NCBI RefSeq assembly: GCF_021228795.1
Contig: NZ_CP089309.1
Span: 1,240,001 to 1,304,000 of the forward strand
Direction: 5' to 3'
Length of the DNA: 64,000 nt
Source: Thiocapsa bogorovii
GTDB lineage: Bacteria > Pseudomonadota > Gammaproteobacteria > Chromatiales > Chromatiaceae
The notes under the pieces are model-generated. The model made no database searches. It worked only from the letters and a program-made list of their open reading frames with translations, and was not told the DNA's origin. Position numbers and translations under genes: made by a program. How positions within the stretch are numbered: the stretch's first letter is position 1; each line of letters starts with the position of its first letter. Below are positions 1 through 64,000 of the stretch, in pieces.

Positions 1-122
1 GGTTCCTTCCCGCGCCCCGTCTACCGGAAACGCGGGTTTCGTCCAGCCCCCGCGCCTACGGGAAGATTGAGTTCGAGCCGCGCCGACCTCGCGTCGGCGC
101 CGTGGTCACGCGCCCGATCGAG

Positions 123-1292
123 TCAATCGCAGAGCCGTGCCGGATGATCTGACGGAGCGAGCGATCGAGACGTATGCTTCCTCGTCGCGAGCCTCCGGAG
201 CCGCCCGAGCCACCGCCAAGGCACCCACACGAAGGCCCCGAGCGCGACCAAGAGGTACAACACCCAATCGGGCACATTGACGAACAGACGCGCAAAGACC
301 TGAATAACATTGCCTTTATAGACCATTTTGCTCCCACGGGCGGTGAATTTCGCAAACTTCAGTGCACCGACCTTGTCGAGGACCTGCAGCCCGCCTTTGC
401 CGTAGGTCGCCGCGACCTTGATGCTGTCGACACCCAGATCACCCGCGCGCTGCGCGGTTCGCACGAAGCTGGTGCCGCCGATCCGGTAGAGGGTCGCAGT
501 TTGATCGCCGAAGATATCGGCCAGCTTCGCCATGCGGCGCAGCGAGGCAGCGTCCGTGGTCTTGCTCAACAGGGTCAGGCCACCACGGGTCTTGGCAAGC
601 CGATAGACGTCGCCGAAGAGATCCGTGACCGCGTCGAGCTTTTTGGTCTGCTTGACCGTCTTGGCGCCTTTGATCAAAGCCTTGCCGAGCCAGGGCGGAA
701 GCTTGCCGAGCTTGCGTGCAGTCTTGAGGATGATGACGCTGCCCTTGGCCGTGGTGCTCGCCGCGACGGTCGGGGCCGCCGCCCCGGCGGTGCCGACCGT
801 CGCCGCGCCGCTCCCGAGCTGCGCCGCGGTGGCGACCAGGCCGATGGACGCGAGCGCGGTGACGACCTCGTCGACGTCCTCGCCTTGAGCGTAGTTTATC
901 CCCTGTTTCGCGAGATCGCGGATGTCGCCGATGACGAAGAAGTCCGTGGCGACGCTCGCCAGATTGCCGATGGTCTCGTCGCTGGTGCCGTCGAAAAGAC
1001 CCTCGGCCAATTTACCGGCCTGATAACTGACGCTGTCGCGCACGGCCTCGATCTCGGCGCGCAGCGCACGAGCGGCCGGATCCTGATTGACGTAGTCATA
1101 GGCCATGAAGAAGTCGAGATAGTCGGCCGCGTCCGCATAGCGTTCCTCGGCCACCATCGCCCGTGTCTCGGGCACGGGGTCGATGCGGCTCAAGGCCAGG
1201 ACGTTCAATTGCGCCTGTTGCCAAAGCACGCCTGCCGCGATGGCCGACAGGAGCAACAAGGTCAATTTAACGGGCAGCTTGAAGAGGATCAT
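123..1292 (-). CDS. Hypothetical protein with N- and C-terminal membrane segments
   Basis: I do not recognise this 389-residue protein. Residues 4-24 form a hydrophobic segment that could be a signal anchor, and residues 343-359 form a second one, followed by a basic tail rich in Arg. The stretch between is mostly soluble, with an Ala/Gly/Thr-rich low-complexity part around residues 145-185 and many Lys/Arg-containing helices. The likely topology is a large periplasmic domain held by both ends, but this is inferred only from hydrophobicity. It is transcribed away from the IclR regulator to its right and has no partner gene in the window. Coding is supported by the length, the ATG start and the continuous, sensible composition; an overlapping plus-strand frame across the same DNA looks like a GC artefact. 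Confidence 0.6.
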   Translation of the reverse strand: MILFKLPVKLTLLLLSAIAAGVLWQQAQLNVLALSRIDPVPETRAMVAEERYADAADYLDFFMAYDYVNQDPAARALRAEIEAVRDSVSYQAGKLAEGLFDGTSDETIGNLASVATDFFVIGDIRDLAKQGINYAQGEDVDEVVTALASIGLVATAAQLGSGAATVGTAGAAAPTVAASTTAKGSVIILKTARKLGKLPPWLGKALIKGAKTVKQTKKLDAVTDLFGDVYRLAKTRGGLTLLSKTTDAASLRRMAKLADIFGDQTATLYRIGGTSFVRTAQRAGDLGVDSIKVAATYGKGGLQVLDKVGALKFAKFTARGSKMVYKGNVIQVFARLFVNVPDWVLYLLVALGAFVWVPWRWLGRLRRLATRKHTSRSLAPSDHPARLCD

Positions 1293-1527
1293 GGGTATCG
1301 TCCTTGGGTGATGATCGAGGGGCTCGAGCGCGGTAGGCGCTGCGCGTCGGGAGAAGGCGCATTGGATCGCCGAGCATAGTGCACCGGATCTCGTTTCGTG
1401 AACCCCGAGGCAGCCGCGCAGGCGGGCCCATCAGCCGACACCATCGGCGTTTCCGTCCGTCGGGTTCGCCGCGCGCTCGCCGAGGTCTACAATCACGCCA
1501 TGCCATCTCGCCGTTCAGACCCATTCT

Positions 1528-1614
1528 ATGACCCGGAAGATCCTGCCCATCGGCATCCAAACGTTTCGCGAACGCCGACAGGTGGTGGGCTTCGCGGTCG
1601 AGACACTGGACTGA
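1528..1614 (+). pseudogene. 28-codon remnant resembling an AAA-ATPase/PD-(D/E)XK (DUF1703-type) gene
   Basis: A tiny frame starts with ATG and encodes MTRKILPIGIQTFRE, which closely resembles the usual beginning of DUF1703-type AAA-ATPase/nuclease proteins (KLPIGIQTFREI). It then passes straight into RRQVVGFAVETLD and a stop, which resembles the end of such proteins. About 500 codons would be missing between. The reading is a gene whose middle has been deleted, leaving both ends fused in frame. The family match rests on memory of the N-terminal motif, so it is tentative. It ends 7 bp before the IclR start codon. Confidence 0.35.
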
Positions 1615-1621
1615 GCCGATC

Positions 1622-2407
1622 ATGTCCGAACAAGGCATCGCACCGCATATTCAGGTCATCGACCGGGCCGCCGCCCTGCTCGACGCCATCGCCCGTTATT
1701 CCGATCCCGTGAGTCTGAAGATCCTGGCCGCCGAGACGGGGCTGCATGCCTCGACCGCGCATCGTATCCTCGCCTCGCTGATCCAGAACCGGTTCGTCGA
1801 GAAGGACTCGGTCGGGCGTTACCGTCTCGGGCTGCGGTTGCTGCAATTGGGTGTCAGACTGCACGCCAACGTCGATGTCCGCGCCATCGCCCGACCCGTG
1901 ATGGAGTCGCTGCGCGACCGGCTGGGGGAGACGGTAAACCTGACCATCCGCGAGGGCGACGCGGTCGTCTACATCGAGAAGGCGACGCCGAATCGGATGA
2001 TTCATGTGCAGCAGCTGGTGGGGTCGCGCGCCCCTCTACACGTCACCGCGGTCGGCAAACTCATGCTGGGCGCCGCCGGCGAGGAGGCCATTCGGGCCTA
2101 TGCCGCACGGACCAACCTACCCGCCTATACCCGCAACACCGTCAGCACCCTTCCCCGCCTGCTCGCCGAATGCCGTGACTCCCTGGCGCAGGGATTTGCC
2201 TTGGACAACGAGGAGGCCGAGCTCGATGTCGGCTGCATCGGCGTCCTGCTCTACGACAGCACAGGCAACGTGAGCGCCGGGCTGTCGGTCTCTGCCCCGA
2301 TCGAGCGCCGCCGGCTGGAGTGGACCGCCGATCTCATCGAGGCCGCCGAGCGCATCTCGGCGCAGCTCGGCCATCAGCCACCGAATGCACAATCCCTCGT
2401 GGTCTGA
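1622..2407 (+). CDS. IclR-family transcriptional regulator
   Basis: This 261-residue protein has the two-domain IclR layout. Residues about 10-70 form a winged helix-turn-helix (IQVIDRAAALLDAIA, then LKILAAETGLHASTAHRIL). Residues about 85-250 form the effector-binding domain, with typical elements such as VYIEKA, HVTAVGKLMLG and FALDNEEAELDVGCIG. Members of this family usually bind a small carboxylic or aromatic metabolite and repress or activate a neighbouring catabolic operon. No catabolic genes are adjacent here, so the target is unknown. The start is the first ATG after the short remnant frame. Family assignment is firm; ligand and regulon are not known. Confidence 0.9.
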   Translation: MSEQGIAPHIQVIDRAAALLDAIARYSDPVSLKILAAETGLHASTAHRILASLIQNRFVEKDSVGRYRLGLRLLQLGVRLHANVDVRAIARPVMESLRDRLGETVNLTIREGDAVVYIEKATPNRMIHVQQLVGSRAPLHVTAVGKLMLGAAGEEAIRAYAARTNLPAYTRNTVSTLPRLLAECRDSLAQGFALDNEEAELDVGCIGVLLYDSTGNVSAGLSVSAPIERRRLEWTADLIEAAERISAQLGHQPPNAQSLVV

Positions 2408-3081
2408 TCGCCCCGCCGGCCGGACGAGACGCAGACAACGACCGGGTCACCGCAGTCCACCATCCCGGACCGGCCGTTAGAGCCGCACCGCCTCGAACCA
2501 GAGTTCCCGCTTTTGGCAACTTAGCCGCAACACCTTCGCCCCGCACTCGCAACTGCACGGCAACACATCTGTATCAGTAGGCATTTCTGAGATGCCAACA
2601 GAACCTGTGGATAAGGATGTGGAGAAAGTCTGGTCAACGCGCCTGAAGGCTTGTGGTTGCTTGACTGAAAACAGATCGGTCAGATCTTGATCGGCTGAAA
2701 TACACCATTTAGAAACAAGATATTGACGTTTCGTGCACGGTCGGCGCTCGATCGTTTTAAAGATCAAGGAAGGGGCGAGAGGACTCTTTGAGCCCATGTG
2801 TACAACCGATTTGTCAAGCCTTGAGCGACAGCCGTTCCTTGTCGAGTCGACGGACGGTTATCGCGACCCGGAACGGCTCATTTCCGCCGACACGGATACG
2901 GCATGCAACCGGATAAAACATCTGAATGTACTGATAAATTGAGCAAGCCCGCCGGTCCGGACGAGGCTTGCACTTGCCCCGGAAAAGGCACAGCATTAAG
3001 TGGTCGGACGCGACCGATCGGAAGAATCGGCGATCCACGCCCCCTCAAGCAGTCAGCCACCCGGACAAGACGTAACAGAGC
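2408..3081 (+). other. Intergenic region upstream of the MoxR operon
   Basis: This 674-bp gap has lower GC than its surroundings in its middle part and holds no convincing gene. A near-perfect inverted repeat lies at about 2579-2596 (GGCATTTCTGAGATGCC). A perfect DnaA-box sequence (TGTGGATAA) lies at 2606-2614, with a related nonamer (TGTGGAGAA) at 2618-2626. AT-rich stretches at 2700-2760 and 2880-2945 could hold the promoter of the moxR operon. Short frames across the region lack codon character or recognisable motifs. Confidence 0.4.
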
Positions 3082-4038
3082 ATGACGCCAAGCGATCTCA
3101 AGCCCGTTCGCGACCACATCGCCTCCCGCATCATCGGACAAGCATCCTTCATCGACAGCATGCTGATCTGCCTGCTGAGCGACGGGCATCTCTTGGTCGA
3201 GGGGATGCCGGGGCTGGCCAAGACGACGGCGGTAAAGGCCCTCGCCGACGCGCTCGAGGGCGACTTCCACCGCATCCAGTTCACGCCGGATCTCCTACCC
3301 TCGGACCTGATCGGCACCGACATCTATCGCCACGAACGGGGCGAGTTCGAGTTCCGGCCCGGCCCGCTCTTTCACAACATCCTGCTCGCCGACGAGGTCA
3401 ACCGCGCACCGGCCAAGGTCCAATCGGCGTTGCTGGAGTCCATGGCCGAGCACCAGATCACGGTCGGTCTGAAGACCTACCCGCTGCCGAAGCTCTTTAT
3501 GGTGCTGGCGACCCAGAACCCGGTGGAGCAGGAAGGCACCTATCACCTGCCCGAGGCACAGCTCGACCGCTTCCTGATGCAGGCAGTCGTCACCTATCCC
3601 ACCCGCGACGAAGAGCTGATGATCCTCGAGCTCGACGCCCGCCAGCAGAAGGAGCCCGAGGTCGCACCCGTTGAACGCCTCAGCCAGGCCGATCTCTTCG
3701 CGATGCGTCGCGACGTCGCCGGGCTCTACCTTGATCCGAAGCTGCATAGCTATATCGTCGACCTGGTGCAGGCGACCCGCCAGCCCAAGCTCTATGATTC
3801 CGATCTGGGGCGCTGGTGTCGGTTCGGCGCCTCGCCGCGCGCCAGTATCGCGGTGGCCCGCTGCGCTCGTGCCAGGGCTTGGCTCGACGGCGACGATTTC
3901 GTCGCGCCTCACCATATTCAGGCCGTCGTTCCCGAGATCCTGCGCCATCGTCTGCTGCTGACCTTCGAGGCCGAGGCCGAGGGGGTGACCACGGATGCAT
4001 TCGTCAATCGACTCCTGACCCTGGTGGCCATCCCCTGA
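3082..4038 (+). CDS. MoxR-family AAA+ ATPase
   Basis: This 318-residue AAA+ ATPase has a Walker A motif GMPGLAKTT at about residues 41-49, a Walker B region LLADEVNRAP near residue 105 and the sensor-1 motif ATQNP near residue 145. The C-terminal helical lid contains the usual GASPRAS sensor-2 segment. MoxR ATPases act as chaperone-like partners of von Willebrand factor A (VWA) proteins and are thought to insert cofactors or assemble envelope complexes. This is the first gene of a seven-gene unit with DUF58, DUF4381, two VWA proteins, a TPR protein and BatD, the standard proteobacterial MoxR-Bat locus. DUF58 begins 16 bp after its stop. Confidence 0.95.
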   Translation: MTPSDLKPVRDHIASRIIGQASFIDSMLICLLSDGHLLVEGMPGLAKTTAVKALADALEGDFHRIQFTPDLLPSDLIGTDIYRHERGEFEFRPGPLFHNILLADEVNRAPAKVQSALLESMAEHQITVGLKTYPLPKLFMVLATQNPVEQEGTYHLPEAQLDRFLMQAVVTYPTRDEELMILELDARQQKEPEVAPVERLSQADLFAMRRDVAGLYLDPKLHSYIVDLVQATRQPKLYDSDLGRWCRFGASPRASIAVARCARARAWLDGDDFVAPHHIQAVVPEILRHRLLLTFEAEAEGVTTDAFVNRLLTLVAIP

Positions 4039-4054
4039 GATCGGCCGCGGCACG

Positions 4055-4972
4055 ATGAGTCTTTATCCCCGTCTCGACGACCTGCTGGAGCTGCGCCATC
4101 AGGCTCACACGCTCGGGCTTCCCTCGCACCATCTGGTCAACTCGACCTTCGCCGGACTCTATGCGTCGGTCTTTCGCGGCGCCGGGGTCAACTTCGAGGA
4201 GGTGCGCGAGTACCGCGAGGGCGACGACATCCGCTATATGGATTGGAAGGTCACGGCGCGTACCAACGAGCCGCACATGAAGATCTTCCGCGAGGAGCGC
4301 GAGCGCTCGGTGGTGCTCTGTGTCGACAAGGGTCCGCACATGGCCTTCGGCACGCGTGGGACCTTCAAGTCGGTACAGGCGGCCCGCACGGCGGCCCTGA
4401 TCGGTTGGGCGGCAAGTCGGCTCAACGATCGGGTTGGCGGCCTGGTCTTCGGCGACCCCACCACCGGACTCCAGCACTTTCGTCCTTCGCGCGGTCGCCG
4501 CGCGCTCTGGCAACTGCTGCGCACACTGACCGTGCCCGGTGCCGAGCTGGATCCGTCCATCGACTGTCTCGGCGGTGCGCTTCGGCGGGCAACCTCGGGG
4601 CTCCCGACCGGCTCGCTCGTCTTCGTCATCGCCGACCTGAATCGCGACGCCATGGGACTGGAGGCGATCCTCGGCGACCTGGGACAGCGCAACTCGGTCG
4701 CGCTGATCCCGGTCGACGACCCGGCGGATTGGGAGATCCCGGCGATGGGCATCACCACCTTTACCGGTACCGACGGCACCCTGGTCGAGGTCGACACCGA
4801 CGATCCGGAAGCCAGGCGCAGCTATCGCGCGGCATGGGAAGAGCGGCGGGCCCTGCTCCAGGCGGTTGTCCATCGCCTCGGGATCATCCTCCTCCCGGTG
4901 CGGACCGACGCCGAGATCCATCTCAGCCTGATCCGTGCCTTAGAGCAGCGAGCGCGCTCGCGAGCGGTGTAA
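4055..4972 (+). CDS. DUF58 domain-containing protein
   Basis: This 305-residue protein carries the DUF58 signature REGDDIRYMDWKVTAR at about residues 53-68, followed by a VWA-like fold (VVLCVDKGPHMAFG, then LVFVIADLN). DUF58 proteins always accompany MoxR ATPases and are probably direct partners of the ATPase at the inner membrane, although no biochemical role is firmly established. The stop codon (TAATG) overlaps the start of the DUF4381 gene by one base, indicating translational coupling within the operon. No transmembrane segment is evident. Confidence 0.9.
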   Translation: MSLYPRLDDLLELRHQAHTLGLPSHHLVNSTFAGLYASVFRGAGVNFEEVREYREGDDIRYMDWKVTARTNEPHMKIFREERERSVVLCVDKGPHMAFGTRGTFKSVQAARTAALIGWAASRLNDRVGGLVFGDPTTGLQHFRPSRGRRALWQLLRTLTVPGAELDPSIDCLGGALRRATSGLPTGSLVFVIADLNRDAMGLEAILGDLGQRNSVALIPVDDPADWEIPAMGITTFTGTDGTLVEVDTDDPEARRSYRAAWEERRALLQAVVHRLGIILLPVRTDAEIHLSLIRALEQRARSRAV

Positions 4973-5598
4973 TGGACCCGATCCTCGCTCCCTCGCCACC
5001 CGTCGCGATGCTCCGCGACATCCACGACATCCCGCCCATCCCCTGGTGGCCACCGGCCCCCGGCTGGTGGCTGCTGGCGATCGCACTGACGCTGCTCGTC
5101 CTCCTTGTTTGGCGATCGCGTGCCCGGCTCAGTCTGCGGATCCCCATCCCCGGCATCACGCTCGGCAGTTGGCGTTGGGAGGCCGCCGCCGCGCTCCGTG
5201 ATCTGAAGCGCCGCGCCGGCAAGGGGCAGGACGCCAAGCAGACACTGGGCGAGCTCTCCGAGCTGCTGCGCCGCATCGCCATGGCCCGACTCGGCCGGCC
5301 GGCCTGCGCGGGCCTCACCGGAACGGCTTGGCTTGATTGGCTCTCGGCACAGGATCCGAACGGCTTCCACTGGCACGAGCGGGGACGCATCCTGATCGAC
5401 GCACCCTATGCACCGGCCGGCGCACTGCGCAGCCGTGTCGGCCCGAAGGATCTCCTCTCGTTGATCGACGCGGCACTCGCCTGGGTCGAGGTCCGCGATG
5501 CGCCGCAGGGCCGGCGCCGCGGCCTGAGCCAGCGCCTGATCCAACCGTTGATCCGACGCCTGCCGAGGCTCGGAGCGCGAGGGAATGCCCGTGGTTGA
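4972..5598 (+). CDS. DUF4381 domain-containing membrane protein
   Basis: This 208-residue protein starts with a short periplasmic stretch containing the family motif DIHDIPPIPWWPPAPGWW, then a single membrane helix at about residues 34-52 and a basic cytoplasmic C-terminal domain. The LRDIHxPxxxxWWPxAPGWW motif is characteristic of DUF4381. These small anchor proteins occur between the DUF58 and VWA genes of Bat loci and probably scaffold the complex. The start was set at the ATG that overlaps the DUF58 stop, because the motif lies right after it; the open frame extends further upstream but only as a shadow of DUF58. Confidence 0.85.
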   Translation: MDPILAPSPPVAMLRDIHDIPPIPWWPPAPGWWLLAIALTLLVLLVWRSRARLSLRIPIPGITLGSWRWEAAAALRDLKRRAGKGQDAKQTLGELSELLRRIAMARLGRPACAGLTGTAWLDWLSAQDPNGFHWHERGRILIDAPYAPAGALRSRVGPKDLLSLIDAALAWVEVRDAPQGRRRGLSQRLIQPLIRRLPRLGARGNARG

Positions 5599-5606
5599 GA
5601 CCCGCC

Positions 5607-6650
5607 ATGTTTGAGTTTCATTGGCCTTGGGCTGCACTCCTCTTGCCGTTGCCGCTCCTCTTGCCCTGGCTCTGGCCGGAACGTGCGCAGGATCCGGGCG
5701 AGGCGACGCTCGAAGGTCAACGTGTCACCCTGCTGCACCCGCAGATCGTTGCACTTCAAGCGGCCTTTACCGTTCGACGCCCCGGTCTTCAGCTCACCGG
5801 CTGGCTGTATCGAGCCTTGCTCTATCTGCTTTGGATTGCGCTGGTCTTGGCGCTGATGCGTCCGCAGTGGCTGACGCCGTACACCGAGATCAGCACGCCC
5901 GGTTACGACCTGATGATCACGGTCGACGCCTCGCACTCGATGGAGGCACTGGATTTCACGGTCGATGGCCGTCCGGTGAATCGCATGAGCGTGGTCCGCG
6001 GGGTCATGGGCCGCTTTATCGAGGGTCGCAGCGGCGATCGCGTTGGTCTGGTGGTCTTCGGCAGCCAGGCGTTCGTGCTCTCGCCGCTGAGCCTGGACCG
6101 GCTGGCCGTGCGTCAGTTGCTCGATGGGATCGTCCCGAGCATTGCCGGGCCGGCCACCGCGCTGGGCGACGCCATCGCGCTCGGGGTGGTGAAGCTGCGC
6201 GAACGTCCCGAGGGATCGCGGGTCATGATCGTCATCGCGGACGGGGACAATAATGCCGGACGCTTCGCACCGAGCGAGGCGGCGACGGTGGCCCGACAGA
6301 ACGGGGTGCGCGTCTACGTGATCGGGGTCGGCAGCAAGCAGGCGAGCATCCCGATCCTCGAAGAGGGCGTAGTGCGCTACCGCGACGATCTGACGATGGA
6401 CGAAGGCGCCTTAGAGGAGATCGCCGAGCTCACCGGAGGGGCCTATTTCCGCGCCACGGACACCCGCGCGCTCGAGGAGATCTCGGCACGCATCGGCCAG
6501 CTCGAGAAGACCGAGGCCGAGACTCGCACCGCCTATCTCCCTCAGCCGCTCTACCGCTGGCCTCTCGGGCTCGCCCTGATCGCGCTGCTCGGCCTCGGTC
6601 TCTTCCCGGAAGGTCGGAAGCGCTTCGTCGGGAGGACTGCAGGTGTTTGA
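5607..6650 (+). CDS. batA: BatA-like VWA domain membrane protein
   Basis: This 347-residue protein has two N-terminal membrane helices (FHWPWAALLLPLPLLL and a second near residue 70), a periplasmic VWA domain and a C-terminal membrane helix near residue 320. The metal-ion-dependent adhesion site is intact: DASHS near residue 112, the Thr of GPATALGD and the Asp of VIADGDN. BatA proteins form part of the Bat (Bacteroides aerotolerance-type) envelope complex together with MoxR. The start was placed at the ATG 9 bp after the DUF4381 gene because it yields the canonical FxFxWPW beginning. The gene overlaps the natural GTG start position of batB. Confidence 0.9.
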   Translation: MFEFHWPWAALLLPLPLLLPWLWPERAQDPGEATLEGQRVTLLHPQIVALQAAFTVRRPGLQLTGWLYRALLYLLWIALVLALMRPQWLTPYTEISTPGYDLMITVDASHSMEALDFTVDGRPVNRMSVVRGVMGRFIEGRSGDRVGLVVFGSQAFVLSPLSLDRLAVRQLLDGIVPSIAGPATALGDAIALGVVKLRERPEGSRVMIVIADGDNNAGRFAPSEAATVARQNGVRVYVIGVGSKQASIPILEEGVVRYRDDLTMDEGALEEIAELTGGAYFRATDTRALEEISARIGQLEKTEAETRTAYLPQPLYRWPLGLALIALLGLGLFPEGRKRFVGRTAGV

Positions 6651-6699
6651 CGGCGGCTTTCACTTCGAACAACCGCTGTGATTTCTCGGCCTACTGGCG

Positions 6700-7674
6700 T
6701 TGCTCCCGGTCGCCTTCTGGCTCAAGCGCAGCGCGGCGCGCGCCGCCGAGGGCCCGCTACACCGCTATGCCGATCCACACCTGCTGCCGCATCTGACCGG
6801 GACGCGCGATCTGCGGACCACCGAGCGCTGGGGCCGATTTCTGACTTGGAGTCTCCTGTGGGCGCTCGTCCTCACGGCAATGGCCGGACCGCGCTGGGAC
6901 GCCACCGACGTGCGGCTCTTCCATCCGGGGAACAACCTCCTGATCCTACTCGACATCTCCCGCTCAATGCAGGTCACCGACGTCACCCCCAGCCGGCTCG
7001 GCCGCGCCCGTCACGAGATCAGCGACCTCATCCGCAAGAACCGCGAGGCCCGCATAGGCCTCATCGTCTTCGCCTCCGTGCCGCATGTCATCTCGCCGAT
7101 CACCGAAGACACCCAGACGATCCTCAACGCCCTGCCCGCCCTTTCGAGCGACCTCGCCGACCCGAACCTGCAGGGCAGCCGCGTGGGCGCGGCACTCGTG
7201 CGCGCCGAGCAACTCCTGGCGGGCCTCCCCGAGGATAGCGCCCGCTCGATCCTCTTGATCTCGGACGGCGACTTCGAGGAGCCTGACCTCCCCGAGCAGT
7301 TCGCGGGGCTGGCATCCCGAGGGATCCGCATCCACACGCTGGGCATCGGGACGACAGAGGGCGGATTGGTGCCGGGGCCGGCCGGCGGAGTCATCCGCGA
7401 TCTCAGCGGCGAGCCGATCCGCTCCTCGCTCGATGCCACACTCTTGGCGGGTCTAGCAGAATCCGGGGCCGGCATCCATCGGGTCGCCGACTATCGTGAT
7501 TCGGACTCGGACGCCATCCTGCGCGCGGTCTCGGTCTCGCGCCTGCCGCCGCAATCGAGCGACGAGCGCACCCGGGTGTGGAACGAGCGCTTCTGGATCC
7601 CCGTCGTTCTCGTCATGCTGCTTCTGCTGACCCGCTTCCGCGCACCGATTCGGCGGCGGAGGTCCTCCACATGA
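6700..7674 (+). CDS. batB: BatB-like VWA protein, N-terminus interrupted by an in-frame TGA
   Basis: The intact part is a VWA protein with its adhesion-site motif DISRS at about residues 87-91 counted from the TTG at 6700, a second motif LLISDGDFEE and a C-terminal membrane helix. In the same frame the reading extends upstream to GTG 6643, giving VFDGGFHFEQPL, then TGA at 6679-6681, then FLGLLALLPVAFWLK. Related proteins have Trp at that position (EQPLWFL), so TGG has become TGA. The only downstream start before the conserved region is TTG 6700, which would cut the first membrane helix. The gene may therefore be inactive, start weakly from TTG, be read through, or carry a sequencing error. 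Its stop overlaps the next start (ATGA at 7671-7674). Confidence 0.8.
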   Translation: MLPVAFWLKRSAARAAEGPLHRYADPHLLPHLTGTRDLRTTERWGRFLTWSLLWALVLTAMAGPRWDATDVRLFHPGNNLLILLDISRSMQVTDVTPSRLGRARHEISDLIRKNREARIGLIVFASVPHVISPITEDTQTILNALPALSSDLADPNLQGSRVGAALVRAEQLLAGLPEDSARSILLISDGDFEEPDLPEQFAGLASRGIRIHTLGIGTTEGGLVPGPAGGVIRDLSGEPIRSSLDATLLAGLAESGAGIHRVADYRDSDSDAILRAVSVSRLPPQSSDERTRVWNERFWIPVVLVMLLLLTRFRAPIRRRRSST

Positions 7675-9347
7675 GCGCCGCGTCGATTCTGTGCCGAGGT
7701 GTTCTTTCCCGCTCGGCCGCGACGCTCGTCATGCTCGCCGTCTGCCTGCCGTATCCGGCGGTCGCCGGATGGTTCAAGACGTCCGAGCAGGAGGCGCTCG
7801 AGATCTATGAGGCGGGTGACTTCGACGCCGCCGCAGAGTCGTTCTCCGATCCCTATCGGCAAGGCGTGGCCCTGTATCGCGCGGGACGGCTCGAAGAAGC
7901 CGAACACGCGTTCGGCGAGGCCGAGCACGGCAAGCAGGGCCAGTCGGCCCGTTACAACCTCGGCAACACCCGATTCGAGCGCGGCGATTATGCGGGCGCC
8001 GCGACGGCCTACGAGTCGGTTCTGCGCGAGGATCCGAGTCACGCGGACGCAGCGCACAACCTCGCAATCACCCGCGCCACTCTGGCGAGGCTCGAGCAGG
8101 AGCAGTTTCGCGACGAGTCGGAACAAGAGGAAGGTGACGATCCGACGCAAAGCCCCGAAGAACGCGATCAGGAATCAGAAGAAGAACAGCAACAGGAACA
8201 GCAAAGGACTGAGGAGCCATCCGAGGATGAGCAGAAGTCCGAGGACGAGCAGAAATCCGATGAGGAGCAGCAGTCCGAGGACCAGCAGCAGGGGGAGCAA
8301 CAACAGCAATCCGAGCAACAAGAAGGCGCGGAACAGCAAGAGGAATCCGAAGGCGAGGAATCCGGCGACGAGCAAGGCGAGGATAGCGGCTCGCAAGATG
8401 AATCGTCCGAGGGCTCGGGTCAGCAAAGCGAGTCGCAGACCGAGGGCGAAGGCGACGAAGCGGGTCAAGGGCAAGGCACCGACACCTCCGAACCCGCCGA
8501 GGGTCAAGCCCTGGGCGAATCCAGCGACGCACGCGGCGCCGATGACACCGAGGAGACCGGTTCGGCACCGGACAGCGCAACCGACTCGGAGACCGGCGAA
8601 TCCGATCAACCCGAGAGCGACAGCGATCGGGGCAGCGCCGGGCAAAGTAGCACGCCGCAGGGCACATCCGGGGAGGAAACCACATCCGACTCGGAGTCGG
8701 GCAAGGACAACGAGCCCTCCGACTCGACTGCCGGTGATGAGACCGGCGGGGAAGACCGGCCCGAATCCAAGCCATCGACCGACCCCTCGGCAACACCGCA
8801 AGAGGACAAGCCCGACGACGGCGAGCAGGATCCGACGCAAGCACCACAAGAGGAATCGCCCGGGGACCATGCAAAGGACGGGCGTGACCCGAGTCGCGGG
8901 GAGCCCGAATCACCGGACCGAAACGGCGAAGAGCCCGATTCAGCCGATCAAGGGCGCTCGGACGCCCCGGGCTCGGATCCGAGCCAGCCCGAACGCGACG
9001 AGGACGGCACAGACGATGCCAACGGGCAGACGCCCCGTGCGGGTCCGCCCCGTCCGGCAGAGGTGAAGCCGCTGGAAGCGCTCGGAACCGAGGCACAGCC
9101 GGAGGCCACCGAGCGCTTCGATCAACTCGGTGATCGGCCCGGCGACCAAGCGGGTGAAGACGCGACGGACGAGCGAGGCGCAATCGACGGATCGCCCGCC
9201 CTGGGTGCGGGCATGGCCGTGATGGAGCAGCGGCTTAAGCAGGTGGAGGGCGACCCGTCACTCTTGATCCGCAATCAGTATCGCCTCGAGGAGCTGCGTT
9301 GGATGCAGACGACGGGTACGCCCATCCTGGAGAATCGTCCATGGTGA
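7671..9347 (+). CDS. TPR protein with very long acidic Ser/Glu/Gln-rich tail (BatC/BatE-like)
   Basis: This 558-residue protein has a signal peptide (residues about 1-34, ending PAVAG). A TPR region follows at residues about 40-140, with ALYRAGRLEEAEHAFGEAE and the canonical helix pair YNLGNTRFERGDYAGAATAY. The next 350 residues are almost only Glu, Gln, Ser, Asp, Gly and Pro and must be disordered. The last 45 residues regain normal composition and contain the conserved RLKQVEGDPSLLIRNQY element found at the end of Bat-locus TPR proteins. It sits between batB and batD, overlaps both, and is probably periplasmic. The acidic tail is longer than I would expect for the family. Confidence 0.88.
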   Translation: MSAASILCRGVLSRSAATLVMLAVCLPYPAVAGWFKTSEQEALEIYEAGDFDAAAESFSDPYRQGVALYRAGRLEEAEHAFGEAEHGKQGQSARYNLGNTRFERGDYAGAATAYESVLREDPSHADAAHNLAITRATLARLEQEQFRDESEQEEGDDPTQSPEERDQESEEEQQQEQQRTEEPSEDEQKSEDEQKSDEEQQSEDQQQGEQQQQSEQQEGAEQQEESEGEESGDEQGEDSGSQDESSEGSGQQSESQTEGEGDEAGQGQGTDTSEPAEGQALGESSDARGADDTEETGSAPDSATDSETGESDQPESDSDRGSAGQSSTPQGTSGEETTSDSESGKDNEPSDSTAGDETGGEDRPESKPSTDPSATPQEDKPDDGEQDPTQAPQEESPGDHAKDGRDPSRGEPESPDRNGEEPDSADQGRSDAPGSDPSQPERDEDGTDDANGQTPRAGPPRPAEVKPLEALGTEAQPEATERFDQLGDRPGDQAGEDATDERGAIDGSPALGAGMAVMEQRLKQVEGDPSLLIRNQYRLEELRWMQTTGTPILENRPW

Positions 9348-11158
9348 CGCGCACCGACGGTCTGCGGCGTCCCACCACGCGATCCTCGCGGATGATTCCG
9401 GGGCCGGGCGTGGTGATGGGCCTGGTGATGGTGCTGTTCAGCCAAGCGGCAAGCGCCTGGCCCTACGGCCCCCCGGGACAGCAGCCGTTCCAGCCTCAGG
9501 GACCCTACGGCCAACCCCCGCCGCAGGCCGGAGCCTGGCAATTCCGCCCGCAGCCACCGACCAACGCGCAAGGCACCCCGCCGGCGTATCCACAGGGCAC
9601 CCCACCGGCCTATGCGCCTGGTCAGGCGCCGGGGCAGGCGCAGGCACCCGCTTATGGCCCGCTCCCGGGCCAGTATCCGAGCCAGTATCCGAACCAGTAT
9701 CCGAACCAGTATCCGAACCAGTTCCCAGGCCAATATCCGAGCCAGTATCAGCCCCAACCCCAAACAACGCCGCCTCGGCTCGAAGCGATGCTCGACGAGC
9801 CGGAGCCCTATGTGCAGCAACCCCTGCTGCTGCGTCTTCGGCTGATCACCTCGGAGAACCCCGACGAGGCCACGCTCGACCTCCCGGCAACCGGAGACGC
9901 ACTCCTACGGCGCCTGGATGGGCCGACCCCTGAGTCGCGGGCCGCGGAGGGGGGCCGGCGCGAGATCGTCAATACCTTCATCGTGACCCTGATCCCGTTG
10001 CGGCCGGGCAATATCGAGATTCCGGCCATCAAGGTGACGGGAGCCGTGCGAGGCGCGGGCCGGGGCGTGCAGCGCTTCGAGTCGGTGACCGACCGCCCGA
10101 TTCGCCTTCAGGTCCGACCGGCGATGAGCGCCGTGACCCCTTGGCTCCCGTTGAAATCCTTGAGTCTCAAGGCCGACATCGACCGCGAGACCACCTTGGT
10201 CCCCGGGCAGCCGGTCACGCTGGCGTTGGAGCTTGTCGCCACGGGAGGCACTGTCGCTCAGTTGCCGAGCTTGGAAGACCAACTCGACGGGCCGGATCAT
10301 CGGGTCTATCGCGAGCAGGTGCTGACGGAGGGCGGGCTCTCGGCGAACCGCCGCGATCTGGTCGCCCGCCGGACCGAGTACTACACGCTAGTCCCTCAGT
10401 CCTCCGGTCGACTGACCCTGCCCGAGATCAGCGTACCCTGGTGGAACACCGACTTGGGCACCCGGGAGGTCGCGAGTCTGCCGATGCGCACCTTGAGCAT
10501 CGGCGGGGAGAGCGGCCCCTTGGGCATGCCCTCCTCGGTGATGACCGCGGAAGACTGGAGCGTCGTCTGGCTCCCGCTGACGGGTCTTCTGCTGCTAATC
10601 GCCGGCTATTGGGGCGGCGTCTTTTACGCCACCAAACGAGGAACGGCGGATCGGCCGCGAACGCCTCCGGCGGACGCACTCGTCGGCAGACTCCGAGCAT
10701 TCGTTGCTCTCATCGGCAACCGCTTCAGTCGCCTCGCCCGTCGTCTGCAACCCGAACCTTTGGCGGTACGCATACGCGCCGCCGTGGCCGGGGCCCTCCC
10801 CGCGAGCAGCCGGTTTTTGATGTGCGTGCACCACGCCAATCGCGCCTCGGATCCCATCGACTGGTGCGACCGCTTCGAAGCGGACGCCCGCAGCCGGCTG
10901 CGCTTCCAGGGCGAGGCCACCCAGCCCAATCTAATCCGCATGATCCTCAGCTTGCGTCCGCACGCGGATCCGACAGCCCTGACCCGGCTGATGCAGGAGT
11001 TGGACGCCGCGCTCTACGGCCGACAGGGACTCGACTTCGAGCGATGGAAACGCGACTTCATGCGGCAGGTCGGCCGCAGCGCCGGGCTGCGTCCAAGCAA
11101 GGGTCGGGGCGCCCGGATCAAACGCGCCGCGTTGCCCGCATTGAACCCCGGTCATTGA
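9341..11158 (+). CDS. batD: BatD-like protein with Gln/Tyr/Pro repeat insert
   Basis: This 605-residue protein has a signal peptide ending near residue 39 (SQAASA). A low-complexity Pro/Gln/Tyr segment (residues about 40-145) includes seven tandem copies of a QYPN-like tetrapeptide. The BatD region then begins with RLEAMLDEPEPYVQQPLLLRL. A membrane helix lies near residue 410 (WLPLTGLLLLIAGYW), followed by a cytoplasmic C-terminal domain of about 180 residues. BatD proteins are the large periplasmic partner of BatA/BatB. It is the last gene of the moxR-bat operon and starts 7 bp before the TPR gene ends. The tetrapeptide insert is encoded by a 12-bp tandem repeat and may vary in length between strains. 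Confidence 0.88.
   Translation: MVTRTDGLRRPTTRSSRMIPGPGVVMGLVMVLFSQAASAWPYGPPGQQPFQPQGPYGQPPPQAGAWQFRPQPPTNAQGTPPAYPQGTPPAYAPGQAPGQAQAPAYGPLPGQYPSQYPNQYPNQYPNQFPGQYPSQYQPQPQTTPPRLEAMLDEPEPYVQQPLLLRLRLITSENPDEATLDLPATGDALLRRLDGPTPESRAAEGGRREIVNTFIVTLIPLRPGNIEIPAIKVTGAVRGAGRGVQRFESVTDRPIRLQVRPAMSAVTPWLPLKSLSLKADIDRETTLVPGQPVTLALELVATGGTVAQLPSLEDQLDGPDHRVYREQVLTEGGLSANRRDLVARRTEYYTLVPQSSGRLTLPEISVPWWNTDLGTREVASLPMRTLSIGGESGPLGMPSSVMTAEDWSVVWLPLTGLLLLIAGYWGGVFYATKRGTADRPRTPPADALVGRLRAFVALIGNRFSRLARRLQPEPLAVRIRAAVAGALPASSRFLMCVHHANRASDPIDWCDRFEADARSRLRFQGEATQPNLIRMILSLRPHADPTALTRLMQELDAALYGRQGLDFERWKRDFMRQVGRSAGLRPSKGRGARIKRAALPALNPGH
9670..9750 (+). repeat. 12-bp tandem repeat inside batD
   Basis: About seven imperfect copies of a 12-bp unit (CAGTATCCGAAC and variants) are arrayed head to tail. 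Each encodes Gln-Tyr-Pro-Asn/Ser. The unit is a multiple of three, so copy-number change would keep the frame. Confidence 0.8.
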
Positions 11159-11211
11159 TCCTAGATCCGGCAGTTGACCGCGGTCGTTCGTTCTACGCAG
11201 TCACCGGCGCC

Positions 11212-11235
11212 AAAAAAAACCCGCTTGCGCGGGCT
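11212..11235 (-). terminator. Rho-independent terminator of rpmB-rpmG
   Basis: Read on the minus strand this is a CCCGC-GCAA-GCGGG hairpin followed directly by eight T residues, about 50 bp after the rpmG stop. It separates the ribosomal protein operon from the convergent bat operon. In the plus direction the T tract is weak (TTGTTT), so it may serve batD only partly. Confidence 0.85.
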
Positions 11236-11286
11236 TGTTTCTAAGTGCCGGTATGAGAGTCGGAGACCCTCCGGCTATGGAAGACG

Positions 11287-11454
11287 CTATTTGATCTTGC
11301 CTTCCTTATACATGACGTGCTGCCGGACGACGGGATCAAACTTCTTGATCTCCATCTTGCCCGGCTGATTGCGTTTGTTCTTGGTGGTCGTATAAAAGTG
11401 ACCCGTACCGGCACTGGAATTAAGCCGGATTTTATCGCGTGCTGCCTTGGCCAT
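11287..11454 (-). CDS. rpmG: 50S ribosomal protein L33
   Basis: This 55-codon gene encodes [18 protein letters not shown] followed by [15 protein letters not shown] and ends KEGKIK, which is a standard bacterial L33. It is the cysteine-free form, as no CxxC zinc ribbon is present. It belongs to the large ribosomal subunit near the E site. It follows rpmB by 14 bp in the same direction, the usual rpmB-rpmG arrangement, and is followed by a strong terminator. Start and stop are unambiguous (ATG to TAG). Confidence 0.97.
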
Positions 11455-11468
11455 GGTGTGCCCTCCGG

Positions 11469-11705
11469 TTAGACCTTATCGCCGCGTGCGCGGATCTCGC
11501 CGAGCACGGTGTCGATACCACGCTTGTCGATGATGCGCATACCCTTCGTGGAGACCCGCAGCTTGACCCAGCGCTTCTCGCTCTCGACCCAAAATCGGTG
11601 GTCGTGCAGATTCGGCAGAAAACGGCGTTTTGTCTTGTTGTTCGCGTGCGAGACGTTGTTGCCGGTAATCGGGCGCTTACCGGTGACCTGGCATACCTTG
11701 GACAT
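11469..11705 (-). CDS. rpmB: 50S ribosomal protein L28
   Basis: This 78-residue protein begins [20 protein letters not shown] and has the expected [16 protein letters not shown] and [17 protein letters not shown] segments of L28. It is a structural protein of the 50S subunit. It is the first gene of the rpmB-rpmG operon. Its promoter must lie in the roughly 180 bp between it and tRNA-Cys. Full length with no irregularity. Confidence 0.98.
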
Positions 11706-11890
11706 GGCGGAATCCCTAGAATTCGGAGGTCGTGCTTCGGGGTAGAAAGAAGCGGAAAGCTAACATGGTTCCGCGATTCGACGCAACGCAAAATTCCCTG
11801 TCGTTGTCAGCGGCCGACGTGCGCACGCGTTTCCTCGACCACCGCAACCCCGTGACAAGTACGGACAGCGCGACTATACTTTCGGGCTCG

Positions 11891-11964
11891 GGCTGAGTGG
11901 CAGAGTGGTCATGCAGCGGCCTGCAAAGCCGTGCACCCCGGTTCGATTCCGGGCTCAGCCTCCA
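11891..11964 (+). tRNA. tRNA-Cys (GCA)
   Basis: A complete 74-nt cloverleaf is visible. The acceptor stem is GGCTGAG pairing with CTCAGCC, the anticodon loop is CTGCAAA (anticodon GCA), the T arm contains GGTTCGATTCC, and a CCA end is encoded. A decayed copy of at least its 3' half lies at 43247-43291. Confidence 0.97.
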
Positions 11965-12276
11965 TATTAACAGTCACTTACAGAATACCCCGCGGTCTCG
12001 AAACGCCCCAAGTGCCACTGCAAGTTGGTCACTTGCACTCGCTCGAGGGGCAATGCCACGCGTCCTTCGTCTGGTTTGTCCGTCGACGCCACAAACATCG
12101 CGGTCGCCGGCGACGGCACATTGCCGACAGATCAAGGGGCAACATGTCTCCCACGGAAGGCAAGCGCCGTCCGAGCCTCTCCGCATGGGTTCCACGCCCA
12201 CGGTGAACAAGGCCAGGCGATAGCAGCCGGGATCACGCATCCGCTGCAGCCCGTCATCGTACGCCCCTCGCCCTCC
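11965..12276 (+). other. Intergenic region between tRNA-Cys and mnhD
   Basis: This 312-bp spacer has no supported gene. The minus strand would carry the 3' end of the mnh operon transcript here, but no clear terminator hairpin is visible. On the plus strand about 12082-12130 encodes VDATNIAVAGDGT, faintly like a transposase core, but too short to call. Confidence 0.4.
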
Positions 12277-14130
12277 TTATCGAGACCCGAAGACGAGGCT
12301 GCCCGCCAGCCCAAGAAGCAAAAGCAACAACGACAGACCCGCCGCGGGCCAATGCCGCAAGACACCGTCGGCCCGCTGGAACACCACACCGACAGCAACA
12401 GCCGCACGCCCGGTAACGCTGGGCGTCGCCCCCGCCGAATCGGTGCGAATAGCAGACCCCCGGTCGGGCCAAGGCACCGCCCCAAGCACCAGCAGCCCGA
12501 CGATCAGCACCGGCCAAAGATCACCCCAGAGTTTGGCCCAGTCGAAGGCACTGGCCATGGCAATGGAGACCACCGCACCGGCATCGATGCCGGTGCGACC
12601 GACGCCCAGCAGGTCGAAGGCAACAGGCGGCAGCAGCCCGAGCAACAGCGCGCACAGCGCCAGCATCAGGACCACGAATTCCTGCAAGCGTCCGGGAGCT
12701 TGGATCAAGATCGGCAATCGCTCAGCGCCGGATGGCGTGCCAGACCGCGCGCCGAAGACGGCGTAGCCAAGCACCCGAAACAGGTAGGCCGCGGTGAGCA
12801 GTCCGCCGGCCTGCATGACCAGCCCCCACCACCACTGACCGCTTGCGTCGGCCGCCGACGTTAGCAATGTCTTGGTGAGATAGCCGCCGCTGGGCTGCAG
12901 CCCCAGCAACGCCAGGCCGGCGAGCCCAAACGCCAAAACCGTGACAGGCAAGGCGCGCGCGATGCCGCCGAGCCCGCTGATCCGGTCATGACCGATCGCC
13001 GCAGCGATCAGCCCAGCGGCCATGAACATGGCCGCCTTGGCACAGGCGTGGGACACCACCTGGAGCATGCCGCCGGTCAGGGCCGCCGCCTCGGCCCCCG
13101 CCGCCAGCGGAAACAGCAAAAACAGATAGCCGATTTGGGCCAGGGTCGAATAGGCGATGAGCAATTTGAGCCTTACCTGCCGCAGCGCGACGAGGTTACC
13201 CACCAGGATGGCGCCTGCCCCCATGGCGCCCAGAATCTGCACCCCCGCCGTCGTCAATAACCCCGGCATCAGATCGAACCAGATCCGGATAACCAGGAAA
13301 AAGGACGCCTTCACGACCAGGGCCGACAGAATGGCACTCGCGGCAGGTGGAGCGCCCGCATGCGCCGGCGGAAGCCACAGGTGCAGAGGAAACAGCGCGG
13401 TCTTGGCCAGCAGACCGACCGTCATCAAGGCGATGGCGGCGATCAACGACGGCGGCCATCGGTCCGCCCCCGCGATTCGCTCCGCAAGAAGACCGATGTC
13501 CAGCGTCCCGTAGCTGCCGTAGAGGAGCACCGCGCCCAACAGATAGAGGGCCGATCCCACCAGCGCGAAAAGCAGATAGCGCAGGGCCGCCGCGAGGGTT
13601 TCCGGCTTGCCGCTCAGCGCGACCAACGGCACCGCAGAGAAGGTCAAGAGTTCCAACGCGACGAACAGCGTGAACAGATCCTGTCCGAGAAAGACCGTAT
13701 TGAGCCCGCCCCAGACCCCGAGCAGCAGCAGCCAGAAGACCAGCGACGTCCGCGTCTCGGACTCACCGCCAGGGATGCGGAATGCCCGCTGCCCGTAGAG
13801 CACGACCGCCAACATGACCACGGCGCTGGTCACCAACATCACCGCGGAGAGTCCATCCGCCTCCAAGCGGACGCCGAGCGGCGGGCTCCAGTCACCGAGC
13901 AGATACTGCAACGCCTCGCCGCCGACAAGCACGACCGCCCCGATGGCCAGAGCCGCGGCGAGCCCCAGCAGCACCAACACCAGCACGAGGCGCCCCAGGT
14001 AGCGTCCACCCAGGACCAGTCCCAAGAGCAGCCCGACGATCGGGAGCATCATCGGAAAGACCAGGACGACACCGCCCAGGTCCGTTAGATTGCTCACTCC
14101 AAACGCAAAGATTGCATGCGCGTGACTCAC
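12277..14130 (-). CDS. mnhD: Mrp-type Na+/H+ antiporter subunit D (NuoM/NuoL-like)
   Basis: This 617-residue polytopic protein belongs to the proton-conducting antiporter family shared by MrpA/MrpD and complex I subunits NuoL/M/N. Recognisable parts are the conserved Glu in VALELLTFSAVPLVAL, KTALFPLHLWLPPAHAGAPP (trans-membrane Lys/His region) and LKLLIAYSTLAQIGYL. It would carry out ion translocation in the antiporter complex. The start is GTG 14130, overlapping the mnhC stop (GTGA). It is the last gene of the operon and the only large antiporter-type subunit in it, since no MnhA equivalent is present. The last 150 residues carry a longer hydrophobic extension than typical MrpD. Confidence 0.88.
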   Translation of the reverse strand: MSHAHAIFAFGVSNLTDLGGVVLVFPMMLPIVGLLLGLVLGGRYLGRLVLVLVLLGLAAALAIGAVVLVGGEALQYLLGDWSPPLGVRLEADGLSAVMLVTSAVVMLAVVLYGQRAFRIPGGESETRTSLVFWLLLLGVWGGLNTVFLGQDLFTLFVALELLTFSAVPLVALSGKPETLAAALRYLLFALVGSALYLLGAVLLYGSYGTLDIGLLAERIAGADRWPPSLIAAIALMTVGLLAKTALFPLHLWLPPAHAGAPPAASAILSALVVKASFFLVIRIWFDLMPGLLTTAGVQILGAMGAGAILVGNLVALRQVRLKLLIAYSTLAQIGYLFLLFPLAAGAEAAALTGGMLQVVSHACAKAAMFMAAGLIAAAIGHDRISGLGGIARALPVTVLAFGLAGLALLGLQPSGGYLTKTLLTSAADASGQWWWGLVMQAGGLLTAAYLFRVLGYAVFGARSGTPSGAERLPILIQAPGRLQEFVVLMLALCALLLGLLPPVAFDLLGVGRTGIDAGAVVSIAMASAFDWAKLWGDLWPVLIVGLLVLGAVPWPDRGSAIRTDSAGATPSVTGRAAVAVGVVFQRADGVLRHWPAAGLSLLLLLLGLAGSLVFGSR

Positions 14131-14507
14131 GGCAGTCGCTCGCCCGGGGGGTTCGCATCGGCCGGGAGCGAAGAGGCATCCTGCGCATCGGTGTCCAAGG
14201 TCGAGCGACCAGCCGTCTCGGCGAGCCGCACCAGCAGCGCGACGGCGATCGCGGTCCCAGCGAAAGCAACCACCAGCCCGGTAATGACCAGCGCCTGCGG
14301 GACCGGGTCGCCATCGCTGCCGCTGCCGGCCGCAGCCAGGGCACCGCCGCCCCGCTTGGCGATGACGCCGAACAGCAAAAAGATGCCACTGCCGATGAGG
14401 TTAAAGGCGAGGATCTTGCGCAGCGCGCCGGGCTGGCAGATCAGCCCGTACAGCCCCAGCCCCACCAAAGCGGCTGCGCCGAGTCCGAAGAGGGTCGTGC
14501 CGTTCAT
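14127..14507 (-). CDS. mnhC: Mrp-type Na+/H+ antiporter subunit C (NuoK-like)
   Basis: This 126-residue protein has three membrane helices in NuoK style. It has GLGLYGLICQPGALRKILAF near residue 15 and the conserved PQALVITGLVVAFAGTAIAV segment near residue 75, the PQALxLTxIVI motif of MnhC. It is expected to sit in the core of the antiporter membrane domain. The start is ATG 14507, two bases after the stop of the mnhB-like gene; longer upstream readings run through that gene in another frame. It overlaps mnhD by four bases. Confidence 0.92.
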   Translation of the reverse strand: MNGTTLFGLGAAALVGLGLYGLICQPGALRKILAFNLIGSGIFLLFGVIAKRGGGALAAAGSGSDGDPVPQALVITGLVVAFAGTAIAVALLVRLAETAGRSTLDTDAQDASSLPADANPPGERLP

Positions 14508-14509
14508 GA

Positions 14510-15463
14510 TCAAACCTCGCGGCGGTGCGCACCCGCCGGTGGCCCTGCAAGCAGCAGGGCCAGAAAGACGGCGACCGAACCCGTCAAGGCCACCTCGATG
14601 GCGATGATGAGCGGCTTGGCAAGGTCCTCCGGGTAGGCCAGAAAGGCGTCCGCCAGCCAGATGCCCGCAATGCCGATGGCGATGAAGAGCGAGGCGCCGA
14701 CGACCAACAGCTCGCGCCAACCGCGGGCGACAACGGGCGGAGGTTGCCGCAGACCCGCCATCATGACCAGGACCCACATCGCCGCCAGTACCGCCGCCGC
14801 CTGGAATTTTCCGCCCGGCTCATCGGCCCCGATCCAGACGAGGTGGATGGCGACCAGGATACCGAACGGCGGAAGTACTTGGGCCAGCAGGGTCAAGGCT
14901 TCACTCGCCGGCGGGCGCGGCAATGCGCTCGGGCGCCCGACCCAATCGGCATCCGCCGCGACGGACCAGACACCGATCAGGGCCGGCAACAGCACCACCG
15001 ACTCCAGCAAGGTATCGACCGCGCGATGGGCCAACAACACCCCGGTGACCGGATTCTGCAAGCCGGTAGGCGACAGATTCTCCGCCACCAAGGGGGCGAG
15101 CGTGGGGGCAGGCTCGGGCAGCAAGAGCACCACGGCCCCAAGCCCGGCAGCGACCACCGTGCAGAGCAGCCCGATCAGCAACCGCAGGGCGGGGCCCGGT
15201 GCACGGGCACGTTCTGCGGCCTCGAATGGCGCCAGGCGCGACGCGGCACCGAACAGCAGGATGCCGGTGAGGCCGCTCCCCAAGGCGGCCTCGGTCATGG
15301 CCACGTCCATGGCCGCAAGCCGTACCCAGATGAGGGTCATCAACAGTCCGTAGGCGACGAAACCGACCACCGCGCGATAGGCCGTGCGGGCAATGTTCAT
15401 CCAGACGGCCAAGCTCAGGACCAACAAGACCAACACCAGGTCGCTGATCAAGCCGAGACTCAT
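14510..15463 (-). CDS. mnhB: Fused MbhD/DUF4040-MnhB antiporter subunit
   Basis: This 317-residue protein joins two modules. Residues about 1-85 match the DUF4040/MbhD domain (LAAMDVAMTEAALGSGLTG), which in classical systems is the C-terminal part of MrpA. Residues about 195-310 match MnhB, with the motif GADEPGGKFQAAAVLAA resembling the family's GHxSPGGGFQgG. So the MrpA tail has been kept, fused to MrpB, while the large NuoL-like part of MrpA is absent. The start is ATG 15463, overlapping the mnhG stop by four bases. Membrane location is clear from at least seven hydrophobic segments. Confidence 0.85.
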   Translation of the reverse strand: MSLGLISDLVLVLLVLSLAVWMNIARTAYRAVVGFVAYGLLMTLIWVRLAAMDVAMTEAALGSGLTGILLFGAASRLAPFEAAERARAPGPALRLLIGLLCTVVAAGLGAVVLLLPEPAPTLAPLVAENLSPTGLQNPVTGVLLAHRAVDTLLESVVLLPALIGVWSVAADADWVGRPSALPRPPASEALTLLAQVLPPFGILVAIHLVWIGADEPGGKFQAAAVLAAMWVLVMMAGLRQPPPVVARGWRELLVVGASLFIAIGIAGIWLADAFLAYPEDLAKPLIIAIEVALTGSVAVFLALLLAGPPAGAHRREV

Positions 15464-15789
15464 CCGCCCTCCTCCTCTCGAGCCCCGGAGACGCCGCCGG
15501 TTCGCCAGCGCGCGGGACGCACCGCTGCGCCCATGAACTGAGCGACCACGGCTCCGCCCAACAGGGCCAACAGCCACAGGGCAACTAGATTGAGCGCACC
15601 CAACGGCGAACTCGTTTGGGCCAACAAGCCCAGCACCACCAGGCCCAGACCGAGATTGTCCGCCTTGGTCAGGGCATGGAGCCGAGTGAGGGTGTCCGGG
15701 AAGCGCAGCAGTCCGATCGTGCCGGCAAGAAAGAACAGGCCGCCGAGGGAGACCATGACGATGGTGAAGAGGTCCAACGCAAATCTCAT
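15460..15789 (-). CDS. mnhG: Mrp-type Na+/H+ antiporter subunit G
   Basis: This 109-residue protein has three membrane helices and the MnhG hallmark GTIGLLRFPDTLTRLHALTKAD at residues about 23-44, with the family's RxPDxxTRxHAxxKA pattern intact. It is a small accessory subunit of the Mrp complex. The start ATG overlaps the mnhF stop and its stop overlaps the next gene's start, so translation is coupled. The Arg-rich C-terminus past residue 90 is variable in the family. Confidence 0.92.
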   Translation of the reverse strand: MRFALDLFTIVMVSLGGLFFLAGTIGLLRFPDTLTRLHALTKADNLGLGLVVLGLLAQTSSPLGALNLVALWLLALLGGAVVAQFMGAAVRPARWRTGGVSGAREEEGG

Positions 15790-16118
15790 CGGGCGTCCTC
15801 GTGCGCCGGAGCACGATCCGGGGCCAGTTCTGTTCCGGGCTCCGAGCCGGGCTCCGGGCTGAGCTCCGGGCGAATGGCGCCGACGACGAAGGCGACCGAG
15901 GCAAAGGCCGCGAGCAACGCCAGCACCATGGCCACATCGGCGATGGCGGCTTCCTGAGATGCTTCACCCAGCAGCAATAGGGCCGCAACGCCTCCGGTCC
16001 CCAGGAGCTGGGGGGCCAGCATCCGGTCGACGTCCCTTGGCCCACGCAGGATGCGCCACAAACCCAAGGCGACCGTGCCCAGAACGAAGGCGGCGGCGGC
16101 GAGAAGAAAGCTGCTCAT
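15786..16118 (-). CDS. mnhF: Mrp-type Na+/H+ antiporter subunit F
   Basis: This 110-residue protein has three membrane helices. The MnhF pattern is visible in the RGPRDVDRMLAPQLLGTGG segment at about residues 25-43 and in DVAMVLALLAAFASVAFV near residue 62. The last 28 residues are Pro/Glu-rich and not conserved. It follows mnhE by 60 bp and overlaps mnhG by four bases. Confidence 0.9.
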   Translation of the reverse strand: MSSFLLAAAAFVLGTVALGLWRILRGPRDVDRMLAPQLLGTGGVAALLLLGEASQEAAIADVAMVLALLAAFASVAFVVGAIRPELSPEPGSEPGTELAPDRAPAHEDAR

Positions 16119-16178
16119 GGCCGACCCTGAACCAAAGGCCGCATTCGCCGGGGCTGCGACGCGCTGTACGCTCCACCG

Positions 16179-16763
16179 CTACGCACGCGCGTCACCGTCC
16201 GGGGATGACGCCGCATCCCGAACATCGAGCTTGTTGCACAGGGTCTCGATCAAGAGTGCCTCGTCAATGGCAAGATCTTCCGCAACCGGCTGTGCGACAT
16301 CCAGACAGTGATAGACCAAAGCCCCGTCCCGATCCGTACCCACCGACAGGCTGCCCGGCACCACGCTGGTGAGGGCGCCGAGAACAGCGCGTGCCGGTCC
16401 CGGTGCAAGGCGGACCGGATAGGCCAGGTAACCCGGTGCGATCGACAGTCTTGGCCCAAAGACGCGCGGCAGCAACGAAAAGCCGGAGACGACCGAATTG
16501 CGGAGGACACGCGCCGCGAGTCGAAACAGCGCGCCATACCGCAGGCTCCCCGGCGTCGGCGGCAGCAGGCACACACTGGTCCAGGCCGCAACAGCCGCCG
16601 CCAACACGCCAACGAGCAGGTCGACAAGGTTGTCGATGATGGGACCGGCGAGGTCTGGCGCGGCGAGCAGCAGCCAGACGAGCAAGAAACCGGACCAACG
16701 GACGAACGCCGAGCGCATCACGAACAGCGTCGTCCGGGGCAGCTCATTCCCAGCGGTCGTCAT
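16179..16763 (-). CDS. mnhE: Mrp-type Na+/H+ antiporter subunit E
   Basis: This 194-residue protein shows the MnhE layout: two N-terminal membrane helices, then a soluble domain with VLGALTSVVPGSLSVG and LVYHCLDV, corresponding to the family's TLTPGTLxV and HxLD patterns. It begins 24 bp after the stop of the RND transporter gene, with no terminator between, so it is very likely on the same transcript. It is the first of six linked antiporter genes (E, F, G, B, C, D). Confidence 0.9.
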   Translation of the reverse strand: MTTAGNELPRTTLFVMRSAFVRWSGFLLVWLLLAAPDLAGPIIDNLVDLLVGVLAAAVAAWTSVCLLPPTPGSLRYGALFRLAARVLRNSVVSGFSLLPRVFGPRLSIAPGYLAYPVRLAPGPARAVLGALTSVVPGSLSVGTDRDGALVYHCLDVAQPVAEDLAIDEALLIETLCNKLDVRDAASSPDGDARA

Positions 16764-16787
16764 CGATCGATGGTCCGCGGATGTCGT

Positions 16788-19700
16788 TTAGGTTGCATTG
16801 ACGTCCTCTTGCCCCGCGGACGCAGCGCGCGGCGCGGTTCCTCTGAACCAGGTGACATAAAGCGTCGGCAAGAACACCAGCGTCAGCAGCGAGGCGACCG
16901 CCAGTCCGCCCATGATGGCGTAGGCCATCGAGCCCCAGAACACGGTCGGCGCGATCGGGATCATGCCGAGGATGGTCGACAGGGCGGTGAGCATGATGGG
17001 TCGAAATCGCGAGACACTGGCCTCGACCACCGCATCCCAGACCGTCTTGCCGGCGTTGCGCTCGGCCTCGATCTGATCGATCAGGATCACCGCGTTCTTC
17101 GCGATCATGCCGACGAGGGCGAGGATGCCGAGGATGGCGACGAAGCCGAGCGGTTTACCGGCGGCAAGCAAGGCGCCGACGACGCCGATCAGGCCCAGCG
17201 GCACCAGGCTCAGAACCATGAAGAGGCGCGCGAAGCTCTTGAGCTGGAAGATCAGCAAGCTGAGCATCAGCAGCAGCATGATGGGCACCACGGCGAACAC
17301 CGAGGCTTGCGAGTAGGCGCTCTCCTCCACCGCACCGCCCAGCTCGATGCGGTAGCCGGCGGGCAGGCTCGCGTTCAGCTCGGCGATGGGCGCTTCCAGC
17401 TCGGCCACCACGGTTTCCGGCAGGGTGCCGGGCGCGACATCCGCTTGCACCGTCAGGGTCGGTACCCGGTCGCGCCGCCACACCAGCGGGTAGTCCTGAC
17501 CGTACTCGAAGGTCGCAAATTGGCTCAGTGGAATGGTGCGCCCGTTCGGCAAGGACACCGGCAGGGTGCGCAGGGTCTCGACCGACAGACGCTGCCCGCC
17601 CAGCTCGCGCGCGACGACGTTGACCAAATAAATGTCGTCGCGGACCTGCGTAATGGGGGTGCCGGAGATGTTGGCATTGAGGGCCGTCGCGACCGCCTGG
17701 GAACTCAAGCCCAACTGACGCGCCTGTTCTTGGTCGATGCGGATGTGCAACTCCCGCTCCGGCTCCATCCAGTCGAAGTTGACGCGGCGCGCTCCGGGAT
17801 TCGCGGCCACGAGGGCTGCTAGATCCATGGCGATGTCGCGCAGCTGTGTCGGGGCCGGCCCGAGCACGCGATATTGCAGCGGCCAGCCCACCGGCGGCCC
17901 CAGCTCCAGCGGCGAGACGCGCCCGACCACCTCGGGGAATTCCTCCGCCAGCAGCTGTTCGAGTCGCGGCTGCAGTCGCTCTCTGGCCTCAATGTCGTTG
18001 GTGACGATGACCGCCTGGGCAAAGAACGGGTTGGCCAACTGCACGTCCAGCGGCAGATAGAAGCGGATCGCGCCCTGACCGATGTAGGTACTCCAGCGTT
18101 CGATCTCGGAGGCGAACTCGGGGTCTTCGCGCAGGATCTGTTCGAATTCGTCGACCAGGCGCTCGGTGGCGTGAATCGAGGCGTTTTGCGGCAGGCGCAG
18201 GTCGACGATCAGTTCCGGGCGATCCGAGGACGGGAAGAACTGCCGGGGCACCTGTGCCAACGCCAGGATGGCGACGACGAAGACGCCGAGCGTCAGCGCG
18301 ATGGTGACCCAGCGCGCGCGCATCGCCAGCGTCAGCAGGCCGCGGTAGGCGGTCACGGTCCAATTCGGTTTGTCGTCCGCTCCGGACTTTGGCGGGCGCA
18401 GCAGCACCATGCCGAGCAGCGGTGCGAACACCATGGCGACGAACCAGGACGCAAGCAACGCGATGCCGACCACGGCGAAGATGGAGAAGGTGTATTCGCC
18501 GGCGGAGCTCTGGGCGAAGCCGATCGGCACGAAGCCGGCGATGGTGACCAGGGTGCCGATCAGCATCGCAAAGGACAGGTGCGTGTAGGCATAGGTGGCG
18601 GCGCTGACCTTGTCGTCGCCGGCGGCCAGGCGCCGGCTCATGGCGTCGATGGTGGTCATGGCGTCGTCGACCATCAGGGCCAGGGCGATGATGAGCGCGC
18701 CGAGCGAGACCCGCTGCAGGTCGATGTCGACGATGTCCATCATCGGGAAGACCACCGCCAGCGTCAGCGGGATGGCGATGGCCACCACCGTGCCGGCACG
18801 CACCCCGAGCGCGACGAAGCTGATCACCAGCACGATGCCGATGGCCTGCCACAGCGAGGTGGTGAACTCGTTGATGGCGAGATCCACCGTCAACGGCTGA
18901 TCGGCGACCAGCCGCGGCTCGATGCCATGCGGCAGCTCGGCCTTGATGTCGGCGATGGCCCGGGCGACGTTGCGCCCGAGCGCCAGGGTGTCGCCGCCGT
19001 CGCGCATGGCGATGGCGAGCCCGATGGCCGGTTCGCCGTTGATGCGGAACATGGGCTGCGGCGGGTCGCTGAAGCCGCGGCGGACATCGGCGATGTCGCG
19101 CAGCCGCAGCATGCGATCGCCGACCGCGAAGGTGACGTCGGCGATGTCCTGTTCGTTGGCAAAGGCACCGGACACCCTAAGCGCAATCGTTTCGTCGCTG
19201 GTGCTGAGCTCACCGGCCGGGCTGACGATGTTCTGCGCACGCAGGGCGGCGATCAGCGTGCTCGGGTCGAAACCGAGACCGGCCAGCCGTTCGGCGGAGA
19301 AGTCGATATAGATGACCTCGTCCTGGGCGCCGAGGATGTCGATCTTGGAGACGTCGGGGACGGTCAGGAGTTCGGAGCGCGCTGCCTCGACCGCGTCGCG
19401 CAGCTCGCGATGGGTGAATCCATCGGAGGTGAAGGCGTAGATGATGCCGAAGGTGTCGCCGAACTCGTCGTTGAAGAACGGGCCGCGGATACCCTGCGGC
19501 AGCGTATGGCGCATGTCGCCGACCTTCTTGCGCACCTGGTACCAGGCATCCGAGACGGCTTGGCCCTGGGCGCTGCCGACGAGGTCGACGAAGATGGTGG
19601 TGCTGCCGGCGCGCGTGAAGCTGCGCAGGTTGTCGAGATTGGGCACCTCCTGCAGGGTGCGCTCCAGGCGCTCGGTGACCTGTCGGATGGTCTCGTCGAG

Positions 19701-19874
19701 CGTCGCGCCGGGCCAGATGGCCTTGACCACCATGGTCCGGAAGGTGAACGGCGGGTCCTCGGCGCGGCCCAGCTTGTAGAAGGAGCTGACCCCGGCGACC
19801 AGCACGGCGACCATGATAAAGATGGTAACCGACCGGTTGCGGATCGCCCAGTCGGAGAGGTTGAAGCCGCTCAT
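16788..19874 (-). CDS. RND-family efflux transporter, inner-membrane subunit (AcrB-like)
   Basis: This 1028-residue protein has the full RND layout of 12 membrane helices and two large periplasmic loops. The first helix (RNRSVTIFIMVAVLVAG) is followed by a porter domain, and the proton-relay acidic pair lies in LIIALALMVDDAMTTIDAM. The second half repeats the fold and ends with the helices around GFVAILGILALVGMIAKNAV. It is a proton-driven exporter working with the lipoprotein adaptor encoded just upstream, whose stop overlaps its start by four bases. No TolC-type outer-membrane gene is present, so it must use one encoded elsewhere. Substrate unknown. Confidence 0.95.
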   Translation of the reverse strand: MSGFNLSDWAIRNRSVTIFIMVAVLVAGVSSFYKLGRAEDPPFTFRTMVVKAIWPGATLDETIRQVTERLERTLQEVPNLDNLRSFTRAGSTTIFVDLVGSAQGQAVSDAWYQVRKKVGDMRHTLPQGIRGPFFNDEFGDTFGIIYAFTSDGFTHRELRDAVEAARSELLTVPDVSKIDILGAQDEVIYIDFSAERLAGLGFDPSTLIAALRAQNIVSPAGELSTSDETIALRVSGAFANEQDIADVTFAVGDRMLRLRDIADVRRGFSDPPQPMFRINGEPAIGLAIAMRDGGDTLALGRNVARAIADIKAELPHGIEPRLVADQPLTVDLAINEFTTSLWQAIGIVLVISFVALGVRAGTVVAIAIPLTLAVVFPMMDIVDIDLQRVSLGALIIALALMVDDAMTTIDAMSRRLAAGDDKVSAATYAYTHLSFAMLIGTLVTIAGFVPIGFAQSSAGEYTFSIFAVVGIALLASWFVAMVFAPLLGMVLLRPPKSGADDKPNWTVTAYRGLLTLAMRARWVTIALTLGVFVVAILALAQVPRQFFPSSDRPELIVDLRLPQNASIHATERLVDEFEQILREDPEFASEIERWSTYIGQGAIRFYLPLDVQLANPFFAQAVIVTNDIEARERLQPRLEQLLAEEFPEVVGRVSPLELGPPVGWPLQYRVLGPAPTQLRDIAMDLAALVAANPGARRVNFDWMEPERELHIRIDQEQARQLGLSSQAVATALNANISGTPITQVRDDIYLVNVVARELGGQRLSVETLRTLPVSLPNGRTIPLSQFATFEYGQDYPLVWRRDRVPTLTVQADVAPGTLPETVVAELEAPIAELNASLPAGYRIELGGAVEESAYSQASVFAVVPIMLLLMLSLLIFQLKSFARLFMVLSLVPLGLIGVVGALLAAGKPLGFVAILGILALVGMIAKNAVILIDQIEAERNAGKTVWDAVVEASVSRFRPIMLTALSTILGMIPIAPTVFWGSMAYAIMGGLAVASLLTLVFLPTLYVTWFRGTAPRAASAGQEDVNAT

Positions 19875-21142
19875 GGGCGGGCCTCGGCCTTTTCGACAGA
19901 CGGCTCGCTGGCGGTATCACCAGTGTCGTCGCCGGCCTCGCCACTGGTCGGTTCACCCACCTGACCAACGGCTGGTTCGCTGGTCTCGGCTTCGGTCTCG
20001 TCAGGGACCGGTTCGCCGAGTCGGCGCACCTGCTGGCCGGGGCGCAGGGTCTGGACGCCGGCGGTGACGACTAGCTCGCCGGCGTCGAGACCCTGCGCAA
20101 TCAGCACCCGGTCCAGCTCGAAGCGCGCGACGTCGATGTTGCGCAGGGCCACGGTGTTGGTTTGCGGGTCCAGCACCCAGACCGCCGGCGCCCCGCGGGC
20201 CGAGGTCAGGGCCGAGTTCGGGATCTCGATACCGGCCGCGCCGCCGAGCTGGATGCTGCCGGTCACGGTGGAACCGAGGCGCATGGCGGCCGGCGGATTG
20301 GCCAGCCCGACGCGGACCTGAAAGGTGCGTGTCACCGGGTCGGCCTGGGGCGAGACCTCGCGCACGCGTCCGCTGGTGGTGACCGTGGGGTCGCTGCTCA
20401 GGGCGACCGTGACCTCGTCGTCGGCGGAGCCCGACTCGATGACCCGAGCCGGCACGTCGAACACCGCGTCGCGGCCAGCTTCGCGGGCCAGGCGGACGAT
20501 CATGCGCCCGGCCGCGACCACCTCGCCGGGCTCGGCGCCGCGTTCGGTGACCGTGCCCGGTCCATCGGCCAGCAAGGTGGTGAAGCCGAGCTGGTTCTCG
20601 GCGGTCGCGACCTGGGCCTGGGCCGCCTCGACTTGCGCCTGGGCGGCGTCGCGCGCCTCGACCGCCCGGTCGAAGTCCGCGCGGGCGACGAAGCCCTGCG
20701 GCAGCATCGGCTCGAAGCGTCGCACCGTGTTGCGGGCCTCCACGAGACGCGCCATGGCGGCGGCCAGGTTTGCGCGCGCCGCATCCACCGCGTTGCGTTC
20801 GTTGACCGCGTCCAGGCGCGCGACCACCTGGCCGGCGACCACTTGGTCGCCGACGTTGACGGTGCGCTCGATCAACTGCCCGCCGACCCGAAAGGCCAGC
20901 GCGACATCGTCCTGAGCCTGGATGTTGCCGGTCAAGGTCACGCGCTCCCCGCCAGGCAGCTCCTCGACCGTCACGACCCGAACCGGGCGGATGGGTTCCG
21001 GCACCGGCTGGGACGCCTCCTCGTCGGTCGGCAGGCAACCGGTGAGCAGGGTCGACAACCCCAGGAAACAAACCAGGGACAGTTGGGCCTTTGAGAGAGG
21101 AGAGCGAACGTCGCGACAAGAGATCGGGGCAAAGGGCTTCAC
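19871..21142 (-). CDS. RND efflux periplasmic adaptor lipoprotein
   Basis: This 423-residue membrane-fusion protein starts at GTG 21142, chosen because GGAGAG lies 6 bp ahead and because it produces a signal peptide ending in the lipobox LLTGC at residues about 26-30. A lipoyl/hairpin region follows (VNVGDQVVAGQVVARLDAVN, then a coiled coil rich in AQAQVEAAQAQ), then a beta-barrel domain and an acidic, Thr/Glu-rich C-terminus (residues about 385-423). It bridges the RND pump to an outer-membrane channel. It heads an apparent operon that continues through the RND gene into mnhEFGBCD. An ATG 57 bp upstream is possible but less likely. Confidence 0.92.
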   Translation of the reverse strand: MKPFAPISCRDVRSPLSKAQLSLVCFLGLSTLLTGCLPTDEEASQPVPEPIRPVRVVTVEELPGGERVTLTGNIQAQDDVALAFRVGGQLIERTVNVGDQVVAGQVVARLDAVNERNAVDAARANLAAAMARLVEARNTVRRFEPMLPQGFVARADFDRAVEARDAAQAQVEAAQAQVATAENQLGFTTLLADGPGTVTERGAEPGEVVAAGRMIVRLAREAGRDAVFDVPARVIESGSADDEVTVALSSDPTVTTSGRVREVSPQADPVTRTFQVRVGLANPPAAMRLGSTVTGSIQLGGAAGIEIPNSALTSARGAPAVWVLDPQTNTVALRNIDVARFELDRVLIAQGLDAGELVVTAGVQTLRPGQQVRRLGEPVPDETEAETSEPAVGQVGEPTSGEAGDDTGDTASEPSVEKAEARP

Positions 21143-21495
21143 GGACAGCTCTCCAAGGTAGAAGAATCCAGGGATGGCCGAGGCAATCGGCGGGGCCATG
21201 GTAGCGCATTGGCCATCGGATGAGACCTCGAGTCATATGAGGACGTGCGGGCGATCTTCCGTGCAACGCTCGAACACGACGACGTCATACTCGTATGAGG
21301 ACGGCTCATCGGAGGCAAACGTCGCACCATCGGCTGCATCAATTTGGCGGCGGCAGTAAGTGACAAACTGCTAAGCGTCGGCTCGGACGGCAGCAGAGCA
21401 ACGGGCTGAATGAATTGTCCGCAATCAATACCTTGCGATGGTCGGCATCGCGCCCGCAAAGGCTGGTCGCAGATTGGTTCGAGCCGACAAAAACG

Positions 21496-21768
21496 AAGGC
21501 GCGAGTCTAGCAGAACGGGGGCGACGGACTCGTTGACCATCAGACGAACGAAGCGTGCGCCACCCGGGGATAACCGCCCGTTCGGGGCGGCACCCACTCT
21601 TGAATCCTCGGACCCGAAGTAGTCGGGATAGGCGCCCACACCGAGCCCGATGAAATTGACTTGCGGGATTTCCAGCGGGATCACGAAATCGTCCGCAAGG
21701 CTTTTCCGGGCCGCCGCCACCGCTATGGCGAGTGCGACGGCCACCAGCAGGCACGCCCTTATCGACCT
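21496..21768 (-). pseudogene. MipA/OmpV-family outer-membrane protein remnant
   Basis: One frame encodes a signal-peptide-like stretch (ACLLVAVALAIAVAAARKSLA) followed by PQVNFIGLGVGAYPDYFGSE and GGARFVRLMVNE, which is a clear match to the beginning of MipA/OmpV scaffolding beta-barrels (GVGAxPDYxGS). There is no usable start codon in this frame, and after about residue 80 the resemblance ends although the family runs to about 250 residues. It is therefore a truncated relic. It lies directly downstream of ygiW in the same direction, an arrangement that suggests a former ygiW-mipA operon. Confidence 0.6.
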
Positions 21769-21814
21769 ACTGCATTTCGCCGTTTTCGGTCCATCGGCAC
21801 AACGAAAACGACAC

Positions 21815-22162
21815 TTAGTTGACGAGCTCGAGCGACTGGACCCAGAGATAGACGGTGCCGGCGGCATTGCGGTCGACCTCGGCCAACAGCCGAACGGTCG
21901 TATCAGGTCCAACTTCACGGTTGCGCCAGACTTCGGGCTCGATCTCGACCCGAATCTCCCCCGTGCTGTCACGGAAGGTGAAATAGTCTTCCCGCAGATG
22001 GGCAACGATATTGCCGGTCACGGTGACGTAGGTGTCGACACGCGCATTGCGCGCCTGCTCGACCGTGCTGTCCTGCCCCCTCGCGTTCGGTCCAGTGAAT
22101 TGCGCCGTGGCGATTGCCGGCAGTAACAACAAGACCATGGAAACGATCAGCAAAACTCTCAT
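21815..22162 (-). CDS. ygiW: YgiW/YdeI-family periplasmic OB-fold (BOF) protein
   Basis: This 115-residue protein has a signal peptide (residues 1-20, ending AIATA) and a BOF domain: STVEQARNARVDTYVTVTGN, then EDYFTFRDSTGEIRVEIEP. This matches E. coli YgiW, a periplasmic stress protein, along its full length. YgiW genes commonly accompany two-component sensor genes, as here with the divergent histidine kinase at 22435. A copy of the recurring 20-bp promoter motif lies about 180 bp upstream, pointing toward this gene. Confidence 0.9.
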   Translation of the reverse strand: MRVLLIVSMVLLLLPAIATAQFTGPNARGQDSTVEQARNARVDTYVTVTGNIVAHLREDYFTFRDSTGEIRVEIEPEVWRNREVGPDTTVRLLAEVDRNAAGTVYLWVQSLELVN

Positions 22163-22314
22163 CGGAACCTCCTACAAAAGCGGATGTGAGTGAGACCGTG
22201 CCGCGGCGGCGGCACCAGCGCTACAGCGACCTGCCGCCCGCGCGTGCAAACCAGCAGGGTCACCGATGCCGGTATTTACAGGCCGCGTGCGACATGTGGC
22301 CTCGACATCGCGTC

Positions 22315-22360
22315 AAGATAAGCAACCCACAACCCCGGTAACATTGTACTTTGGTTAAAC
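22315..22360 (-). promoter_or_regulatory. Recurring motif site 1 with -10 hexamer, toward ygiW
   Basis: On the minus strand positions 22360-22341 read GTTTAACCAAAGTACAATGT. TATCTT follows 20 bases later at 22320-22315. The same motif and spacing recur at sites 2 and 3. The site lies between the divergent ygiW and histidine kinase genes and could control either. Confidence 0.65.
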
Positions 22361-22434
22361 AGGAGGGATTGAGCACGCGGGCTGGACACCTGCGCCAAAC
22401 GCGTGGACCCGGCAACCAGGCACTCGGATGAAAG

Positions 22435-24279
22435 ATGAGCTGGATAACGATTCTCTACCTCATGATGGCGGCCTTGTCGGCCACGATCGCCGGCATCTAT
22501 CTGGCGGCCTGGCTCATGCAGCGAGGCGCCTGGGCCTATCTCATGTTCGTGCTGCTCGCGCTCAGCATCGCCGGTCTCGCGGGAATGGAGCTCTGGATGC
22601 TGCGCGCGCAAACGCCCGCGGAGTATGCAACCGCATTACGCTGGTTCCAGGTTCCGGTCTGGTTCGGCTTTGTCGCCATTGTAGGTTTGGTCACGCTGCG
22701 CTTGCGGCCGCGCTTTCTGTGGCTGGGGTGGCTTGCCGTGGGGCTGCGGACGGTCGCGGTGGCAGCGACCTTCCTATCGGGGCCGAATCTCAATTTCACC
22801 GAGCTGACCGAAATCGAGCACGTCATGCTCCTCGGAGCGCCGGTCGCGCTGGCCGGAGAGGGTGTCCCCAATCCTTGGATGCTGACGGGTCAGGCGGCCC
22901 TGCTGTCGATGATCTTGTTCATCCTCGACGGGGGCGTCAGTGCGTGGCGGCGGGGAGAGGGCGTGCGGTCGCTCGCACTGGCGATCAGCATCTTTGTCGG
23001 CGTCGCGGTCGGCACGGCCCAAGCGGTGCTGGTGTTCTGGAACTTTGCCCACTGGCCGATTCTGGTCACGCCGTTGTTCGTCTTTGTTGCAGCCGCCATG
23101 GGCTCCGAGCTGAGCATCGGGCTGTTGCGAGCCGCGCGGGCGGAGCGCGACGCCCAGGCGAAGGACGCCGCCTTAAGCGTCAGCGAGCAACGCCTGAGCC
23201 TCGCGGCGGAGGCGGCCGATGCCGGGTTCTGGGGCCTCGATGCCCAATCAGGTGCGGTGTGGGCCACGGCAAAGACGCGCGAGCTCTTCGCGCTGCCTGC
23301 CGAGGGGGCGCTGAGTCTGGGGGATTTCCTGGAGCGGGTGCATCGGCATGACCAAGCGCGGGTGAAACAACTGATCGCGGCGGCGCTACGCTCGAACGAG
23401 CGCTATCGCACCGAGTTCCGGGTCGTCGACCCCGGTGGCCGGGTTCGCTGGCTCGCCGGCCTGGGTCGCAGCGTTGGCCCGACCGAAGCGGGTCCGCGCA
23501 CGCTGATGGGCGTGAGCGTGGACATGACGGCACGCAAGGCGATGCTGGACGCGCTGCGTCGGCAACGGGCACGGCTTGAACGCGTGTTTAGGGAAGAGAC
23601 CCTAAGCGAGCTGTCGGTCGCGCTGGCCCACGAGTTGAACCAACCATTGGCCATGATCCTGACCAACGCCGAGGCGGCCCAGGCACTGTTGGCCCAGACA
23701 CCGCCGAACCTGACCGAAGTCAAGGAAATTCTGGCCGATATCGCCAGCGCCGACCGGCGTGCGGCCGACGTGATTCGGCACCTGCGTTCGCTCCTCGAGC
23801 GCGGCGAACCTGACCGAGAAGACCTGTTGCTCGATGATGCGATTGATCGGGTGATCCAGCTGCTCGGTAACGACATCGACGACCAGTGCGTGACCTTGGA
23901 TCTGAGCCTGGCCGCGGACCTGCCCTCAGTGCAGGCGGATCGCATCCTGATCGAGCAGGTTCTGCTCAATCTCCTCAACAACGCCTGCGCGGCGGTGGCC
24001 GGCAACCCGGCGGGCGATCGCCGGGTCTCGGTCGCCACCCGCGCGCAGGCAGACGGGGTCCTGGTCGAGGTCACGGACAATGGATGCGGCGTGTCCGATC
24101 CGGAACGCATCTTCGAGACCTTCTACTCCACGACGCCCGGTGGGCTGGGCATGGGGCTGGCCATTGTGCGCTCCATCGTGAACAGCCACGGCGGGCGCGT
24201 CTGGGCCGAGTCGCCGGCTAGCGGCGGCGCCACATTGCACCTCTATCTGCCACTGACGGCGCCGCATCATGACCGATGA
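22435..24279 (+). CDS. Membrane sensor histidine kinase with PAS domain
   Basis: This 614-residue protein has about seven N-terminal membrane helices (residues 1-235), a PAS domain at about 255-370 (LSLAAEAADAGFWGLDAQSG) and a HisKA domain with the phospho-accepting His at residue 399 in ALAHELNQPLAM. The HATPase domain has its N box (LLNLLNNACAAV), G1 box (VTDNGCGV) and G2 box (GGLGMGLAIV). The H-box type resembles FixL/DctB-like kinases. The signal is unknown; a membrane-embedded sensor domain suggests a hydrophobic, redox or membrane-state cue. It overlaps the response regulator gene by 11 bp, so the two form one pair. Confidence 0.93.
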   Translation: MSWITILYLMMAALSATIAGIYLAAWLMQRGAWAYLMFVLLALSIAGLAGMELWMLRAQTPAEYATALRWFQVPVWFGFVAIVGLVTLRLRPRFLWLGWLAVGLRTVAVAATFLSGPNLNFTELTEIEHVMLLGAPVALAGEGVPNPWMLTGQAALLSMILFILDGGVSAWRRGEGVRSLALAISIFVGVAVGTAQAVLVFWNFAHWPILVTPLFVFVAAAMGSELSIGLLRAARAERDAQAKDAALSVSEQRLSLAAEAADAGFWGLDAQSGAVWATAKTRELFALPAEGALSLGDFLERVHRHDQARVKQLIAAALRSNERYRTEFRVVDPGGRVRWLAGLGRSVGPTEAGPRTLMGVSVDMTARKAMLDALRRQRARLERVFREETLSELSVALAHELNQPLAMILTNAEAAQALLAQTPPNLTEVKEILADIASADRRAADVIRHLRSLLERGEPDREDLLLDDAIDRVIQLLGNDIDDQCVTLDLSLAADLPSVQADRILIEQVLLNLLNNACAAVAGNPAGDRRVSVATRAQADGVLVEVTDNGCGVSDPERIFETFYSTTPGGLGMGLAIVRSIVNSHGGRVWAESPASGGATLHLYLPLTAPHHDR

Positions 24280-24889
24280 ACCGATGGTCTATCTGCTCGA
24301 CGACGAGCCCGAGATGCTGAAGGCTCTGACTCGACTGCTCCGCGCGGAGGGGTTTCAGGTTCAAGGTTTCAGCAGTGCGCGGGCGTTTCTTGGACACGCG
24401 CATCAGCAGGGCCCCGCCTGTCTGGTGCTGGACGTGGCGATGCCCTACATCGATGGCTTGGCAGTCCAGGAACGGCTGCACCAAATCAATGCCGAGCTGC
24501 CCATCGTCTTCCTCACCGGACATGGCGACATTCCCATGAGCGTGCGCGCCATGAAGGCAGGTGCGGAGAACTTCCTAACCAAGCCCGTGAATGCGGCGGA
24601 GCTGCTGCCGGCGATCCGCGGCGCGTTGCAACGCGCCGCGGATCGGCACTCCGAGCGCGAGGAACTGGCGGCCCTGCGGAAGCGACTCGCGTGCCTGACG
24701 CCACGGGAGCGGGAGGTGCTCGGCCACGTCATCGCCGGCAAGATGAACAAGCAGATCGCGGCGGACCTCGGCACCGGCGAGCAGAACATCAAGGTCCACC
24801 GCGGGCGTCTGATGCGCAAGCTGGGGCTGAGGTCGGTGGCGGAGCTGGTGCGGCTGGCGCAGCGGTTGGGCGTGCCGCCGGCAAAGTGA
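24269..24889 (+). CDS. FixJ/NarL-type response regulator
   Basis: This 206-residue protein has a receiver domain with acidic residues D11/D12, the phospho-acceptor D55 in LVLDVAMP and the conserved Lys in FLTKPV. A linker helix leads to a LuxR-type helix-turn-helix (residues about 140-200: LTPREREVLGHVIAGKMNKQ, then HRGRLMRKLG). It is the partner of the overlapping kinase. Regulators of this type bind short sites just upstream of the -35 region, which fits the position of the recurring motif found at five places within 22-40 kb; that link is an inference. Confidence 0.94.
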   Translation: MTDEPMVYLLDDEPEMLKALTRLLRAEGFQVQGFSSARAFLGHAHQQGPACLVLDVAMPYIDGLAVQERLHQINAELPIVFLTGHGDIPMSVRAMKAGAENFLTKPVNAAELLPAIRGALQRAADRHSEREELAALRKRLACLTPREREVLGHVIAGKMNKQIAADLGTGEQNIKVHRGRLMRKLGLRSVAELVRLAQRLGVPPAK

Positions 24890-25030
24890 GAGGGCGCGGC
24901 TGGCCTTGATTTGGCGTCTTTGGGATTGGCGTCTTGGGTGGTGGGCCTGCTCGATCGGCGTCGATTTTCAAATAGCTGGTTGTCCCGATCGCCGCGTGCA
25001 GCTTGGTCGAGCCGCTTACCGGCATTAGAC

Positions 25031-25048
25031 TATACCGCGATCTATACC
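25031..25048 (+). promoter_or_regulatory. Direct repeat in front of vapB, probable operator
   Basis: TATACC occurs twice, at 25031-25036 and 25043-25048, with 12-bp periodicity, 24 bp before the vapB start. VapB antitoxins usually bind such repeats for autoregulation. A GGAGAG ribosome binding site follows at 25060-25065. Confidence 0.45.
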
Positions 25049-25071
25049 ACGCGAAGGCAGGAGAGCTAAAC

Positions 25072-25338
25072 ATGCAAACCGCCAAACTATTCAAGAACGG
25101 TCGCAGCCAGGCCGTGCGACTGCCCGCGGAATTCCGCTTCGAGGGCGATGAGGTCGAGATCCGCCGCGATCCGGAGACCGGCGATGTGATCTTGAGCCCG
25201 ATGAACAAGTCCTTCCGTGACTGGCTGCACGAGCGCGACCGCCTGATCGCCAGCATGACGGAGGAAGAGCGCAAGGAGCTGGACGAATTCCTTGCGGATC
25301 GCGACCAGGGAGAAGATGTCGAGCGCGACTGGCCATGA
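25072..25338 (+). CDS. vapB: VapB-type antitoxin (AbrB/SpoVT fold)
   Basis: This 88-residue protein starts [20 protein letters not shown], the classic swapped-hairpin AbrB DNA-binding domain of VapB/VagC antitoxins, with [20 protein letters not shown] completing it. The C-terminal half is charged and would wrap the toxin. The ATG was chosen for its position 6 bp after GGAGAG. Its stop codon overlaps the vapC start by four bases, as usual for this module. Confidence 0.93.
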
Positions 25339-25733
25339 GCGGCCTGCTGATGCTGGACACCAACGCGTTGTCGGCGGTCATGAAGGCCCGTTCTCCCGAC
25401 CTAGACTTGCGCCTCTCCATTGAGCCATTCTGCATTTCCGTGGTCACCGAGGGCGAGATTCGCTTCGGCCTCGCACGCCGCCCGCAAAGGGTCGGATTTA
25501 CAGCGCTCGCCGAGGCCGTACTGAGCCGCATCGACATTCGCCCATGGAACTCCACAACGGCGCGTCGTTACGGTCCGTTGCGCGCCGAGCTGACCGCCCT
25601 CGGCAGGCCCCTGGCTCCGCTGGACCTGATGATTGCCGCCCACGCCATGGCCGAGGGCGCCACCCTGATCACCGCCGACCGCGCCTTCGCCCATGTCCCC
25701 GGTCTGGCCATCCAGAACTACGAGCAAGTCTAA
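25335..25733 (+). CDS. vapC: VapC-type toxin (PIN-domain ribonuclease)
   Basis: This 132-residue PIN-domain protein has the acidic catalytic residues in place: D8 in MLDTNALS, a Glu in [12 protein letters not shown] near residue 40, Asp in [10 protein letters not shown] near residue 98 and Asp in ITADRAF near residue 115. PIN toxins are Mg2+-dependent RNases that cut specific RNAs, mostly tRNAs or rRNA, when the antitoxin is degraded. The gene is intact and coupled to vapB, so this module should be functional, unlike the disrupted second vapC at the window's right end. Confidence 0.94.
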
Positions 25734-26050
25734 CCGTCACCCACGACCTCGTTGCGCCCCTGCGGCGTCCTCAAGGACGGCGGAGCCGTCTACCTCCAGT
25801 AACTCACCGAGCTGACCGACCTGCTATTCCTCCAGACGGGCGAGGCGACAGGAACCTAGGCGCGTTACTTGTGTTTAACCAAGGTGCAATAACCGCCTTC
25901 CGGGTCCGCTGCGTACACTCCTGGCTATCGCTGATTATCAGTCCTTGAGGTCTGGGCAGCCGCGTCCGTTTGTACATCACGGTTCGGCACGATCGTCGCC
26001 CACCACAAACACTTATCACCGCTGTTCTAATCCAGCCGGAGAGACATTCT
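25734..26050 (+). other. Intergenic region upstream of the arginine deiminase operon
   Basis: This 317-bp gap contains promoter motif site 2 (25873-25919) and a ribosome binding site GGAGAG at 26038-26043. No open frame in it has recognisable motifs. Confidence 0.5.
25873..25919 (+). promoter_or_regulatory. Recurring motif site 2 with -10 hexamer, arginine deiminase operon
   Basis: GTTTAACCAAGGTGCAATAA lies at 25873-25892, followed after 21 bases by TACACT at 25914-25919. The start of the first operon gene is 131 bp further on. The motif differs from site 1 at four of 20 positions. Confidence 0.7.
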
Positions 26051-26452
26051 ATGGAAGCAAAACTGAGCCAACGTGTCGGCGAGCTCGTCGCAAACGGATG
26101 GGAGCCGGTCACGACAACGGAAACCACCGCATCGCTGGTGGGACGCCGGCCGTTCGCCTGGTGGCTGTTCCTGATCGTGATCTTCCTGTTCCCGTTGTTC
26201 GGCGGCATCCTGTATCTCGTGTTTTGGCTCGCCACCTCGAAGGCGACGGTGTTTCTGCACACGGAAGGCGACGAGTTACAGGTCGCCGGAGACGAGTGGC
26301 TGATCCGGCTGCAAGAAGCCCAACGGGAGGCCTATGTGGAGCGGCAACAGCGGATCAAGGAAAAGGGGTTCCTGCGGGTGATGTGGCCGCAGCTCGTCGT
26401 TTCGCTGCTGCTGATCGCGCTTTGGGTCTATCTGTTGAAAACCTACTGGTAA
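26051..26452 (+). CDS. Small membrane protein of unknown function
   Basis: This 133-residue protein is not one I recognise. It has a soluble N-terminus (about 35 residues), a long hydrophobic segment at residues about 37-62 (AWWLFLIVIFLFPLFGGILY), a charged middle part rich in Glu/Gln/Arg (residues 70-105) and a second membrane helix at about 113-131. GGAGAG lies 7 bp before the ATG. It is the first gene after promoter motif site 2 and is followed 90 bp later by the amino-acid antiporter, so it probably belongs to the arginine deiminase operon. Confidence 0.7.
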   Translation: MEAKLSQRVGELVANGWEPVTTTETTASLVGRRPFAWWLFLIVIFLFPLFGGILYLVFWLATSKATVFLHTEGDELQVAGDEWLIRLQEAQREAYVERQQRIKEKGFLRVMWPQLVVSLLLIALWVYLLKTYW

Positions 26453-26542
26453 CGGCAAAACGTACCAGCTAGGCAGGGCGGCGGGTGACCCAGCACGTCT
26501 TTAGCGCAGGCCTGGCCCAACCAGCACACCGGAGCGACACCG

Positions 26543-27967
26543 ATGGCAGCGGATCAAAAATTCTCCCGGCTGACCCTAACAGCCATGGTCGTGGGGTCCA
26601 TGGTGGGCGCCGGCATCTTCTCGCTCCCGGCCCGCTTCGGCGCGGCCACCGGACCCTTCGGCGCCATCGTCGCTTGGATCATCGCCGGCGGCGGCATGCT
26701 GATGCTGGCGTTCGTGTTTCAGTCGCTGGCGGTGCGCAAACCGGAGATCGACGCCGGCATCTTCGCCTATGCCAAAGAGGGGTTCGGCTCTTATCTGGGG
26801 TTCGTGGCGGCCTTCGGATTCTGGATCGGGACCTGTCTCGGCAACACCACCTATTTCGTGCTGATCAAGTCGACGCTGGGGGCCTTCTTCCCGGTTTTCG
26901 GCGACGGCAATACGCCCCAGGCCATCGTCGTCTCGTCCGTTATCCTGTGGGCCTTTCATTTCACGATCCTGCGGGGCATCAAGGAGGCCGCATTCATCAA
27001 CAAGGTGGTGACCTTCGCGAAGATCCTGCCGATCTTTGTCTTCATCGCCTTCATGGCCTTCGCCTTCGATTACGACAAGTTTGCGGCGAGCTTCTGGGGC
27101 GGCGGGGACTACAGCGGCTCGCAGGTCTTCGACCAGGTGCGTAGCACCATGCTCGTGACCGTGTTCGTCTTCATCGGCATCGAGGGCGCCAGCGTCTATT
27201 CGCGCTATGCCAAGACGCGCGAGGACGTGGGCTGGGCGACGGTGATGGGATTCCTCGGGGTGCTCTGTCTGCTGGTGCTGGTGACCCTGCTCCCCTATGG
27301 CGTGCTCGAGCGGCCCGAGCTCGCGGATCTGCGTCAGCCGTCGATGGCGGGTGCCTTAGAGTCGGTGGTGGGCCCCTGGGGGCTCAAGTTCGTCAGCGCC
27401 GGGCTCATCGTATCCGTGCTCGGTGCCTTTCTGGCGTGGTCGCTGCTGGCCGCCGAGGTGCTCTACTCCGCAGCCAAATACGGCCTGGTCCCGAAGACCT
27501 TCGCCCACGAGAACCGGCATCAGGTCCCGTCCACGGCACTGTGGATCACGAACATCTTGGTGCAGTGCTTCCTGATCGTGACGATCTTCTCCCAATACGC
27601 CTTCGACCTCTCGCTGGAGATGACCAGCGCACTGACGCTGATTCCTTACATCCTGGTGGCGGGCTATGCGCTGAAGCTGGTACTGACCCGCGAGACCTAT
27701 GCGCCGGGCTCCAAGGACTGGGGACGCGACATGACCTGGGCGGCGATCGCGGTCGTCTACACCTTCTTCATGCTCCTGTCCGGCGGGTTCAAGCACCTGG
27801 TGCTCGCCTGCATCCTGCTGGCCCCTGGCACTCTGATGTTCATCCTGGCGCGGCGGGAGCAGGGCCAGACGATCTTTCGCCCGCTCGAGATCGCGCTGCT
27901 TGGCGTCTTCGTGGTCGGCGCGGCGGCCGGTATCTACGGCCTCGTCACCGGCATGATCACCATCTGA
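26543..27967 (+). CDS. arcD: APC-family amino-acid antiporter, probable arginine/ornithine exchanger
   Basis: This 474-residue protein has 12 membrane helices and the APC family start VVGSMVGAGIFSLPARFG, with the glycine-rich unwound region of helix 1 intact. Helix 6 contains FVFIGIEGASVYSRYAKTR, typical of the basic-amino-acid antiporter branch (ArcD/LysI-like). It is placed directly before arcA (32 bp gap), so arginine-ornithine or arginine-citrulline exchange is the natural role: import of arginine and export of the deiminase product pathway's end product. No ornithine carbamoyltransferase or carbamate kinase gene is nearby, so the exact exchange partner is uncertain. Confidence 0.88.
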   Translation: MAADQKFSRLTLTAMVVGSMVGAGIFSLPARFGAATGPFGAIVAWIIAGGGMLMLAFVFQSLAVRKPEIDAGIFAYAKEGFGSYLGFVAAFGFWIGTCLGNTTYFVLIKSTLGAFFPVFGDGNTPQAIVVSSVILWAFHFTILRGIKEAAFINKVVTFAKILPIFVFIAFMAFAFDYDKFAASFWGGGDYSGSQVFDQVRSTMLVTVFVFIGIEGASVYSRYAKTREDVGWATVMGFLGVLCLLVLVTLLPYGVLERPELADLRQPSMAGALESVVGPWGLKFVSAGLIVSVLGAFLAWSLLAAEVLYSAAKYGLVPKTFAHENRHQVPSTALWITNILVQCFLIVTIFSQYAFDLSLEMTSALTLIPYILVAGYALKLVLTRETYAPGSKDWGRDMTWAAIAVVYTFFMLLSGGFKHLVLACILLAPGTLMFILARREQGQTIFRPLEIALLGVFVVGAAAGIYGLVTGMITI

Positions 27968-27999
27968 TTGCGTCACTTTGAAACAGAGGACTCTTCGCG

Positions 28000-29262
28000 A
28001 TGACTAATTCGAGCAATGCGCCCGTGTATGGCGTCCACTCCGAGGTCGGCACCCTCCGCAAGGTCATGGTCTGTGCCCCCGGGCTCGCCCATACCCGTCT
28101 CACACCCACCAACAACGACGACCTGCTGTTCGATGACCTGCTGTGGGTGACGAACGCTAAGCGCGACCACTTCGACTTCATGCTCAAGATGCGTGAGCGC
28201 GGGGTCGAAGTCGTGGAGATGCACAACCTGCTGGCCGAGACGGTGGCCATCCCCGAGGCCAAGCAATGGCTCCTCGATCGCAAGGTGACCGAGAACAACG
28301 TCGGCCTGGCGCTGATCGACAGCACCCGGGCCTTTCTCGAGAGCCTGGAACCGCGAATCCTGGCCGACTTCCTGATCGGCGGCGTCTCGGTGGTCGATGT
28401 GCCCGACGAGTACTGCACCACGGGCTACCTGTCCCTGGTACGCGAGGCCCACGGCGTCTCAGAGTATCTGCTGGCCCCACTGCCAAACACCCTGTACACG
28501 CGCGACACCACCTGCTGGATCTACGGCGGCGTCACCCTCAATGCGATGTACTGGCCGGTGCGTCGGGAGGAGACCCTGCTGACCACCGCGATCTACAAGT
28601 TCCATCCGTCCTTCGCCAACGCCGGCATTCAAGTCTGGTGGGGCGACCCGGACAAGAACTTCGGGTTGGCGACCGTGGAGGGCGGTGACGTCATGCCGAT
28701 CGGCAATGGCGCGGTCCTGATCGGGATGAGCGAGCGCACCTCCCGCCAGGGCATCGGCCAGGTCGCCGCGTCGCTCTTTGCGAATGGTGCCGCCGAGCGG
28801 GTCATCGTCGCGGCCATGCCCAAGCTAAGAGCCGCCATGCACCTGGACACGGTCTTCACCTTCGCCGACCGTGACCTGGTCACGCTCTATGCGCCGATCA
28901 TGGATCAGGTGCACGCGGTCTCGCTGCGGCCCGGCGACAAGCCCGGCGGCATCGATACGACCCTGGAGAAGAAGCCCTTTGCCGACGTCGTCGCGGAGGC
29001 GCTGAACTTCAAGAAACTTCGGGTCATCGAGACCGGCGGCGACCACTATGCCGCCGAACGGGCCCAGTGGGACAGCGGCAACAACCTGGTCGCGCTCTCC
29101 CCTGGCGTCGTCGTCGCCTATGACCGCAACACCTGGACCAACAGCGAGCTGCGCAAGGCCGGGGTGGAGGTCATCACCATCGTCGGCGCCGAGCTCGGCC
29201 GCGGCCGCGGCGGCGGGCACTGCATGACCTGCCCGCTGATCCGGGACGCCGTCGACTTCTGA
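28000..29262 (+). CDS. arcA: Arginine deiminase
   Basis: This 420-residue enzyme converts L-arginine to citrulline and ammonia. The conserved elements are present: LYTRDTTCW near residue 170, EGGDVMPIG near residue 228, the catalytic His region MHLDTVFTF near residue 282 and the nucleophilic Cys at residue 408 in [10 protein letters not shown]. The ammonia produced can raise cytoplasmic pH. It sits between the antiporter and the TPR/barrel gene. The downstream arcB and arcC genes of the classical energy-yielding pathway are absent here, which suggests ammonia production or nitrogen use rather than ATP generation. A broken partial copy is at 39642-39788. Confidence 0.97.
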
Positions 29263-29375
29263 GGCTCGGGGACCGTGGGTTGGCTTTCAGTCCGACACAG
29301 AACCAGCCGGTCGGCAAGCGTCGTCGTCGGGCTGCAGCCCGACCCATAGCGGACGCAATCAAGAGGAAAAACCGC

Positions 29376-30533
29376 ATGAACGGGGATCGAGGCCGTGGGG
29401 TCGGGGCCGGGATTGCGGGATCTCTGATCGCGTCCTTGCTCGCTCTGGGTGGGCCTGCACAGGGCGCGGAGACCAGCGCGACCGAGGTAAAGCAAGACTC
29501 CATCTCCAGCCACCTCGAGCGTGGCCAGGCCTATTTGGACAAAGGCGAATACGCCAAGGCGGTGCTTGAGTTCGAGCAGGTCCTGCGCTATGACAACCTG
29601 CCCCCGGACCTGCGCGAGCAGGCCGAGATCTACTCACGCGCGGCGCAAAACTACAAGGAAGGCAAACGTCTGAGCGGCTTCGGCTATGCCGAGACGGGCG
29701 GCGGCTTCTACCGTGAGAACGTCACCCGCACCACCAATGCCCTGGGCGGCAACCCCACCCGTGACTGGTTCTGGAATGCACGCATCGGCGGCGGATTGGG
29801 CTACATCGTGACGGACGACATCTCGATCGACGCTGGCCTGGACTATCAGTTCCGCTACTACGACGACACCAACCGGCGGGACGACTCGGATCTGCGCTGG
29901 AACGCGGCGGTGATTCAGTCGCTGGATGCCGGCAGCCAGTCGATTGGCGTGCGAGGCCGGGCCAGTTACCGGGGCGGTGACGGCTATCGCCAGGACTATG
30001 GGCTGTTCGTCAATCGGGCCTTCGTCCTCGACCCGGATAACGAGATCGTGATCGAGGGTGAGGTCCGCTCCCGCGAATACCCCCGCGGCGACGAGCGCAA
30101 TCGCAGCCGGGACGTCGCCCAGGCCTGGCTGGGTTGGACACGCGCCCTGATGGACGGAAGGGCGGCGGTGACCGTCACCGTGAATGGCGGTCGCGAATGG
30201 GCGACCAATGATCGTGAGGGCGGGGATCAAACCATCTATGGCGCCCAGATCGACTGGAGCATGGACTTCAACGAACGCCTTGGTGCCTTTCTGTTTGGCT
30301 TTTGGGAGCACAACGGAACGCACGAGGATATCCCGTACGAGAACGCCTTTGGCGACCCCGGGCTACTCAGGCCAGACCTCGACATCTACGAGCTCGGTGG
30401 CGGGTTAACCTATGCGTTCGCCCCGGGCTGGTCACTGCGGCCGGAGGTGCTGTATATCCGCGATGAGGGCGACGCGGAGTTCAGCGACTACAGCGCGACC
30501 GAGATTTGGGTGAACGTGCGCAAGTCCTTCTAG
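29376..30533 (+). CDS. TPR plus beta-barrel outer-membrane protein (Slam-like), copy 1
   Basis: This 385-residue protein has a signal peptide (residues about 1-30, ending AQGAE) and one to two TPR repeats at about 45-95 (YLDKGEYAKAVLEFEQVLR). About 285 residues of alternating beta strands follow, ending in RKSF, where the C-terminal Phe is the outer-membrane insertion signal. TPR followed by such a barrel is the architecture of surface lipoprotein assembly modifiers (Slam/DUF560); whether it translocates lipoproteins or acts as a porin is not known. It follows arcA by 113 bp and is closed by a terminator. The start at 29376 was picked because it begins the signal peptide. A second copy is at 39823. 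Confidence 0.8.
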   Translation: MNGDRGRGVGAGIAGSLIASLLALGGPAQGAETSATEVKQDSISSHLERGQAYLDKGEYAKAVLEFEQVLRYDNLPPDLREQAEIYSRAAQNYKEGKRLSGFGYAETGGGFYRENVTRTTNALGGNPTRDWFWNARIGGGLGYIVTDDISIDAGLDYQFRYYDDTNRRDDSDLRWNAAVIQSLDAGSQSIGVRGRASYRGGDGYRQDYGLFVNRAFVLDPDNEIVIEGEVRSREYPRGDERNRSRDVAQAWLGWTRALMDGRAAVTVTVNGGREWATNDREGGDQTIYGAQIDWSMDFNERLGAFLFGFWEHNGTHEDIPYENAFGDPGLLRPDLDIYELGGGLTYAFAPGWSLRPEVLYIRDEGDAEFSDYSATEIWVNVRKSF

Positions 30534-30541
30534 AGAAACAG

Positions 30542-30564
30542 ACAACTGCGTTTCAGTTGTTTTT
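30542..30564 (+). terminator. Rho-independent terminator after the barrel gene
   Basis: ACAACTG, a five-base loop, and CAGTTGT form a perfect 7-bp stem followed by TTTT, starting 9 bp after the stop codon. It ends the motif-2 transcription unit before the YfcC-type carrier. Confidence 0.85.
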
Positions 30565-30645
30565 CCACCGACCCTAAGCGTCTACTTGGAGATCGAAGGG
30601 GGCGGTTGCCGCTCCGCCTATTCAATACCCCCTCCGGAGGGATGC

Positions 30646-32247
30646 ATGTCCGAGGCGACCCCGAAGACGACCAACCAATCCAAGGCATCGAGGCCTAGGT
30701 TCCAGTTCCCGAGCGCGGTGACGACCCTGGCGTTCGTCATGGTCCTGGTCTGGGTGGCGGCACTGTTCATCCCGTCCGGGCGCTATGCCCGGGACGCCGA
30801 CGGCTCCCCGATCCCGGGGACCTTCGAGCGCATCGAGTCGCCCCTGACCTTCGATAAGCGGGTCGCGCAGCTCATCCTCGCCCCGGTCAACGGGATCTAC
30901 GGTCTGCTGAGCCCGGTGGCGGGAGTCGTCGACACCGAGATCGTCGGGCGTCTGTTCGGTCAGATCGGCATCATCGTCTTCATCATGTCCATTGGAGCCT
31001 TCATCTCCATCAGCTTTGCCACCCACAGCCTGGAGGTAGCGGTGGCGGCGCTCGCCAACCGCCTGAGGAACCACGGCTGGCTGCTGATCACCGCGGTCAT
31101 GGTGCTGTTCTCCCTGCTAGGCACCACCATGGGCTTCTCGGTGGAGACTCTCGGGTTCTATGCGCTGTTCATCCCGCTGATGGCGGCGCTCGGCTATGAC
31201 CGCCTGGTCACGGCCGCGATGATCATCGTCGGTTCGCTGATCGGGGTCATGGCGGCGACGGTCAATCCGTTCTCCATCGGGGTCGCCGCCGGTGAGGCCG
31301 GGGTCGGTATCGGCGAGGGCATCCTGCTGCGGCTGATCTTGTGGGTTCTGCTGACCTCAATGGCGGTGGCCTGGGTGCTGCGCTATGCGGCACGGGTGCG
31401 GGCGAGCCCGAGCGCCTCCCTGATCGGATTCGACCAGTCGACCTCGGAGGACGCGTCCTCCGCCGATAATACGGCGGGCAGTCCCGACCCTGACCTAGAC
31501 CCCGACGCGGCCGATCGGACCCTCACCGGCACCCAGAGATGGGTGCTCGCGATCACCGTCTTGGCGTTCGGACTGATGATCTTCTCGGTCATCCCCTGGG
31601 CCAGCATCCTCGGCGGCAACACCGGCCCGGCGGACTATTACGTTACCCACGAGGTCGCCGGGGTCGAGCCCCTCTGGTTCGAGCTCGACTGGTGGTTCCC
31701 GCAACTGGCGATGCTGTTCCTGATCGCATCGGTGCTGGTAGGCCTGGTCGCGCGGATGGACGAGAAAGAGATCGTGCGGCTCATCAAGGCGGGTGCCTCG
31801 GACATGATGGGTCCGGCCATGGTCATCCTCCTCGCGGGGGGTGTCTCGGTGATCATGACCAACACCCAGACCCTGGGCACCATCCTGCACGCCATGGAGC
31901 AGCTGATCACCGGCTCGTCCGCGGGGGCCTTTGCCGTCGCGACCATGGTGGTGAACGTCCCGCTGGCCTTCCTGATCCCGTCGAGCTCCGGACATGCCGC
32001 GCTGGCGATGCCCCTGCTGACGCCGCTGGCCGACTTCGCCGGGGTCGGCCGTCCGCTGACCATCACCGCCTGGATCCTGGGCCACGGGCTCGCGCTCCTG
32101 GTCTCTCCAACGAACGTCGTCCTTATCGGCGGCCTGGCCATCGCGAAGGTGGGGTACGACAAATACCTGCGCTTCATGTGGCCGCTGCTGTTGGCCCTGT
32201 TCGTCGTGTCCGCGGCCGTGCTTGCAATCGCCGCCAGCATCGCCTGA
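30646..32247 (+). CDS. YfcC/DcuC-family membrane carrier
   Basis: This 533-residue polytopic protein belongs to the YfcC/DcuC (C4-dicarboxylate anaerobic carrier-like) family. It starts with FPSAVTTLAFVMVLVWVAAL and contains the family feature IPSSSGHAALAMPLLTPLAD near residue 450, preceded by MVVNVPLAFL. A hydrophilic Asp/Ser-rich loop (residues about 265-300) splits the two halves. Relatives transport C4-dicarboxylates or arginine/ornithine, and the location beside arcA favours an amino-acid substrate, but this is inference. GGAGG at 30636-30640 supports the ATG at 30646. The upstream terminator means it has its own promoter or depends on read-through. Confidence 0.85.
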   Translation: MSEATPKTTNQSKASRPRFQFPSAVTTLAFVMVLVWVAALFIPSGRYARDADGSPIPGTFERIESPLTFDKRVAQLILAPVNGIYGLLSPVAGVVDTEIVGRLFGQIGIIVFIMSIGAFISISFATHSLEVAVAALANRLRNHGWLLITAVMVLFSLLGTTMGFSVETLGFYALFIPLMAALGYDRLVTAAMIIVGSLIGVMAATVNPFSIGVAAGEAGVGIGEGILLRLILWVLLTSMAVAWVLRYAARVRASPSASLIGFDQSTSEDASSADNTAGSPDPDLDPDAADRTLTGTQRWVLAITVLAFGLMIFSVIPWASILGGNTGPADYYVTHEVAGVEPLWFELDWWFPQLAMLFLIASVLVGLVARMDEKEIVRLIKAGASDMMGPAMVILLAGGVSVIMTNTQTLGTILHAMEQLITGSSAGAFAVATMVVNVPLAFLIPSSSGHAALAMPLLTPLADFAGVGRPLTITAWILGHGLALLVSPTNVVLIGGLAIAKVGYDKYLRFMWPLLLALFVVSAAVLAIAASIA

Positions 32248-32248
32248 G

Positions 32249-32469
32249 CATCTGGCCCTGCTGTCCCGGGTAAAGAGCGCAACCGCAGCGTTCTGGCTCG
32301 ATGCCCTGCAACTCGTTCATAAACAGATCGGTTTCGTTGCGCTTCTCCTGGTGCTGATTCACCCGCTGGTACTGCTGCTCGCCGGCTATCCTTGCAGAGG
32401 ATGCTGCTCGATGTGGGCACGATCAACCAGGGTGAGTTCGACAGGCTCAAGGAGAAGGCGCTCGCCTAG
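32249..32469 (+). pseudogene. Relic of a ferric-reductase-like / SHOCT-domain protein
   Basis: One frame encodes HKQIGFVALLLVLIHPLVLL, resembling a heme-binding helix of the ferric reductase-like membrane domain. From 32401 another frame encodes MLLDVGTINQGEFDRLKEKA and a stop at 32467-32469, a good match to the SHOCT short C-terminal helical hairpin (LLDxGxIxxxEFxxLKxKLL). The two parts fill the gap between the YfcC-type gene and the AI-2E gene. They look like the ends of one or two genes whose bulk is missing. Confidence 0.4.
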
Positions 32470-32563
32470 TCGACGCGCGATCGTCGATCGACCAGCCCCA
32501 ATCGCTCACCCGGGTGCGGGCTTCCGTGTCGAGGAATCAACCCAACTGAGGAGCAATCGCCCC

Positions 32564-33613
32564 ATGAATGTGCTATCCACCTTCAGTGCGCCCGCGCGCG
32601 GCCTGGTTGTCGCCGGTGCCGTCGCGCTGGTCGTGACCTTGTTGAAGACCGCCGCGCCGCTGCTCTCGCCGATCCTGCTCGCCATCTTCATCGCGATCGT
32701 CGCCACCCCGGCGCTGGCCTGGATGCGTCGCAAAGGGATGCCGAAATGGGGCGCGCTGTTCGTGATCGCCTTTGTGCTGCTTGATGTCGGCAGCCTGCTC
32801 GCGCTGATTACGACCGGGGCGCTCGAGGGCTTTCAGGATAGCCTGCCGACCTATCAGGAACGTTTCGCGGCGCTGGCCCAGCAATTCGGCGGTCTGATGG
32901 GGGGCACCGGCGTCGACAACCCGGCCGACGCAGCGACGGACCTGTTGGACCCGTCCAGGCTCACGGCCCTGGTGCCGGGATTGTTGTCCAGCGCCAGCGG
33001 CGTCTTTGCGACCGGTCTGTTGGTGCTGCTCACCGTGATCTTCATCCTGCTTGAGGTGCCGGCGATACCGAGCAAGCTGAAGGCGGCTTTCAATCTGACC
33101 GAGACGGGCGAAGCGCGACTGAAGCGGCTGCTCGACAACATCAACCGCTATATGTTGATCAAGACGATGACCAGCTTCGCCACCGCGGTCTGTGTCTGGC
33201 TCTTGCTCAAGTTCTTCGGTATCGATTTCGCCATCCTCTGGGCGGTGATCGCCTTTTTTCTGAATTTCGTGCCGGTCGTCGGCAACATCGTCATGATGAT
33301 CCCGGCGGTCCTGCTGGCACTGGTGCAGGTCGACTTGGTCACGGCACTGATGGTTGCGGCCGGTTACCTGGTCATTAATACCGCGATCGGCAACGTCATC
33401 GAGCCGCGGATCATGGGTAAGGGGCTTGGCATCTCGACGCTGGCAGTCTTCATCGCACTGTTGTTCTGGGGCTGGCTGTTCGGCACCGTCGGCATGTTCC
33501 TGGCCGTACCGTTGACCACGGCGTTGATCATCGCGCTCGACGCGAGTCCGCATACCCGCCCGCTCGCGATCTTGATGGGGCCAGCGGTTACGGAGGAGCC
33601 CGCGGGGCTCTGA
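32564..33613 (+). CDS. AI-2E family transporter
   Basis: This 349-residue protein has about eight membrane helices. The AI-2E/PerM family features are ILLAIFIAIVATPALAWMRR near residue 45 and a C-terminal half with FLNFVPVVGNIVMMIPAVLL, GNVIEPRIMGKGLGIS and FWGWLFGTVGMFLAVPLTTA. Members export autoinducer-2 or act as Na+(Li+)/H+ antiporters, so the substrate cannot be named. The start at 32564 has GAGGAG about 10 bp upstream. It is followed by an alpha/beta-hydrolase gene, a pairing duplicated at 41027-43033, where the AI-2E part is broken. Confidence 0.9.
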   Translation: MNVLSTFSAPARGLVVAGAVALVVTLLKTAAPLLSPILLAIFIAIVATPALAWMRRKGMPKWGALFVIAFVLLDVGSLLALITTGALEGFQDSLPTYQERFAALAQQFGGLMGGTGVDNPADAATDLLDPSRLTALVPGLLSSASGVFATGLLVLLTVIFILLEVPAIPSKLKAAFNLTETGEARLKRLLDNINRYMLIKTMTSFATAVCVWLLLKFFGIDFAILWAVIAFFLNFVPVVGNIVMMIPAVLLALVQVDLVTALMVAAGYLVINTAIGNVIEPRIMGKGLGISTLAVFIALLFWGWLFGTVGMFLAVPLTTALIIALDASPHTRPLAILMGPAVTEEPAGL

Positions 33614-33732
33614 CAGCGGAGCCGAAAGAAGGTAGCGGCGTTGCCCTCGACCGATTTTTCGCGCAAGGTCCGCCCCTGCGGCTGTCGACTCGTCGAGTCG
33701 GTTTGCGTGTCCGTCCCGAACACTTCAGTGCG

Positions 33733-35358
33733 ATGACGAATTCAATGCAGCTAAACATTGTCGGTCTACTCGTCGGAACCGTTTTCTTTGCCTTTTCGCT
33801 GACGCCCTCGCTGCTGCCAAGACCGTTTTTCATTCAGGGCATTCTTTCCGGCCTGTCGTTTTCGGCAGGCTATGGTCTTGGCGTTGCGACGGTCGCCCTG
33901 TGGAACTATCTGCAATTGCCCGTGTTGCGCAAGCGTACCGCGCTCGTCATCAAGTCCATCGCAGCACTGCTGTGCCTGGTTGTCGCGGTGAGCTTTCTAT
34001 GGCAGGCGAACCATTGGCAGAACTCGCTTCGCGAGCTGATGGGCATGGAGGAGCAAGCCGGCCTCCAACCCTTGCTGCTCGGCCCGATCGCGGTGTTGTT
34101 GTTCCTGATCCTGCTGGCGCTCGCGCGCGCGTTTCGCTGGGTGTTTCAGGTGCTTGCGGTCAAACTGCGGCGTTTCATGCCGCCGAGAGTTTCACATCTG
34201 CTCGGTATTGTCGCCGCAGTGGCGCTCTTCTGGTCCGTGATCGACGGCGTCTTGCTGAGCAGCCTGCTGCGCGTGGCCGATCGTTCGTTTCAGGAGCTCG
34301 ATGCGCTGATTCAGGACGATTTGCCCCGTCCGACCCATCCCGACCAGACCGGCAGTCAGGCTTCGCTGATCAATTGGGAAGACCTCGGCCGCCAGGGCCG
34401 CAAGTTCGTTGCCGGCGGGCCCGACGCCGAAGACCTGAGCCGCTTTTTTTCTTCCCCGATGCCGGCGCCGATTCGCGTCTATGTCGGCTTGAACTCAGCC
34501 GACAGTCCCGAGCAGAGGGCACGTTTGGCGCTGGAGGAATTGAAACGCGTCGGCGGCTTCGAACGCTCGACACTGCTGCTTGTGACGCCGACCGGCACAG
34601 GCTGGATCGATGCAGCATCGCAGGATCCGGTCGAGTACCTGCATCGTGGCGACATTGCCACGGTGGCGGCCCAGTATTCCTATCTGAACAGCCCGCTCGC
34701 ACTGCTGACCGAGGGCGCCTATGGGGCCGGGATGGCCCGCGCCCTGTTCGCTGAGATTTACGGCTACTGGCGTAGCCTGCCCCGCGACGCGAGACCGAGG
34801 CTCTACCTCAACGGTTTGAGCTTGGGTTCGTTGAACTCCGATCTGTCGTTCGATCTTTACGACATCATCGATGACCCATTCAACGGCGCACTCTGGAGCG
34901 GCCCACCCTTCCGCAACGACGCCTGGCGGCGTATGACCGATCAGCGCGATCCCGGCTCGCCCGCGTGGCTGCCCCGCTTTCGTGGCGGGTCGGTGGTGCG
35001 GTTCATGAACCAAGACGGCGGATTGGACAGCGGCGATCAACCCTGGGGCGCCTTTCGGATCGCCTTCCTCCAGTACGCGAGCGATCCGATCACCTTCTTC
35101 AGTCCGCGTTGGGCGTGGCGTGAGCCGGATTGGCTGCAGGCACCCCGCGGCCCCGACGTGTCGCCCGACCTGCGCTGGTTTCCGCTCGTGACGATGCTGC
35201 AACTGGCTGCCGACATGGTAGCGGGCGCCAGCCCGAAAGGCTTCGGTCACGAATTCGCGCCGGCGCACTACATCGACGCATGGCTGGCACTGACCGAACC
35301 GCCAGGCTGGAGCGACACCGAGGTGGCCCGGCTTAAGACGATCTTCGAAGCTGAGTGA
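33733..35358 (+). CDS. Membrane-bound alpha/beta-hydrolase (Abhydrolase_9 type), copy 1
   Basis: This 541-residue protein has four to five N-terminal membrane helices (residues about 5-190) and a C-terminal alpha/beta-hydrolase domain with the nucleophile Ser363 in the elbow GLSLGS. The segment LLVTPTGTGWIDAASQDPVE marks the family of paired Abhydrolase_9_N/Abhydrolase_9 domains. Substrate unknown; a lipid or ester near the membrane is plausible. ATG 33733 was chosen because the same codon and context are conserved in the second copy at 41414. The two copies differ by only a few percent at the protein level by eye. Confidence 0.88.
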   Translation: MTNSMQLNIVGLLVGTVFFAFSLTPSLLPRPFFIQGILSGLSFSAGYGLGVATVALWNYLQLPVLRKRTALVIKSIAALLCLVVAVSFLWQANHWQNSLRELMGMEEQAGLQPLLLGPIAVLLFLILLALARAFRWVFQVLAVKLRRFMPPRVSHLLGIVAAVALFWSVIDGVLLSSLLRVADRSFQELDALIQDDLPRPTHPDQTGSQASLINWEDLGRQGRKFVAGGPDAEDLSRFFSSPMPAPIRVYVGLNSADSPEQRARLALEELKRVGGFERSTLLLVTPTGTGWIDAASQDPVEYLHRGDIATVAAQYSYLNSPLALLTEGAYGAGMARALFAEIYGYWRSLPRDARPRLYLNGLSLGSLNSDLSFDLYDIIDDPFNGALWSGPPFRNDAWRRMTDQRDPGSPAWLPRFRGGSVVRFMNQDGGLDSGDQPWGAFRIAFLQYASDPITFFSPRWAWREPDWLQAPRGPDVSPDLRWFPLVTMLQLAADMVAGASPKGFGHEFAPAHYIDAWLALTEPPGWSDTEVARLKTIFEAE

Positions 35359-35676
35359 TGCAGCGCAAAAGCGGCTGGTTGCGCCTACGGCGTATCTGCT
35401 GCTGATGTTCATGCCGAAGAAGACATTTCCACCGCCTTCGCACGACCGCCCGACCCGCGCCGAAGCAACGACAGCGCAACCGAGAACCGGGTGATGGTCC
35501 GCGGGTCGTTCCAGCAGGATTGAACGCCAGCATGATTTAACCAAAGTGCAATGGGCTGCCGATGCCTGCTCCTGTAGCCTTCGCCCGCGGTGGGCCGATC
35601 TTAGGGTTCGCTCACCGAGAGCGATGCCGGCTGGATCAATTTAGGCCCTACGAATAGCAAGACAGGGTGACATGAC
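35359..35676 (+). other. Intergenic region with promoter motif site 3
   Basis: This 318-bp gap separates the hydrolase from the small lipoprotein. Apart from motif site 3 with its -10 hexamer, I see no gene or strong hairpin. Confidence 0.5.
35535..35580 (+). promoter_or_regulatory. Recurring motif site 3 with -10 hexamer, lipoprotein/DUF3611 unit
   Basis: ATTTAACCAAAGTGCAATGG lies at 35535-35554 and TAGCCT at 35575-35580, the same spacing as at sites 1 and 2. The first start codon downstream is 35677. Confidence 0.68.
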
Positions 35677-35817
35677 ATGGAACCGAATCTCACAAGTCTA
35701 TTCGTACTTGGGCTGATCGTCGGTGTTTCCGGCTGCAGCTCGGTCAGCCTGAGGCCTTGCCGCACGTTTGATCCGGATTTCGGCTGCTGTGTCAGCAGCA
35801 AACCCAGGTCCACCTAA
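35677..35817 (+). CDS. Small Cys-rich lipoprotein
   Basis: This 46-codon gene encodes MEPNLTSLFVLGLIVGVSGC and then a short mature part ending DPDFGCCVSSKPRST. The hydrophobic stretch followed by VSGC is a good lipobox, with the modified Cys at residue 20. The mature peptide would be only 27 residues and includes three further Cys. AGGGTGA precedes the ATG. It lies between promoter motif site 3 and the DUF3611 gene (30 bp gap), so the two are probably cotranscribed. Function unknown; it resembles entericidin-like or other small lipoproteins only in size. Confidence 0.6.
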   Translation: MEPNLTSLFVLGLIVGVSGCSSVSLRPCRTFDPDFGCCVSSKPRST

Positions 35818-35847
35818 CCAACACACCGAACATCGGCCGAGGTAGTC

Positions 35848-36459
35848 ATGTTGAAGAAACTTGTCGACGATTTGCACGTCGCGAAGATCGATGGTCTGGC
35901 CGCCACCTTCCAACGCTCGGGCCGGATTGGTTTCTGGTCTCAGCTCATCCTGGCATCGTTTCCGATCATACTGATGCTGTTCATCTTCACCTTCTCCGGC
36001 AGTGTGTCGGGTCCACGTTCCGGGCTGCCCATCGTCGGCTGGTTGTCGATGCTGAACCTCATGGTGCTGGTGTTTACCACCATCTGGTTCTTCCGTTATC
36101 AGAACCTCGGCAAGCGAATTGCCGATCCCGTCACGCGCCCGACCGAGTCGATGGTTGTCGGTACCGTCTGGATCGGCCTGGTCGCAAGCGGTCTCGGCCT
36201 CCTCTTTTCGCTGGTTGTGATGCTGGTGGAGGTTGGCCAAATGCTGTTTTACTTCCTGTCCGCGCCCCAGGGCGGCATCCCGACCTTGCAGACCACGCAG
36301 TCCTCGCTCGGCGGGTCGTGGGTATCCGCCGTCGACCTGGCCAGCCTCATGGCTTTGGTCCTGATGCTCGCCGCCGAGGTCCTCGCGACGATGCTCGGCA
36401 TGTGGCTGTTGTTCCGTACAACACATGTCTACGGTGCGCAAGCGAAAGACGCGGCTTGA
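35848..36459 (+). CDS. DUF3611 family membrane protein
   Basis: This 203-residue protein has four membrane helices (about 30-48, 62-82, 100-130, 165-190). The N-terminal part LAATFQRSGRIGFWSQLILA and the segment FFRYQNLGKRI match DUF3611, a family related to the cyanobacterial/chloroplast Tic21-type membrane proteins. Proposed roles for relatives include ion transport at the membrane; none is proven. It follows the small lipoprotein and is the last gene of the site-3 unit. Confidence 0.8.
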   Translation: MLKKLVDDLHVAKIDGLAATFQRSGRIGFWSQLILASFPIILMLFIFTFSGSVSGPRSGLPIVGWLSMLNLMVLVFTTIWFFRYQNLGKRIADPVTRPTESMVVGTVWIGLVASGLGLLFSLVVMLVEVGQMLFYFLSAPQGGIPTLQTTQSSLGGSWVSAVDLASLMALVLMLAAEVLATMLGMWLLFRTTHVYGAQAKDAA

Positions 36460-36905
36460 TCGGGCGCGCGCCCTGGGGACGCGCAAGCCGTTTGCACCGA
36501 TGACATGGCGCACCCTCGTCTCACGGTCATGGCGCAGTGCCACCCCGCAAGATGAAGCGTTTGTTTCATCGCAAACCTGAGCCGGGCCAGCCTGATGGCA
36601 CTGACGGCGGCCATCGCCGTCGTCGCCATATGGACCTGGTGGGCCGATCAGCACCCGCGCAATCACGGGCAGCGGCTACTCTCGGGAAAACCGCAATGTC
36701 ACCACCGATACCCTAGGCGGCGGCCCGGCTCGGCACGGGTCCTCGCCCTGATTCCCAGGTTCTTGGCCTGATTCCCACTAGACTCGTTTCGTGGTGATCC
36801 GATGGACCGCTTTGCGCTCGCGCTTCCGCGCCGCGACGATAAGGATGATCAGTCGGCCGTTGCGGCTTGCAAAGCCGCGATGTCTGCGCCTCGCCGCAGT
36901 GTTGC
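36460..36905 (+). other. Intergenic region with inverted repeats
   Basis: No supported gene is visible in this 446-bp gap. It holds an inverted repeat GATGAA/TTTCATC at 36551-36570 and a perfect 7-bp inverted repeat GCGGCTT-GCA-AAGCCGC at 36862-36878. The latter recurs at 43140-43156 with the same following bases. Confidence 0.45.
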
Positions 36906-38270
36906 CTAACCGGAGCGTCCTCTGCCGGACGCGGCACCGGGTGCAGCCCCGGGCGAATGGGCCGACGCCGATGGGGGTGGATCACCGCCATCTCGCCCGG
37001 CGCGGATCGCGATGATCACCGGTGCCAGGATTGCCGCGACGATGCCTGCCGCGAAGCCGTTGTTGTAGAGGTTTAGGCCAGCGTGGACACCGCCGACACT
37101 GAGCGCGGCCGAGGAGTGCACGAAGCCGGCGACAATGCCCCAGTGCCAGCCAAAGTGGCCGGCGATCGGCGCCAGGTTGGTCGCAAAGAGTGCGGCCAGC
37201 AGGATTGAGGGATCAGCCGCGCCCCATGGTTTCGCCAGAGAGCCGAGAAACACCCCAAGCATGACCGGCACGAAATTGAACGGGTGCTTGCCGAACGCCG
37301 CGAAACCGACGATCGACAGGAGCGCGCCAATCACCGGACCATTCAGGTCACCGCCCACGGCCAGCACATACGCCATGCCGATCGCGCCGCTCACACCCAT
37401 GTTGATTAGCGTTGCCCCAAGCCCGGCGATCGCGACGAAATCGCTCGGCGACTGACCGCTCTCACGCAGCAAGCGGCGAAAGCCGATGAGCGCTCGGCGA
37501 TCCAGCACAACGCCGAGCACGATCATCGAGGCGAACAGCACGCCGAGGAAGGGCCCCAGCAGGAGGTCGTTGCCGCTGGTCCAGATGAAGACCGGATCAG
37601 GTACGAAGCCATAGGACTTGTAGAGTGCGACAACCAGCGTCCCGACCAGTCCGGCGGTGAACCCCATGTTGTACAACGCAAAGCCCATGTGGGCCTTGAA
37701 CAGCTGGGCGGCCGCCGCCGGCAGAATGAAGCCGATCAAGAGCCCGGTGCCGACGCCCAGCGGTATGGCGAGCTCAAACGGCAGCAGGGAGCTGAACAAG
37801 ACCTCGCTGACGATCGGCGACAAAGCGATGCCGAAGAACGCCGTATTGATGTTGGTCGCAAATGTCTGCCCCTTAAAGCGCGAATAGAGGGCGACGCCGA
37901 GCACGATGAACCAGACATTGAGCAGATTCTTGCCGAACAGCCCGAAACCCAGCACGAGGAAGAGCGCGGCAACGGCCGCACCGGTCATCTTCGCCCGCGA
38001 CAGAGAATAGACGGCGCAGCTCGCCAGCGTCAGGAGCCCGGCGCTGACCAGACCGGCACCGATACCGCCGACGCCGAAATAGTCCGTAAGCAGGGTGTCG
38101 CGAGAGATCAAAATGGCACTCAGGCCTTTCAGGATTTCGGCCGGGCTGTCGACCAGAAAACCAAAGACCACGAACGTGAGCGCGTAGGAGGCGACGACGA
38201 GCAGGATCAGCCTATCGCTGGCTGGGCGGTATCCGCCGCTTTCAACGGGTTGCTGTGGATCGGTTGCCAT
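36906..38270 (-). CDS. DUF1576 family multi-pass membrane protein
   Basis: This 454-residue protein consists almost wholly of membrane helices, about 11-12. Two similar halves carry repeated patterns such as FGIALSPIVSEVLFSS and TNLAPIAGHFGWHWGIVAGF, the latter with clustered His and Trp. It matches DUF1576, an uncharacterised transporter-like family. The last 35 residues are Pro/Ala/Gly-rich and likely disordered. It is divergent from the urea transporter gene, with a 231-bp shared upstream region that contains a weak copy of the recurring motif (site 5). Confidence 0.85.
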   Translation of the reverse strand: MATDPQQPVESGGYRPASDRLILLVVASYALTFVVFGFLVDSPAEILKGLSAILISRDTLLTDYFGVGGIGAGLVSAGLLTLASCAVYSLSRAKMTGAAVAALFLVLGFGLFGKNLLNVWFIVLGVALYSRFKGQTFATNINTAFFGIALSPIVSEVLFSSLLPFELAIPLGVGTGLLIGFILPAAAAQLFKAHMGFALYNMGFTAGLVGTLVVALYKSYGFVPDPVFIWTSGNDLLLGPFLGVLFASMIVLGVVLDRRALIGFRRLLRESGQSPSDFVAIAGLGATLINMGVSGAIGMAYVLAVGGDLNGPVIGALLSIVGFAAFGKHPFNFVPVMLGVFLGSLAKPWGAADPSILLAALFATNLAPIAGHFGWHWGIVAGFVHSSAALSVGGVHAGLNLYNNGFAAGIVAAILAPVIIAIRAGRDGGDPPPSASAHSPGAAPGAASGRGRSG

Positions 38271-38367
38271 CTGCTAAATCTCGGGCTGGCGATGTCAATC
38301 GGACCGAGTTCTTGGCGGTCAGCGGGGTTACCAGGGCCAGAGCGAGTCTAGAGATCGCCCGAAAACT

Positions 38368-38387
38368 CTGCAACCAAAGGTCGATCG
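38368..38387 (+). promoter_or_regulatory. Weak recurring motif site 5 upstream of the urea transporter
   Basis: CTGCAACCAAAGGTCGATCG shares the core AACCAAAGGTC with site 4 but lacks the leading TTT, and no good TAnnnT hexamer is seen at the expected distance. It lies 114 bp before the urea transporter start. Confidence 0.35.
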
Positions 38388-38501
38388 TGTGCAAGGATGT
38401 CGGGTACCAAGCAGACGCGGCCCTCGCTCTGGCGCTGCCTAGGCCATGCTCCCCGCCCGGCATCGCTGCGTCGACGATCGGTGCGCGCAATGGAGGAAAC
38501 C

Positions 38502-39479
38502 ATGAATCAGTCTGACAATTGGTGGGAAAACGCCTGCGAGAGCGCATGGCCCCTTCGCTTCGTCGACATCAATCTGCGCAGCATCGGGCAGGTGATGTTT
38601 CAGGACAAGCCGCTCTCGGGTCTGTTTTTTTTCGTCGCGATCGGTTGGGGTTCCTACGCGGCCGATGCACCGGAAGTCGCCATCGGCGGCCTGCTCGCGC
38701 TGATCGTCGCAACCCTGACCGCGCTCTGGCTGCGGGTCGACACCGCGGCGCTGAACGCGGGGCTCTATGGTTTCAATGCCTACCTGGTCGGCATCGCATT
38801 AACCACCTTCCTTGCGCTCTCCCCACTGCTGTGGGTCTACGTCGTGCTCGGCGGTGCCTTTTCGGTGGTCGCCACGCTGGCCATGACCAACCTCATGAAG
38901 ACCTGGGGCATCGCCGCTCTGACCGCGCCCTTCGTACTGATCACCTGGTTGCTCTTGCTCTCGTCCAACGCCTTCTCGGCCCTTCCGACCGACGCATTGC
39001 CCTTGAGCAGCCTGATCGAGCCGATTGCGCCGGAGGCGGCGAACCCGCTGCAGCTCATCGACTTCCTCGAAGGCATGGTCTCCAGCATCTCACAGGTGTT
39101 CGTGAAGGGTAACGGGATCGCCGCACTGCTCATTCTAATCGGTCTCGCGATCGGTTCGATTGCCGCGGCCGGCTATGCGCTCGTGGCGGCGCTGATCTCG
39201 GTCATCGTCGCACATCTGCTCGGTGCCGAGAGCCAGATCATTACCGCCGGCCTGGTCGGATTCAACCCGATCCTCACCGCGATCGCCGTTGGAACCGTAT
39301 TCAATCGGCCCGGCTTACGCTGCGCGCTGCTCACTCTACTGGCGACCGTCCTCACCGTGCTGGTCCAGGGGGCGATGGTCGTGGCATTGAAGCCGTTCGC
39401 AATCCCGACGCTGACGGCCTCGTTCGTGCTGGTCACCTGGCTGTTCTTGCTGGCTAAGCCGGACCTGGCCGAAGACTGA
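38502..39479 (+). CDS. Urea transporter (UT family)
   Basis: This 325-residue protein has about ten helices and the two-fold repeated UT architecture. Each half carries the family signature around GLYGFNAYLVGIALTTFLA and GLVGFNPILTAIAVGTVF (the LxGfNxxLxgxAl pattern lining the urea pore). The domain preceding the first repeat, with SIGQVMFQDKPLSGLFFF, also fits. GGAGG lies 6 bp before the ATG. It would provide passive urea entry or exit. No urease gene is in the window, so it may serve export or work with an unlinked urease. Confidence 0.92.
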   Translation: MNQSDNWWENACESAWPLRFVDINLRSIGQVMFQDKPLSGLFFFVAIGWGSYAADAPEVAIGGLLALIVATLTALWLRVDTAALNAGLYGFNAYLVGIALTTFLALSPLLWVYVVLGGAFSVVATLAMTNLMKTWGIAALTAPFVLITWLLLLSSNAFSALPTDALPLSSLIEPIAPEAANPLQLIDFLEGMVSSISQVFVKGNGIAALLILIGLAIGSIAAAGYALVAALISVIVAHLLGAESQIITAGLVGFNPILTAIAVGTVFNRPGLRCALLTLLATVLTVLVQGAMVVALKPFAIPTLTASFVLVTWLFLLAKPDLAED

Positions 39480-39602
39480 CGTCGGTTGGAGCTGCTCCCG
39501 CCGTTTTGGGTCCGCACCCAGGTCATTGCGACGAGCGTCCGTTGGCCAATCATGCCGGCTCGATCCGGGCCTGACCCGACCAAAACCGCCTGACGCTTGC
39601 TT

Positions 39603-39622
39603 GTTTAACCAAAGGTCAATAG
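39603..39622 (+). promoter_or_regulatory. Recurring motif site 4, in front of the second arcA/barrel copy
   Basis: GTTTAACCAAAGGTCAATAG matches the consensus at most positions. No -10 hexamer is evident downstream; the site runs directly into the arcA remnant, so the promoter may have been damaged by the same deletion. Confidence 0.5.
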
Positions 39623-39641
39623 CGGTCACCCGACCCGCTCC

Positions 39642-39788
39642 CTGGAGGGGGGCGACGTCTGGACCAACACCGAGCAGCGCAAGGCCGGCGTGGAGGTCGT
39701 CACCATCGTCGGGGCCGAACTGTGCCGCGGACGCGGTGGTGCTCACTGCATGACCTGCCCGTTGATCCGAGACGCCGTCGATTTCTGA
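39642..39788 (+). pseudogene. Arginine deiminase remnant with internal deletion
   Basis: The frame reads LEGGDV, which matches the arcA motif EGGDVMPIG around residue 228, then jumps at once to [20 protein letters not shown], which matches arcA residue 388 onward. It continues to the catalytic motif [17 protein letters not shown] and a stop. About 155 codons between the two points are missing and everything before EGGDV is gone. It is the relic of a second arcA, immediately upstream of the second TPR/barrel gene, exactly as in the intact copy. Confidence 0.85.
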
Positions 39789-39822
39789 TCCCGTGGTCGG
39801 TCGGATGAGCCGGAGACGCCCA

Positions 39823-41022
39823 ATGCTCGCCACAGCAAGACGCTCGCCCGAGGACCCGTGCGCCCGGTGCGTCCTCGGTTACTTGCTGCTGGCAGGCTCG
39901 ATGTGCAATGCCGCGCCCGCATTGGACGCAAGCCCGTCCGTTAAGAGCCCGCACGCTGCTGGTTCGCCCCCTGCTGATTCTAAGGAGCCCGTCGCCGACC
40001 ACCTCGCCCTCGGGCAGATCTACCTGGAGCGCGGCGAATATGCCAAGGCCGTACTTGAGTTCGAACAGGTCCTGCGCTTCGACAACCTGCCGCCCGACCT
40101 TCGCCAGCAGGCGGAGATCTATGCCAAGGCGGCACGCAACTACCGCGAGGGCAAGCGTCTGAGCGGTTTCGGCTTTGCCGAGACCGGCGGCGGCCTCTAC
40201 CGGGAGAACCGCACCCGCACCACTAATGCCGCGGGCGGCGACCCCGCTCGGGACTGGTTCTGGGAGGCCCGCATCGGTGGCGGATTGGGTTACCTGTTGG
40301 AGAATAACCTGTCGATCGACGGCAACCTGGACTATCAATTCCGCGACTACGACGACACCGATCGGCGAGACGACTCGGATCTGCGGTGGAACGCCGCGCT
40401 GATCCAGTCCCTCGCCAAGGGCAGCCAGGCGATCGGCGTGCGCGGCGGGGCGAGCTATCGGGGTGGGGACGGCTACCGACAGGACTACGGCCTTTTCATC
40501 AACCGCGCCTTCGCCATCGACCCGAACAATCAGATGACGCTGGAGGGGGAGATCCGCTCCCGCGCCTATCCCTCCGGCGACGAGCGGGACAACAGCCGCA
40601 ACATCGGCGAGATCTGGCTCGGATGGACCCGCGCCCTCGCGGACGGCAAGGCTGCCCTGACCTTCACGCTGAACGGCGGCCGCGAGTGGGCAACCCATGA
40701 TCGAGCCGAAGACGACCAGACTTTCTATGGAGTGACGGTCGACTGGAGTATGGACTTCAACGAACGCCTGGGAGTCTTCCTGTTCGGCCTGTGGGAGCAC
40801 AACGGGTATCATGAAGACGTCGCCGAGTACGACGAGCTCGAACAGCTTCGGACACTGACGCCCAATTTGGACATCTACGAGCTCGGAGGCGGGCTGACCT
40901 ATCAGTTCGCCCCCAGCTGGTCGCTCCGCCCGGAGGTGCTCTATTTCCGCGACGAGGGCAATACCCCATTCAGCGACTACAGCGCGACCGAGGTTTGGGT
41001 GATGATCCGCAAGTCGTTCTAG
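39823..41022 (+). CDS. TPR plus beta-barrel outer-membrane protein (Slam-like), copy 2
   Basis: This 399-residue protein is the duplicate of the gene at 29376. Its TPR part (YLERGEYAKAVLEFEQVLR) and barrel strands are highly similar throughout, and it ends in the same RKSF outer-membrane signal. The signal peptide and the following 30 residues differ from copy 1. ATG 39823 was chosen over ATG 39805 because GGAG lies 7 bp before it and it begins the signal peptide. The gene is intact although its neighbours on both sides (arcA and AI-2E) are broken, which suggests selection for it. Confidence 0.78.
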   Translation: MLATARRSPEDPCARCVLGYLLLAGSMCNAAPALDASPSVKSPHAAGSPPADSKEPVADHLALGQIYLERGEYAKAVLEFEQVLRFDNLPPDLRQQAEIYAKAARNYREGKRLSGFGFAETGGGLYRENRTRTTNAAGGDPARDWFWEARIGGGLGYLLENNLSIDGNLDYQFRDYDDTDRRDDSDLRWNAALIQSLAKGSQAIGVRGGASYRGGDGYRQDYGLFINRAFAIDPNNQMTLEGEIRSRAYPSGDERDNSRNIGEIWLGWTRALADGKAALTFTLNGGREWATHDRAEDDQTFYGVTVDWSMDFNERLGVFLFGLWEHNGYHEDVAEYDELEQLRTLTPNLDIYELGGGLTYQFAPSWSLRPEVLYFRDEGNTPFSDYSATEVWVMIRKSF

Positions 41023-41026
41023 GAGG

Positions 41027-41320
41027 ATGAAGACCGCCGCGCCGCTGCTCTCGCCGATCCTGCTCGCTCTCTTCATCGCGATCGTCACCAAACCGGCGCT
41101 GGCCTGGATCCGTCGCAAAGGGTGCCGAAATGGGGCGCGCTGTTGATCATCGCCTTCGCGCTGCTCGATGTGGGCAGCCTGCTGGCCCTGATCACGACCG
41201 AGGCGCTCAACGCGAGCCCGCATACCCGCGCGCTCGCGATCTTGATGGGGCCAGCGATGACGGAGGAGCCCGCGAGGCACTGCCAGCGGAGCCGAACGCT
41301 ACCCGAAACAACGCAGTGAC
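41027..41320 (+). pseudogene. AI-2E transporter remnant, frameshifted and internally deleted
   Basis: The first part encodes MKTAAPLLSPILLALFIAIV, matching residues 27-46 of the intact AI-2E protein at 32564. One base is missing in the codons for KGMPKW, shifting the frame. The next frame reads LLDVGSLLALITTEALNASP, then HTRALAILMGPAMTEEP, which joins residue 86 directly to residue 332 of the intact protein. The stop codon of copy 1 is also lost. About 245 codons are missing from the middle. Confidence 0.88.
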
Positions 41321-41413
41321 ATTGCCCTCGACTGATTTTTCGCGCAAGGTCCGCGCCTGCGGATCTCGACTGGTCGAGGCGGATTGTGTGTTCTTCCTGA
41401 AAACTCCAGTGCG

Positions 41414-43033
41414 ATGACGAAGTCAATGCAGCTCAACATTGTTGGTCTACTCGTCGGGACCGTTTTCTTTGCCTTTTCGCTGACGCCCTCGCTGCTGCCA
41501 AGACCGTTTTTGATTCAGGGCATTCTTTCCGGCCTGTCGTTTTCGGCCGGCTATGGTCTTGGCGTTGCGACGGTCGCCCTGTGGAACTATCTGCAATTGC
41601 CGGTGTTTCGCAAGCAAACCGCGATCGTCATCAAGTCCATCGCAGCACTGCTATGCCTGTTTGTCGCGGTGAGTTTTCTGTGGCAGGCGAACCATTGGCA
41701 GAACGCGCTTCGCGAGCTGATGGGCATGGAGGAGCAAGCCGGCCTCCAACCCTTGCTGCTCGGCCCGATCGCGGTGTTGTTGTTCCTGATCCTGCTGGCG
41801 CTCGCACGCGCGTTTCGCTGGGTGTTTCGGGTGCTTTCGGTCAAACTGCGGCGTTTCATGCCACCGAGAATTTCACATCTGCTCGGTATTGTCGCCGCCG
41901 TGGCACTCTTCTGGTCCGTGATCGATGGCGTCTTGCTGAGCAGCCTGCTGCGCGTGGCCGATCGTTCCTTTCAGGAGCTCGATGCGCTGATTCAGGACGA
42001 TTTGCCCCGTCCGACCCATCCGGACCAGACCGGCAGTCTGGCTTCCCTGATCAATTGGGAAGACCTCGGCCGCCAGGGCCGCAAGTTCGTTGCCGGCGGG
42101 CCCGACGCCGAAGACCTGAGCCGTTTTTTTTCGGCCCCGATGCCGGCGCCGATTCGCGTCTATGTCGGCTTAAATTCAGCCGACACCCCCGAGGAGCGGG
42201 CACGGCTGGCGTTGGATGAGTTGAAGCGCGTGGGCGGCTTCGAACGCTCGATCTTGCTGCTGGTGACACCGACGGGCACCGGCTGGATCGATGCGTCATC
42301 GCAGGATCCGGTCGAGTATCTGCATCGTGGCGACATTGCCACGGTGGCGGCTCAGTATTCCTATCTGAACAGCCCGCTCGCACTGCTGACCGAGGGCGCG
42401 TACGGGGCTGGGATGGCCCGTACCCTGTTCTCGGAAATTTATGGCTACTGGCGTCGCCTGCCCCGCGACGCGAGGCCGAAGCTCTACCTCAACGGATTGA
42501 GCTTGGGTTCGTTGAACTCCGATCTGTCGTTCGATCTTTACGACATCATCGATGACCCATTCGACGGCGCGCTCTGGAGCGGTCCACCCTTCCGCAACGA
42601 CGCCTGGCGGCGCATGACCGCTCAGCGCGATCCCGGCTCGCCCGCATGGCTGCCCCGCTTTCGTGGCGGGTCGGTGGTGCGGTTCATGAACCAGGACGGC
42701 GGATTGGACAGCGGCGAGCAACCCTGGGGCGCCTTTCGGATCGCCTTCCTCCAGTACGCGAGCGATCCGATCACCTTCTTCAGTCCACGGTCGGCGTGGC
42801 GTGAGCCGGATTGGCTCAAGGCACCCCGCGGCCCCGACGTGTCGCCCGACCTGCGCTGGTTTCCGCTCGTAACGATGCTGCAACTGGCTGCCGACATGGT
42901 GGCGGGCTCAACCCCGAAAGGCTTCGGTCACGAATTCGCGCCGGCACACTACATCGACGCATGGCTGGCGCTGACCGAACCCAACGGCTGGAGCGACGCC
43001 GAGGTGGCCCGGCTAAAGACGATCTTCGAATGA
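41414..43033 (+). CDS. Membrane-bound alpha/beta-hydrolase (Abhydrolase_9 type), copy 2
   Basis: This 539-residue protein is nearly identical to the product of the gene at 33733, with the same membrane domain and Ser363 in GLSLGS. Differences are scattered conservative changes, for example MTKSMQLN for MTNSMQLN at the start. Nucleotide identity is also very high, including about 80 bp of upstream sequence. No obvious inactivating change is seen, so both copies appear functional. It lies at the right end of the duplicated block. Confidence 0.88.
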   Translation: MTKSMQLNIVGLLVGTVFFAFSLTPSLLPRPFLIQGILSGLSFSAGYGLGVATVALWNYLQLPVFRKQTAIVIKSIAALLCLFVAVSFLWQANHWQNALRELMGMEEQAGLQPLLLGPIAVLLFLILLALARAFRWVFRVLSVKLRRFMPPRISHLLGIVAAVALFWSVIDGVLLSSLLRVADRSFQELDALIQDDLPRPTHPDQTGSLASLINWEDLGRQGRKFVAGGPDAEDLSRFFSAPMPAPIRVYVGLNSADTPEERARLALDELKRVGGFERSILLLVTPTGTGWIDASSQDPVEYLHRGDIATVAAQYSYLNSPLALLTEGAYGAGMARTLFSEIYGYWRRLPRDARPKLYLNGLSLGSLNSDLSFDLYDIIDDPFDGALWSGPPFRNDAWRRMTAQRDPGSPAWLPRFRGGSVVRFMNQDGGLDSGEQPWGAFRIAFLQYASDPITFFSPRSAWREPDWLKAPRGPDVSPDLRWFPLVTMLQLAADMVAGSTPKGFGHEFAPAHYIDAWLALTEPNGWSDAEVARLKTIFE

Positions 43034-43416
43034 ACGGCGAACCACGATCGCCGGCGGAGCGCCCTATGACGGCACGTCGGCGCGCACTGCATCCGGGCGA
43101 CGACGACTGCATCTGCGACACAGTCGACCGCCTGCGTTAGCGGCTTGCAAAGCCGCCATGTCTACGGGACACTGACGTTCGCTGAGAACGGACTGAAGGT
43201 TTGGCAAGACGCCCGGATGGAGTGTGCGGTAAGGAGCAGGAACAGACTGCAAGGCCATGCACCCCGGTTTGACGCCGACCTCAGCCTCCATCATCAATCC
43301 CCGCCGGAACTCTTCGTCGATCGTCTGCTCGGATAGTGTCGCCCCTTGCCGCTCACCGAGGATCGGATGACGCACCGAAAAGTGGACTCCGCCGACGTCC
43401 TGAAGCCTCACCCCGC
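43034..43416 (+). other. Intergenic region with tRNA-Cys relic and repeated hairpin
   Basis: This 383-bp gap carries the 7-bp inverted repeat GCGGCTT-GCA-AAGCCGC at 43140-43156, shared with 36862-36878. It also holds a decayed tRNA-Cys 3' half at 43247-43291. No protein gene is supported. Confidence 0.5.
43247..43291 (+). pseudogene. Decayed tRNA-Cys 3' half
   Basis: The 45 bases match the anticodon loop to CCA end of the intact tRNA-Cys (11921-11965) with seven mismatches. The mismatches destroy the T-loop pairing, but the acceptor strand and encoded CCA (CTCAGCCTCCA) remain. The upstream 30 bases may be the 5' half in more decayed form. Such 3' ends are commonly left by integration into a tRNA gene. 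Confidence 0.6.
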
Positions 43417-43501
43417 GCCCGGGTGGCGAAACTGGTAGACGCAAGGGACTTAAAATCCCTCGACTTTGGTCATGCGGGTTCGATTCCCGCCCCGGGCACC
43501 A
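43417..43501 (+). tRNA. tRNA-Leu (TAA)
   Basis: An 85-nt class II tRNA has acceptor arms GCCCGGG and CCCGGGC, anticodon loop CTTAAAA (anticodon TAA), a long variable arm, T arm GGGTTCGATTCCC and an encoded CCA. It ends 20 bp before the adaptor gene of the ABC exporter. Confidence 0.97.
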
Positions 43502-43520
43502 TCCTCCTTCGGACAGACGT

Positions 43521-44738
43521 ATGTCGGAGCACGACCCCCTCAAAGAACTTCACATCGACCGGGCCGACCGTGACGGCGGCGGTCACCGCGGGCTTTGGCT
43601 TCTTCTCGTACTCCTCGTGATCGGTGCCCTCGGCGGCGGCGCCTATTATGCGGTCTCCGAAAGCACGACCCCGGTGGATGTCGCGATCGCGCAGGTGCCG
43701 GACGCGGGTCCGACGGCCGTGCTCGACGCGACCGGCTATGTCATCGCCCGACGCCAAGCAACGGTCTCGAGCAAGATCTCGGGCAAGCTCGCCGAGGTCT
43801 TGATCGAGGAAGGCGTGAAGGTCGCTGCGGATCAGGTGCTTGCACGCCTCGACGACACGGACGCGGAAGCCCAGCTCGATCTCGCACGGGCACGGCTGGC
43901 CGCGGCGCAGGCGAGGCTCGCCGAGATCCAGGTCCAACTGGAACAAGGTCGACGAGGCCTGAAGCGACAGACCGAGCTGCGTTCGCGTCAATTGGCGTCC
44001 GAAGAGGCCCTCGAAACCGCCGAAACGCAGGTCGAGACCCTGGCCGCACAACTCGAGGCCCAGCGCAGTCAGGTGCGGGTCTCCGAGGCCGAGGTGCAGG
44101 TCGCGCAGGTCGCCTACGACAACACGGTCGTGCGCGCGCCCTTTGCCGGCATCATCGTGGCGAAGGCCGCCCAGCCCGGCGAGATCGTCTCGCCGATGTC
44201 GGCGGGCGGCGGGTTCACCCGCACCGGGATCGGCACCATCGTGGATATGGACTCGCTGGAGATCGAGGTCGACGTCAACGAGGCCTTCATCAATCGGGTC
44301 CGACCCGATCAACCCGTACAGGCGGTGCTCGACGCCTACCCGGATTGGACGATCCCGGCATCGGTGATCGCGATCATCCCCACGGCGGATCGCAGCAAGG
44401 CGACGGTGCGGGTCCGGATCCGAATCGACGCGAAGGATCCGCGCCTGATCCCGGAGATGGGCGTGCGGGTCTCCTTCATGCAGGATGTCGACGACGGCCC
44501 GGCGCAGGCAAGCGAAGGCGTCCTGGTCCCTTCGAGCGCGATTCGCGAGCGTGGCGAGGAACGCATCGTCTTCGTGCTGGACGGGGACCATGTGCGCGAG
44601 CGACAGGTCGTTGCGGGAAGCGAGGTCGGCGATCGACGCCTGGTCGAGCAGGGGTTGGCGGCGGGCGAGCGGGTGGTCCGCGACCCGCCGCGCGAGCTGA
44701 CCGACGGCACGCGCGTCTCCTCGCGCGACGGGGCTTGA
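43521..44738 (+). CDS. Periplasmic adaptor of an ABC exporter (MacA/HlyD-like)
   Basis: This 405-residue membrane-fusion protein has an N-terminal membrane helix at about residues 25-45 (GLWLLLVLLVIGALGGGAYY). A biotinyl-lipoyl domain (SSKISGKLAEVLIEEGVKVA) is interrupted by a coiled-coil hairpin at about 110-195 rich in Ala/Gln/Glu, followed by a beta-barrel domain. It would link the inner-membrane ABC complex to an outer-membrane channel. Its stop overlaps the ATG of the ABC ATPase gene (TGATG), so the export operon is adaptor, ATPase, permease, permease. Confidence 0.92.
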   Translation: MSEHDPLKELHIDRADRDGGGHRGLWLLLVLLVIGALGGGAYYAVSESTTPVDVAIAQVPDAGPTAVLDATGYVIARRQATVSSKISGKLAEVLIEEGVKVAADQVLARLDDTDAEAQLDLARARLAAAQARLAEIQVQLEQGRRGLKRQTELRSRQLASEEALETAETQVETLAAQLEAQRSQVRVSEAEVQVAQVAYDNTVVRAPFAGIIVAKAAQPGEIVSPMSAGGGFTRTGIGTIVDMDSLEIEVDVNEAFINRVRPDQPVQAVLDAYPDWTIPASVIAIIPTADRSKATVRVRIRIDAKDPRLIPEMGVRVSFMQDVDDGPAQASEGVLVPSSAIRERGEERIVFVLDGDHVRERQVVAGSEVGDRRLVEQGLAAGERVVRDPPRELTDGTRVSSRDGA

Positions 44739-45490
44739 TGACGAACCTCGAGCCCGAGCCGATGTCGGATTCGTCTTTGAACGGACAACACGACGCCGAC
44801 GCGCCCTTGGTCGCCATCCGCGGCGTGAGCAAGGTCTACGAGCGCGGTCGGCAGCGCATCGAGGTGCTGCATCATGTCGATCTGGATATCCCCGAGGGCG
44901 ACTTCCTCGCCCTGATGGGCCCGTCCGGATCGGGCAAGAGCACGCTGCTCAATATGATCGCGGGTCTGGATCTGCCGAGCGAAGGCACCTTGAGCGTCGC
45001 CGGGCGCCGGATCGACCGGATGTACTCGGCCGAGCTGGCGCGCTGGCGGGCGGCCCACGTCGGCTTCGTCTTCCAGTTCTACAACCTGCTGCCGGCACTC
45101 TCGGCGCAGAAGAACGTCGAGCTGCCGTTGCTGCTGACGCGGCTGTCGGCGGCGCGGCGTCGACGCAACGCGGCGGTTGCGCTCGACCTGGTCGGGCTTG
45201 CGGACCGCGCCTCGCACAAGCCCAGCGAGCTCTCGGGCGGCCAGCAGCAGCGCGTCGCCATCGCCCGAGCGATCGTCTCCGACCCGACGCTCTTGGTCTG
45301 CGACGAGCCCACGGGTGATCTCGACCGCCACTCGGCCGAGGAGGTGCTGATGCTCCTGCAACGACTCAACCGCGACTACGGCAAGACCATGATCATGGTC
45401 ACTCACGACCCTAAGGCGGCCGAATTCGCGCAGCGTGTCCTGCATCTGGACAAGGGGACTCTGGTGGAGCAGGCGGGAACGTCGGCGTGA
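44738..45490 (+). CDS. ABC transporter ATPase (MacB/LolD type)
   Basis: This 250-residue ATPase has Walker [10 protein letters not shown] at about residues 66-74, Q loop [10 protein letters not shown], signature [10 protein letters not shown], Walker [13 protein letters not shown] and H loop MVTHD. The subfamily is that of LolD/MacB/FtsE-like ATPases, which power mechanotransmission rather than classic transport. The start overlaps the adaptor's stop. After its stop comes a 250-bp spacer with a 7-bp tandem repeat before the permease genes, which is unusually long for this operon. Confidence 0.94.
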
Positions 45491-45507
45491 ATATCCGGTC
45501 GCACGCG

Positions 45508-45580
45508 CAGCCGTCAGCCGTCAGCCGTCAGCCGTCAGCCGTCAGCCGTCAGCCGTCAGCCGTCAGCCGTCAGCCGTCAG
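45508..45580 (+). repeat. 7-bp tandem repeat, about 10.4 copies
   Basis: The unit CAGCCGT is repeated ten times without error plus three further bases, in the spacer between the ABC ATPase and the first permease. About 110 bp further on (45685-45736), a purine-rich stretch with repeated GGAGGC/GGCAGGAAGC units follows. The 7-bp period makes this prone to slippage. Confidence 0.95.
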
Positions 45581-45740
45581 CTACGCGCCGCCCGCTGGAT
45601 GATTCCGAGACCTCAGGCATGTGTCCGTTGACTCGACAAAAATTCGGCACGCGACGCCCGTGCTTCGATAAGCCGACCGGCAGGAAGCTGGAGGCTGGAG
45701 GCAGGAAGCTGCCGGCAGGCGGCAGGCGGCTCCCCCCAAG

Positions 45741-46901
45741 ATGAAATACCTGCCTCTGCTCTTCTCCGCCCTCATGCGCAAGAAGATGCGCACCCTGCTG
45801 ACCCTCCTCTCGGTGGCTGCGGCCTTCGCGCTCTTCGGCATGCTCGATGCGGTGCGGGTCGCCTTCAGCGCGCCGCAGAGCGTGATCGGGATCGATCGGC
45901 TGATCACATCCTCGCGTCTGTCGCTCATCCAGCCCCTGCCCTACGCGGATTTGGCGCGCATTACCTCGACCCCGGGCGTGAAGGCCGTCACCTACGCCAG
46001 TTGGTTCGGCGGCATCTACCAAGACCCGAAGAACTTCTTCCCGAACTTCCCCGTGGAGCCCGAGAGCTATCTGGACATGTACCCGGAGCTCGTGTTGCCG
46101 GATGCGCAACGTCAGGCGTTCATCAAGACGCGCACGGGGGCCGTCGTCGGACAGAGTCTCGCCGACCTGTTCGGTTGGAAGGTCGGCGACAAGATCCCGT
46201 TGCGCCCGACCATCTATCCGCATCGCGATGGCGGTGACGTCTGGACCTTCGACCTGGTCGGCATCTTCAAGGCGGCACAGCCCGAGCTGCGCGGCTCGGA
46301 GAAGCAGATGCTCTTCAACCACACCTATTTCGACGAGGGACGCGAGATCGGGCAAGGCACGGTGGGGTGGTATGTCGTCCGGGTCGAGGATCCGGCGCGG
46401 GCGGACCAGGTGGCGCAGGCGATCGACGATCAGTTCGACAACTCCGCCTTCGAGACCCGCACCCAGAGCGAGCGCGAGTTTCAGCTCTCGTTCGCCAAGC
46501 AGATCGGGGACATCGGGCTCATCGTCACGGCCATCATGGCGGCGGTCTTCTTCACGCTCGTGCTGCTCACCGGCAACACCATGGCACAGTCCATCCGCGA
46601 GCGGATCCCGGAGTTGGCCGTGCTCAAGACCCTGGGTTTCACCAACCGTGCCGTGCTCGTCCTGGTCTTGAGCGAGGCGCTCGCGATGCTCCTGATCGGC
46701 GGACTGCTCGGCCTGGCGCTCGCCGATCTGGCCCTTCCGATCATCGGCGAGGCAAGCTCCGGGCAACTGGATGTCGCCCTGCAACCCGAGAGCTGGACGC
46801 TGGGGCTCGGTCTGATGCTGATCATCGGCACCTTGGTCGGGCTGCCGCCGGCGCTCAAGGCGATGCGACTGCGCATCGTGGATGCCCTCGCGGGCCGATG
46901 A
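45741..46901 (+). CDS. ABC transporter permease (FtsX/MacB type), first
   Basis: This 386-residue protein has the FtsX-like plan: one N-terminal membrane helix (residues about 15-40, LRRKKMRT-type entry at RKKMRTLLTLLSV), a periplasmic domain of about 220 residues, and three C-terminal helices containing ELAVLKTLGFTNRAVLVLVL. It works with the ATPase at 44738. The start ATG follows the repeat-rich spacer directly. The second permease begins 18 bp after its stop, so the exporter has two different permeases, probably as a heterodimer. Confidence 0.9.
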   Translation: MKYLPLLFSALMRKKMRTLLTLLSVAAAFALFGMLDAVRVAFSAPQSVIGIDRLITSSRLSLIQPLPYADLARITSTPGVKAVTYASWFGGIYQDPKNFFPNFPVEPESYLDMYPELVLPDAQRQAFIKTRTGAVVGQSLADLFGWKVGDKIPLRPTIYPHRDGGDVWTFDLVGIFKAAQPELRGSEKQMLFNHTYFDEGREIGQGTVGWYVVRVEDPARADQVAQAIDDQFDNSAFETRTQSEREFQLSFAKQIGDIGLIVTAIMAAVFFTLVLLTGNTMAQSIRERIPELAVLKTLGFTNRAVLVLVLSEALAMLLIGGLLGLALADLALPIIGEASSGQLDVALQPESWTLGLGLMLIIGTLVGLPPALKAMRLRIVDALAGR

Positions 46902-46919
46902 GAGCCGCACGAGACACGC

Positions 46920-48248
46920 ATGACACAACGCTCGTCCGCCGCATTGAAGTCGGCTTTGCCGATGATCGCCGCGAGTCTTGCCGTCGCGGCCTTCGTCGGG
47001 GGCTGGATCCTCACCCCCCGCCTCGTCGGCGGTCTTGGAGCTCTGTTCCTCGGCTGGCTGCTCCTGACCCGGACCGGTCGACAGGCCTTGGCGGTCGCAC
47101 GCGTCGGGTTGAGCACGGTGCCGGAGCGACTCGGCGCGACCTCGGTCGTGGTGGTCGGCATCGCCGGCGTGGTCGGAGTGCTGGTAGCCTTGCAGGCCAT
47201 GGCGGCGGGCTTCGAGGCGACGCTCACGGGCGCGGGCAACGACGAAACGGCCCTGGTGCTGCGGGCCGCAGCCAACGCCGAGCTCTCCTCCGCGCTGGAT
47301 CGTCCGTCGACAACCCTCGTCGCTCAGGCCCCGGGGATCGCCCGCGACGCCGACGGCCAGCCCGTCGCGTCGGCCGAGGTTGTCGTGGTGGCCAGCGTCC
47401 CCAAGCAATCGACGGGGACGGATGCGAACCTGGAAGTCCGCGGGGTCGGTCATGCCGCCTGGGATCTGCGCCCGCAGGTGCGGATCATCGCCGGCCGACG
47501 CTTTCGGCCGGGACTCCGCGAGCTGATCGTCGGACAGGGCGCGTTGCGACAGTTCAGCGGACTGGACATCGGCGACAGTCTCGTGCTGAACAATCAGGCG
47601 TGGCAGATCGTCGGGGTGTTCGCCTCGGGCGACACGCACGAGTCCGAGGTCTGGGGCGACGCCGAATCCATCGCCGGAGCCTACCGGCGCAACGGCTTCC
47701 AGTCCGTGGCCGTGCGCCTGACCTCGCCGGCGGCGCTCGAGACCCTCCGCTCCGCGCTGAGCGCCGACCCGCGCCTGCGGGTCGAGGTCCAGACCACGCG
47801 CGAGTATTACGGCAAGCAGTCGGAGCGTCTCACCCGGGTGATCCGGGCGGTCGGGATCGGCGTGGCGGTGCTCATGGCCCTCGGCGCCGTCTTCGGCGCG
47901 CTCAACACCATGTACGCGGCGGTCGCGAGCCGAGCACGCGAGATCGCGACCTTGCGCGCCTTGGGCTTCACCGGGCTCCCCGTAGTGGTCGCAGTGATGC
48001 TGGAGACCATGACCCTGGCCGCGGCCGGAGGGCTGCTCGGCGCCGGGATCGCCTGGGCCTTGTTTCATGGCTTCACGGTCTCGACCTTGGGTTCGAACTT
48101 CAGTCAAGTCGTCTTCCAATTCCAGGTGACCCCGGAGCTTCTGATCCGCGGCCTTCAGTGGGCGCTCGGCATTGGATTCATCGGGGGCATCTTCCCGGCG
48201 CTTCGCGCTGCAAGTCTTCCGGTCACGACGGCACTGCGGGAGTCTTGA
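46920..48248 (+). CDS. ABC transporter permease (FtsX/MacB type), second
   Basis: This 442-residue protein has the same layout as the previous gene but with an extra N-terminal helix pair (residues about 12-55) before the membrane segment near residue 77. The periplasmic domain spans residues about 100-310 and the last three helices contain EIATLRALGFTGLPVVVAVM. It is probably the second half of a heterodimeric MacB-like permease. It ends the export operon. The last conserved element before the C-terminus, FPALRAASLPVTTALRE, is typical of the family. Confidence 0.9.
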   Translation: MTQRSSAALKSALPMIAASLAVAAFVGGWILTPRLVGGLGALFLGWLLLTRTGRQALAVARVGLSTVPERLGATSVVVVGIAGVVGVLVALQAMAAGFEATLTGAGNDETALVLRAAANAELSSALDRPSTTLVAQAPGIARDADGQPVASAEVVVVASVPKQSTGTDANLEVRGVGHAAWDLRPQVRIIAGRRFRPGLRELIVGQGALRQFSGLDIGDSLVLNNQAWQIVGVFASGDTHESEVWGDAESIAGAYRRNGFQSVAVRLTSPAALETLRSALSADPRLRVEVQTTREYYGKQSERLTRVIRAVGIGVAVLMALGAVFGALNTMYAAVASRAREIATLRALGFTGLPVVVAVMLETMTLAAAGGLLGAGIAWALFHGFTVSTLGSNFSQVVFQFQVTPELLIRGLQWALGIGFIGGIFPALRAASLPVTTALRES

Positions 48249-48598
48249 TGGGCTGCTGCGCCGAGCTGCTCGCGGCCGTCGTTCGGGGCACTCGCGATCG
48301 AGCGGAACGCTGCGGCGAGACGACTCGGCAGCGATGACGCGGCCCCTTGCAGAACCGCGGACACCACACGAAGATCAGGCCGAAGTCACGGTCCGCACAT
48401 CGAGTTTCATTTGATCCTCGAATGAGCGCCGCATAGACTCGGGAGCAGAGGACCCACAGTCGCGCAACTTCCATGACCTGAGATAGGCACCTAAACCGCG
48501 CCGGCTCCGACAATCGTCGAGTCTGCCGAGGCCGATCCCGTTCAAAAACATTACATACCGCGACGGGCGCGGTTTAAACACGCGGGGAAACACGTCCG
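48249..48598 (+). other. Intergenic region upstream of the V-ATPase operon
   Basis: This 350-bp gap contains repeat element B1 (48492-48576) and, right after it, the purine-rich ribosome binding site of ntpB. No gene is supported in the first 240 bp. Confidence 0.5.
48492..48576 (+). repeat. Dispersed repeat, B type, copy B1
   Basis: An 85-bp element begins TAAACCGCGCCGGCTCCGAC and ends CGACGGGCGCGGTTTA, with inverted termini. It is homologous along its length to B2 read on the other strand, for example the shared interior GTCTGCCG and the CGATCCC...CAAAAA block. It lies 22 bp before ntpB. Confidence 0.85.
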
Positions 48599-49969
48599 AT
48601 GTCCCACACGCTCGTGCGCTACTCCAAGGTCGTCGAGATCGTCGGCGACCTCCTCAAGGTCCTGGTTCCGCCTCCGGTCTCCGAGCAAGGCGAACGTGTC
48701 GCGTTCGGCGACCTGGGATTGGTCGAGGATCCGAGCGGTTTCAAATCGATGGCGCGCGTGATCAGGCTCGAAGGCGAGCTGGTCTCGCTTCAGGTCTTCT
48801 CGGGGACCAAGGGGCTCTCCACGGAGGCGTCGGTCCGCTTCCTCGGTCACCCGATGCGCGTGACCTACTCTCCAAACGTCCTGGGCCGCGTCTTCCGCGG
48901 AGACGGCACCCCGTTCGATACCGGGCCCGGCCTTTCTCAAGATCCCAAGATCGAGATCGACGGCCCCTCGGCCAACCCGGCCCGACGAGCGCTCGCCTCC
49001 AAGATGGTGCGCACCGACGTCCCCATGATCGACATCTTCAACTCGTTGGTGGAGAGCCAGAAGATCCCGATCTTCTCGGTCGCCGGCGAACCCTACAACG
49101 CGCTGCTGGCGCGCATCGGCATCCAGGCGGATGCGGACATCGTCGTCTTCGGCGGACTCGGGCTCATCTTCGACGACTATCACTTCTTTCTGCGTCGCTT
49201 CGAGGACGCGGGCGTGTTCGCCCGAACCGTCATGTTCGTCAACCTCGCCTCCGACCCCGTGGTCGAGCGCCTGCTGGTTCCCGATATGGCCCTTGCGGTC
49301 GCGGAGCGGTTCGCGGTCGAGGAAGGCAAGCGGGTCCTCGTCCTGCTCAGCGACATGACCGCCTATGCCGACGCCATGAAGGAGGTCGGCATCGCGATGG
49401 AAGCCGTGCCGTCCAATCGCGGCTACATGGGCGATCTGTATTCGCAACTTGCGCGACGTTACGAGAAGGCCGCCGACTTCAAGGACGGCGGCTCGCTCAC
49501 CATCCTCACCGTGACCACGATGCCGGGTGGTGATGTCACGCACCCGGTGCCGGACAACACCGGCTACATCACGGAAGGCCAATTCTATCTCCACGACAGT
49601 ATGCTCGACCCCTTCGGCTCGCTCTCGCGTCTGAAACAACACGTGATCGGCAAGGTCACCCGCGAGGACCACAGCCAGATCATGAACACCATGATCCGCT
49701 TCTACTCGGGCGCCCGCGATGCCGAGCAGAAGCAGGCAATGGCCTTCGATCTGTCCGAGTTCGACATCCGCTTGATCAAGTTCGGGAACCTCTTTCGGGA
49801 ACGCTTCATGGACATCGATGTGAGCATTCCGCTGGAGAAGGGACTGGATCTCTGCTGGCGGACACTGGCCGAATGTTTCAATCGGGACGAGCTGCTGATG
49901 AAGGAGACCCTGATCGACAAGTATCTCCCGACGCTCGACGACGACGAGCGGATCCAGGCGGCGGCTTGA
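48599..49969 (+). CDS. ntpB: V-type ATPase subunit B (non-catalytic)
   Basis: This 456-residue protein is the nucleotide-binding but non-catalytic B subunit of the peripheral V1 head. The P-loop position reads FSVAGEPYNALLARIG, which lacks the GKT of a true Walker A, as expected for B. Other family landmarks are VLLSDMTAYADAMKE, VPSNRGYMGDLYSQLARRYE and the segment TEGQFYLHDSMLDPFGSLSR. It is the first gene of the ATPase operon here, whereas in the related bacterial operons I know it follows A. D begins 18 bp after its stop. Confidence 0.95.
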   Translation: MSHTLVRYSKVVEIVGDLLKVLVPPPVSEQGERVAFGDLGLVEDPSGFKSMARVIRLEGELVSLQVFSGTKGLSTEASVRFLGHPMRVTYSPNVLGRVFRGDGTPFDTGPGLSQDPKIEIDGPSANPARRALASKMVRTDVPMIDIFNSLVESQKIPIFSVAGEPYNALLARIGIQADADIVVFGGLGLIFDDYHFFLRRFEDAGVFARTVMFVNLASDPVVERLLVPDMALAVAERFAVEEGKRVLVLLSDMTAYADAMKEVGIAMEAVPSNRGYMGDLYSQLARRYEKAADFKDGGSLTILTVTTMPGGDVTHPVPDNTGYITEGQFYLHDSMLDPFGSLSRLKQHVIGKVTREDHSQIMNTMIRFYSGARDAEQKQAMAFDLSEFDIRLIKFGNLFRERFMDIDVSIPLEKGLDLCWRTLAECFNRDELLMKETLIDKYLPTLDDDERIQAAA

Positions 49970-49987
49970 CGCGGAGGAGTCCATCGC

Positions 49988-50593
49988 ATGTCACGCGTCA
50001 GCCTCAGCAAGTCCTCGCTCGCCAAGCAGAACCGCGCCTTGCAGACCTACGAGCGCTACCTGCCCTCGCTCGATCTGAAGCGCAAACAGATCATGACCGA
50101 GCGCGCCAAGGAGGTCGTGGCCCAAGAGGAGACCCGTCGCAAGATTGCAGCGCTGCGCACGCGCGTGACGGAGAACCTGCCCATGCTCGCCAACCGGGAG
50201 ATCGAGCTGGCCGACCTAGTGCATGTGCGCGGCGCACGCCTCGGCGAGGAAAACCTTCTCGGGACGCGGCTGCCCGTGCTCGAAGGGCTCGATCTCGTCA
50301 AACGCGACTATGGCTTGTTGAGCAAACCCCACTGGGTGGACGTCTTGGTCGATGCACTCTCCGAGATGCTGACGCTTCAAGCGCAGCTCGCGCTGCACGA
50401 TCGTCGTCTCGTATTGCTCGATGACGCGGTGCGCAAGGTCACTCAGCGGGTCAATCTGTTCGACAAGGTATTGATCCCGCGCACACGCGAGAACATCAAG
50501 CGGATTCGCATCCACCTCTCGGACGCCGAGCGCGCGGCGATCGTGCGCTCGAAGATCGCGAAGGGCAAACGACTCAGAGAGGCCTCGGCATGA
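49988..50593 (+). CDS. ntpD: V-type ATPase subunit D (central stalk)
   Basis: This 201-residue, nearly all-helical protein forms the rotating central stalk. The N-terminal LSKSSLAKQNRALQTYERYL and the C-terminal LFDKVLIPRTRENIKRIRIH match subunit D, whose two long helices form the coiled coil. Its stop overlaps the start of subunit I by four bases. No separate subunit F gene is found in the window; its absence is also usual in chlamydial-type operons. Confidence 0.93.
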   Translation: MSRVSLSKSSLAKQNRALQTYERYLPSLDLKRKQIMTERAKEVVAQEETRRKIAALRTRVTENLPMLANREIELADLVHVRGARLGEENLLGTRLPVLEGLDLVKRDYGLLSKPHWVDVLVDALSEMLTLQAQLALHDRRLVLLDDAVRKVTQRVNLFDKVLIPRTRENIKRIRIHLSDAERAAIVRSKIAKGKRLREASA

Positions 50594-52395
50594 GCATTCA
50601 ACGCCTGATGCGCCTGACGCTGGCCGGTCTCGCAACCGACAAGGATGCCGTCCTCGAACGGCTCCAAACGCTCGGCTGTCTGCATCTGATCCCGTTGCGA
50701 CCCGCGCCGAGGGAACCCGAGAAGGAGCCGGCCAGCCACGCCGTCGAGGCCCTGCAGGCGCTGCGCTATCTACAGGATTCGCGCGAGAAGCGTCGTCAGG
50801 TCCGAGAGCCGGAGGGGTTCGATCTGGCCGGCACCATCGCGGCCGTACTCGAGAATCAACAACGGCTGCGCGATGTGAGCGACCGCCGCGACGCCTTGGT
50901 CGAGCGCATCGCCGAGCTCGAGCCCTGGGGCGATTTCACGCTGCCGCCCGAGCAGGATCTGGCCGGGCGCAAGTTTTGGTTCTACATCGTGCCGCAGCGC
51001 CAGATGGCGCAGCTCGCAACGCTCGAGCTGCCCTGGCAGGTCGTGCATCGCGACAACCGTCAATCCTGGGTCGTGGTGATCGATCCGGACGAACCGCCCC
51101 GCGATGCGCTGCCTGTGCCGCGTACCCTGGCCGGGGCTTTGAGTCTCTCCGAGGTCCGCCGCCGTCTCGAAGCGGCCGAGCTCGAGCTCGAAGAGATCCG
51201 GGCCGAGCACCTTGCACTGACACGCTGGATCTATCTCATCTCGACACATCTCGCCCAAGCCGAGGACGCGGCCCAGCTTCGCCACGCACAGGCGCAGACA
51301 CGCGACGAGGAGTCCCTATTCCTGGTGCAGGGCTGGGTCCCCGAAGACGCGGTCGAGCCGGTTCAGGCGCTCGCCGAGCAACAGGGCCTGGCACTCTTGA
51401 CGGAGACGCCCGGACCGGACGATGCACCGCCGACCCTGCTCGACAATCCCGGCCCCATCGCCGCCGGCCAGGACCTGGTGGCCTTCTACCAGATGCCGGC
51501 CTACGACTCCTGGGATCCTTCTCGGGTGTTGTTCTTCTCGTTCGCGGCCTTTTTCGCGATGATTCTCTCCGATGCCGGCTACGCGGCCCTCTTGGGCGTG
51601 TTGCTGCTCGCCTATTGGCGCAAGTTCGGCCGCAGCGCGCTCGGCGGGCGTCTGCGCATCCTGGCCGGGGCGCTGGTCGGCACATCCGTGCTCTGGGGTG
51701 TCCTGGTGGGGAGTTATTTCGGTTTCGCGCCCCGCCCGGACAGCCTCCCGGGGCATCTGCATCTCCTCGATATCAACGATTTCGAGGTCATGATGCAGCT
51801 GTCGGTCGGGATCGGCGTGGTCCATCTCATCCTCGCCAATCTCGAGATGGCCGGCGCTCAACGCGGCCGAGCTGCTGGACGCGTGGCGATCGGCTGGATT
51901 GCGGTGATGGTCGGCGGCTTTACGCTCTGGGTCGCGGGTGATGCCGGGGCGCCCGAGTGGGTCGTCCTTTCGGCGCAGATCCTGATGGGCCTCGGGTTCG
52001 CCGTGGTCCTGCTTCTGGGCAGCGACCGGCGCGTGGACGGCGTGAAGGCGTTCGCCCTGCGCGGCCTGGACGGTCTGAGCAACCTGGTGCGGGTCACACA
52101 GGTCTTCGGGGACGTGCTCTCCTATCTGCGGCTCTTCGCACTCGGCCTGGCCTCCGCCTCGATGGCGATGACCTTCAACGGGTTGGCCAGGGACGTCGCA
52201 ACCGAGATGCCGGGTCTGGGACTGCTGTTCGCCATCCTCATCCTACTGGCCGGACATGCGCTGAATCTGCTGCTCGCGCTCATGAGCGGCGTGGTCCACG
52301 GGCTGCGGCTGAACTTCATCGAATTCTACAACTGGGCCCTGGCCGGCGAAGGCTACCCCTTCAAACCCTTTAAACGGACGGAGTTGCGCGAATGA
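50590..52395 (+). CDS. ntpI: V-type ATPase subunit I (membrane stator, a-subunit equivalent)
   Basis: This 601-residue protein has a cytoplasmic N-terminal domain (residues 1-300, with coiled-coil parts) and a membrane domain of about seven helices. The ion-path Arg lies in the conserved helix VLSYLRLFALGLASASMAMT near residue 520. The C-terminal HGLRLNFIEFYNW motif is typical of the family. It forms the half-channels for ions beside the K ring. It overlaps both D and K genes by four bases, so expression is tightly coupled. Confidence 0.94.
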   Translation: MSIQRLMRLTLAGLATDKDAVLERLQTLGCLHLIPLRPAPREPEKEPASHAVEALQALRYLQDSREKRRQVREPEGFDLAGTIAAVLENQQRLRDVSDRRDALVERIAELEPWGDFTLPPEQDLAGRKFWFYIVPQRQMAQLATLELPWQVVHRDNRQSWVVVIDPDEPPRDALPVPRTLAGALSLSEVRRRLEAAELELEEIRAEHLALTRWIYLISTHLAQAEDAAQLRHAQAQTRDEESLFLVQGWVPEDAVEPVQALAEQQGLALLTETPGPDDAPPTLLDNPGPIAAGQDLVAFYQMPAYDSWDPSRVLFFSFAAFFAMILSDAGYAALLGVLLLAYWRKFGRSALGGRLRILAGALVGTSVLWGVLVGSYFGFAPRPDSLPGHLHLLDINDFEVMMQLSVGIGVVHLILANLEMAGAQRGRAAGRVAIGWIAVMVGGFTLWVAGDAGAPEWVVLSAQILMGLGFAVVLLLGSDRRVDGVKAFALRGLDGLSNLVRVTQVFGDVLSYLRLFALGLASASMAMTFNGLARDVATEMPGLGLLFAILILLAGHALNLLLALMSGVVHGLRLNFIEFYNWALAGEGYPFKPFKRTELRE

Positions 52396-52838
52396 ACGAA
52401 TTTGTGGTTGCGCTGGGCTGGGCCGGACTCTTCGCCCCCATGGCCCTGGGTGCGATCGGCAGCGTCATCGGCTGCGCGGTTGCCGGACAGGCGGCGATCG
52501 GCGCCATGGTGGATACGGATTCGGGCTACGGACGCTACATTGGTGTGTCGGTGATGCCCTCGTCGCAGGTCATCTACGGCATCGTCATCATGTTCAGCCT
52601 GCAGCGCGACGTCACACCCGTGACCGCACCGGCGCTCTTCGGTATCGGTCTGCTCTCGGGTCTCGCGTTGCTCTTCTCGGCGATGCGTCAGGGTCAGGCG
52701 TGCGCCTCGGCGATTCACGCCAGCAAGACCAAGCCCGAGATCTTCGGTCTCTCGCTGGCACCGGCCGCCATCGTCGAAGGCTTCGCCGTGTTCGCCTTCG
52801 TGTTTGCGCTGGTCTTGGCCGGCGGGATCCCCGGATGA
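52392..52838 (+). CDS. ntpK: V-type ATPase subunit K (rotor ring proteolipid)
   Basis: This 148-residue protein has four membrane helices formed by two hairpins. The ion-binding acid is E129 in AIVEGFAVFAF, present only in the second hairpin. Ser58-Gln59 in MPSSQVIYG and Gln102 in QGQACASA correspond to residues that coordinate Na+ in the Enterococcus hirae K ring (Thr64, Gln65, Gln110, Glu139). This pattern supports Na+ rather than H+ coupling, as an inference from homology. Its stop overlaps an ATG that could start subunit E. Confidence 0.93.
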   Translation: MNEFVVALGWAGLFAPMALGAIGSVIGCAVAGQAAIGAMVDTDSGYGRYIGVSVMPSSQVIYGIVIMFSLQRDVTPVTAPALFGIGLLSGLALLFSAMRQGQACASAIHASKTKPEIFGLSLAPAAIVEGFAVFAFVFALVLAGGIPG

Positions 52839-52867
52839 GCCGTACGAGCAGCGAGGGGCGCGATACC

Positions 52868-53572
52868 ATGGCCACAGAAGACAAGGTCGCACTCAAGGGC
52901 CTCGCATCCTCCGGCGTCGAGGCGCTGATCGAGCGACTGCGCGACGAGGGTGTGCAGGTCGGTCAGGCCGAGGCGCAGCGGATCGAGGCGGAGGCGCGGC
53001 GCGAGGCGGCCCGCATCGTGCGCGAGGCCGAGAACCGCGCCAAGGCCATTCGCGAGGAGACCCAACAAGAGGTCGATGCCCTCAGAAAAGGCGGTGAAGA
53101 GGCGCTGCGGATCGCCATGCGCGACACGGTTCTAAGGCTCAAGGCCGACCTTTCCGATCGCTTCAGCGACGAGGTCAAACGGCTGATCGCCGCCAAGATC
53201 GAGCAGGAGGCATTCCTCGAGCGCTTGATCCTGGAGGTGGCCGCCAAGGCACGCGCGGAGGCCGGGATCGACGCCGGACAGGCGGTCGAGGTCCAGTTGC
53301 CCAAGGCGCTGGTCAGTCCCGAGGAGCTTCGTCGCAACCCGCTGGAGCTGCGGGAAGGATCCTTGTCCCACTTCGTGCTCTCCTTGGCGGGCAACATCCT
53401 GGCCGATGGAGTGACCTTCGGGGTCGCCGCCGGAACGGACGGCAAGGGCATCCGGCTCGCACTCAAGGGCAAGGACGTGCACATCGACCTGACCGACGAG
53501 ACGGTCGCCGCCACCCTGCTCGCCCACCTGCAACCGCGCTTTCGGGCGATCCTCGAAGGCATGGTGAAGTAA
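52868..53572 (+). CDS. ntpE: V-type ATPase subunit E (peripheral stalk)
   Basis: This protein of 234 residues from ATG 52868 has a long N-terminal amphipathic coiled coil rich in Glu/Ala/Arg (AEAQRIEAEARREAARIVRE) and a C-terminal globular domain (residues about 105-230) ending LQPRFRAILEGMVK. It fits the peripheral stalk subunit E. Two starts are possible: ATG 52835, which overlaps the ntpK stop in the style of this operon, or ATG 52868, which has GAGGGG about 10 bp upstream and starts MATEDKVALKGLASSG. I prefer the second. No subunit G/H partner is encoded here. Confidence 0.88.
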   Translation: MATEDKVALKGLASSGVEALIERLRDEGVQVGQAEAQRIEAEARREAARIVREAENRAKAIREETQQEVDALRKGGEEALRIAMRDTVLRLKADLSDRFSDEVKRLIAAKIEQEAFLERLILEVAAKARAEAGIDAGQAVEVQLPKALVSPEELRRNPLELREGSLSHFVLSLAGNILADGVTFGVAAGTDGKGIRLALKGKDVHIDLTDETVAATLLAHLQPRFRAILEGMVK

Positions 53573-53587
53573 GGAGACGAGGCGACC

Positions 53588-54301
53588 GTGGCGCACTCCG
53601 ACCGTTACGCGATGCTCCTAAGCGCGTTGCCGTATCACGGCCCGCTCTTCGGTGCGAAGCAGACCCCCTTGTCGCGCATCCGACTGAACCAGCGTCTCGC
53701 CTTGCTCGATCCAGACGAGGCGGACTGTCTGCGCCATGCCAGACGACTACTCGAGTGGGCGCAACAGGAGCAAGGCCGAACCGACACACAGGCCGTGGTC
53801 CGGGCGAAGCAGGTCATCGACGGGATCACGAACCCCTTCATCCGCGATCTGGTGACCTGGCGGCTCGAGATGCGCACGCTGGTCGCCGCTCTGCGGCGGC
53901 GGCACCGCGGCGAAGCCGCGCCTCGAGACCGCCGCTGGGGCTTCGGGCGCTGGGTGAGCCGGATCATGCAGCACTGGAACGAGCCTGCCTTCGGTCTCGA
54001 GCGTGCCTTTCCCTGGCTGCCCGAGGCCGAGCGTCTGCTCGCGCGCGGCGGCACCGTCGATCTGGAGCGGCTGCTGCTCGGCGCGGTGTGGAACCACTTG
54101 GAGAGCTGCAGCGACGGGCACTATCTCGATTTCGAGGCCGTCGTTATCTACGTCCTGCGCTGGGACATGATCGCGCGCTGGACGACGTACGACGGCGAGG
54201 AGGCCGCACGACGCTTCGACGAGCTGGTCAAGCAGGCGATGGCGGGGGTCGAGAAGAGCCTGCGGCCGTCCGCCGACACCGCCCGACCCACCCGCGCTTA
54301 A
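53588..54301 (+). CDS. DUF2764 protein of V-ATPase operon (C-subunit position)
   Basis: This 237-residue protein is translated from GTG 53588 behind an AGGAG sequence. It begins with the family pattern YAMLLSALPYHGPLFGAKQT and continues with LSRIRLNQRLALL, matching DUF2764. Such genes sit between E and A in chlamydial and spirochaetal V-ATPase operons and are thought to substitute for subunit C, joining the central stalk to the membrane rotor. The protein is helical and Arg-rich. Its TAA stop lies inside the terminal TAAACC of repeat B2, so the repeat supplies the end of the gene. Confidence 0.85.
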   Translation: MAHSDRYAMLLSALPYHGPLFGAKQTPLSRIRLNQRLALLDPDEADCLRHARRLLEWAQQEQGRTDTQAVVRAKQVIDGITNPFIRDLVTWRLEMRTLVAALRRRHRGEAAPRDRRWGFGRWVSRIMQHWNEPAFGLERAFPWLPEAERLLARGGTVDLERLLLGAVWNHLESCSDGHYLDFEAVVIYVLRWDMIARWTTYDGEEAARRFDELVKQAMAGVEKSLRPSADTARPTRA

Positions 54302-54383
54302 ACCGTGCCCGGTGCGGTAGGCGAGGTTTTTTGATGGGATCGACCGCGGCAGACGTGACGACCGCTGGAGCCGGCGCGGTTTA
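54299..54383 (-). repeat. Dispersed repeat, B type, copy B2
   Basis: This 85-bp element, read on the minus strand, starts TAAACCGCGCCGGCTCC and ends CACGGTTTA. It is collinear with B1 when reverse-complemented. Its plus-strand left end supplies the stop codon of the DUF2764 gene. It is separated from A1 by a 23-bp AT-rich spacer. Confidence 0.85.
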
Positions 54384-54406
54384 AGAATTTGAAACATAAA
54401 TCATGT

Positions 54407-54490
54407 TAAACCGCGTCTCCCCGAGATCGAGGACGTCTCCAAAGTCGAACGCAAGATGAAGATTGCGCATTTCGCTCTGGACGCGGTTTA
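54407..54490 (-). repeat. Dispersed repeat, A type, copy A1
   Basis: This 84-bp element, read on the minus strand, starts TAAACCGCGTCCAGAGCGA and ends GACGCGGTTTA. It matches A2 and A3 best in the first 25 bases. With B2 and the spacer it forms one composite unit in the order A-spacer-B on the minus strand. Confidence 0.8.
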
Positions 54491-54627
54491 ACCCTGTCGA
54501 CCGCTGGCTCGACGTCGGCGCCCTACTGGATCTACTCATGGCAAGACACACGACCCGAGGCAAACCAAAGCATGAGGAGCGGCCGCGTGCGCCCGACAGC
54601 GCACCACCGACACAGGACTTCGCCAAG

Positions 54628-56472
54628 ATGCATGACGACGCCCGGACCGCCCCGCCGGCGCCTCCGGCTCAGGCCGATGCACTCGCCCGTGTCGTGGCGG
54701 TGCAGGAGAGCCTGGTGACCATCGAGGCCGGCTGGGAGAACGGGGCACGTCGCTCCCTGAAGAAGAACGAGGTGGTCCTGATCCTGCCGCGGCGGGTCGC
54801 CGCCGACGGACGCCAGGAACGGCTCAAGGCCGAGGTCCTGCGGGTGCGCGGATATACCGCCGACGTCCAGGTGTTCGAAGACACGCGCGGCATCACTATC
54901 GGCGACCCGGTCGAGCAGACCGGCGAGATGTTGTCGGTCGTCCTCGGCCCCGGTCTGCTCGGACAGGTCTACGATGGTCTGCAAAGCCCGCTCGACAAGA
55001 TCGCCATCGAGCACGGTGTCTTCCTACCGCGCGGTGTCGATGTCGATCCATTGGACCGAGAGCGCAAGTGGTCCTTCGTCCCCGCCGTCTCGCAAGGTGC
55101 GCGCCTGAGGGCCGGCGGCCTGCTCGGAACGGTCGCCGAAGGCCGCTTCACGCACAAGATCATGGTGCCCTTCGACCAGGCCGGCGAGGTCGAGGTCACC
55201 TGGATCCAGGAAGGGAGCGTGACGCTCGACACGCCGGTCGCGCGCATCCGCGACGGCCGAGGCGAGGAGCGCTCGCTCGACCTGACCCAGCGCTGGCCGG
55301 TGAGACGCCCGCTGACCGAGCACATGCTGCGCGAGCGCACGACCGAGCGGCTCTATCCGAACGAGCCGATGATCACGACGATGCGCACCGTCGACACCTT
55401 CTTTCCGGTCGCGCGCGGCGGAACCGCCTGCATCCCCGGCCCCTTCGGAGCCGGCAAGACGGTGCTGCAGCATTCGCTGGCCAAGCACGCGGCGGTGGAT
55501 ATCGTGCTGGTGGTCGCCTGCGGCGAGCGTGCCGGCGAGGTCGTGGAAACGATTCAGGAGTTCCCGCGCATCAAGGATCCGGCGACCGGCGGCTCGCTGA
55601 TGGATCGCACCATCATCATCTGCAACACCTCGTCCATGCCGGTGGCGGCGCGCGAGGCCTCGATCTACACCGGCATCACCATCGGCGAGTATTACCGACA
55701 GATGGGCTATCACGTCCTGCTCCTGGCGGACTCGACCTCCCGCTGGGCGCAGGCGATGCGCGAGACCTCGGGGCGCCTGGAAGAGATCCCGGGCGAAGAG
55801 GCCTTCCCGGCCTATCTGGAATCGGCGATCCGCAGCGTTTACGAGCGCGCCGGCCTGATCCGCAGCGCCGACGGCAGCTCGGGCAGCCTGACGATGATCG
55901 GCACCGTCTCCCCGGCCGGCGGCAACTTCGAAGAGCCGGTCACCCAGGGCACGCTCAGCACGGTCAAGAGCTTCCTCGGGCTCTCCTACGATCGTGCGTA
56001 CCGCCGCTTCTACCCTGCGATCGATCCGCTGATCTCCTGGTCGCGCTACCTGGAGCAGTTGTCCGACTGGTACGCCCGCAATCTGGACCCGACCTGGACC
56101 GAGCGCGTCAAGGCACTCAAGGATCTGCTGGTCCGCGGCGACAGTGTCCAGCAGATGATGCAGGTCACGGGCGAAGAAGGCATCACCACCGACGACTATG
56201 TCGTCTATCAAAAGGCGCTCTTCCTCGACATGGTCTTCCTCCAGCAGGACGCCTTCGACGCTGTCGACGGCGCGGTCCCCATGGATCGCCAGAAACTGAC
56301 CTTCGACCGCGTCTGGGACATCGTCGAGCAGGAGCGCAGCTTCGAGGACAAGACCGCGGTGCGACACCACTTCAACAAGCTGACCGGGCTCTTCAAGAAC
56401 TTCCACTACGCCGCGCCCGAATCGCCCGATTACACGCGTCTGCTCGCCGAGATCGACGGAATGACGACCTAA
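54628..56472 (+). CDS. ntpA: V-type ATPase subunit A (catalytic)
   Basis: This 614-residue protein is the catalytic A subunit. It has Walker A GPFGAGKTVLQH beginning at residue 271, the catalytic Glu in VACGERAGEVVE, the Walker B segment HVLLLADSTSRWAQAMRE and the bulge domain inserted before the P-loop (IPGPFG). Three ATGs are possible: 54538 would add 30 mostly charged residues, while 54628 has AGGA upstream and starts just before the conserved beta-barrel ALARVVAVQESLVTIEAG. The gene is placed last in the operon, after two repeats, instead of directly before ntpB. Its TAA stop belongs to repeat A2. Confidence 0.93.
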   Translation: MHDDARTAPPAPPAQADALARVVAVQESLVTIEAGWENGARRSLKKNEVVLILPRRVAADGRQERLKAEVLRVRGYTADVQVFEDTRGITIGDPVEQTGEMLSVVLGPGLLGQVYDGLQSPLDKIAIEHGVFLPRGVDVDPLDRERKWSFVPAVSQGARLRAGGLLGTVAEGRFTHKIMVPFDQAGEVEVTWIQEGSVTLDTPVARIRDGRGEERSLDLTQRWPVRRPLTEHMLRERTTERLYPNEPMITTMRTVDTFFPVARGGTACIPGPFGAGKTVLQHSLAKHAAVDIVLVVACGERAGEVVETIQEFPRIKDPATGGSLMDRTIIICNTSSMPVAAREASIYTGITIGEYYRQMGYHVLLLADSTSRWAQAMRETSGRLEEIPGEEAFPAYLESAIRSVYERAGLIRSADGSSGSLTMIGTVSPAGGNFEEPVTQGTLSTVKSFLGLSYDRAYRRFYPAIDPLISWSRYLEQLSDWYARNLDPTWTERVKALKDLLVRGDSVQQMMQVTGEEGITTDDYVVYQKALFLDMVFLQQDAFDAVDGAVPMDRQKLTFDRVWDIVEQERSFEDKTAVRHHFNKLTGLFKNFHYAAPESPDYTRLLAEIDGMTT

Positions 56473-56553
56473 ACCGCGTCCAGAGCGACATGCTCGTTTT
56501 CGAGTGGGCTCGACCTGTGGTGCGTCCACGACTCTTAGGGTGGACGCGGTTTA
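56470..56553 (+). repeat. Dispersed repeat, A type, copy A2
   Basis: This 84-bp element starts TAAACCGCGTCCAGAGCGAC and ends GTGGACGCGGTTTA. Its first three bases are the ntpA stop codon. An AT-rich stretch follows at once, but no B element. Confidence 0.85.
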
Positions 56554-56555
56554 AA

Positions 56556-57028
56556 ATGATATTCTTTGTCTCCCTGGCCTTCTCGGTCGTGCCGGCCATC
56601 GTCGTCTTCAGCATCCTCTTCGGGGTGGCCCTGATCGGGGTCAAGAACAAAGCGCACTTCGTCGACCTCCTGTCCACGGTCGGCGATACCTTGATGACCA
56701 TGACCGCCTTCATTGGTCGACCCGCGCCTTACGGGTTTTCGCGGCCGACGTTAAACGGCTGGCCGCCGAGTAAGGTGCTGCATGGACGATTCGATATCCG
56801 CGTTTCAACCTGACGATACCGAAGCCGATCCTCGTGATCCCGTTCGGCTATGCGCTGGCACGGGATGCAGATCCGAAGCTGATGACCTTCTTCAACGCCT
56901 GGCTCAACAATGCGCGTGGATACGGCACCATCGACACGCTCTATCGCTATTGGATGCTCGGCGAGCTCGACACCACGCGCGAGCCGCGCTGGTCGATCGC
57001 CCGCAACGTGCTCGGGTGGCTCGATTGA
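56556..57028 (+). pseudogene. Cation:dicarboxylate symporter / solute-binding fusion, collapsed
   Basis: From ATG 56556 one frame encodes VVPAIVVFSILFGVALIGVK followed by DLLSTVGDTLMTMTAF, matching an internal membrane segment of Na+/H+:dicarboxylate symporters. The match ends near 56740. From 56804 a second frame encodes IPKPILVIPFGYALARDADP and MLGELDTTREPRWSIARNVL, matching the end of the type 3 solute-binding domain that is fused to some of these symporters. Several hundred codons between and before are missing. It is thus a relic of one large gene, directly after repeat A2. Confidence 0.65.
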
Positions 57029-57084
57029 CGGCTCGTGCGGCGGGCCGGCATGAGGGATGCCCCCGAAACGCTCTCCCGCTCATC

Positions 57085-57324
57085 ACATGGGGTGTCATCG
57101 GGACGGTTGCGGGCGATCCCGAAGCCCTCGCCGTCGAGATCAGCATGCACAACGGCGACCGCCTGACCGATCGTGTCATTCGCCAGGACGGCAACCTGCT
57201 CACGCTGCAGACCGATTACGCGGGGACTCTCGAGATCGCTCGGGCATACGACAGCAAACCGTCCGATCAGGCCTTGACCACCAATACCACGCTGCTCCAC
57301 AAACTCGGATATCAATGGCAATGA
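57085..57324 (+). pseudogene. DUF481-type outer-membrane protein, collapsed
   Basis: The frame encodes ISMHNGDRLTDRVIRQDGN and LLTLQTDYAGTLEIA, which matches the N-terminal domain of DUF481 proteins (NGDRLTGxVxxxxxGxLxxxTxYAGxxxI). It then jumps to YDSKPSDQALTTNTTLLHKL and GYQWQ-stop, which matches the last strands of the same family. The barrel of about 200 residues is missing and there is no proper start. It overlaps the start of the YihY gene. Confidence 0.6.
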
Positions 57325-58241
57325 CGGAAACCCCCAAGCCTGTTGCGCCGACATCGATCGAGGGATTCCAACTCGCCCGGGATGCCGGAAAGCTATGGCT
57401 CGAGCACAACGCATTCAGTCATGCCGGCGCATTGGCCTTCTTCACGCTGTTCTCACTCGCACCGACCTTGGTCATCGTCGTCGCGGTCTTGGGCCTGGTG
57501 CTGGGCGAAAGTGCTGCCCAAGGCGAGATTGCCGCCCGACTGCAGGACACCATCGGGGTTAGCGCAGCCAAAGCGATCGAACATGCGGTCTTGATGTCGC
57601 GAGTGGACAAGACGGGCTTGATGCCGACCCTGCTCGGGATCGGCGCCGTCGTGGTGGGTGCAACCACCGTATTCACCCAATTGCGCTTCTCGCTCAACAC
57701 CATCTGGGGCGTCAGACCCAATCCCGAAAGCAGCGGGCTGATGCGCATGGCCATGACGCGGCTCTTGGCGCTGTTCGTCGTGCTCTTGATCGGACTCGCG
57801 TTGTTGCTCTACAGCGTCATCAGCTCGGCGCTGGGTGCGATCGCGCCCTATCTGGACCTTTCGCTGCCGGGCTTGGAGCTGTTGTGGAACAGCGGGCAAT
57901 CGGCGATTTCTCTGTTGATCGCGACGGCCTTCATCGCGACCCTTTTCAAGGTGTTGCCCGACGTCGTCCTCTCCTGGCGGGACGTGATGATCGGTGCCGT
58001 CGTCACGGCCCTGATGTTCGTGATCGGGCGCTACGGCATTACCCTATTTCTTGCACACACCGCGAAGGCGTCCACCTTCGGAGCGGCAGCCTCGCTCGTG
58101 ATCGTGCTGTTCTGGGTGTACTACTCGGCGTTGATTCTCTTGCTTGGGGCGGCCTTCACACGCATGTATCTCCATGCGCGCGGGAAACCCCTCGTCCCCC
58201 GGAAATCGGCGGTCAGGGTCATGCAGGAATTCGTTCGGTGA
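57315..58241 (+). CDS. YihY/BrkB-family inner-membrane protein
   Basis: This 308-residue protein has six to seven membrane helices and the YihY/BrkB pattern: FSHAGALAFFTLFSLAPTLV near residue 38, ATTVFTQLRFSLNTIWGVRP near residue 117, and GITLFLAHTAKASTFGAAASL and VLFWVYYSALILLLGAAFTR near the end. The family was once called ribonuclease BN by mistake; its true role is unknown, possibly lipid or ion transport. ATG 57315 and ATG 57321 are both possible starts. The stop lies 5 bp before repeat A3. Confidence 0.9.
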   Translation: MAMTETPKPVAPTSIEGFQLARDAGKLWLEHNAFSHAGALAFFTLFSLAPTLVIVVAVLGLVLGESAAQGEIAARLQDTIGVSAAKAIEHAVLMSRVDKTGLMPTLLGIGAVVVGATTVFTQLRFSLNTIWGVRPNPESSGLMRMAMTRLLALFVVLLIGLALLLYSVISSALGAIAPYLDLSLPGLELLWNSGQSAISLLIATAFIATLFKVLPDVVLSWRDVMIGAVVTALMFVIGRYGITLFLAHTAKASTFGAAASLVIVLFWVYYSALILLLGAAFTRMYLHARGKPLVPRKSAVRVMQEFVR

Positions 58242-58246
58242 TCGCG

Positions 58247-58331
58247 TTAAACCGCGTTCAGAGCGAGATGCTGATGTTCGAGTGAGCGTGAAGTTTGGTG
58301 CATCCACAACCCTTCGCGGGGACGCGGTTTA
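58247..58331 (+). repeat. Dispersed repeat, A type, copy A3
   Basis: This 85-bp element starts TAAACCGCGTTCAGAGCGAG and ends GGGGACGCGGTTTA. It is followed by a 22-bp AT-rich spacer and then element B3, giving a full A-spacer-B unit in plus orientation. Confidence 0.88.
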
Positions 58332-58353
58332 AGATTCAATATCTTTAATACTT

Positions 58354-58439
58354 TAAACCGCGCCGGCTCCGACCGTGGTCGGAGCCGGCGCGGCCAAGCC
58401 ACTCCAACACACGACGCATGCCGCGCCGGGCGCGGTTTA
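58354..58439 (+). repeat. Dispersed repeat, B type, copy B3
   Basis: This 86-bp element starts TAAACCGCGCCGGCTCCGAC and ends CCGGGCGCGGTTTA. Within it, a perfect 16-bp inverted repeat (CCGCGCCGGCTCCGAC with a four-base loop) lies at 58359-58394. The ABC ATPase start codon is 20 bp downstream. Confidence 0.88.
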
Positions 58440-58459
58440 AACGCATTCGCCGAATCGAT

Positions 58460-59224
58460 ATGGTACAGGCCGAATCCCCATCCGGCGATGAGACGCGACG
58501 CGGCGAATTTCGGACACCCTGCCGGATCGTCTTCGCCGTCGAGAATCTCGCCAAGACCTACGTCATGGGCGAGGTCGATATCCAAGCCCTGCGCGGCGTC
58601 GACATCGAGCTTTATGCCGGCGAGCTGGCGGTCATGCTCGGGGCATCGGGTTCGGGCAAATCCACCCTCCTGAACATCCTCGGCGGACTCGACCGCGCGT
58701 CCGGCGGCCGGGTCCGCTATCTCGATCAGGATCTGACGGTCGCCGACGACAAGGCCCTGACCGCCTTCCGGCGCCGCCATGTCGGCTTCGTCTTCCAGTT
58801 CTACAATCTGATCTCCAGCCTGACCGCGCGGGAGAACGTCGCCGTCGTCACCGAGATCAGCTCCAACCCCATGTCTCCGGAAGACGCACTCGCCCTAGTC
58901 GGCCTCGAAGACCGTCTGGACCACTTCCCGTCGCAACTCTCCGGCGGAGAGCAGCAGCGGGTGGCCATCGCCCGGGCCGTGGCCAAGCGGCCGGCTGTGT
59001 TGCTCTGCGACGAACCCACGGGTGCCTTGGACTCAAAAACAGGCATCCGCGTCTTACAGGTCATCCAGCAGATCAACCGGGATCTCGGCACCACCACGGC
59101 CGTCATCACACACAACGCCGTGATCGCCGACATGGCCGACCGGGTGATCCGTTTGGCCGACGGGCGGGTGCAGGAGATTCAGGTCAACGCGCGTCGAAGG
59201 GATCCTGCCGAGCTGGACTGGTGA
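58460..59224 (+). CDS. Orphan ABC transporter ATPase (LolD/MacB type)
   Basis: This 254-residue ATPase has Walker [10 protein letters not shown] at about residues 62-70, Q loop [10 protein letters not shown], signature [10 protein letters not shown], Walker [12 protein letters not shown] and H loop VITHN. Its closest subtype is the LolD/MacB group, and its sequence resembles that of the ATPase at 44738 but is clearly distinct. No permease or adaptor gene is next to it: repeats B3 and A4 lie on either side. The partner genes may have been lost or moved. ATG 58460 gives the standard length; a longer start at 58418 would lie inside the repeat. Confidence 0.88.
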
Positions 59225-59226
59225 TC

Positions 59227-59311
59227 TAAACCGCGTCCCAACGCCAGATTTAGGGTTGGAGCAGATCTTGACCGCGTCCGGGTCAACGTCTGTTGGTGTG
59301 GACGCGGTTTA
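59227..59311 (+). repeat. Dispersed repeat, A type, copy A4
   Basis: This 85-bp element starts TAAACCGCGTCCCAACGCC and ends GTGTGGACGCGGTTTA. The interior has diverged most among the A copies. It begins 2 bp after the ABC ATPase stop and is followed by an AT-rich stretch without a B element. Confidence 0.8.
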
Positions 59312-59441
59312 GATGGTTGTTTGGTCTAGTACCTCGTTCCACCTTGTTTTGCATGCTCAGAGCCCCCCAAAGGCGTCAGGGCAAGGCATAGACCGCGGGG
59401 AATCGTGGGTGCAGCGTCACGACCATCTCTCAGCGTTTAGG

Positions 59442-60023
59442 TCAAGCCGATGCGGTCCCGACCCGAGTCGCTTCCGGAACCTCGACCAGCTTGCCGGTAC
59501 GGACGTCGTAGATATAGCCGTAGATCGGAATGTCGGCCGGAACAAGCGGGTGCTGACGGATGCGCTGAACATCTTCGACCACGCTTTGCGCGTTGTCTTT
59601 GATCGTCAGCCAGTCCACGTAATTCCCCTCGGTTGAACCCGGCCCCTCGCCACTGTCGTGCCAGCCGGCGGCATCGACACTGGCGGTCTTCAGACTACTG
59701 GCGAGCAGACCGCGCATGACTTCGTCGCTAAAGGTCTCCATGCCGCAATCGGTGTGATGGATGACGAACCACTCTCGGGTTCCGAGCAGTTTGTAGGAGA
59801 TGACGAGCGAGCGGATAGCGTCGTCGCTGGCGCGACCGCCTGCGTTGCGGATGACGTGCGCGTCGCCCTCGGCGAGCCCGGCGTATTTAGCCGGATCGAG
59901 GCGCGCATCCATGCACGTCAAAATGGCGAAGTGTCGCCCCGGCGGCATCGGTAAGTCGCCCTTGTCGAAGTCGGCTGCATAGGCGGCGTTAGCGTTCAAG
60001 ACCTCTTCGAGTGTCTGGCTCAT
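59442..60023 (-). CDS. Beta-class carbonic anhydrase
   Basis: This 193-residue enzyme interconverts CO2 and bicarbonate. The zinc ligands are visible as C37 and D39 in TCMDARLDP, then H90 and C93 in IHHTDCGM. This spacing and the HHTDCG motif belong to the short beta-CA clade exemplified by the mycobacterial Rv1284 group. It is not next to carboxysome or RuBisCO genes. The gene stands alone between repeat A4 and the IS1380 region, transcribed leftward. Confidence 0.93.
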
Positions 60024-60441
60024 GATGATCCTCTTCAGGTGGGTGCGCCTGTTGTCGAGGGCGGTGCGTCGGCGCTCGATCGAAATGCCCGCCCTCGGTC
60101 GAGATGGGGCGGTTTGCTCGGTTTTTCGACTGGCGGCAGATTGGACGTCGTTTTCGCAATCAGAACCGGGCGGGGATTGACGATCCGTTGATCTCGGAAC
60201 GGACCCCGGGACCGCGATCAGCGCACAATTTCACGCCTAGCTTCGGAATAAGCCTCCGCTCTTGAACCGGTTCAGCCGGCTCTAACGGCGGCAACCGGCC
60301 AGGAGCGGACCAAACGCGACCTGTGCTAAGTTCGCATGGACCGCAACCCCCTCGACGGTCGCGGCGCTCCTCATCGGTCCACGGGTGTCTCGTGCTTCTG
60401 GGAAACATGCCGTTCACGGGAGTTCTCCGAAAACCAGACAA
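60024..60441 (+). other. Intergenic region left of the IS1380 element
   Basis: This 418-bp gap contains the promoter side of the carbonic anhydrase gene and the left flank of the IS. No gene is supported. It ends with the 5-bp target duplication GACAA. Confidence 0.45.
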
Positions 60442-62127
60442 CCTAAAAAGAGCAGTTAGCGCCCGTCGCGGAGCGTTTTCGGCCCGCGGGCGAGTACACA
60501 TACCGGCGGTTCGGCGGCTACGCCGGCGCCGGTAACACCGCCGGCGGCTGCAATTGGCGGCCGTTGAGATACTTCACCAGCGCCCGCGAGAGGAGCCGGT
60601 ACCAGCGTTGCAGGGGACTCAACTGCTCCGCAGTTCGGCGCAGCGTGTTGAAGAAGGCCGTGATCTCGCGGCAGGTCGCCTCCACCCACCCGGCTTCGGC
60701 ATGGGGATGGCTGATGGTCAGGCGCGTCTGCCCGCCGTGACGGGTCAGTCGTGCCGGTGCGCTGAGCAGCAGCGGGCGGCTGGTGATCGCCTCGGTGTGC
60801 CGAGTCGGGTCGGCCAGGCGCACGAACAGGCTCCACCAGTTGTAGGTCAAGGCGGTGATGCGCGCCATGAAGCGGCAGCGCTTGATGTCGCGGGTGGTGA
60901 AGCCGCCCCAGCCCCAATGGTTCTTGAGCTCGTCGAAGGGATTCTCCGCGTCGGCGCGATCGCGATAGAGTTGCGCCACGCTCAGGATCTCATGGGGCAG
61001 CGAGGTCACCAGCACGGCGTACTCGTAGACGATCGTCTCGTCGGTGAGCTCGGCGAAGCTCAGGCGCAGCTGCTCGGGATCACCCTGCTCGACGACGGCC
61101 AGGTCGGCCTTGATGCGCCGGCGCAGCACGACGGCGCGCCGGGCACGGCTCCAGCCCGACAGACGCAGGGTCGTCTCGGCCCCCTGCCAGCCTTGACCGG
61201 CATCGCACCACTCGGCATCGCGCATCAGGCGCTCGACGGTCTGCTTGACCTTGGAGGTCATGCGCAGCTTGAACAGATACGGGATCCCCTCCTGCTCGGC
61301 CCGTGCCATGTTGGCTTGGGTGCCCCAATCGCGGTCGCCGCGAATGCACAGCGGCCAGTGCGCCCGCGGCAGGCGCGCGAGCAACTCCCACAGCCCCGGC
61401 GCGCTGTACTTGGACGCGGTTTGGTTGCCGTCCAGCACCTCCACGTCCAGGATCAGACGCAGACCGGCGACGAAATAGGTGTGGTCGGTGTGCGAAGGGC
61501 GCCCCGGCTTGTGCGGGTTGTAGCCCTTGAGCGCACCCTCTTGATGCCCGTAGAGCGGCTTGACCGTCACGTCGGTATCGAGAATCCAGGGCACGCCCGG
61601 CACCGGCGCCACGCAGGCGTCCAGGTGGTTCTGCAACCAGGCCACCCCGTCGGCTTCATCGAGCTTGCCGAGGTTGCGGCGCACCGAGTCCTCGCTCACC
61701 ACCGCCTCCATGCCCAGCAGGGCGGCGTTGATGGTGTCGCCGCGCAGGGCACTGATGTGGGCATCGCGCTGATGCCCGGACAGCACCGCCAGGATGGCGG
61801 TACCGAGAACGTCGCGCGTGCTCGGGGCGTTCGGGCTGGTCAGCTTCAGCGGGCAGCTCTCGACCCAGGCATCGAAGCGCCCGCCCAGGCGCAAAAACTC
61901 GGTGAAGAACGGCAGCTGCCCCAGCGGGGTGACCGCCGCCTGCGCATCCCACTCGACGTGGACGCGGCCGCCAAAGGTGTCCACCGCAACCGGGCCGGCA
62001 TGCGGTACCAATGCGGTGGTTTCGGGTTCACCCTGCGGGTGAGGGATCGGGTTGCTCATGGGGACCTCCTTGCGCCGATATTTCAGCGGCTTGGATCACT
62101 CGAGGCAAGGTTTAACTGCTCTTTTTA
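60442..62127 (-). mobile_element. IS1380-family insertion sequence, complete
   Basis: The ends are perfect 17-bp inverted repeats: CCTAAAAAGAGCAGTTA at 60442-60458 and its complement at 62111-62127. A 5-bp direct repeat GACAA flanks the element at 60437-60441 and 62128-62132, so the insertion is intact and probably recent. Total length is 1686 bp with a single transposase gene. Confidence 0.95.
60518..62059 (-). CDS. IS1380-family DDE transposase
   Basis: This 513-residue transposase has its catalytic acids in ILDTDVTVKPLYG (first Asp, near residue 182), RGDRDWG (second Asp, near residue 242) and YRDRADAENPFDELK (Glu, near residue 375, in the typical Y-R-E-K arrangement). The start ATG lies 52 bp inside the right inverted repeat. 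The frame is complete, so the element is likely active. A near full-length antisense open frame is a GC artefact. Confidence 0.95.
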   Translation of the reverse strand: MSNPIPHPQGEPETTALVPHAGPVAVDTFGGRVHVEWDAQAAVTPLGQLPFFTEFLRLGGRFDAWVESCPLKLTSPNAPSTRDVLGTAILAVLSGHQRDAHISALRGDTINAALLGMEAVVSEDSVRRNLGKLDEADGVAWLQNHLDACVAPVPGVPWILDTDVTVKPLYGHQEGALKGYNPHKPGRPSHTDHTYFVAGLRLILDVEVLDGNQTASKYSAPGLWELLARLPRAHWPLCIRGDRDWGTQANMARAEQEGIPYLFKLRMTSKVKQTVERLMRDAEWCDAGQGWQGAETTLRLSGWSRARRAVVLRRRIKADLAVVEQGDPEQLRLSFAELTDETIVYEYAVLVTSLPHEILSVAQLYRDRADAENPFDELKNHWGWGGFTTRDIKRCRFMARITALTYNWWSLFVRLADPTRHTEAITSRPLLLSAPARLTRHGGQTRLTISHPHAEAGWVEATCREITAFFNTLRRTAEQLSPLQRWYRLLSRALVKYLNGRQLQPPAVLPAPA

Positions 62128-62181
62128 GGGACAACCACTTGTTCGGCTTCGAAGGGATCGATCGTAATCTACGAGATCTAA

Positions 62182-62316
62182 ATGGCTAAGATCTACATCG
62201 AAACGTCCATCGTCTCCTACCTCACCGCGCGGCCATCCAACAATTTGATCGCTGCTGCGTGGCAAAGGGAAACGGTCGATTGGTGGGAAACGCAAAGGGG
62301 CCGATTTGACTTGTAC
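62182..62316 (+). pseudogene. VapC-like PIN toxin, N-terminal part, split by IS256
   Basis: ATG 62182 begins MAKIYIETSIVSYLTARPSN, the typical start of a PIN-domain VapC subfamily (YIETSxxSYLTaRPS), with the first catalytic acid E7 in place of Asp. The frame ends at Tyr45 exactly where the IS256 element starts. The rest of the gene continues at 63782 on the other side, in the same frame after removing one target duplication. An antitoxin gene should precede it; only 54 bp separate it from the IS1380 end and none is recognised. Confidence 0.88.
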
Positions 62317-63774
62317 GAGCTATTGTCAAATCTGGTGTATGACCATAGGGCCAGAGTTTGATCAGGCGGCTTCCCGTTGCTCCTCTTGGGTCTCCGGTGG
62401 GTCGTCGGACACCGGAATCCCGTCTTCGTAACGTGTCCCGCCGAGCAGTTCGGCCACTTTCTCGGGGGCACGGATGCGCCGCCAGGTCTTGGCGGCCTCT
62501 TCGCTCATCTTGAAGGCCAGGCCGAGGAAGGTCGCGCGGGTGACGCAGTTCTTGGTCCGGCCGGTGCGATGGCGCACGGTGGCGAAGGTCGACTCGATGG
62601 GGTTGGTGGTGCGCAGGTGCACCCAGTGCTCGGCCGGGAAGGCGAAGAAGGCGAGCAGGGCCTCGCGGTCCTTCTCGAGCTTCTCGGTGGCCTTGGGATA
62701 TTTGGCCCCATAGCGGTTGATGAAGCGCTTAAAGGCTTGGTCGGCCTGCTTGCGGGTCGGCGCCATCCAGATCGCCTGCAGATCCGCCTTCGCCTTGCCT
62801 TGCAACGACTTGGGCAAGGCATTGAGCACGTTGCCCATCTTGTGGAACCAGCAGCGCTGATGCGCGGTCTCGGGGTAGACCTGCTCAAGCGCACCCCAGA
62901 ACCCCAGCGCCCCGTCGCCGACGGCCAAGCGCGGACCCGTCTGCAGACCACGTGCCTTCAGATCGCGCAGCACATCGAGCCAGGATTCGGTGGATTCACG
63001 CAACCCGTCGACGATGGCGACCCACTCCTTGGTGCCGTCGGGCCGCACCCCGATGATCACCAGCAGGCAGAGCTTGGGATCGTCGCTCTCGCGCAGTGTC
63101 GTGTAGATGCCGTCGACCCACCAGTAGGCGTACTGCCGGCCTTCGAGGCTGCGCTGGGTCCAGTCCTTGTACTCCTCGGCCCACGCGGCCTTGAGCCGGC
63201 CCAGAGCCGCCGCGGAGAGCCCTTTGGCGTCCTCTCCCACCAGCACCTCCAACGCCTCCCCGAGGTCGCCGCTGGAGATCCCCTTCAGATAGAGCCACGG
63301 CAGCGCCGCGGCGACCCGGGCACTGCGGCGCACGTACGGCGGGGCCAGCGCGGAGTTGAACTTCACCCCGGCCCCGGAGCGGTCGCGTACCTTAGGCACC
63401 TGCACCTCCACCGGACCCACCGTGGTGAGGATCTCGCGCGCCGGCAGATAACCGTTGCGCACCACCGCCCGGCGTCCGTCCATCAGCGACACCCCGGCAA
63501 ACTCCTCGAGCAGCTGCTCCACCTCCGCCTCGATGGCCCGCTGCAGGATGTCGCGCGCCCCGCGGCGCACCAGCTCCTCCAGCGGCAGGCCCAGCTCGGC
63601 CAGCACCTCGCCCCGATCCCCTCTTGCACGGCGGGCCCCCGTACTCGTATCGTCGCTCATGGCGCACCTCTCTCGTTGCTGCTTTGGGTCTCGACAACCA
63701 CATTGTCAGCAACGGTGCGCCGCCTGCTCAAGCTCTATCAGTCCCCGCTCATACACCAGAATCGAGCATAGCTC
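62317..63774 (-). mobile_element. IS256-family insertion sequence inside vapC
   Basis: The 26-bp termini GAGCTATTGTCAAATCTGGT(GTATGA) and, on the other strand at the right end, GAGCTATGCTCGATTCTGGT(GTATGA) are imperfect inverted repeats with four mismatches. A 7-bp direct repeat CTTGTAC flanks the element (62310-62316 and 63775-63781). IS256 elements usually make 8-9 bp duplications, so one end may be off by a base or two. Length 1458 bp. Confidence 0.9.
62362..63660 (-). CDS. IS256-family (mutator-type) transposase
   Basis: This 432-residue transposase contains the family features YWWVDGIYTTLRE (first catalytic Asp near residue 170), AVGDGALGFWGAL (second Asp near residue 248), the HQRCWFHKMGNVLNALPKS segment and TTNPIESTFATVRHRT, which holds the catalytic Glu. 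The frame is complete and transcribed opposite to the disrupted vapC. Its stop lies 45 bp inside the left end of the element. Confidence 0.95.
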   Translation of the reverse strand: MSDDTSTGARRARGDRGEVLAELGLPLEELVRRGARDILQRAIEAEVEQLLEEFAGVSLMDGRRAVVRNGYLPAREILTTVGPVEVQVPKVRDRSGAGVKFNSALAPPYVRRSARVAAALPWLYLKGISSGDLGEALEVLVGEDAKGLSAAALGRLKAAWAEEYKDWTQRSLEGRQYAYWWVDGIYTTLRESDDPKLCLLVIIGVRPDGTKEWVAIVDGLRESTESWLDVLRDLKARGLQTGPRLAVGDGALGFWGALEQVYPETAHQRCWFHKMGNVLNALPKSLQGKAKADLQAIWMAPTRKQADQAFKRFINRYGAKYPKATEKLEKDREALLAFFAFPAEHWVHLRTTNPIESTFATVRHRTGRTKNCVTRATFLGLAFKMSEEAAKTWRRIRAPEKVAELLGGTRYEDGIPVSDDPPETQEEQREAA

Positions 63775-63781
63775 CTTGTAC

Positions 63782-64000
63782 ATCTCAGAGGTGGTCGTAG
63801 AAGAGGCAGGCCGAGGCGATGAGTCAGCAGCGTCGCGACGACTTCGGGCACTTGAAGATATTGAGGTCCTGCAACTTGACAAGAAATCCGTGGCGCTCTC
63901 CAAGGCGCTGATTGAACGAGGCGCAGTACCAAAAACAGCGCTGGACGATGCGTTGCACTTGGCCGTTGCCGCGGTGAACGGCATGGAGTTTCTGCTCACC
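63782..64000 (+). pseudogene. VapC-like PIN toxin, C-terminal part, runs off the window
   Basis: Directly after the target duplication the frame reads ISEVVVEEAGRGDESAASRR and later ALDDALHLAVAAVNGMEFLL, carrying the second and third acidic motifs of the PIN domain. Removing the IS and one copy of CTTGTAC joins DLY to ISEVV and restores one open frame from 62182. The C-terminus lies outside the window. Confidence 0.88.

What the first reader, a model, noticed from the sequence alone, without database searches (positions are those of the whole stretch)
22315..39622. A 20-bp motif plus -10 hexamer marks a candidate new regulon
RTTTAACCAAAGTGCAATRR occurs at 22360-22341 (minus), 25873-25892, 35535-35554 and 39603-39622, with a weaker form at 38368-38387. 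At the three best copies a TAnnnT hexamer (TATCTT, TACACT, TAGCCT) follows after 20-21 bases. Downstream genes are ygiW, the small membrane protein/antiporter/arcA/barrel operon, the lipoprotein/DUF3611 pair, the second arcA/barrel copy and perhaps the urea transporter. The membrane kinase and FixJ/NarL-type regulator at 22435-24889 lie next to site 1 and are the natural candidate controllers.
Basis: partly seen in the sequence, partly recalled or inferred. Interest (0 to 1): 0.75.

Follow-up and report, generated by a model that had tools for sequence, protein, structure and literature searches.

The report
DNA switch sites beside FixJ-type regulator
A short palindromic DNA sequence repeated four times beside a bacterial sensor-regulator gene pair is very probably the docking site through which that regulator switches on neighbouring genes, and the same site-plus-promoter layout recurs beside many related regulators in several bacterial phyla.

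Summary
The motif is real: four copies in 17 kb, none expected by chance, and one further weak genomic match, inside an ORF. It is an imperfect 18-bp palindrome. Three copies carry TAnnnT 20-21 bases after the 20-mer; motif plus hexamer was found nowhere else in the genome at up to 2 mismatches. In a congener with diverged flanks, sites 1 and 2 keep motif and hexamer. The adjacent regulator is FixJ/StyR-like. Of 80 relatives (45-65% identical, several phyla), 32 have a comparable site just 3' of the regulator gene; in 35 sites picked on motif alone, 21 have TAnnnT at the same spacing. A second set of 34 more distant relatives had none. Helix residue 172 tracks the motif (K: GG/CC in 14 of 16; others 3 of 16), not significantly after kinship correction. 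A Methylococcales relative with the same helix core has the motif (17 of 18) and hexamer. It works like NarL/FixJ activator sites near -43 (ACTU, tod, DosR boxes): a new member of a known kind. Signal unknown; binding and expression untested.

The parts
22341..22360 (-). Site 1, GTTTAACCAAAGTACAATGT, between ygiW (minus) and the kinase gene (plus)
   Evidence: 18 of 20 kept in G369 and in G372 while flanks diverged
22315..22320 (-). TATCTT, putative -10 of the ygiW promoter, 20 bases after site 1
   Evidence: TATCCT in G369 and TATCTT in G372 at the same spacing
25873..25892 (+). Site 2, GTTTAACCAAGGTGCAATAA
   Evidence: identical in G372 (a near-identical stretch), 18 of 20 in G369, where it lies 29 bases after the regulator gene
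25914..25919 (+). TACACT, putative -10, 21 bases after site 2
   Evidence: TATAGT in G369 after 20 bases
35535..35554 (+). Site 3, ATTTAACCAAAGTGCAATGG (exact match)
35575..35580 (+). TAGCCT, putative -10, 20 bases after site 3
39603..39622 (+). Site 4, GTTTAACCAAAGGTCAATAG; no hexamer; probably a truncated, decayed promoter
39654..39788 (+). Remnant of arginine deiminase (residues 377-420, 84% identical to the copy at 28000, plus stop)
38368..38387 (+).
   Evidence: background score, no hexamer
22435..24279 (+). Membrane histidine kinase: hydrophobic N-terminal region (stretches within residues 1-232) without a Pfam family, PAS_3, HisKA, HATPase_c
24269..24889 (+). FixJ/StyR-type response regulator (receiver + GerE HTH), the proposed activator at sites 1-3
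21815..22162 (-). NirD/YgiW/YdeI-type OB-fold stress protein; proposed target of site 1
26051..26452 (+). Small membrane protein (133 aa, no Pfam family); first gene after site 2
26543..27967 (+). Arginine-ornithine antiporter-like permease
28000..29262 (+). Arginine deiminase (arcA)
29280..30533 (+).
   Evidence: second copy 39793-41022
35677..35817 (+). 46-aa protein with a lipobox-like VSGC (by eye); first gene after site 3
35848..36459 (+). DUF3611 protein; second gene after site 3
25072..25733 (+). MazE-type antitoxin and PIN-domain gene pair between the regulator gene and site 2; not found in the 40 kb taken from G369

Best explanation
The 20-mer is the operator of the response regulator encoded next to it (24269-24889). 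The membrane kinase (22435-24279) phosphorylates the regulator on an unknown signal; a dimer binds the imperfect palindrome ATTNNACC-AA-RGTNNAAT through its two LuxR/GerE helices and, because the palindrome centre lies about 43.5-44.5 bp before the predicted start, contacts RNA polymerase in place of a good -35 element (class-II activation) at three promoters: ygiW (site 1), small membrane protein-antiporter-arcA-barrel (site 2) and lipoprotein-DUF3611 (site 3). Site 4 is a remnant left when a duplicated arcA block was truncated. Shown by computation: motif, spacing, rarity in the genome, footprint, linkage to orthologous regulators, helix-motif association. Inferred: phosphorylation, activation rather than repression, transcription starts, operon extents. 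Unknown: the signal.
For: Chance excluded. Loose motif+hexamer composites at up to 2 mismatches occur in the genome only at sites 1, 2 and 3, with one reversed-control hit in each of the two searches. Against G369, sites 1 and 2 are 18 of 20 each and keep TAnnnT, while 60 bp upstream and 100 bp downstream are 25-35% identical without gaps. No better than 3 of 6 matches to TTGACA lies 15-19 bases before the hexamers. Nearest solved regulators are StyR 1yio, E 5e-51, then FixJ 5xso, 8e-38. In 80 relatives' loci palindrome hits (11 of 14 or more) within 250 bp 3' of the regulator number 25 in 19,372 bp against 56 in 1,270,982 bp elsewhere, 29-fold; of 35 sites chosen on motif alone 21 have TAnnnT 22-23 bases after the 18-mer (= 20-21 after the 20-mer), against 7 hexamers at the 58 other offsets and 0 at 22-23 in the reverse direction; hits away from the regulator (104 placements) have 18 hexamers at these two offsets and 39 at the 48 others scanned. 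Residue 172: K with GG/CC in 14 of 16, non-K in 3 of 16, Fisher p 2.4e-4. L032 has the same TGEQNIKVHR helix core, the motif at 17 of 18 and TATATT after 20 bases. Starred sister regulators L052 (K172, GG/CC) and L064 (Q172, GA/AT) switch together.
Against: No binding or expression data. Of 80 relatives 48 have no site 3' of the regulator under the fixed rule, 11 of 27 with K172 and 6 of 14 with Q172 among them. In a second set (34 regulators, 44-54% identical; 25 with I/V/S172, 9 with K/R172) none has one. The palindrome score was framed after seeing hits. An earlier PWM test over the 80 loci was not decisive: 289 hits, control mean 215, 3 of 30 controls as high. Helix-motif association is not significant after correction for kinship: 2 independent pairs on well-supported branches. 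Targets are not conserved: the small-protein homologue in G014, the DUF3611 homologue in G068 and the own DUF3611 paralogue lack the site in the stretches seen. In G372 ygiW after site 1 is matched only over residues 78-115, and in the 40 kb taken from G369 ygiW was not found.
Confidence: 0.82

Rival explanations
1. The palindrome is the operator of a different LuxR/FixJ-type regulator of the same genome (for example a CrbR-like protein), and the neighbouring pair is coincidental or itself a target.
For: The genome has three other FixJ-type regulators at 40-41% identity; the ACTU motif of CrbR has the same geometry.
Against: In the 8-10 kb taken around each of those three there is no palindrome with hexamer; two palindromes of score 10 without hexamer were seen. 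The motif is confined to the cluster of this regulator; the linkage recurs beside relatives in other phyla and the motif tracks the helix of the linked regulator.
Confidence: 0.1
2. The regulator represses these promoters: it occupies the -35 region and blocks polymerase until released.
For: The site abuts the expected -35 position; some LuxR-type regulators repress from such positions (recalled).
Against: No good -35 hexamer is present (best 3 of 6), the spacing to TAnnnT is kept across phyla, and the geometry equals that of the CrbR-dependent acs promoter, where the repeat spans -52 to -36 and is needed for activation.
Confidence: 0.08
3. The copies were spread by duplication or a mobile element and mark repeated DNA, not a regulon.
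For: The window carries duplicated arcA/barrel/hydrolase blocks, and site 4 stands before one of them.
Against: Flanks of the sites share no similarity beyond the motif; sites 1 and 2 are kept in a diverged congener.
Confidence: 0.02

Closest known systems
CrbS/R and the ACTU motif (acetate utilization, Gammaproteobacteria; PMC5715377, abstract and passages seen)
   Same: LuxR-type response regulator; imperfect inverted repeat at -52 to -36, directly before the RpoD promoter, needed for activation; listed sites read ACY-NN-NGT in the centre (my reading)
   Different: Different regulon (acs, actP and others), SLC5-containing hybrid kinase, other outer half-site bases, regulon spread over the genome
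StyR/TodT and the tod box ATAAACN4GTTTAT (PMC5874301, passages seen)
   Same: StyR is the nearest solved structure by sequence; AAC-N4-GT core; K175 and V176 conserved
   Different: StyR His179 is Gly here; outer bases differ; no aromatic-catabolism genes were noticed in the cluster
DosR/DevR box TTSGGGACTWWAGTCCCSAA (PMC2275270, two passages seen)
   Same: Palindrome with an ACT-WW-AGT centre bound by a LuxR-family response regulator; the GG/CC variants beside relatives look closest
   Different: More distant regulator (DevR 3c3w E 6e-11 against StyR 5e-51), mycobacterial hypoxia regulon
FixL/FixJ
   Same: Regulator scores 197 bits to the FixJ model and kinase 193 bits to the FixL model
   Different: Both below the curated cut-offs (255 and 850); the kinase's PAS region matches FixL only weakly (43-46 bits) and other PAS proteins better; hydrophobic N-terminal region

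Membership tests
NarL/FixJ (LuxR-type) response regulators | N-terminal receiver with phospho-acceptor Asp and C-terminal GerE helix-turn-helix | tested here: met
   Response_reg 97.5 bits, GerE 65.7 bits, both above cut-off; D55 invariant among three homologues
NarL/FixJ (LuxR-type) response regulators | Binds an inverted repeat | tested here: inconclusive
   Palindrome linked to the regulator and to many relatives and associated with a helix residue; binding itself not tested
FixLJ oxygen-sensing system | NCBIfam FixJ and FixL equivalog cut-offs | tested here: not met
   197.3 against 255 and 193.2 against 850 bits
FixLJ oxygen-sensing system | Haem-binding PAS sensor | tested here: inconclusive
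   A PAS region exists and matches the FixL model weakly, other PAS models better; haem ligands not examined
StyR/TodT-type | tod box ATAAACN4GTTTAT | tested here: not met
   Sites read TTTAACCAAAGTGCAA or close: the AAC-N4-GT core only
StyR/TodT-type | Recognition residues K175, V176, H179 (PMC5874301 passage) | tested here: not met
   K175 and V176 kept, position 179 is G
CrbR/ACTU regulon | SLC5-containing hybrid kinase and acs/actP targets | tested here: not met
   Kinase has PAS_3, HisKA and HATPase_c only; genes after the sites are ygiW, the arcA operon and DUF3611
Class-II activated sigma-70 promoters | Activator site centred near -41.5 to -44 before a -10 | tested here: met
   Centre at -43.5 (sites 1, 3) or -44.5 (site 2) if TAnnnT is -12 to -7; same offset in 21 of 35 relatives' sites. 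Geometry only
Class-II activated sigma-70 promoters | Mapped start and activator-dependent transcription | not testable with these tools
   needs RNA data

The most novel reading that the evidence does not exclude
The regulator belongs to a cross-phylum subfamily of FixJ/StyR-like regulators that travel with a self-describing promoter cassette just 3' of their gene (18-bp palindrome, 22-23 bases, TAnnnT), read by a simple helix code at residue 172 (K = GG/CC; R = GC; Q = other, mostly GA or A/T-rich). Cassette and code are kept while targets are exchanged almost freely: arginine deiminase, YgiW and DUF3611 here; sulfatases, lone receiver proteins, OmpW or polyphosphate kinase elsewhere. If true, regulons of many uncharacterised two-component systems could be predicted from sequence.
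Probability: 0.48. Interest if true: 0.65.

Novelty: new member of a known kind. Interest (0 to 1): 0.5.

Why it matters
It turns an unannotated two-component pair into a testable system with named promoters, predicted start points and a predicted DNA code. The same motif-plus-hexamer layout beside relatives in several phyla would allow regulon prediction for a set of orphan FixJ-like systems, and it suggests that regulator and operator are kept together while targets are replaced. The targets here (arginine deiminase, arginine-ornithine antiporter, YgiW-type stress protein) hint at a stress, pH or nitrogen role, which is inference only.

Tried and rejected
Rejected: (1) Fifth site before the urea transporter: background score, no hexamer. 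(2) Repeat or mobile-element origin: no shared flanks. (3) A genome-wide regulon: at up to 2 mismatches only sites 1-3 carry motif plus hexamer. (4) A conserved target set: no site near the small-protein homologue in G014, the DUF3611 homologue in G068 or the own DUF3611 paralogue; each was found in 1 other genome of 274 searched. (5) Shared target genes in relatives' loci: tblastn of 18 window proteins against 80 loci gave kinase and regulator matches and one weak AI-2E match; matches of these two below 40% identity were not printed. (6) Replication of the helix code in a second set (34 loci): no sites at all, mostly I172 or V172 regulators, so it served only as a contrast; a first attempt lost 18 minus-strand loci and was repeated. 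(7) Plasmid relatives: 6 of 468 records taken; no hit of 11 or more in L154, L155, L157 and L158 (L155 and L158 have EKT helices); one hit with hexamer in L153 (ERT helix, GC at positions 4-5, 2 kb upstream of the regulator) and one in L156 (EIT helix, some 370 bp after the regulator). (8) Permuted-column PWM test: not decisive (289 hits, control mean 215, 3 of 30 controls as high); the palindrome score replaced it and was framed after seeing those hits, so the 29-fold figure is not blind. (9) Papers: nine searches. One search found one paper, on ACTU. One search (five strings of the palindrome or motif) found 23 papers, 15 listed; all 15 look unrelated by title and abstract; 8 not seen. Searches list only parts of 433, 534 and 14 papers. 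So I found no report of this palindrome with a FixJ-type regulator beyond the related ACTU, tod and DosR boxes, in this library only; most subscription journals are not held.
Full report
What was checked. The window lies at 1,240,001-1,304,000 of a single 5,649,927-base contig. In that genome the pattern with up to 3 mismatches has 5 matches, 4 of them in the window, and none for the reversed control. The fifth lies inside an ORF and has no hexamer at the spacing. The four window copies lie between genes that have family or homologue support: ygiW and the kinase; a PIN gene and the small membrane protein; a hydrolase gene and the small lipoprotein-like gene; the urea transporter and the arcA remnant. 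Mechanical ORFs of 80 aa or more overlap them in the list; I treat these as spurious.

Anatomy. The 20-mer holds an imperfect palindrome, ATTTAACC-AA-AGTGCAAT. At sites 1, 2 and 3 TATCTT, TACACT and TAGCCT follow after 20, 21 and 20 bases. A search of the genome for the loose composite TTNNACCAARGTNNAAT + 22 or 23 + TANNNT with up to 2 mismatches returns sites 1 and 3 (22) and site 2 (23; site 3 reappears there at 2 mismatches), and nothing else; each search had one reversed-control hit. If TAnnnT is -12 to -7, the palindrome centre lies at -43.5 or -44.5. The best match to TTGACA 15-19 bases before the hexamers is 3 of 6. No hexamer lies at that spacing in the direction of the kinase gene, so autoregulation through site 1 is not indicated.

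Site 4 and the fifth site. Thirty-one bases after site 4 begins a fragment of arginine deiminase (residues 377-420, 84% identical), and second copies of the barrel and hydrolase genes follow; the duplicated blocks are 77-93% identical in DNA. There is no TAnnnT at the right distance. I read site 4 as a promoter that lost its -10 when the duplicated arcA was truncated; this is inference. The sequence at 38368 is not above background.

Footprint. Two genomes of the same genus keep the pair of sites beside the regulator; among 11 genomes of the genus 5 have any match at up to 3 mismatches, two of them (G374, G378) with one match each that I did not examine. Between the window and G369, sites 1 and 2 are each 18 of 20 identical and the hexamers remain TAnnnT (TATCCT, TATAGT); the 20-base spacer of site 1 is 13 of 20; 60 bp upstream and 100 bp downstream are only 25-35% identical without gaps (alignment with gaps could raise this). 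In G372 site 1 is 18 of 20 with TATCTT and flanks at 37-38%; site 2 is identical, but that part of G372 is nearly identical to the window throughout and says little. In G369 the regulator gene is followed after 29 bases by site 2 and then the small membrane protein gene; in the window a MazE/PIN pair lies between them, found in G372 and not in the 40 kb taken from G369.

The regulator and kinase. The regulator has a receiver and a GerE domain; its nearest solved relatives by sequence are StyR (1yio, E 5e-51) and FixJ (5xso, 8e-38). It scores below the curated FixJ cut-off, and the kinase far below that of FixL. The kinase's PAS region matches the FixL model at 43-46 bits and other PAS models better; its first 232 residues hold several hydrophobic stretches. 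The recognition helix reads TGEQNIKVHRG; K175 and V176, named as DNA-contacting in StyR, are kept and H179 is G.

Relatives. The window's other genes are not shared, apart from one weak AI-2E match. Scoring the palindrome ATTNNACCNNGGTNNAAT (12 fixed bases plus two pairings), hits of 11 of 14 or more within 250 bp 3' of the regulator match number 25, in 25 of 80 loci, 29 times the density elsewhere in the same loci. The score was framed after looking at hits, so this figure is not blind. Motif hits away from the regulator show the same: 18 hexamers at the two offsets, 39 over the other 48 scanned. With a rule using palindrome plus hexamer, 32 of 80 loci have a site from 20 bp before to 300 bp after the regulator's stop, against 87 of 3,200 random 320-bp stretches of the same loci. 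By residue 172 the sites fall as K 16 of 27, Q 8 of 14, R 3 of 10, H 2 of 2, M 1 of 1, I 1 of 9, S 1 of 3, and none of 14 with A, V, P or T. A second set of 34 regulators (44-54% identical, 24 with I172 or V172) has none, including 9 with K or R172.

Protein-DNA association. Among the 32 sites, regulators with K172 go with GG at positions 4-5 or CC at 14-15 in 14 of 16, others in 3 of 16 (Fisher p 2.4e-4). The window has Q172, and its sites lack GG/CC. The two K172 exceptions, L035 and L051, only just pass the threshold. Correcting for kinship leaves 2 independent pairs on well-supported branches, too few for significance. One sister pair with good support is L052 (K172, ACTGGACTAAGGTCCAAT) and L064 (Q172, ATTGAACTAAGGTATAAT). 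The strongest single case is L032, Candidatus Methylumidiphilus: regulator 64% identical, helix core TGEQNIKVHR the same as here, and a site 17 of 18 identical to site 3 with TATATT after 20 bases, placed after its kinase gene. On a tree of the receiver part, the window's regulator falls with four Verrucomicrobiota (98/92; L032 was not in that tree).

Targets elsewhere. Of 30 gene products after relatives' sites scanned are lone receiver proteins; others include OmpW, DUF1254/DUF1214, PPK2 and a sigma-54-type regulator. In another pick of 33 six are sulfatases. Gene picking was mechanical, so single cases may be wrong. The content of the regulon is therefore not conserved. In the window the set (arginine deiminase, arginine-ornithine antiporter, YgiW-type protein, DUF3611) hints at a stress, pH or nitrogen role; this is inference only.

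Comparison with the known. The geometry equals that of the ACTU motif of CrbR, an imperfect inverted repeat at -52 to -36 directly before the RpoD promoter, shown by mutation to be needed for activation (PMC5715377, abstract and passages). It shares the ACY-WW-RGT kind of centre with the DosR box (PMC2275270, passages) and the AAC-N4-GT core with the tod box (PMC5874301, passages). I therefore file the regulator as a new member of the NarL/FixJ kind with its own operator, not as FixJ, StyR or CrbR.

Verdict. Confidence that this regulator acts through these sites is 0.82; signal, binding and the sense of regulation in the cell are untested.

Noticed in passing
window 29280-30533 / 39793-41022; 33703-35358 / 41384-43033: Duplicated barrel and Abhydrolase_9 genes with arcA cut down to its last 44 codons in the second copy (blocks 77-93% identical).
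   Followed up: partly
window 25072-25733: MazE-type antitoxin/PIN-domain pair between the regulator gene and its proposed first target; found in G372, not in the 40 kb taken from G369.
   Followed up: partly
L082:5389, L101:6031 (Paraburkholderia), L046:12549: Single palindromes with TAnnnT at 22-23 bases on both sides, suggesting divergent promoters served by one site; in L082 PPK2 lies on one side and a weak VIT match on the other.
   Followed up: partly
L028, L038, L040, L041, L049, L104: Related sulfatase genes (55-63% identical to that of L028) follow the regulator in six loci, four from Verrucomicrobia and two from Proteobacteria, perhaps an older target.
   Followed up: partly
window 12277-21199 and 48599-56472: The cluster lies between an Mrp/complex-I-like antiporter gene with genes that look like an RND pump on one side, and genes that look like a V-type ATPase operon (by eye) on the other.
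   Followed up: no
L011:14987-16648 (G369): Beyond site 1 in G369 lie an ORF that looks like a transposase remnant (by eye) and an MnhE antiporter subunit gene instead of ygiW.
   Followed up: partly
window 60518-63660: Two long minus-strand ORFs that look like transposases (by eye).
   Followed up: no
L156:6005 (Rhizobium leguminosarum plasmid): A palindrome with hexamer some 370 bp after an EIT-helix regulator and before a large kinase gene, so the layout may reach beyond the K/Q/R172 group.
   Followed up: no
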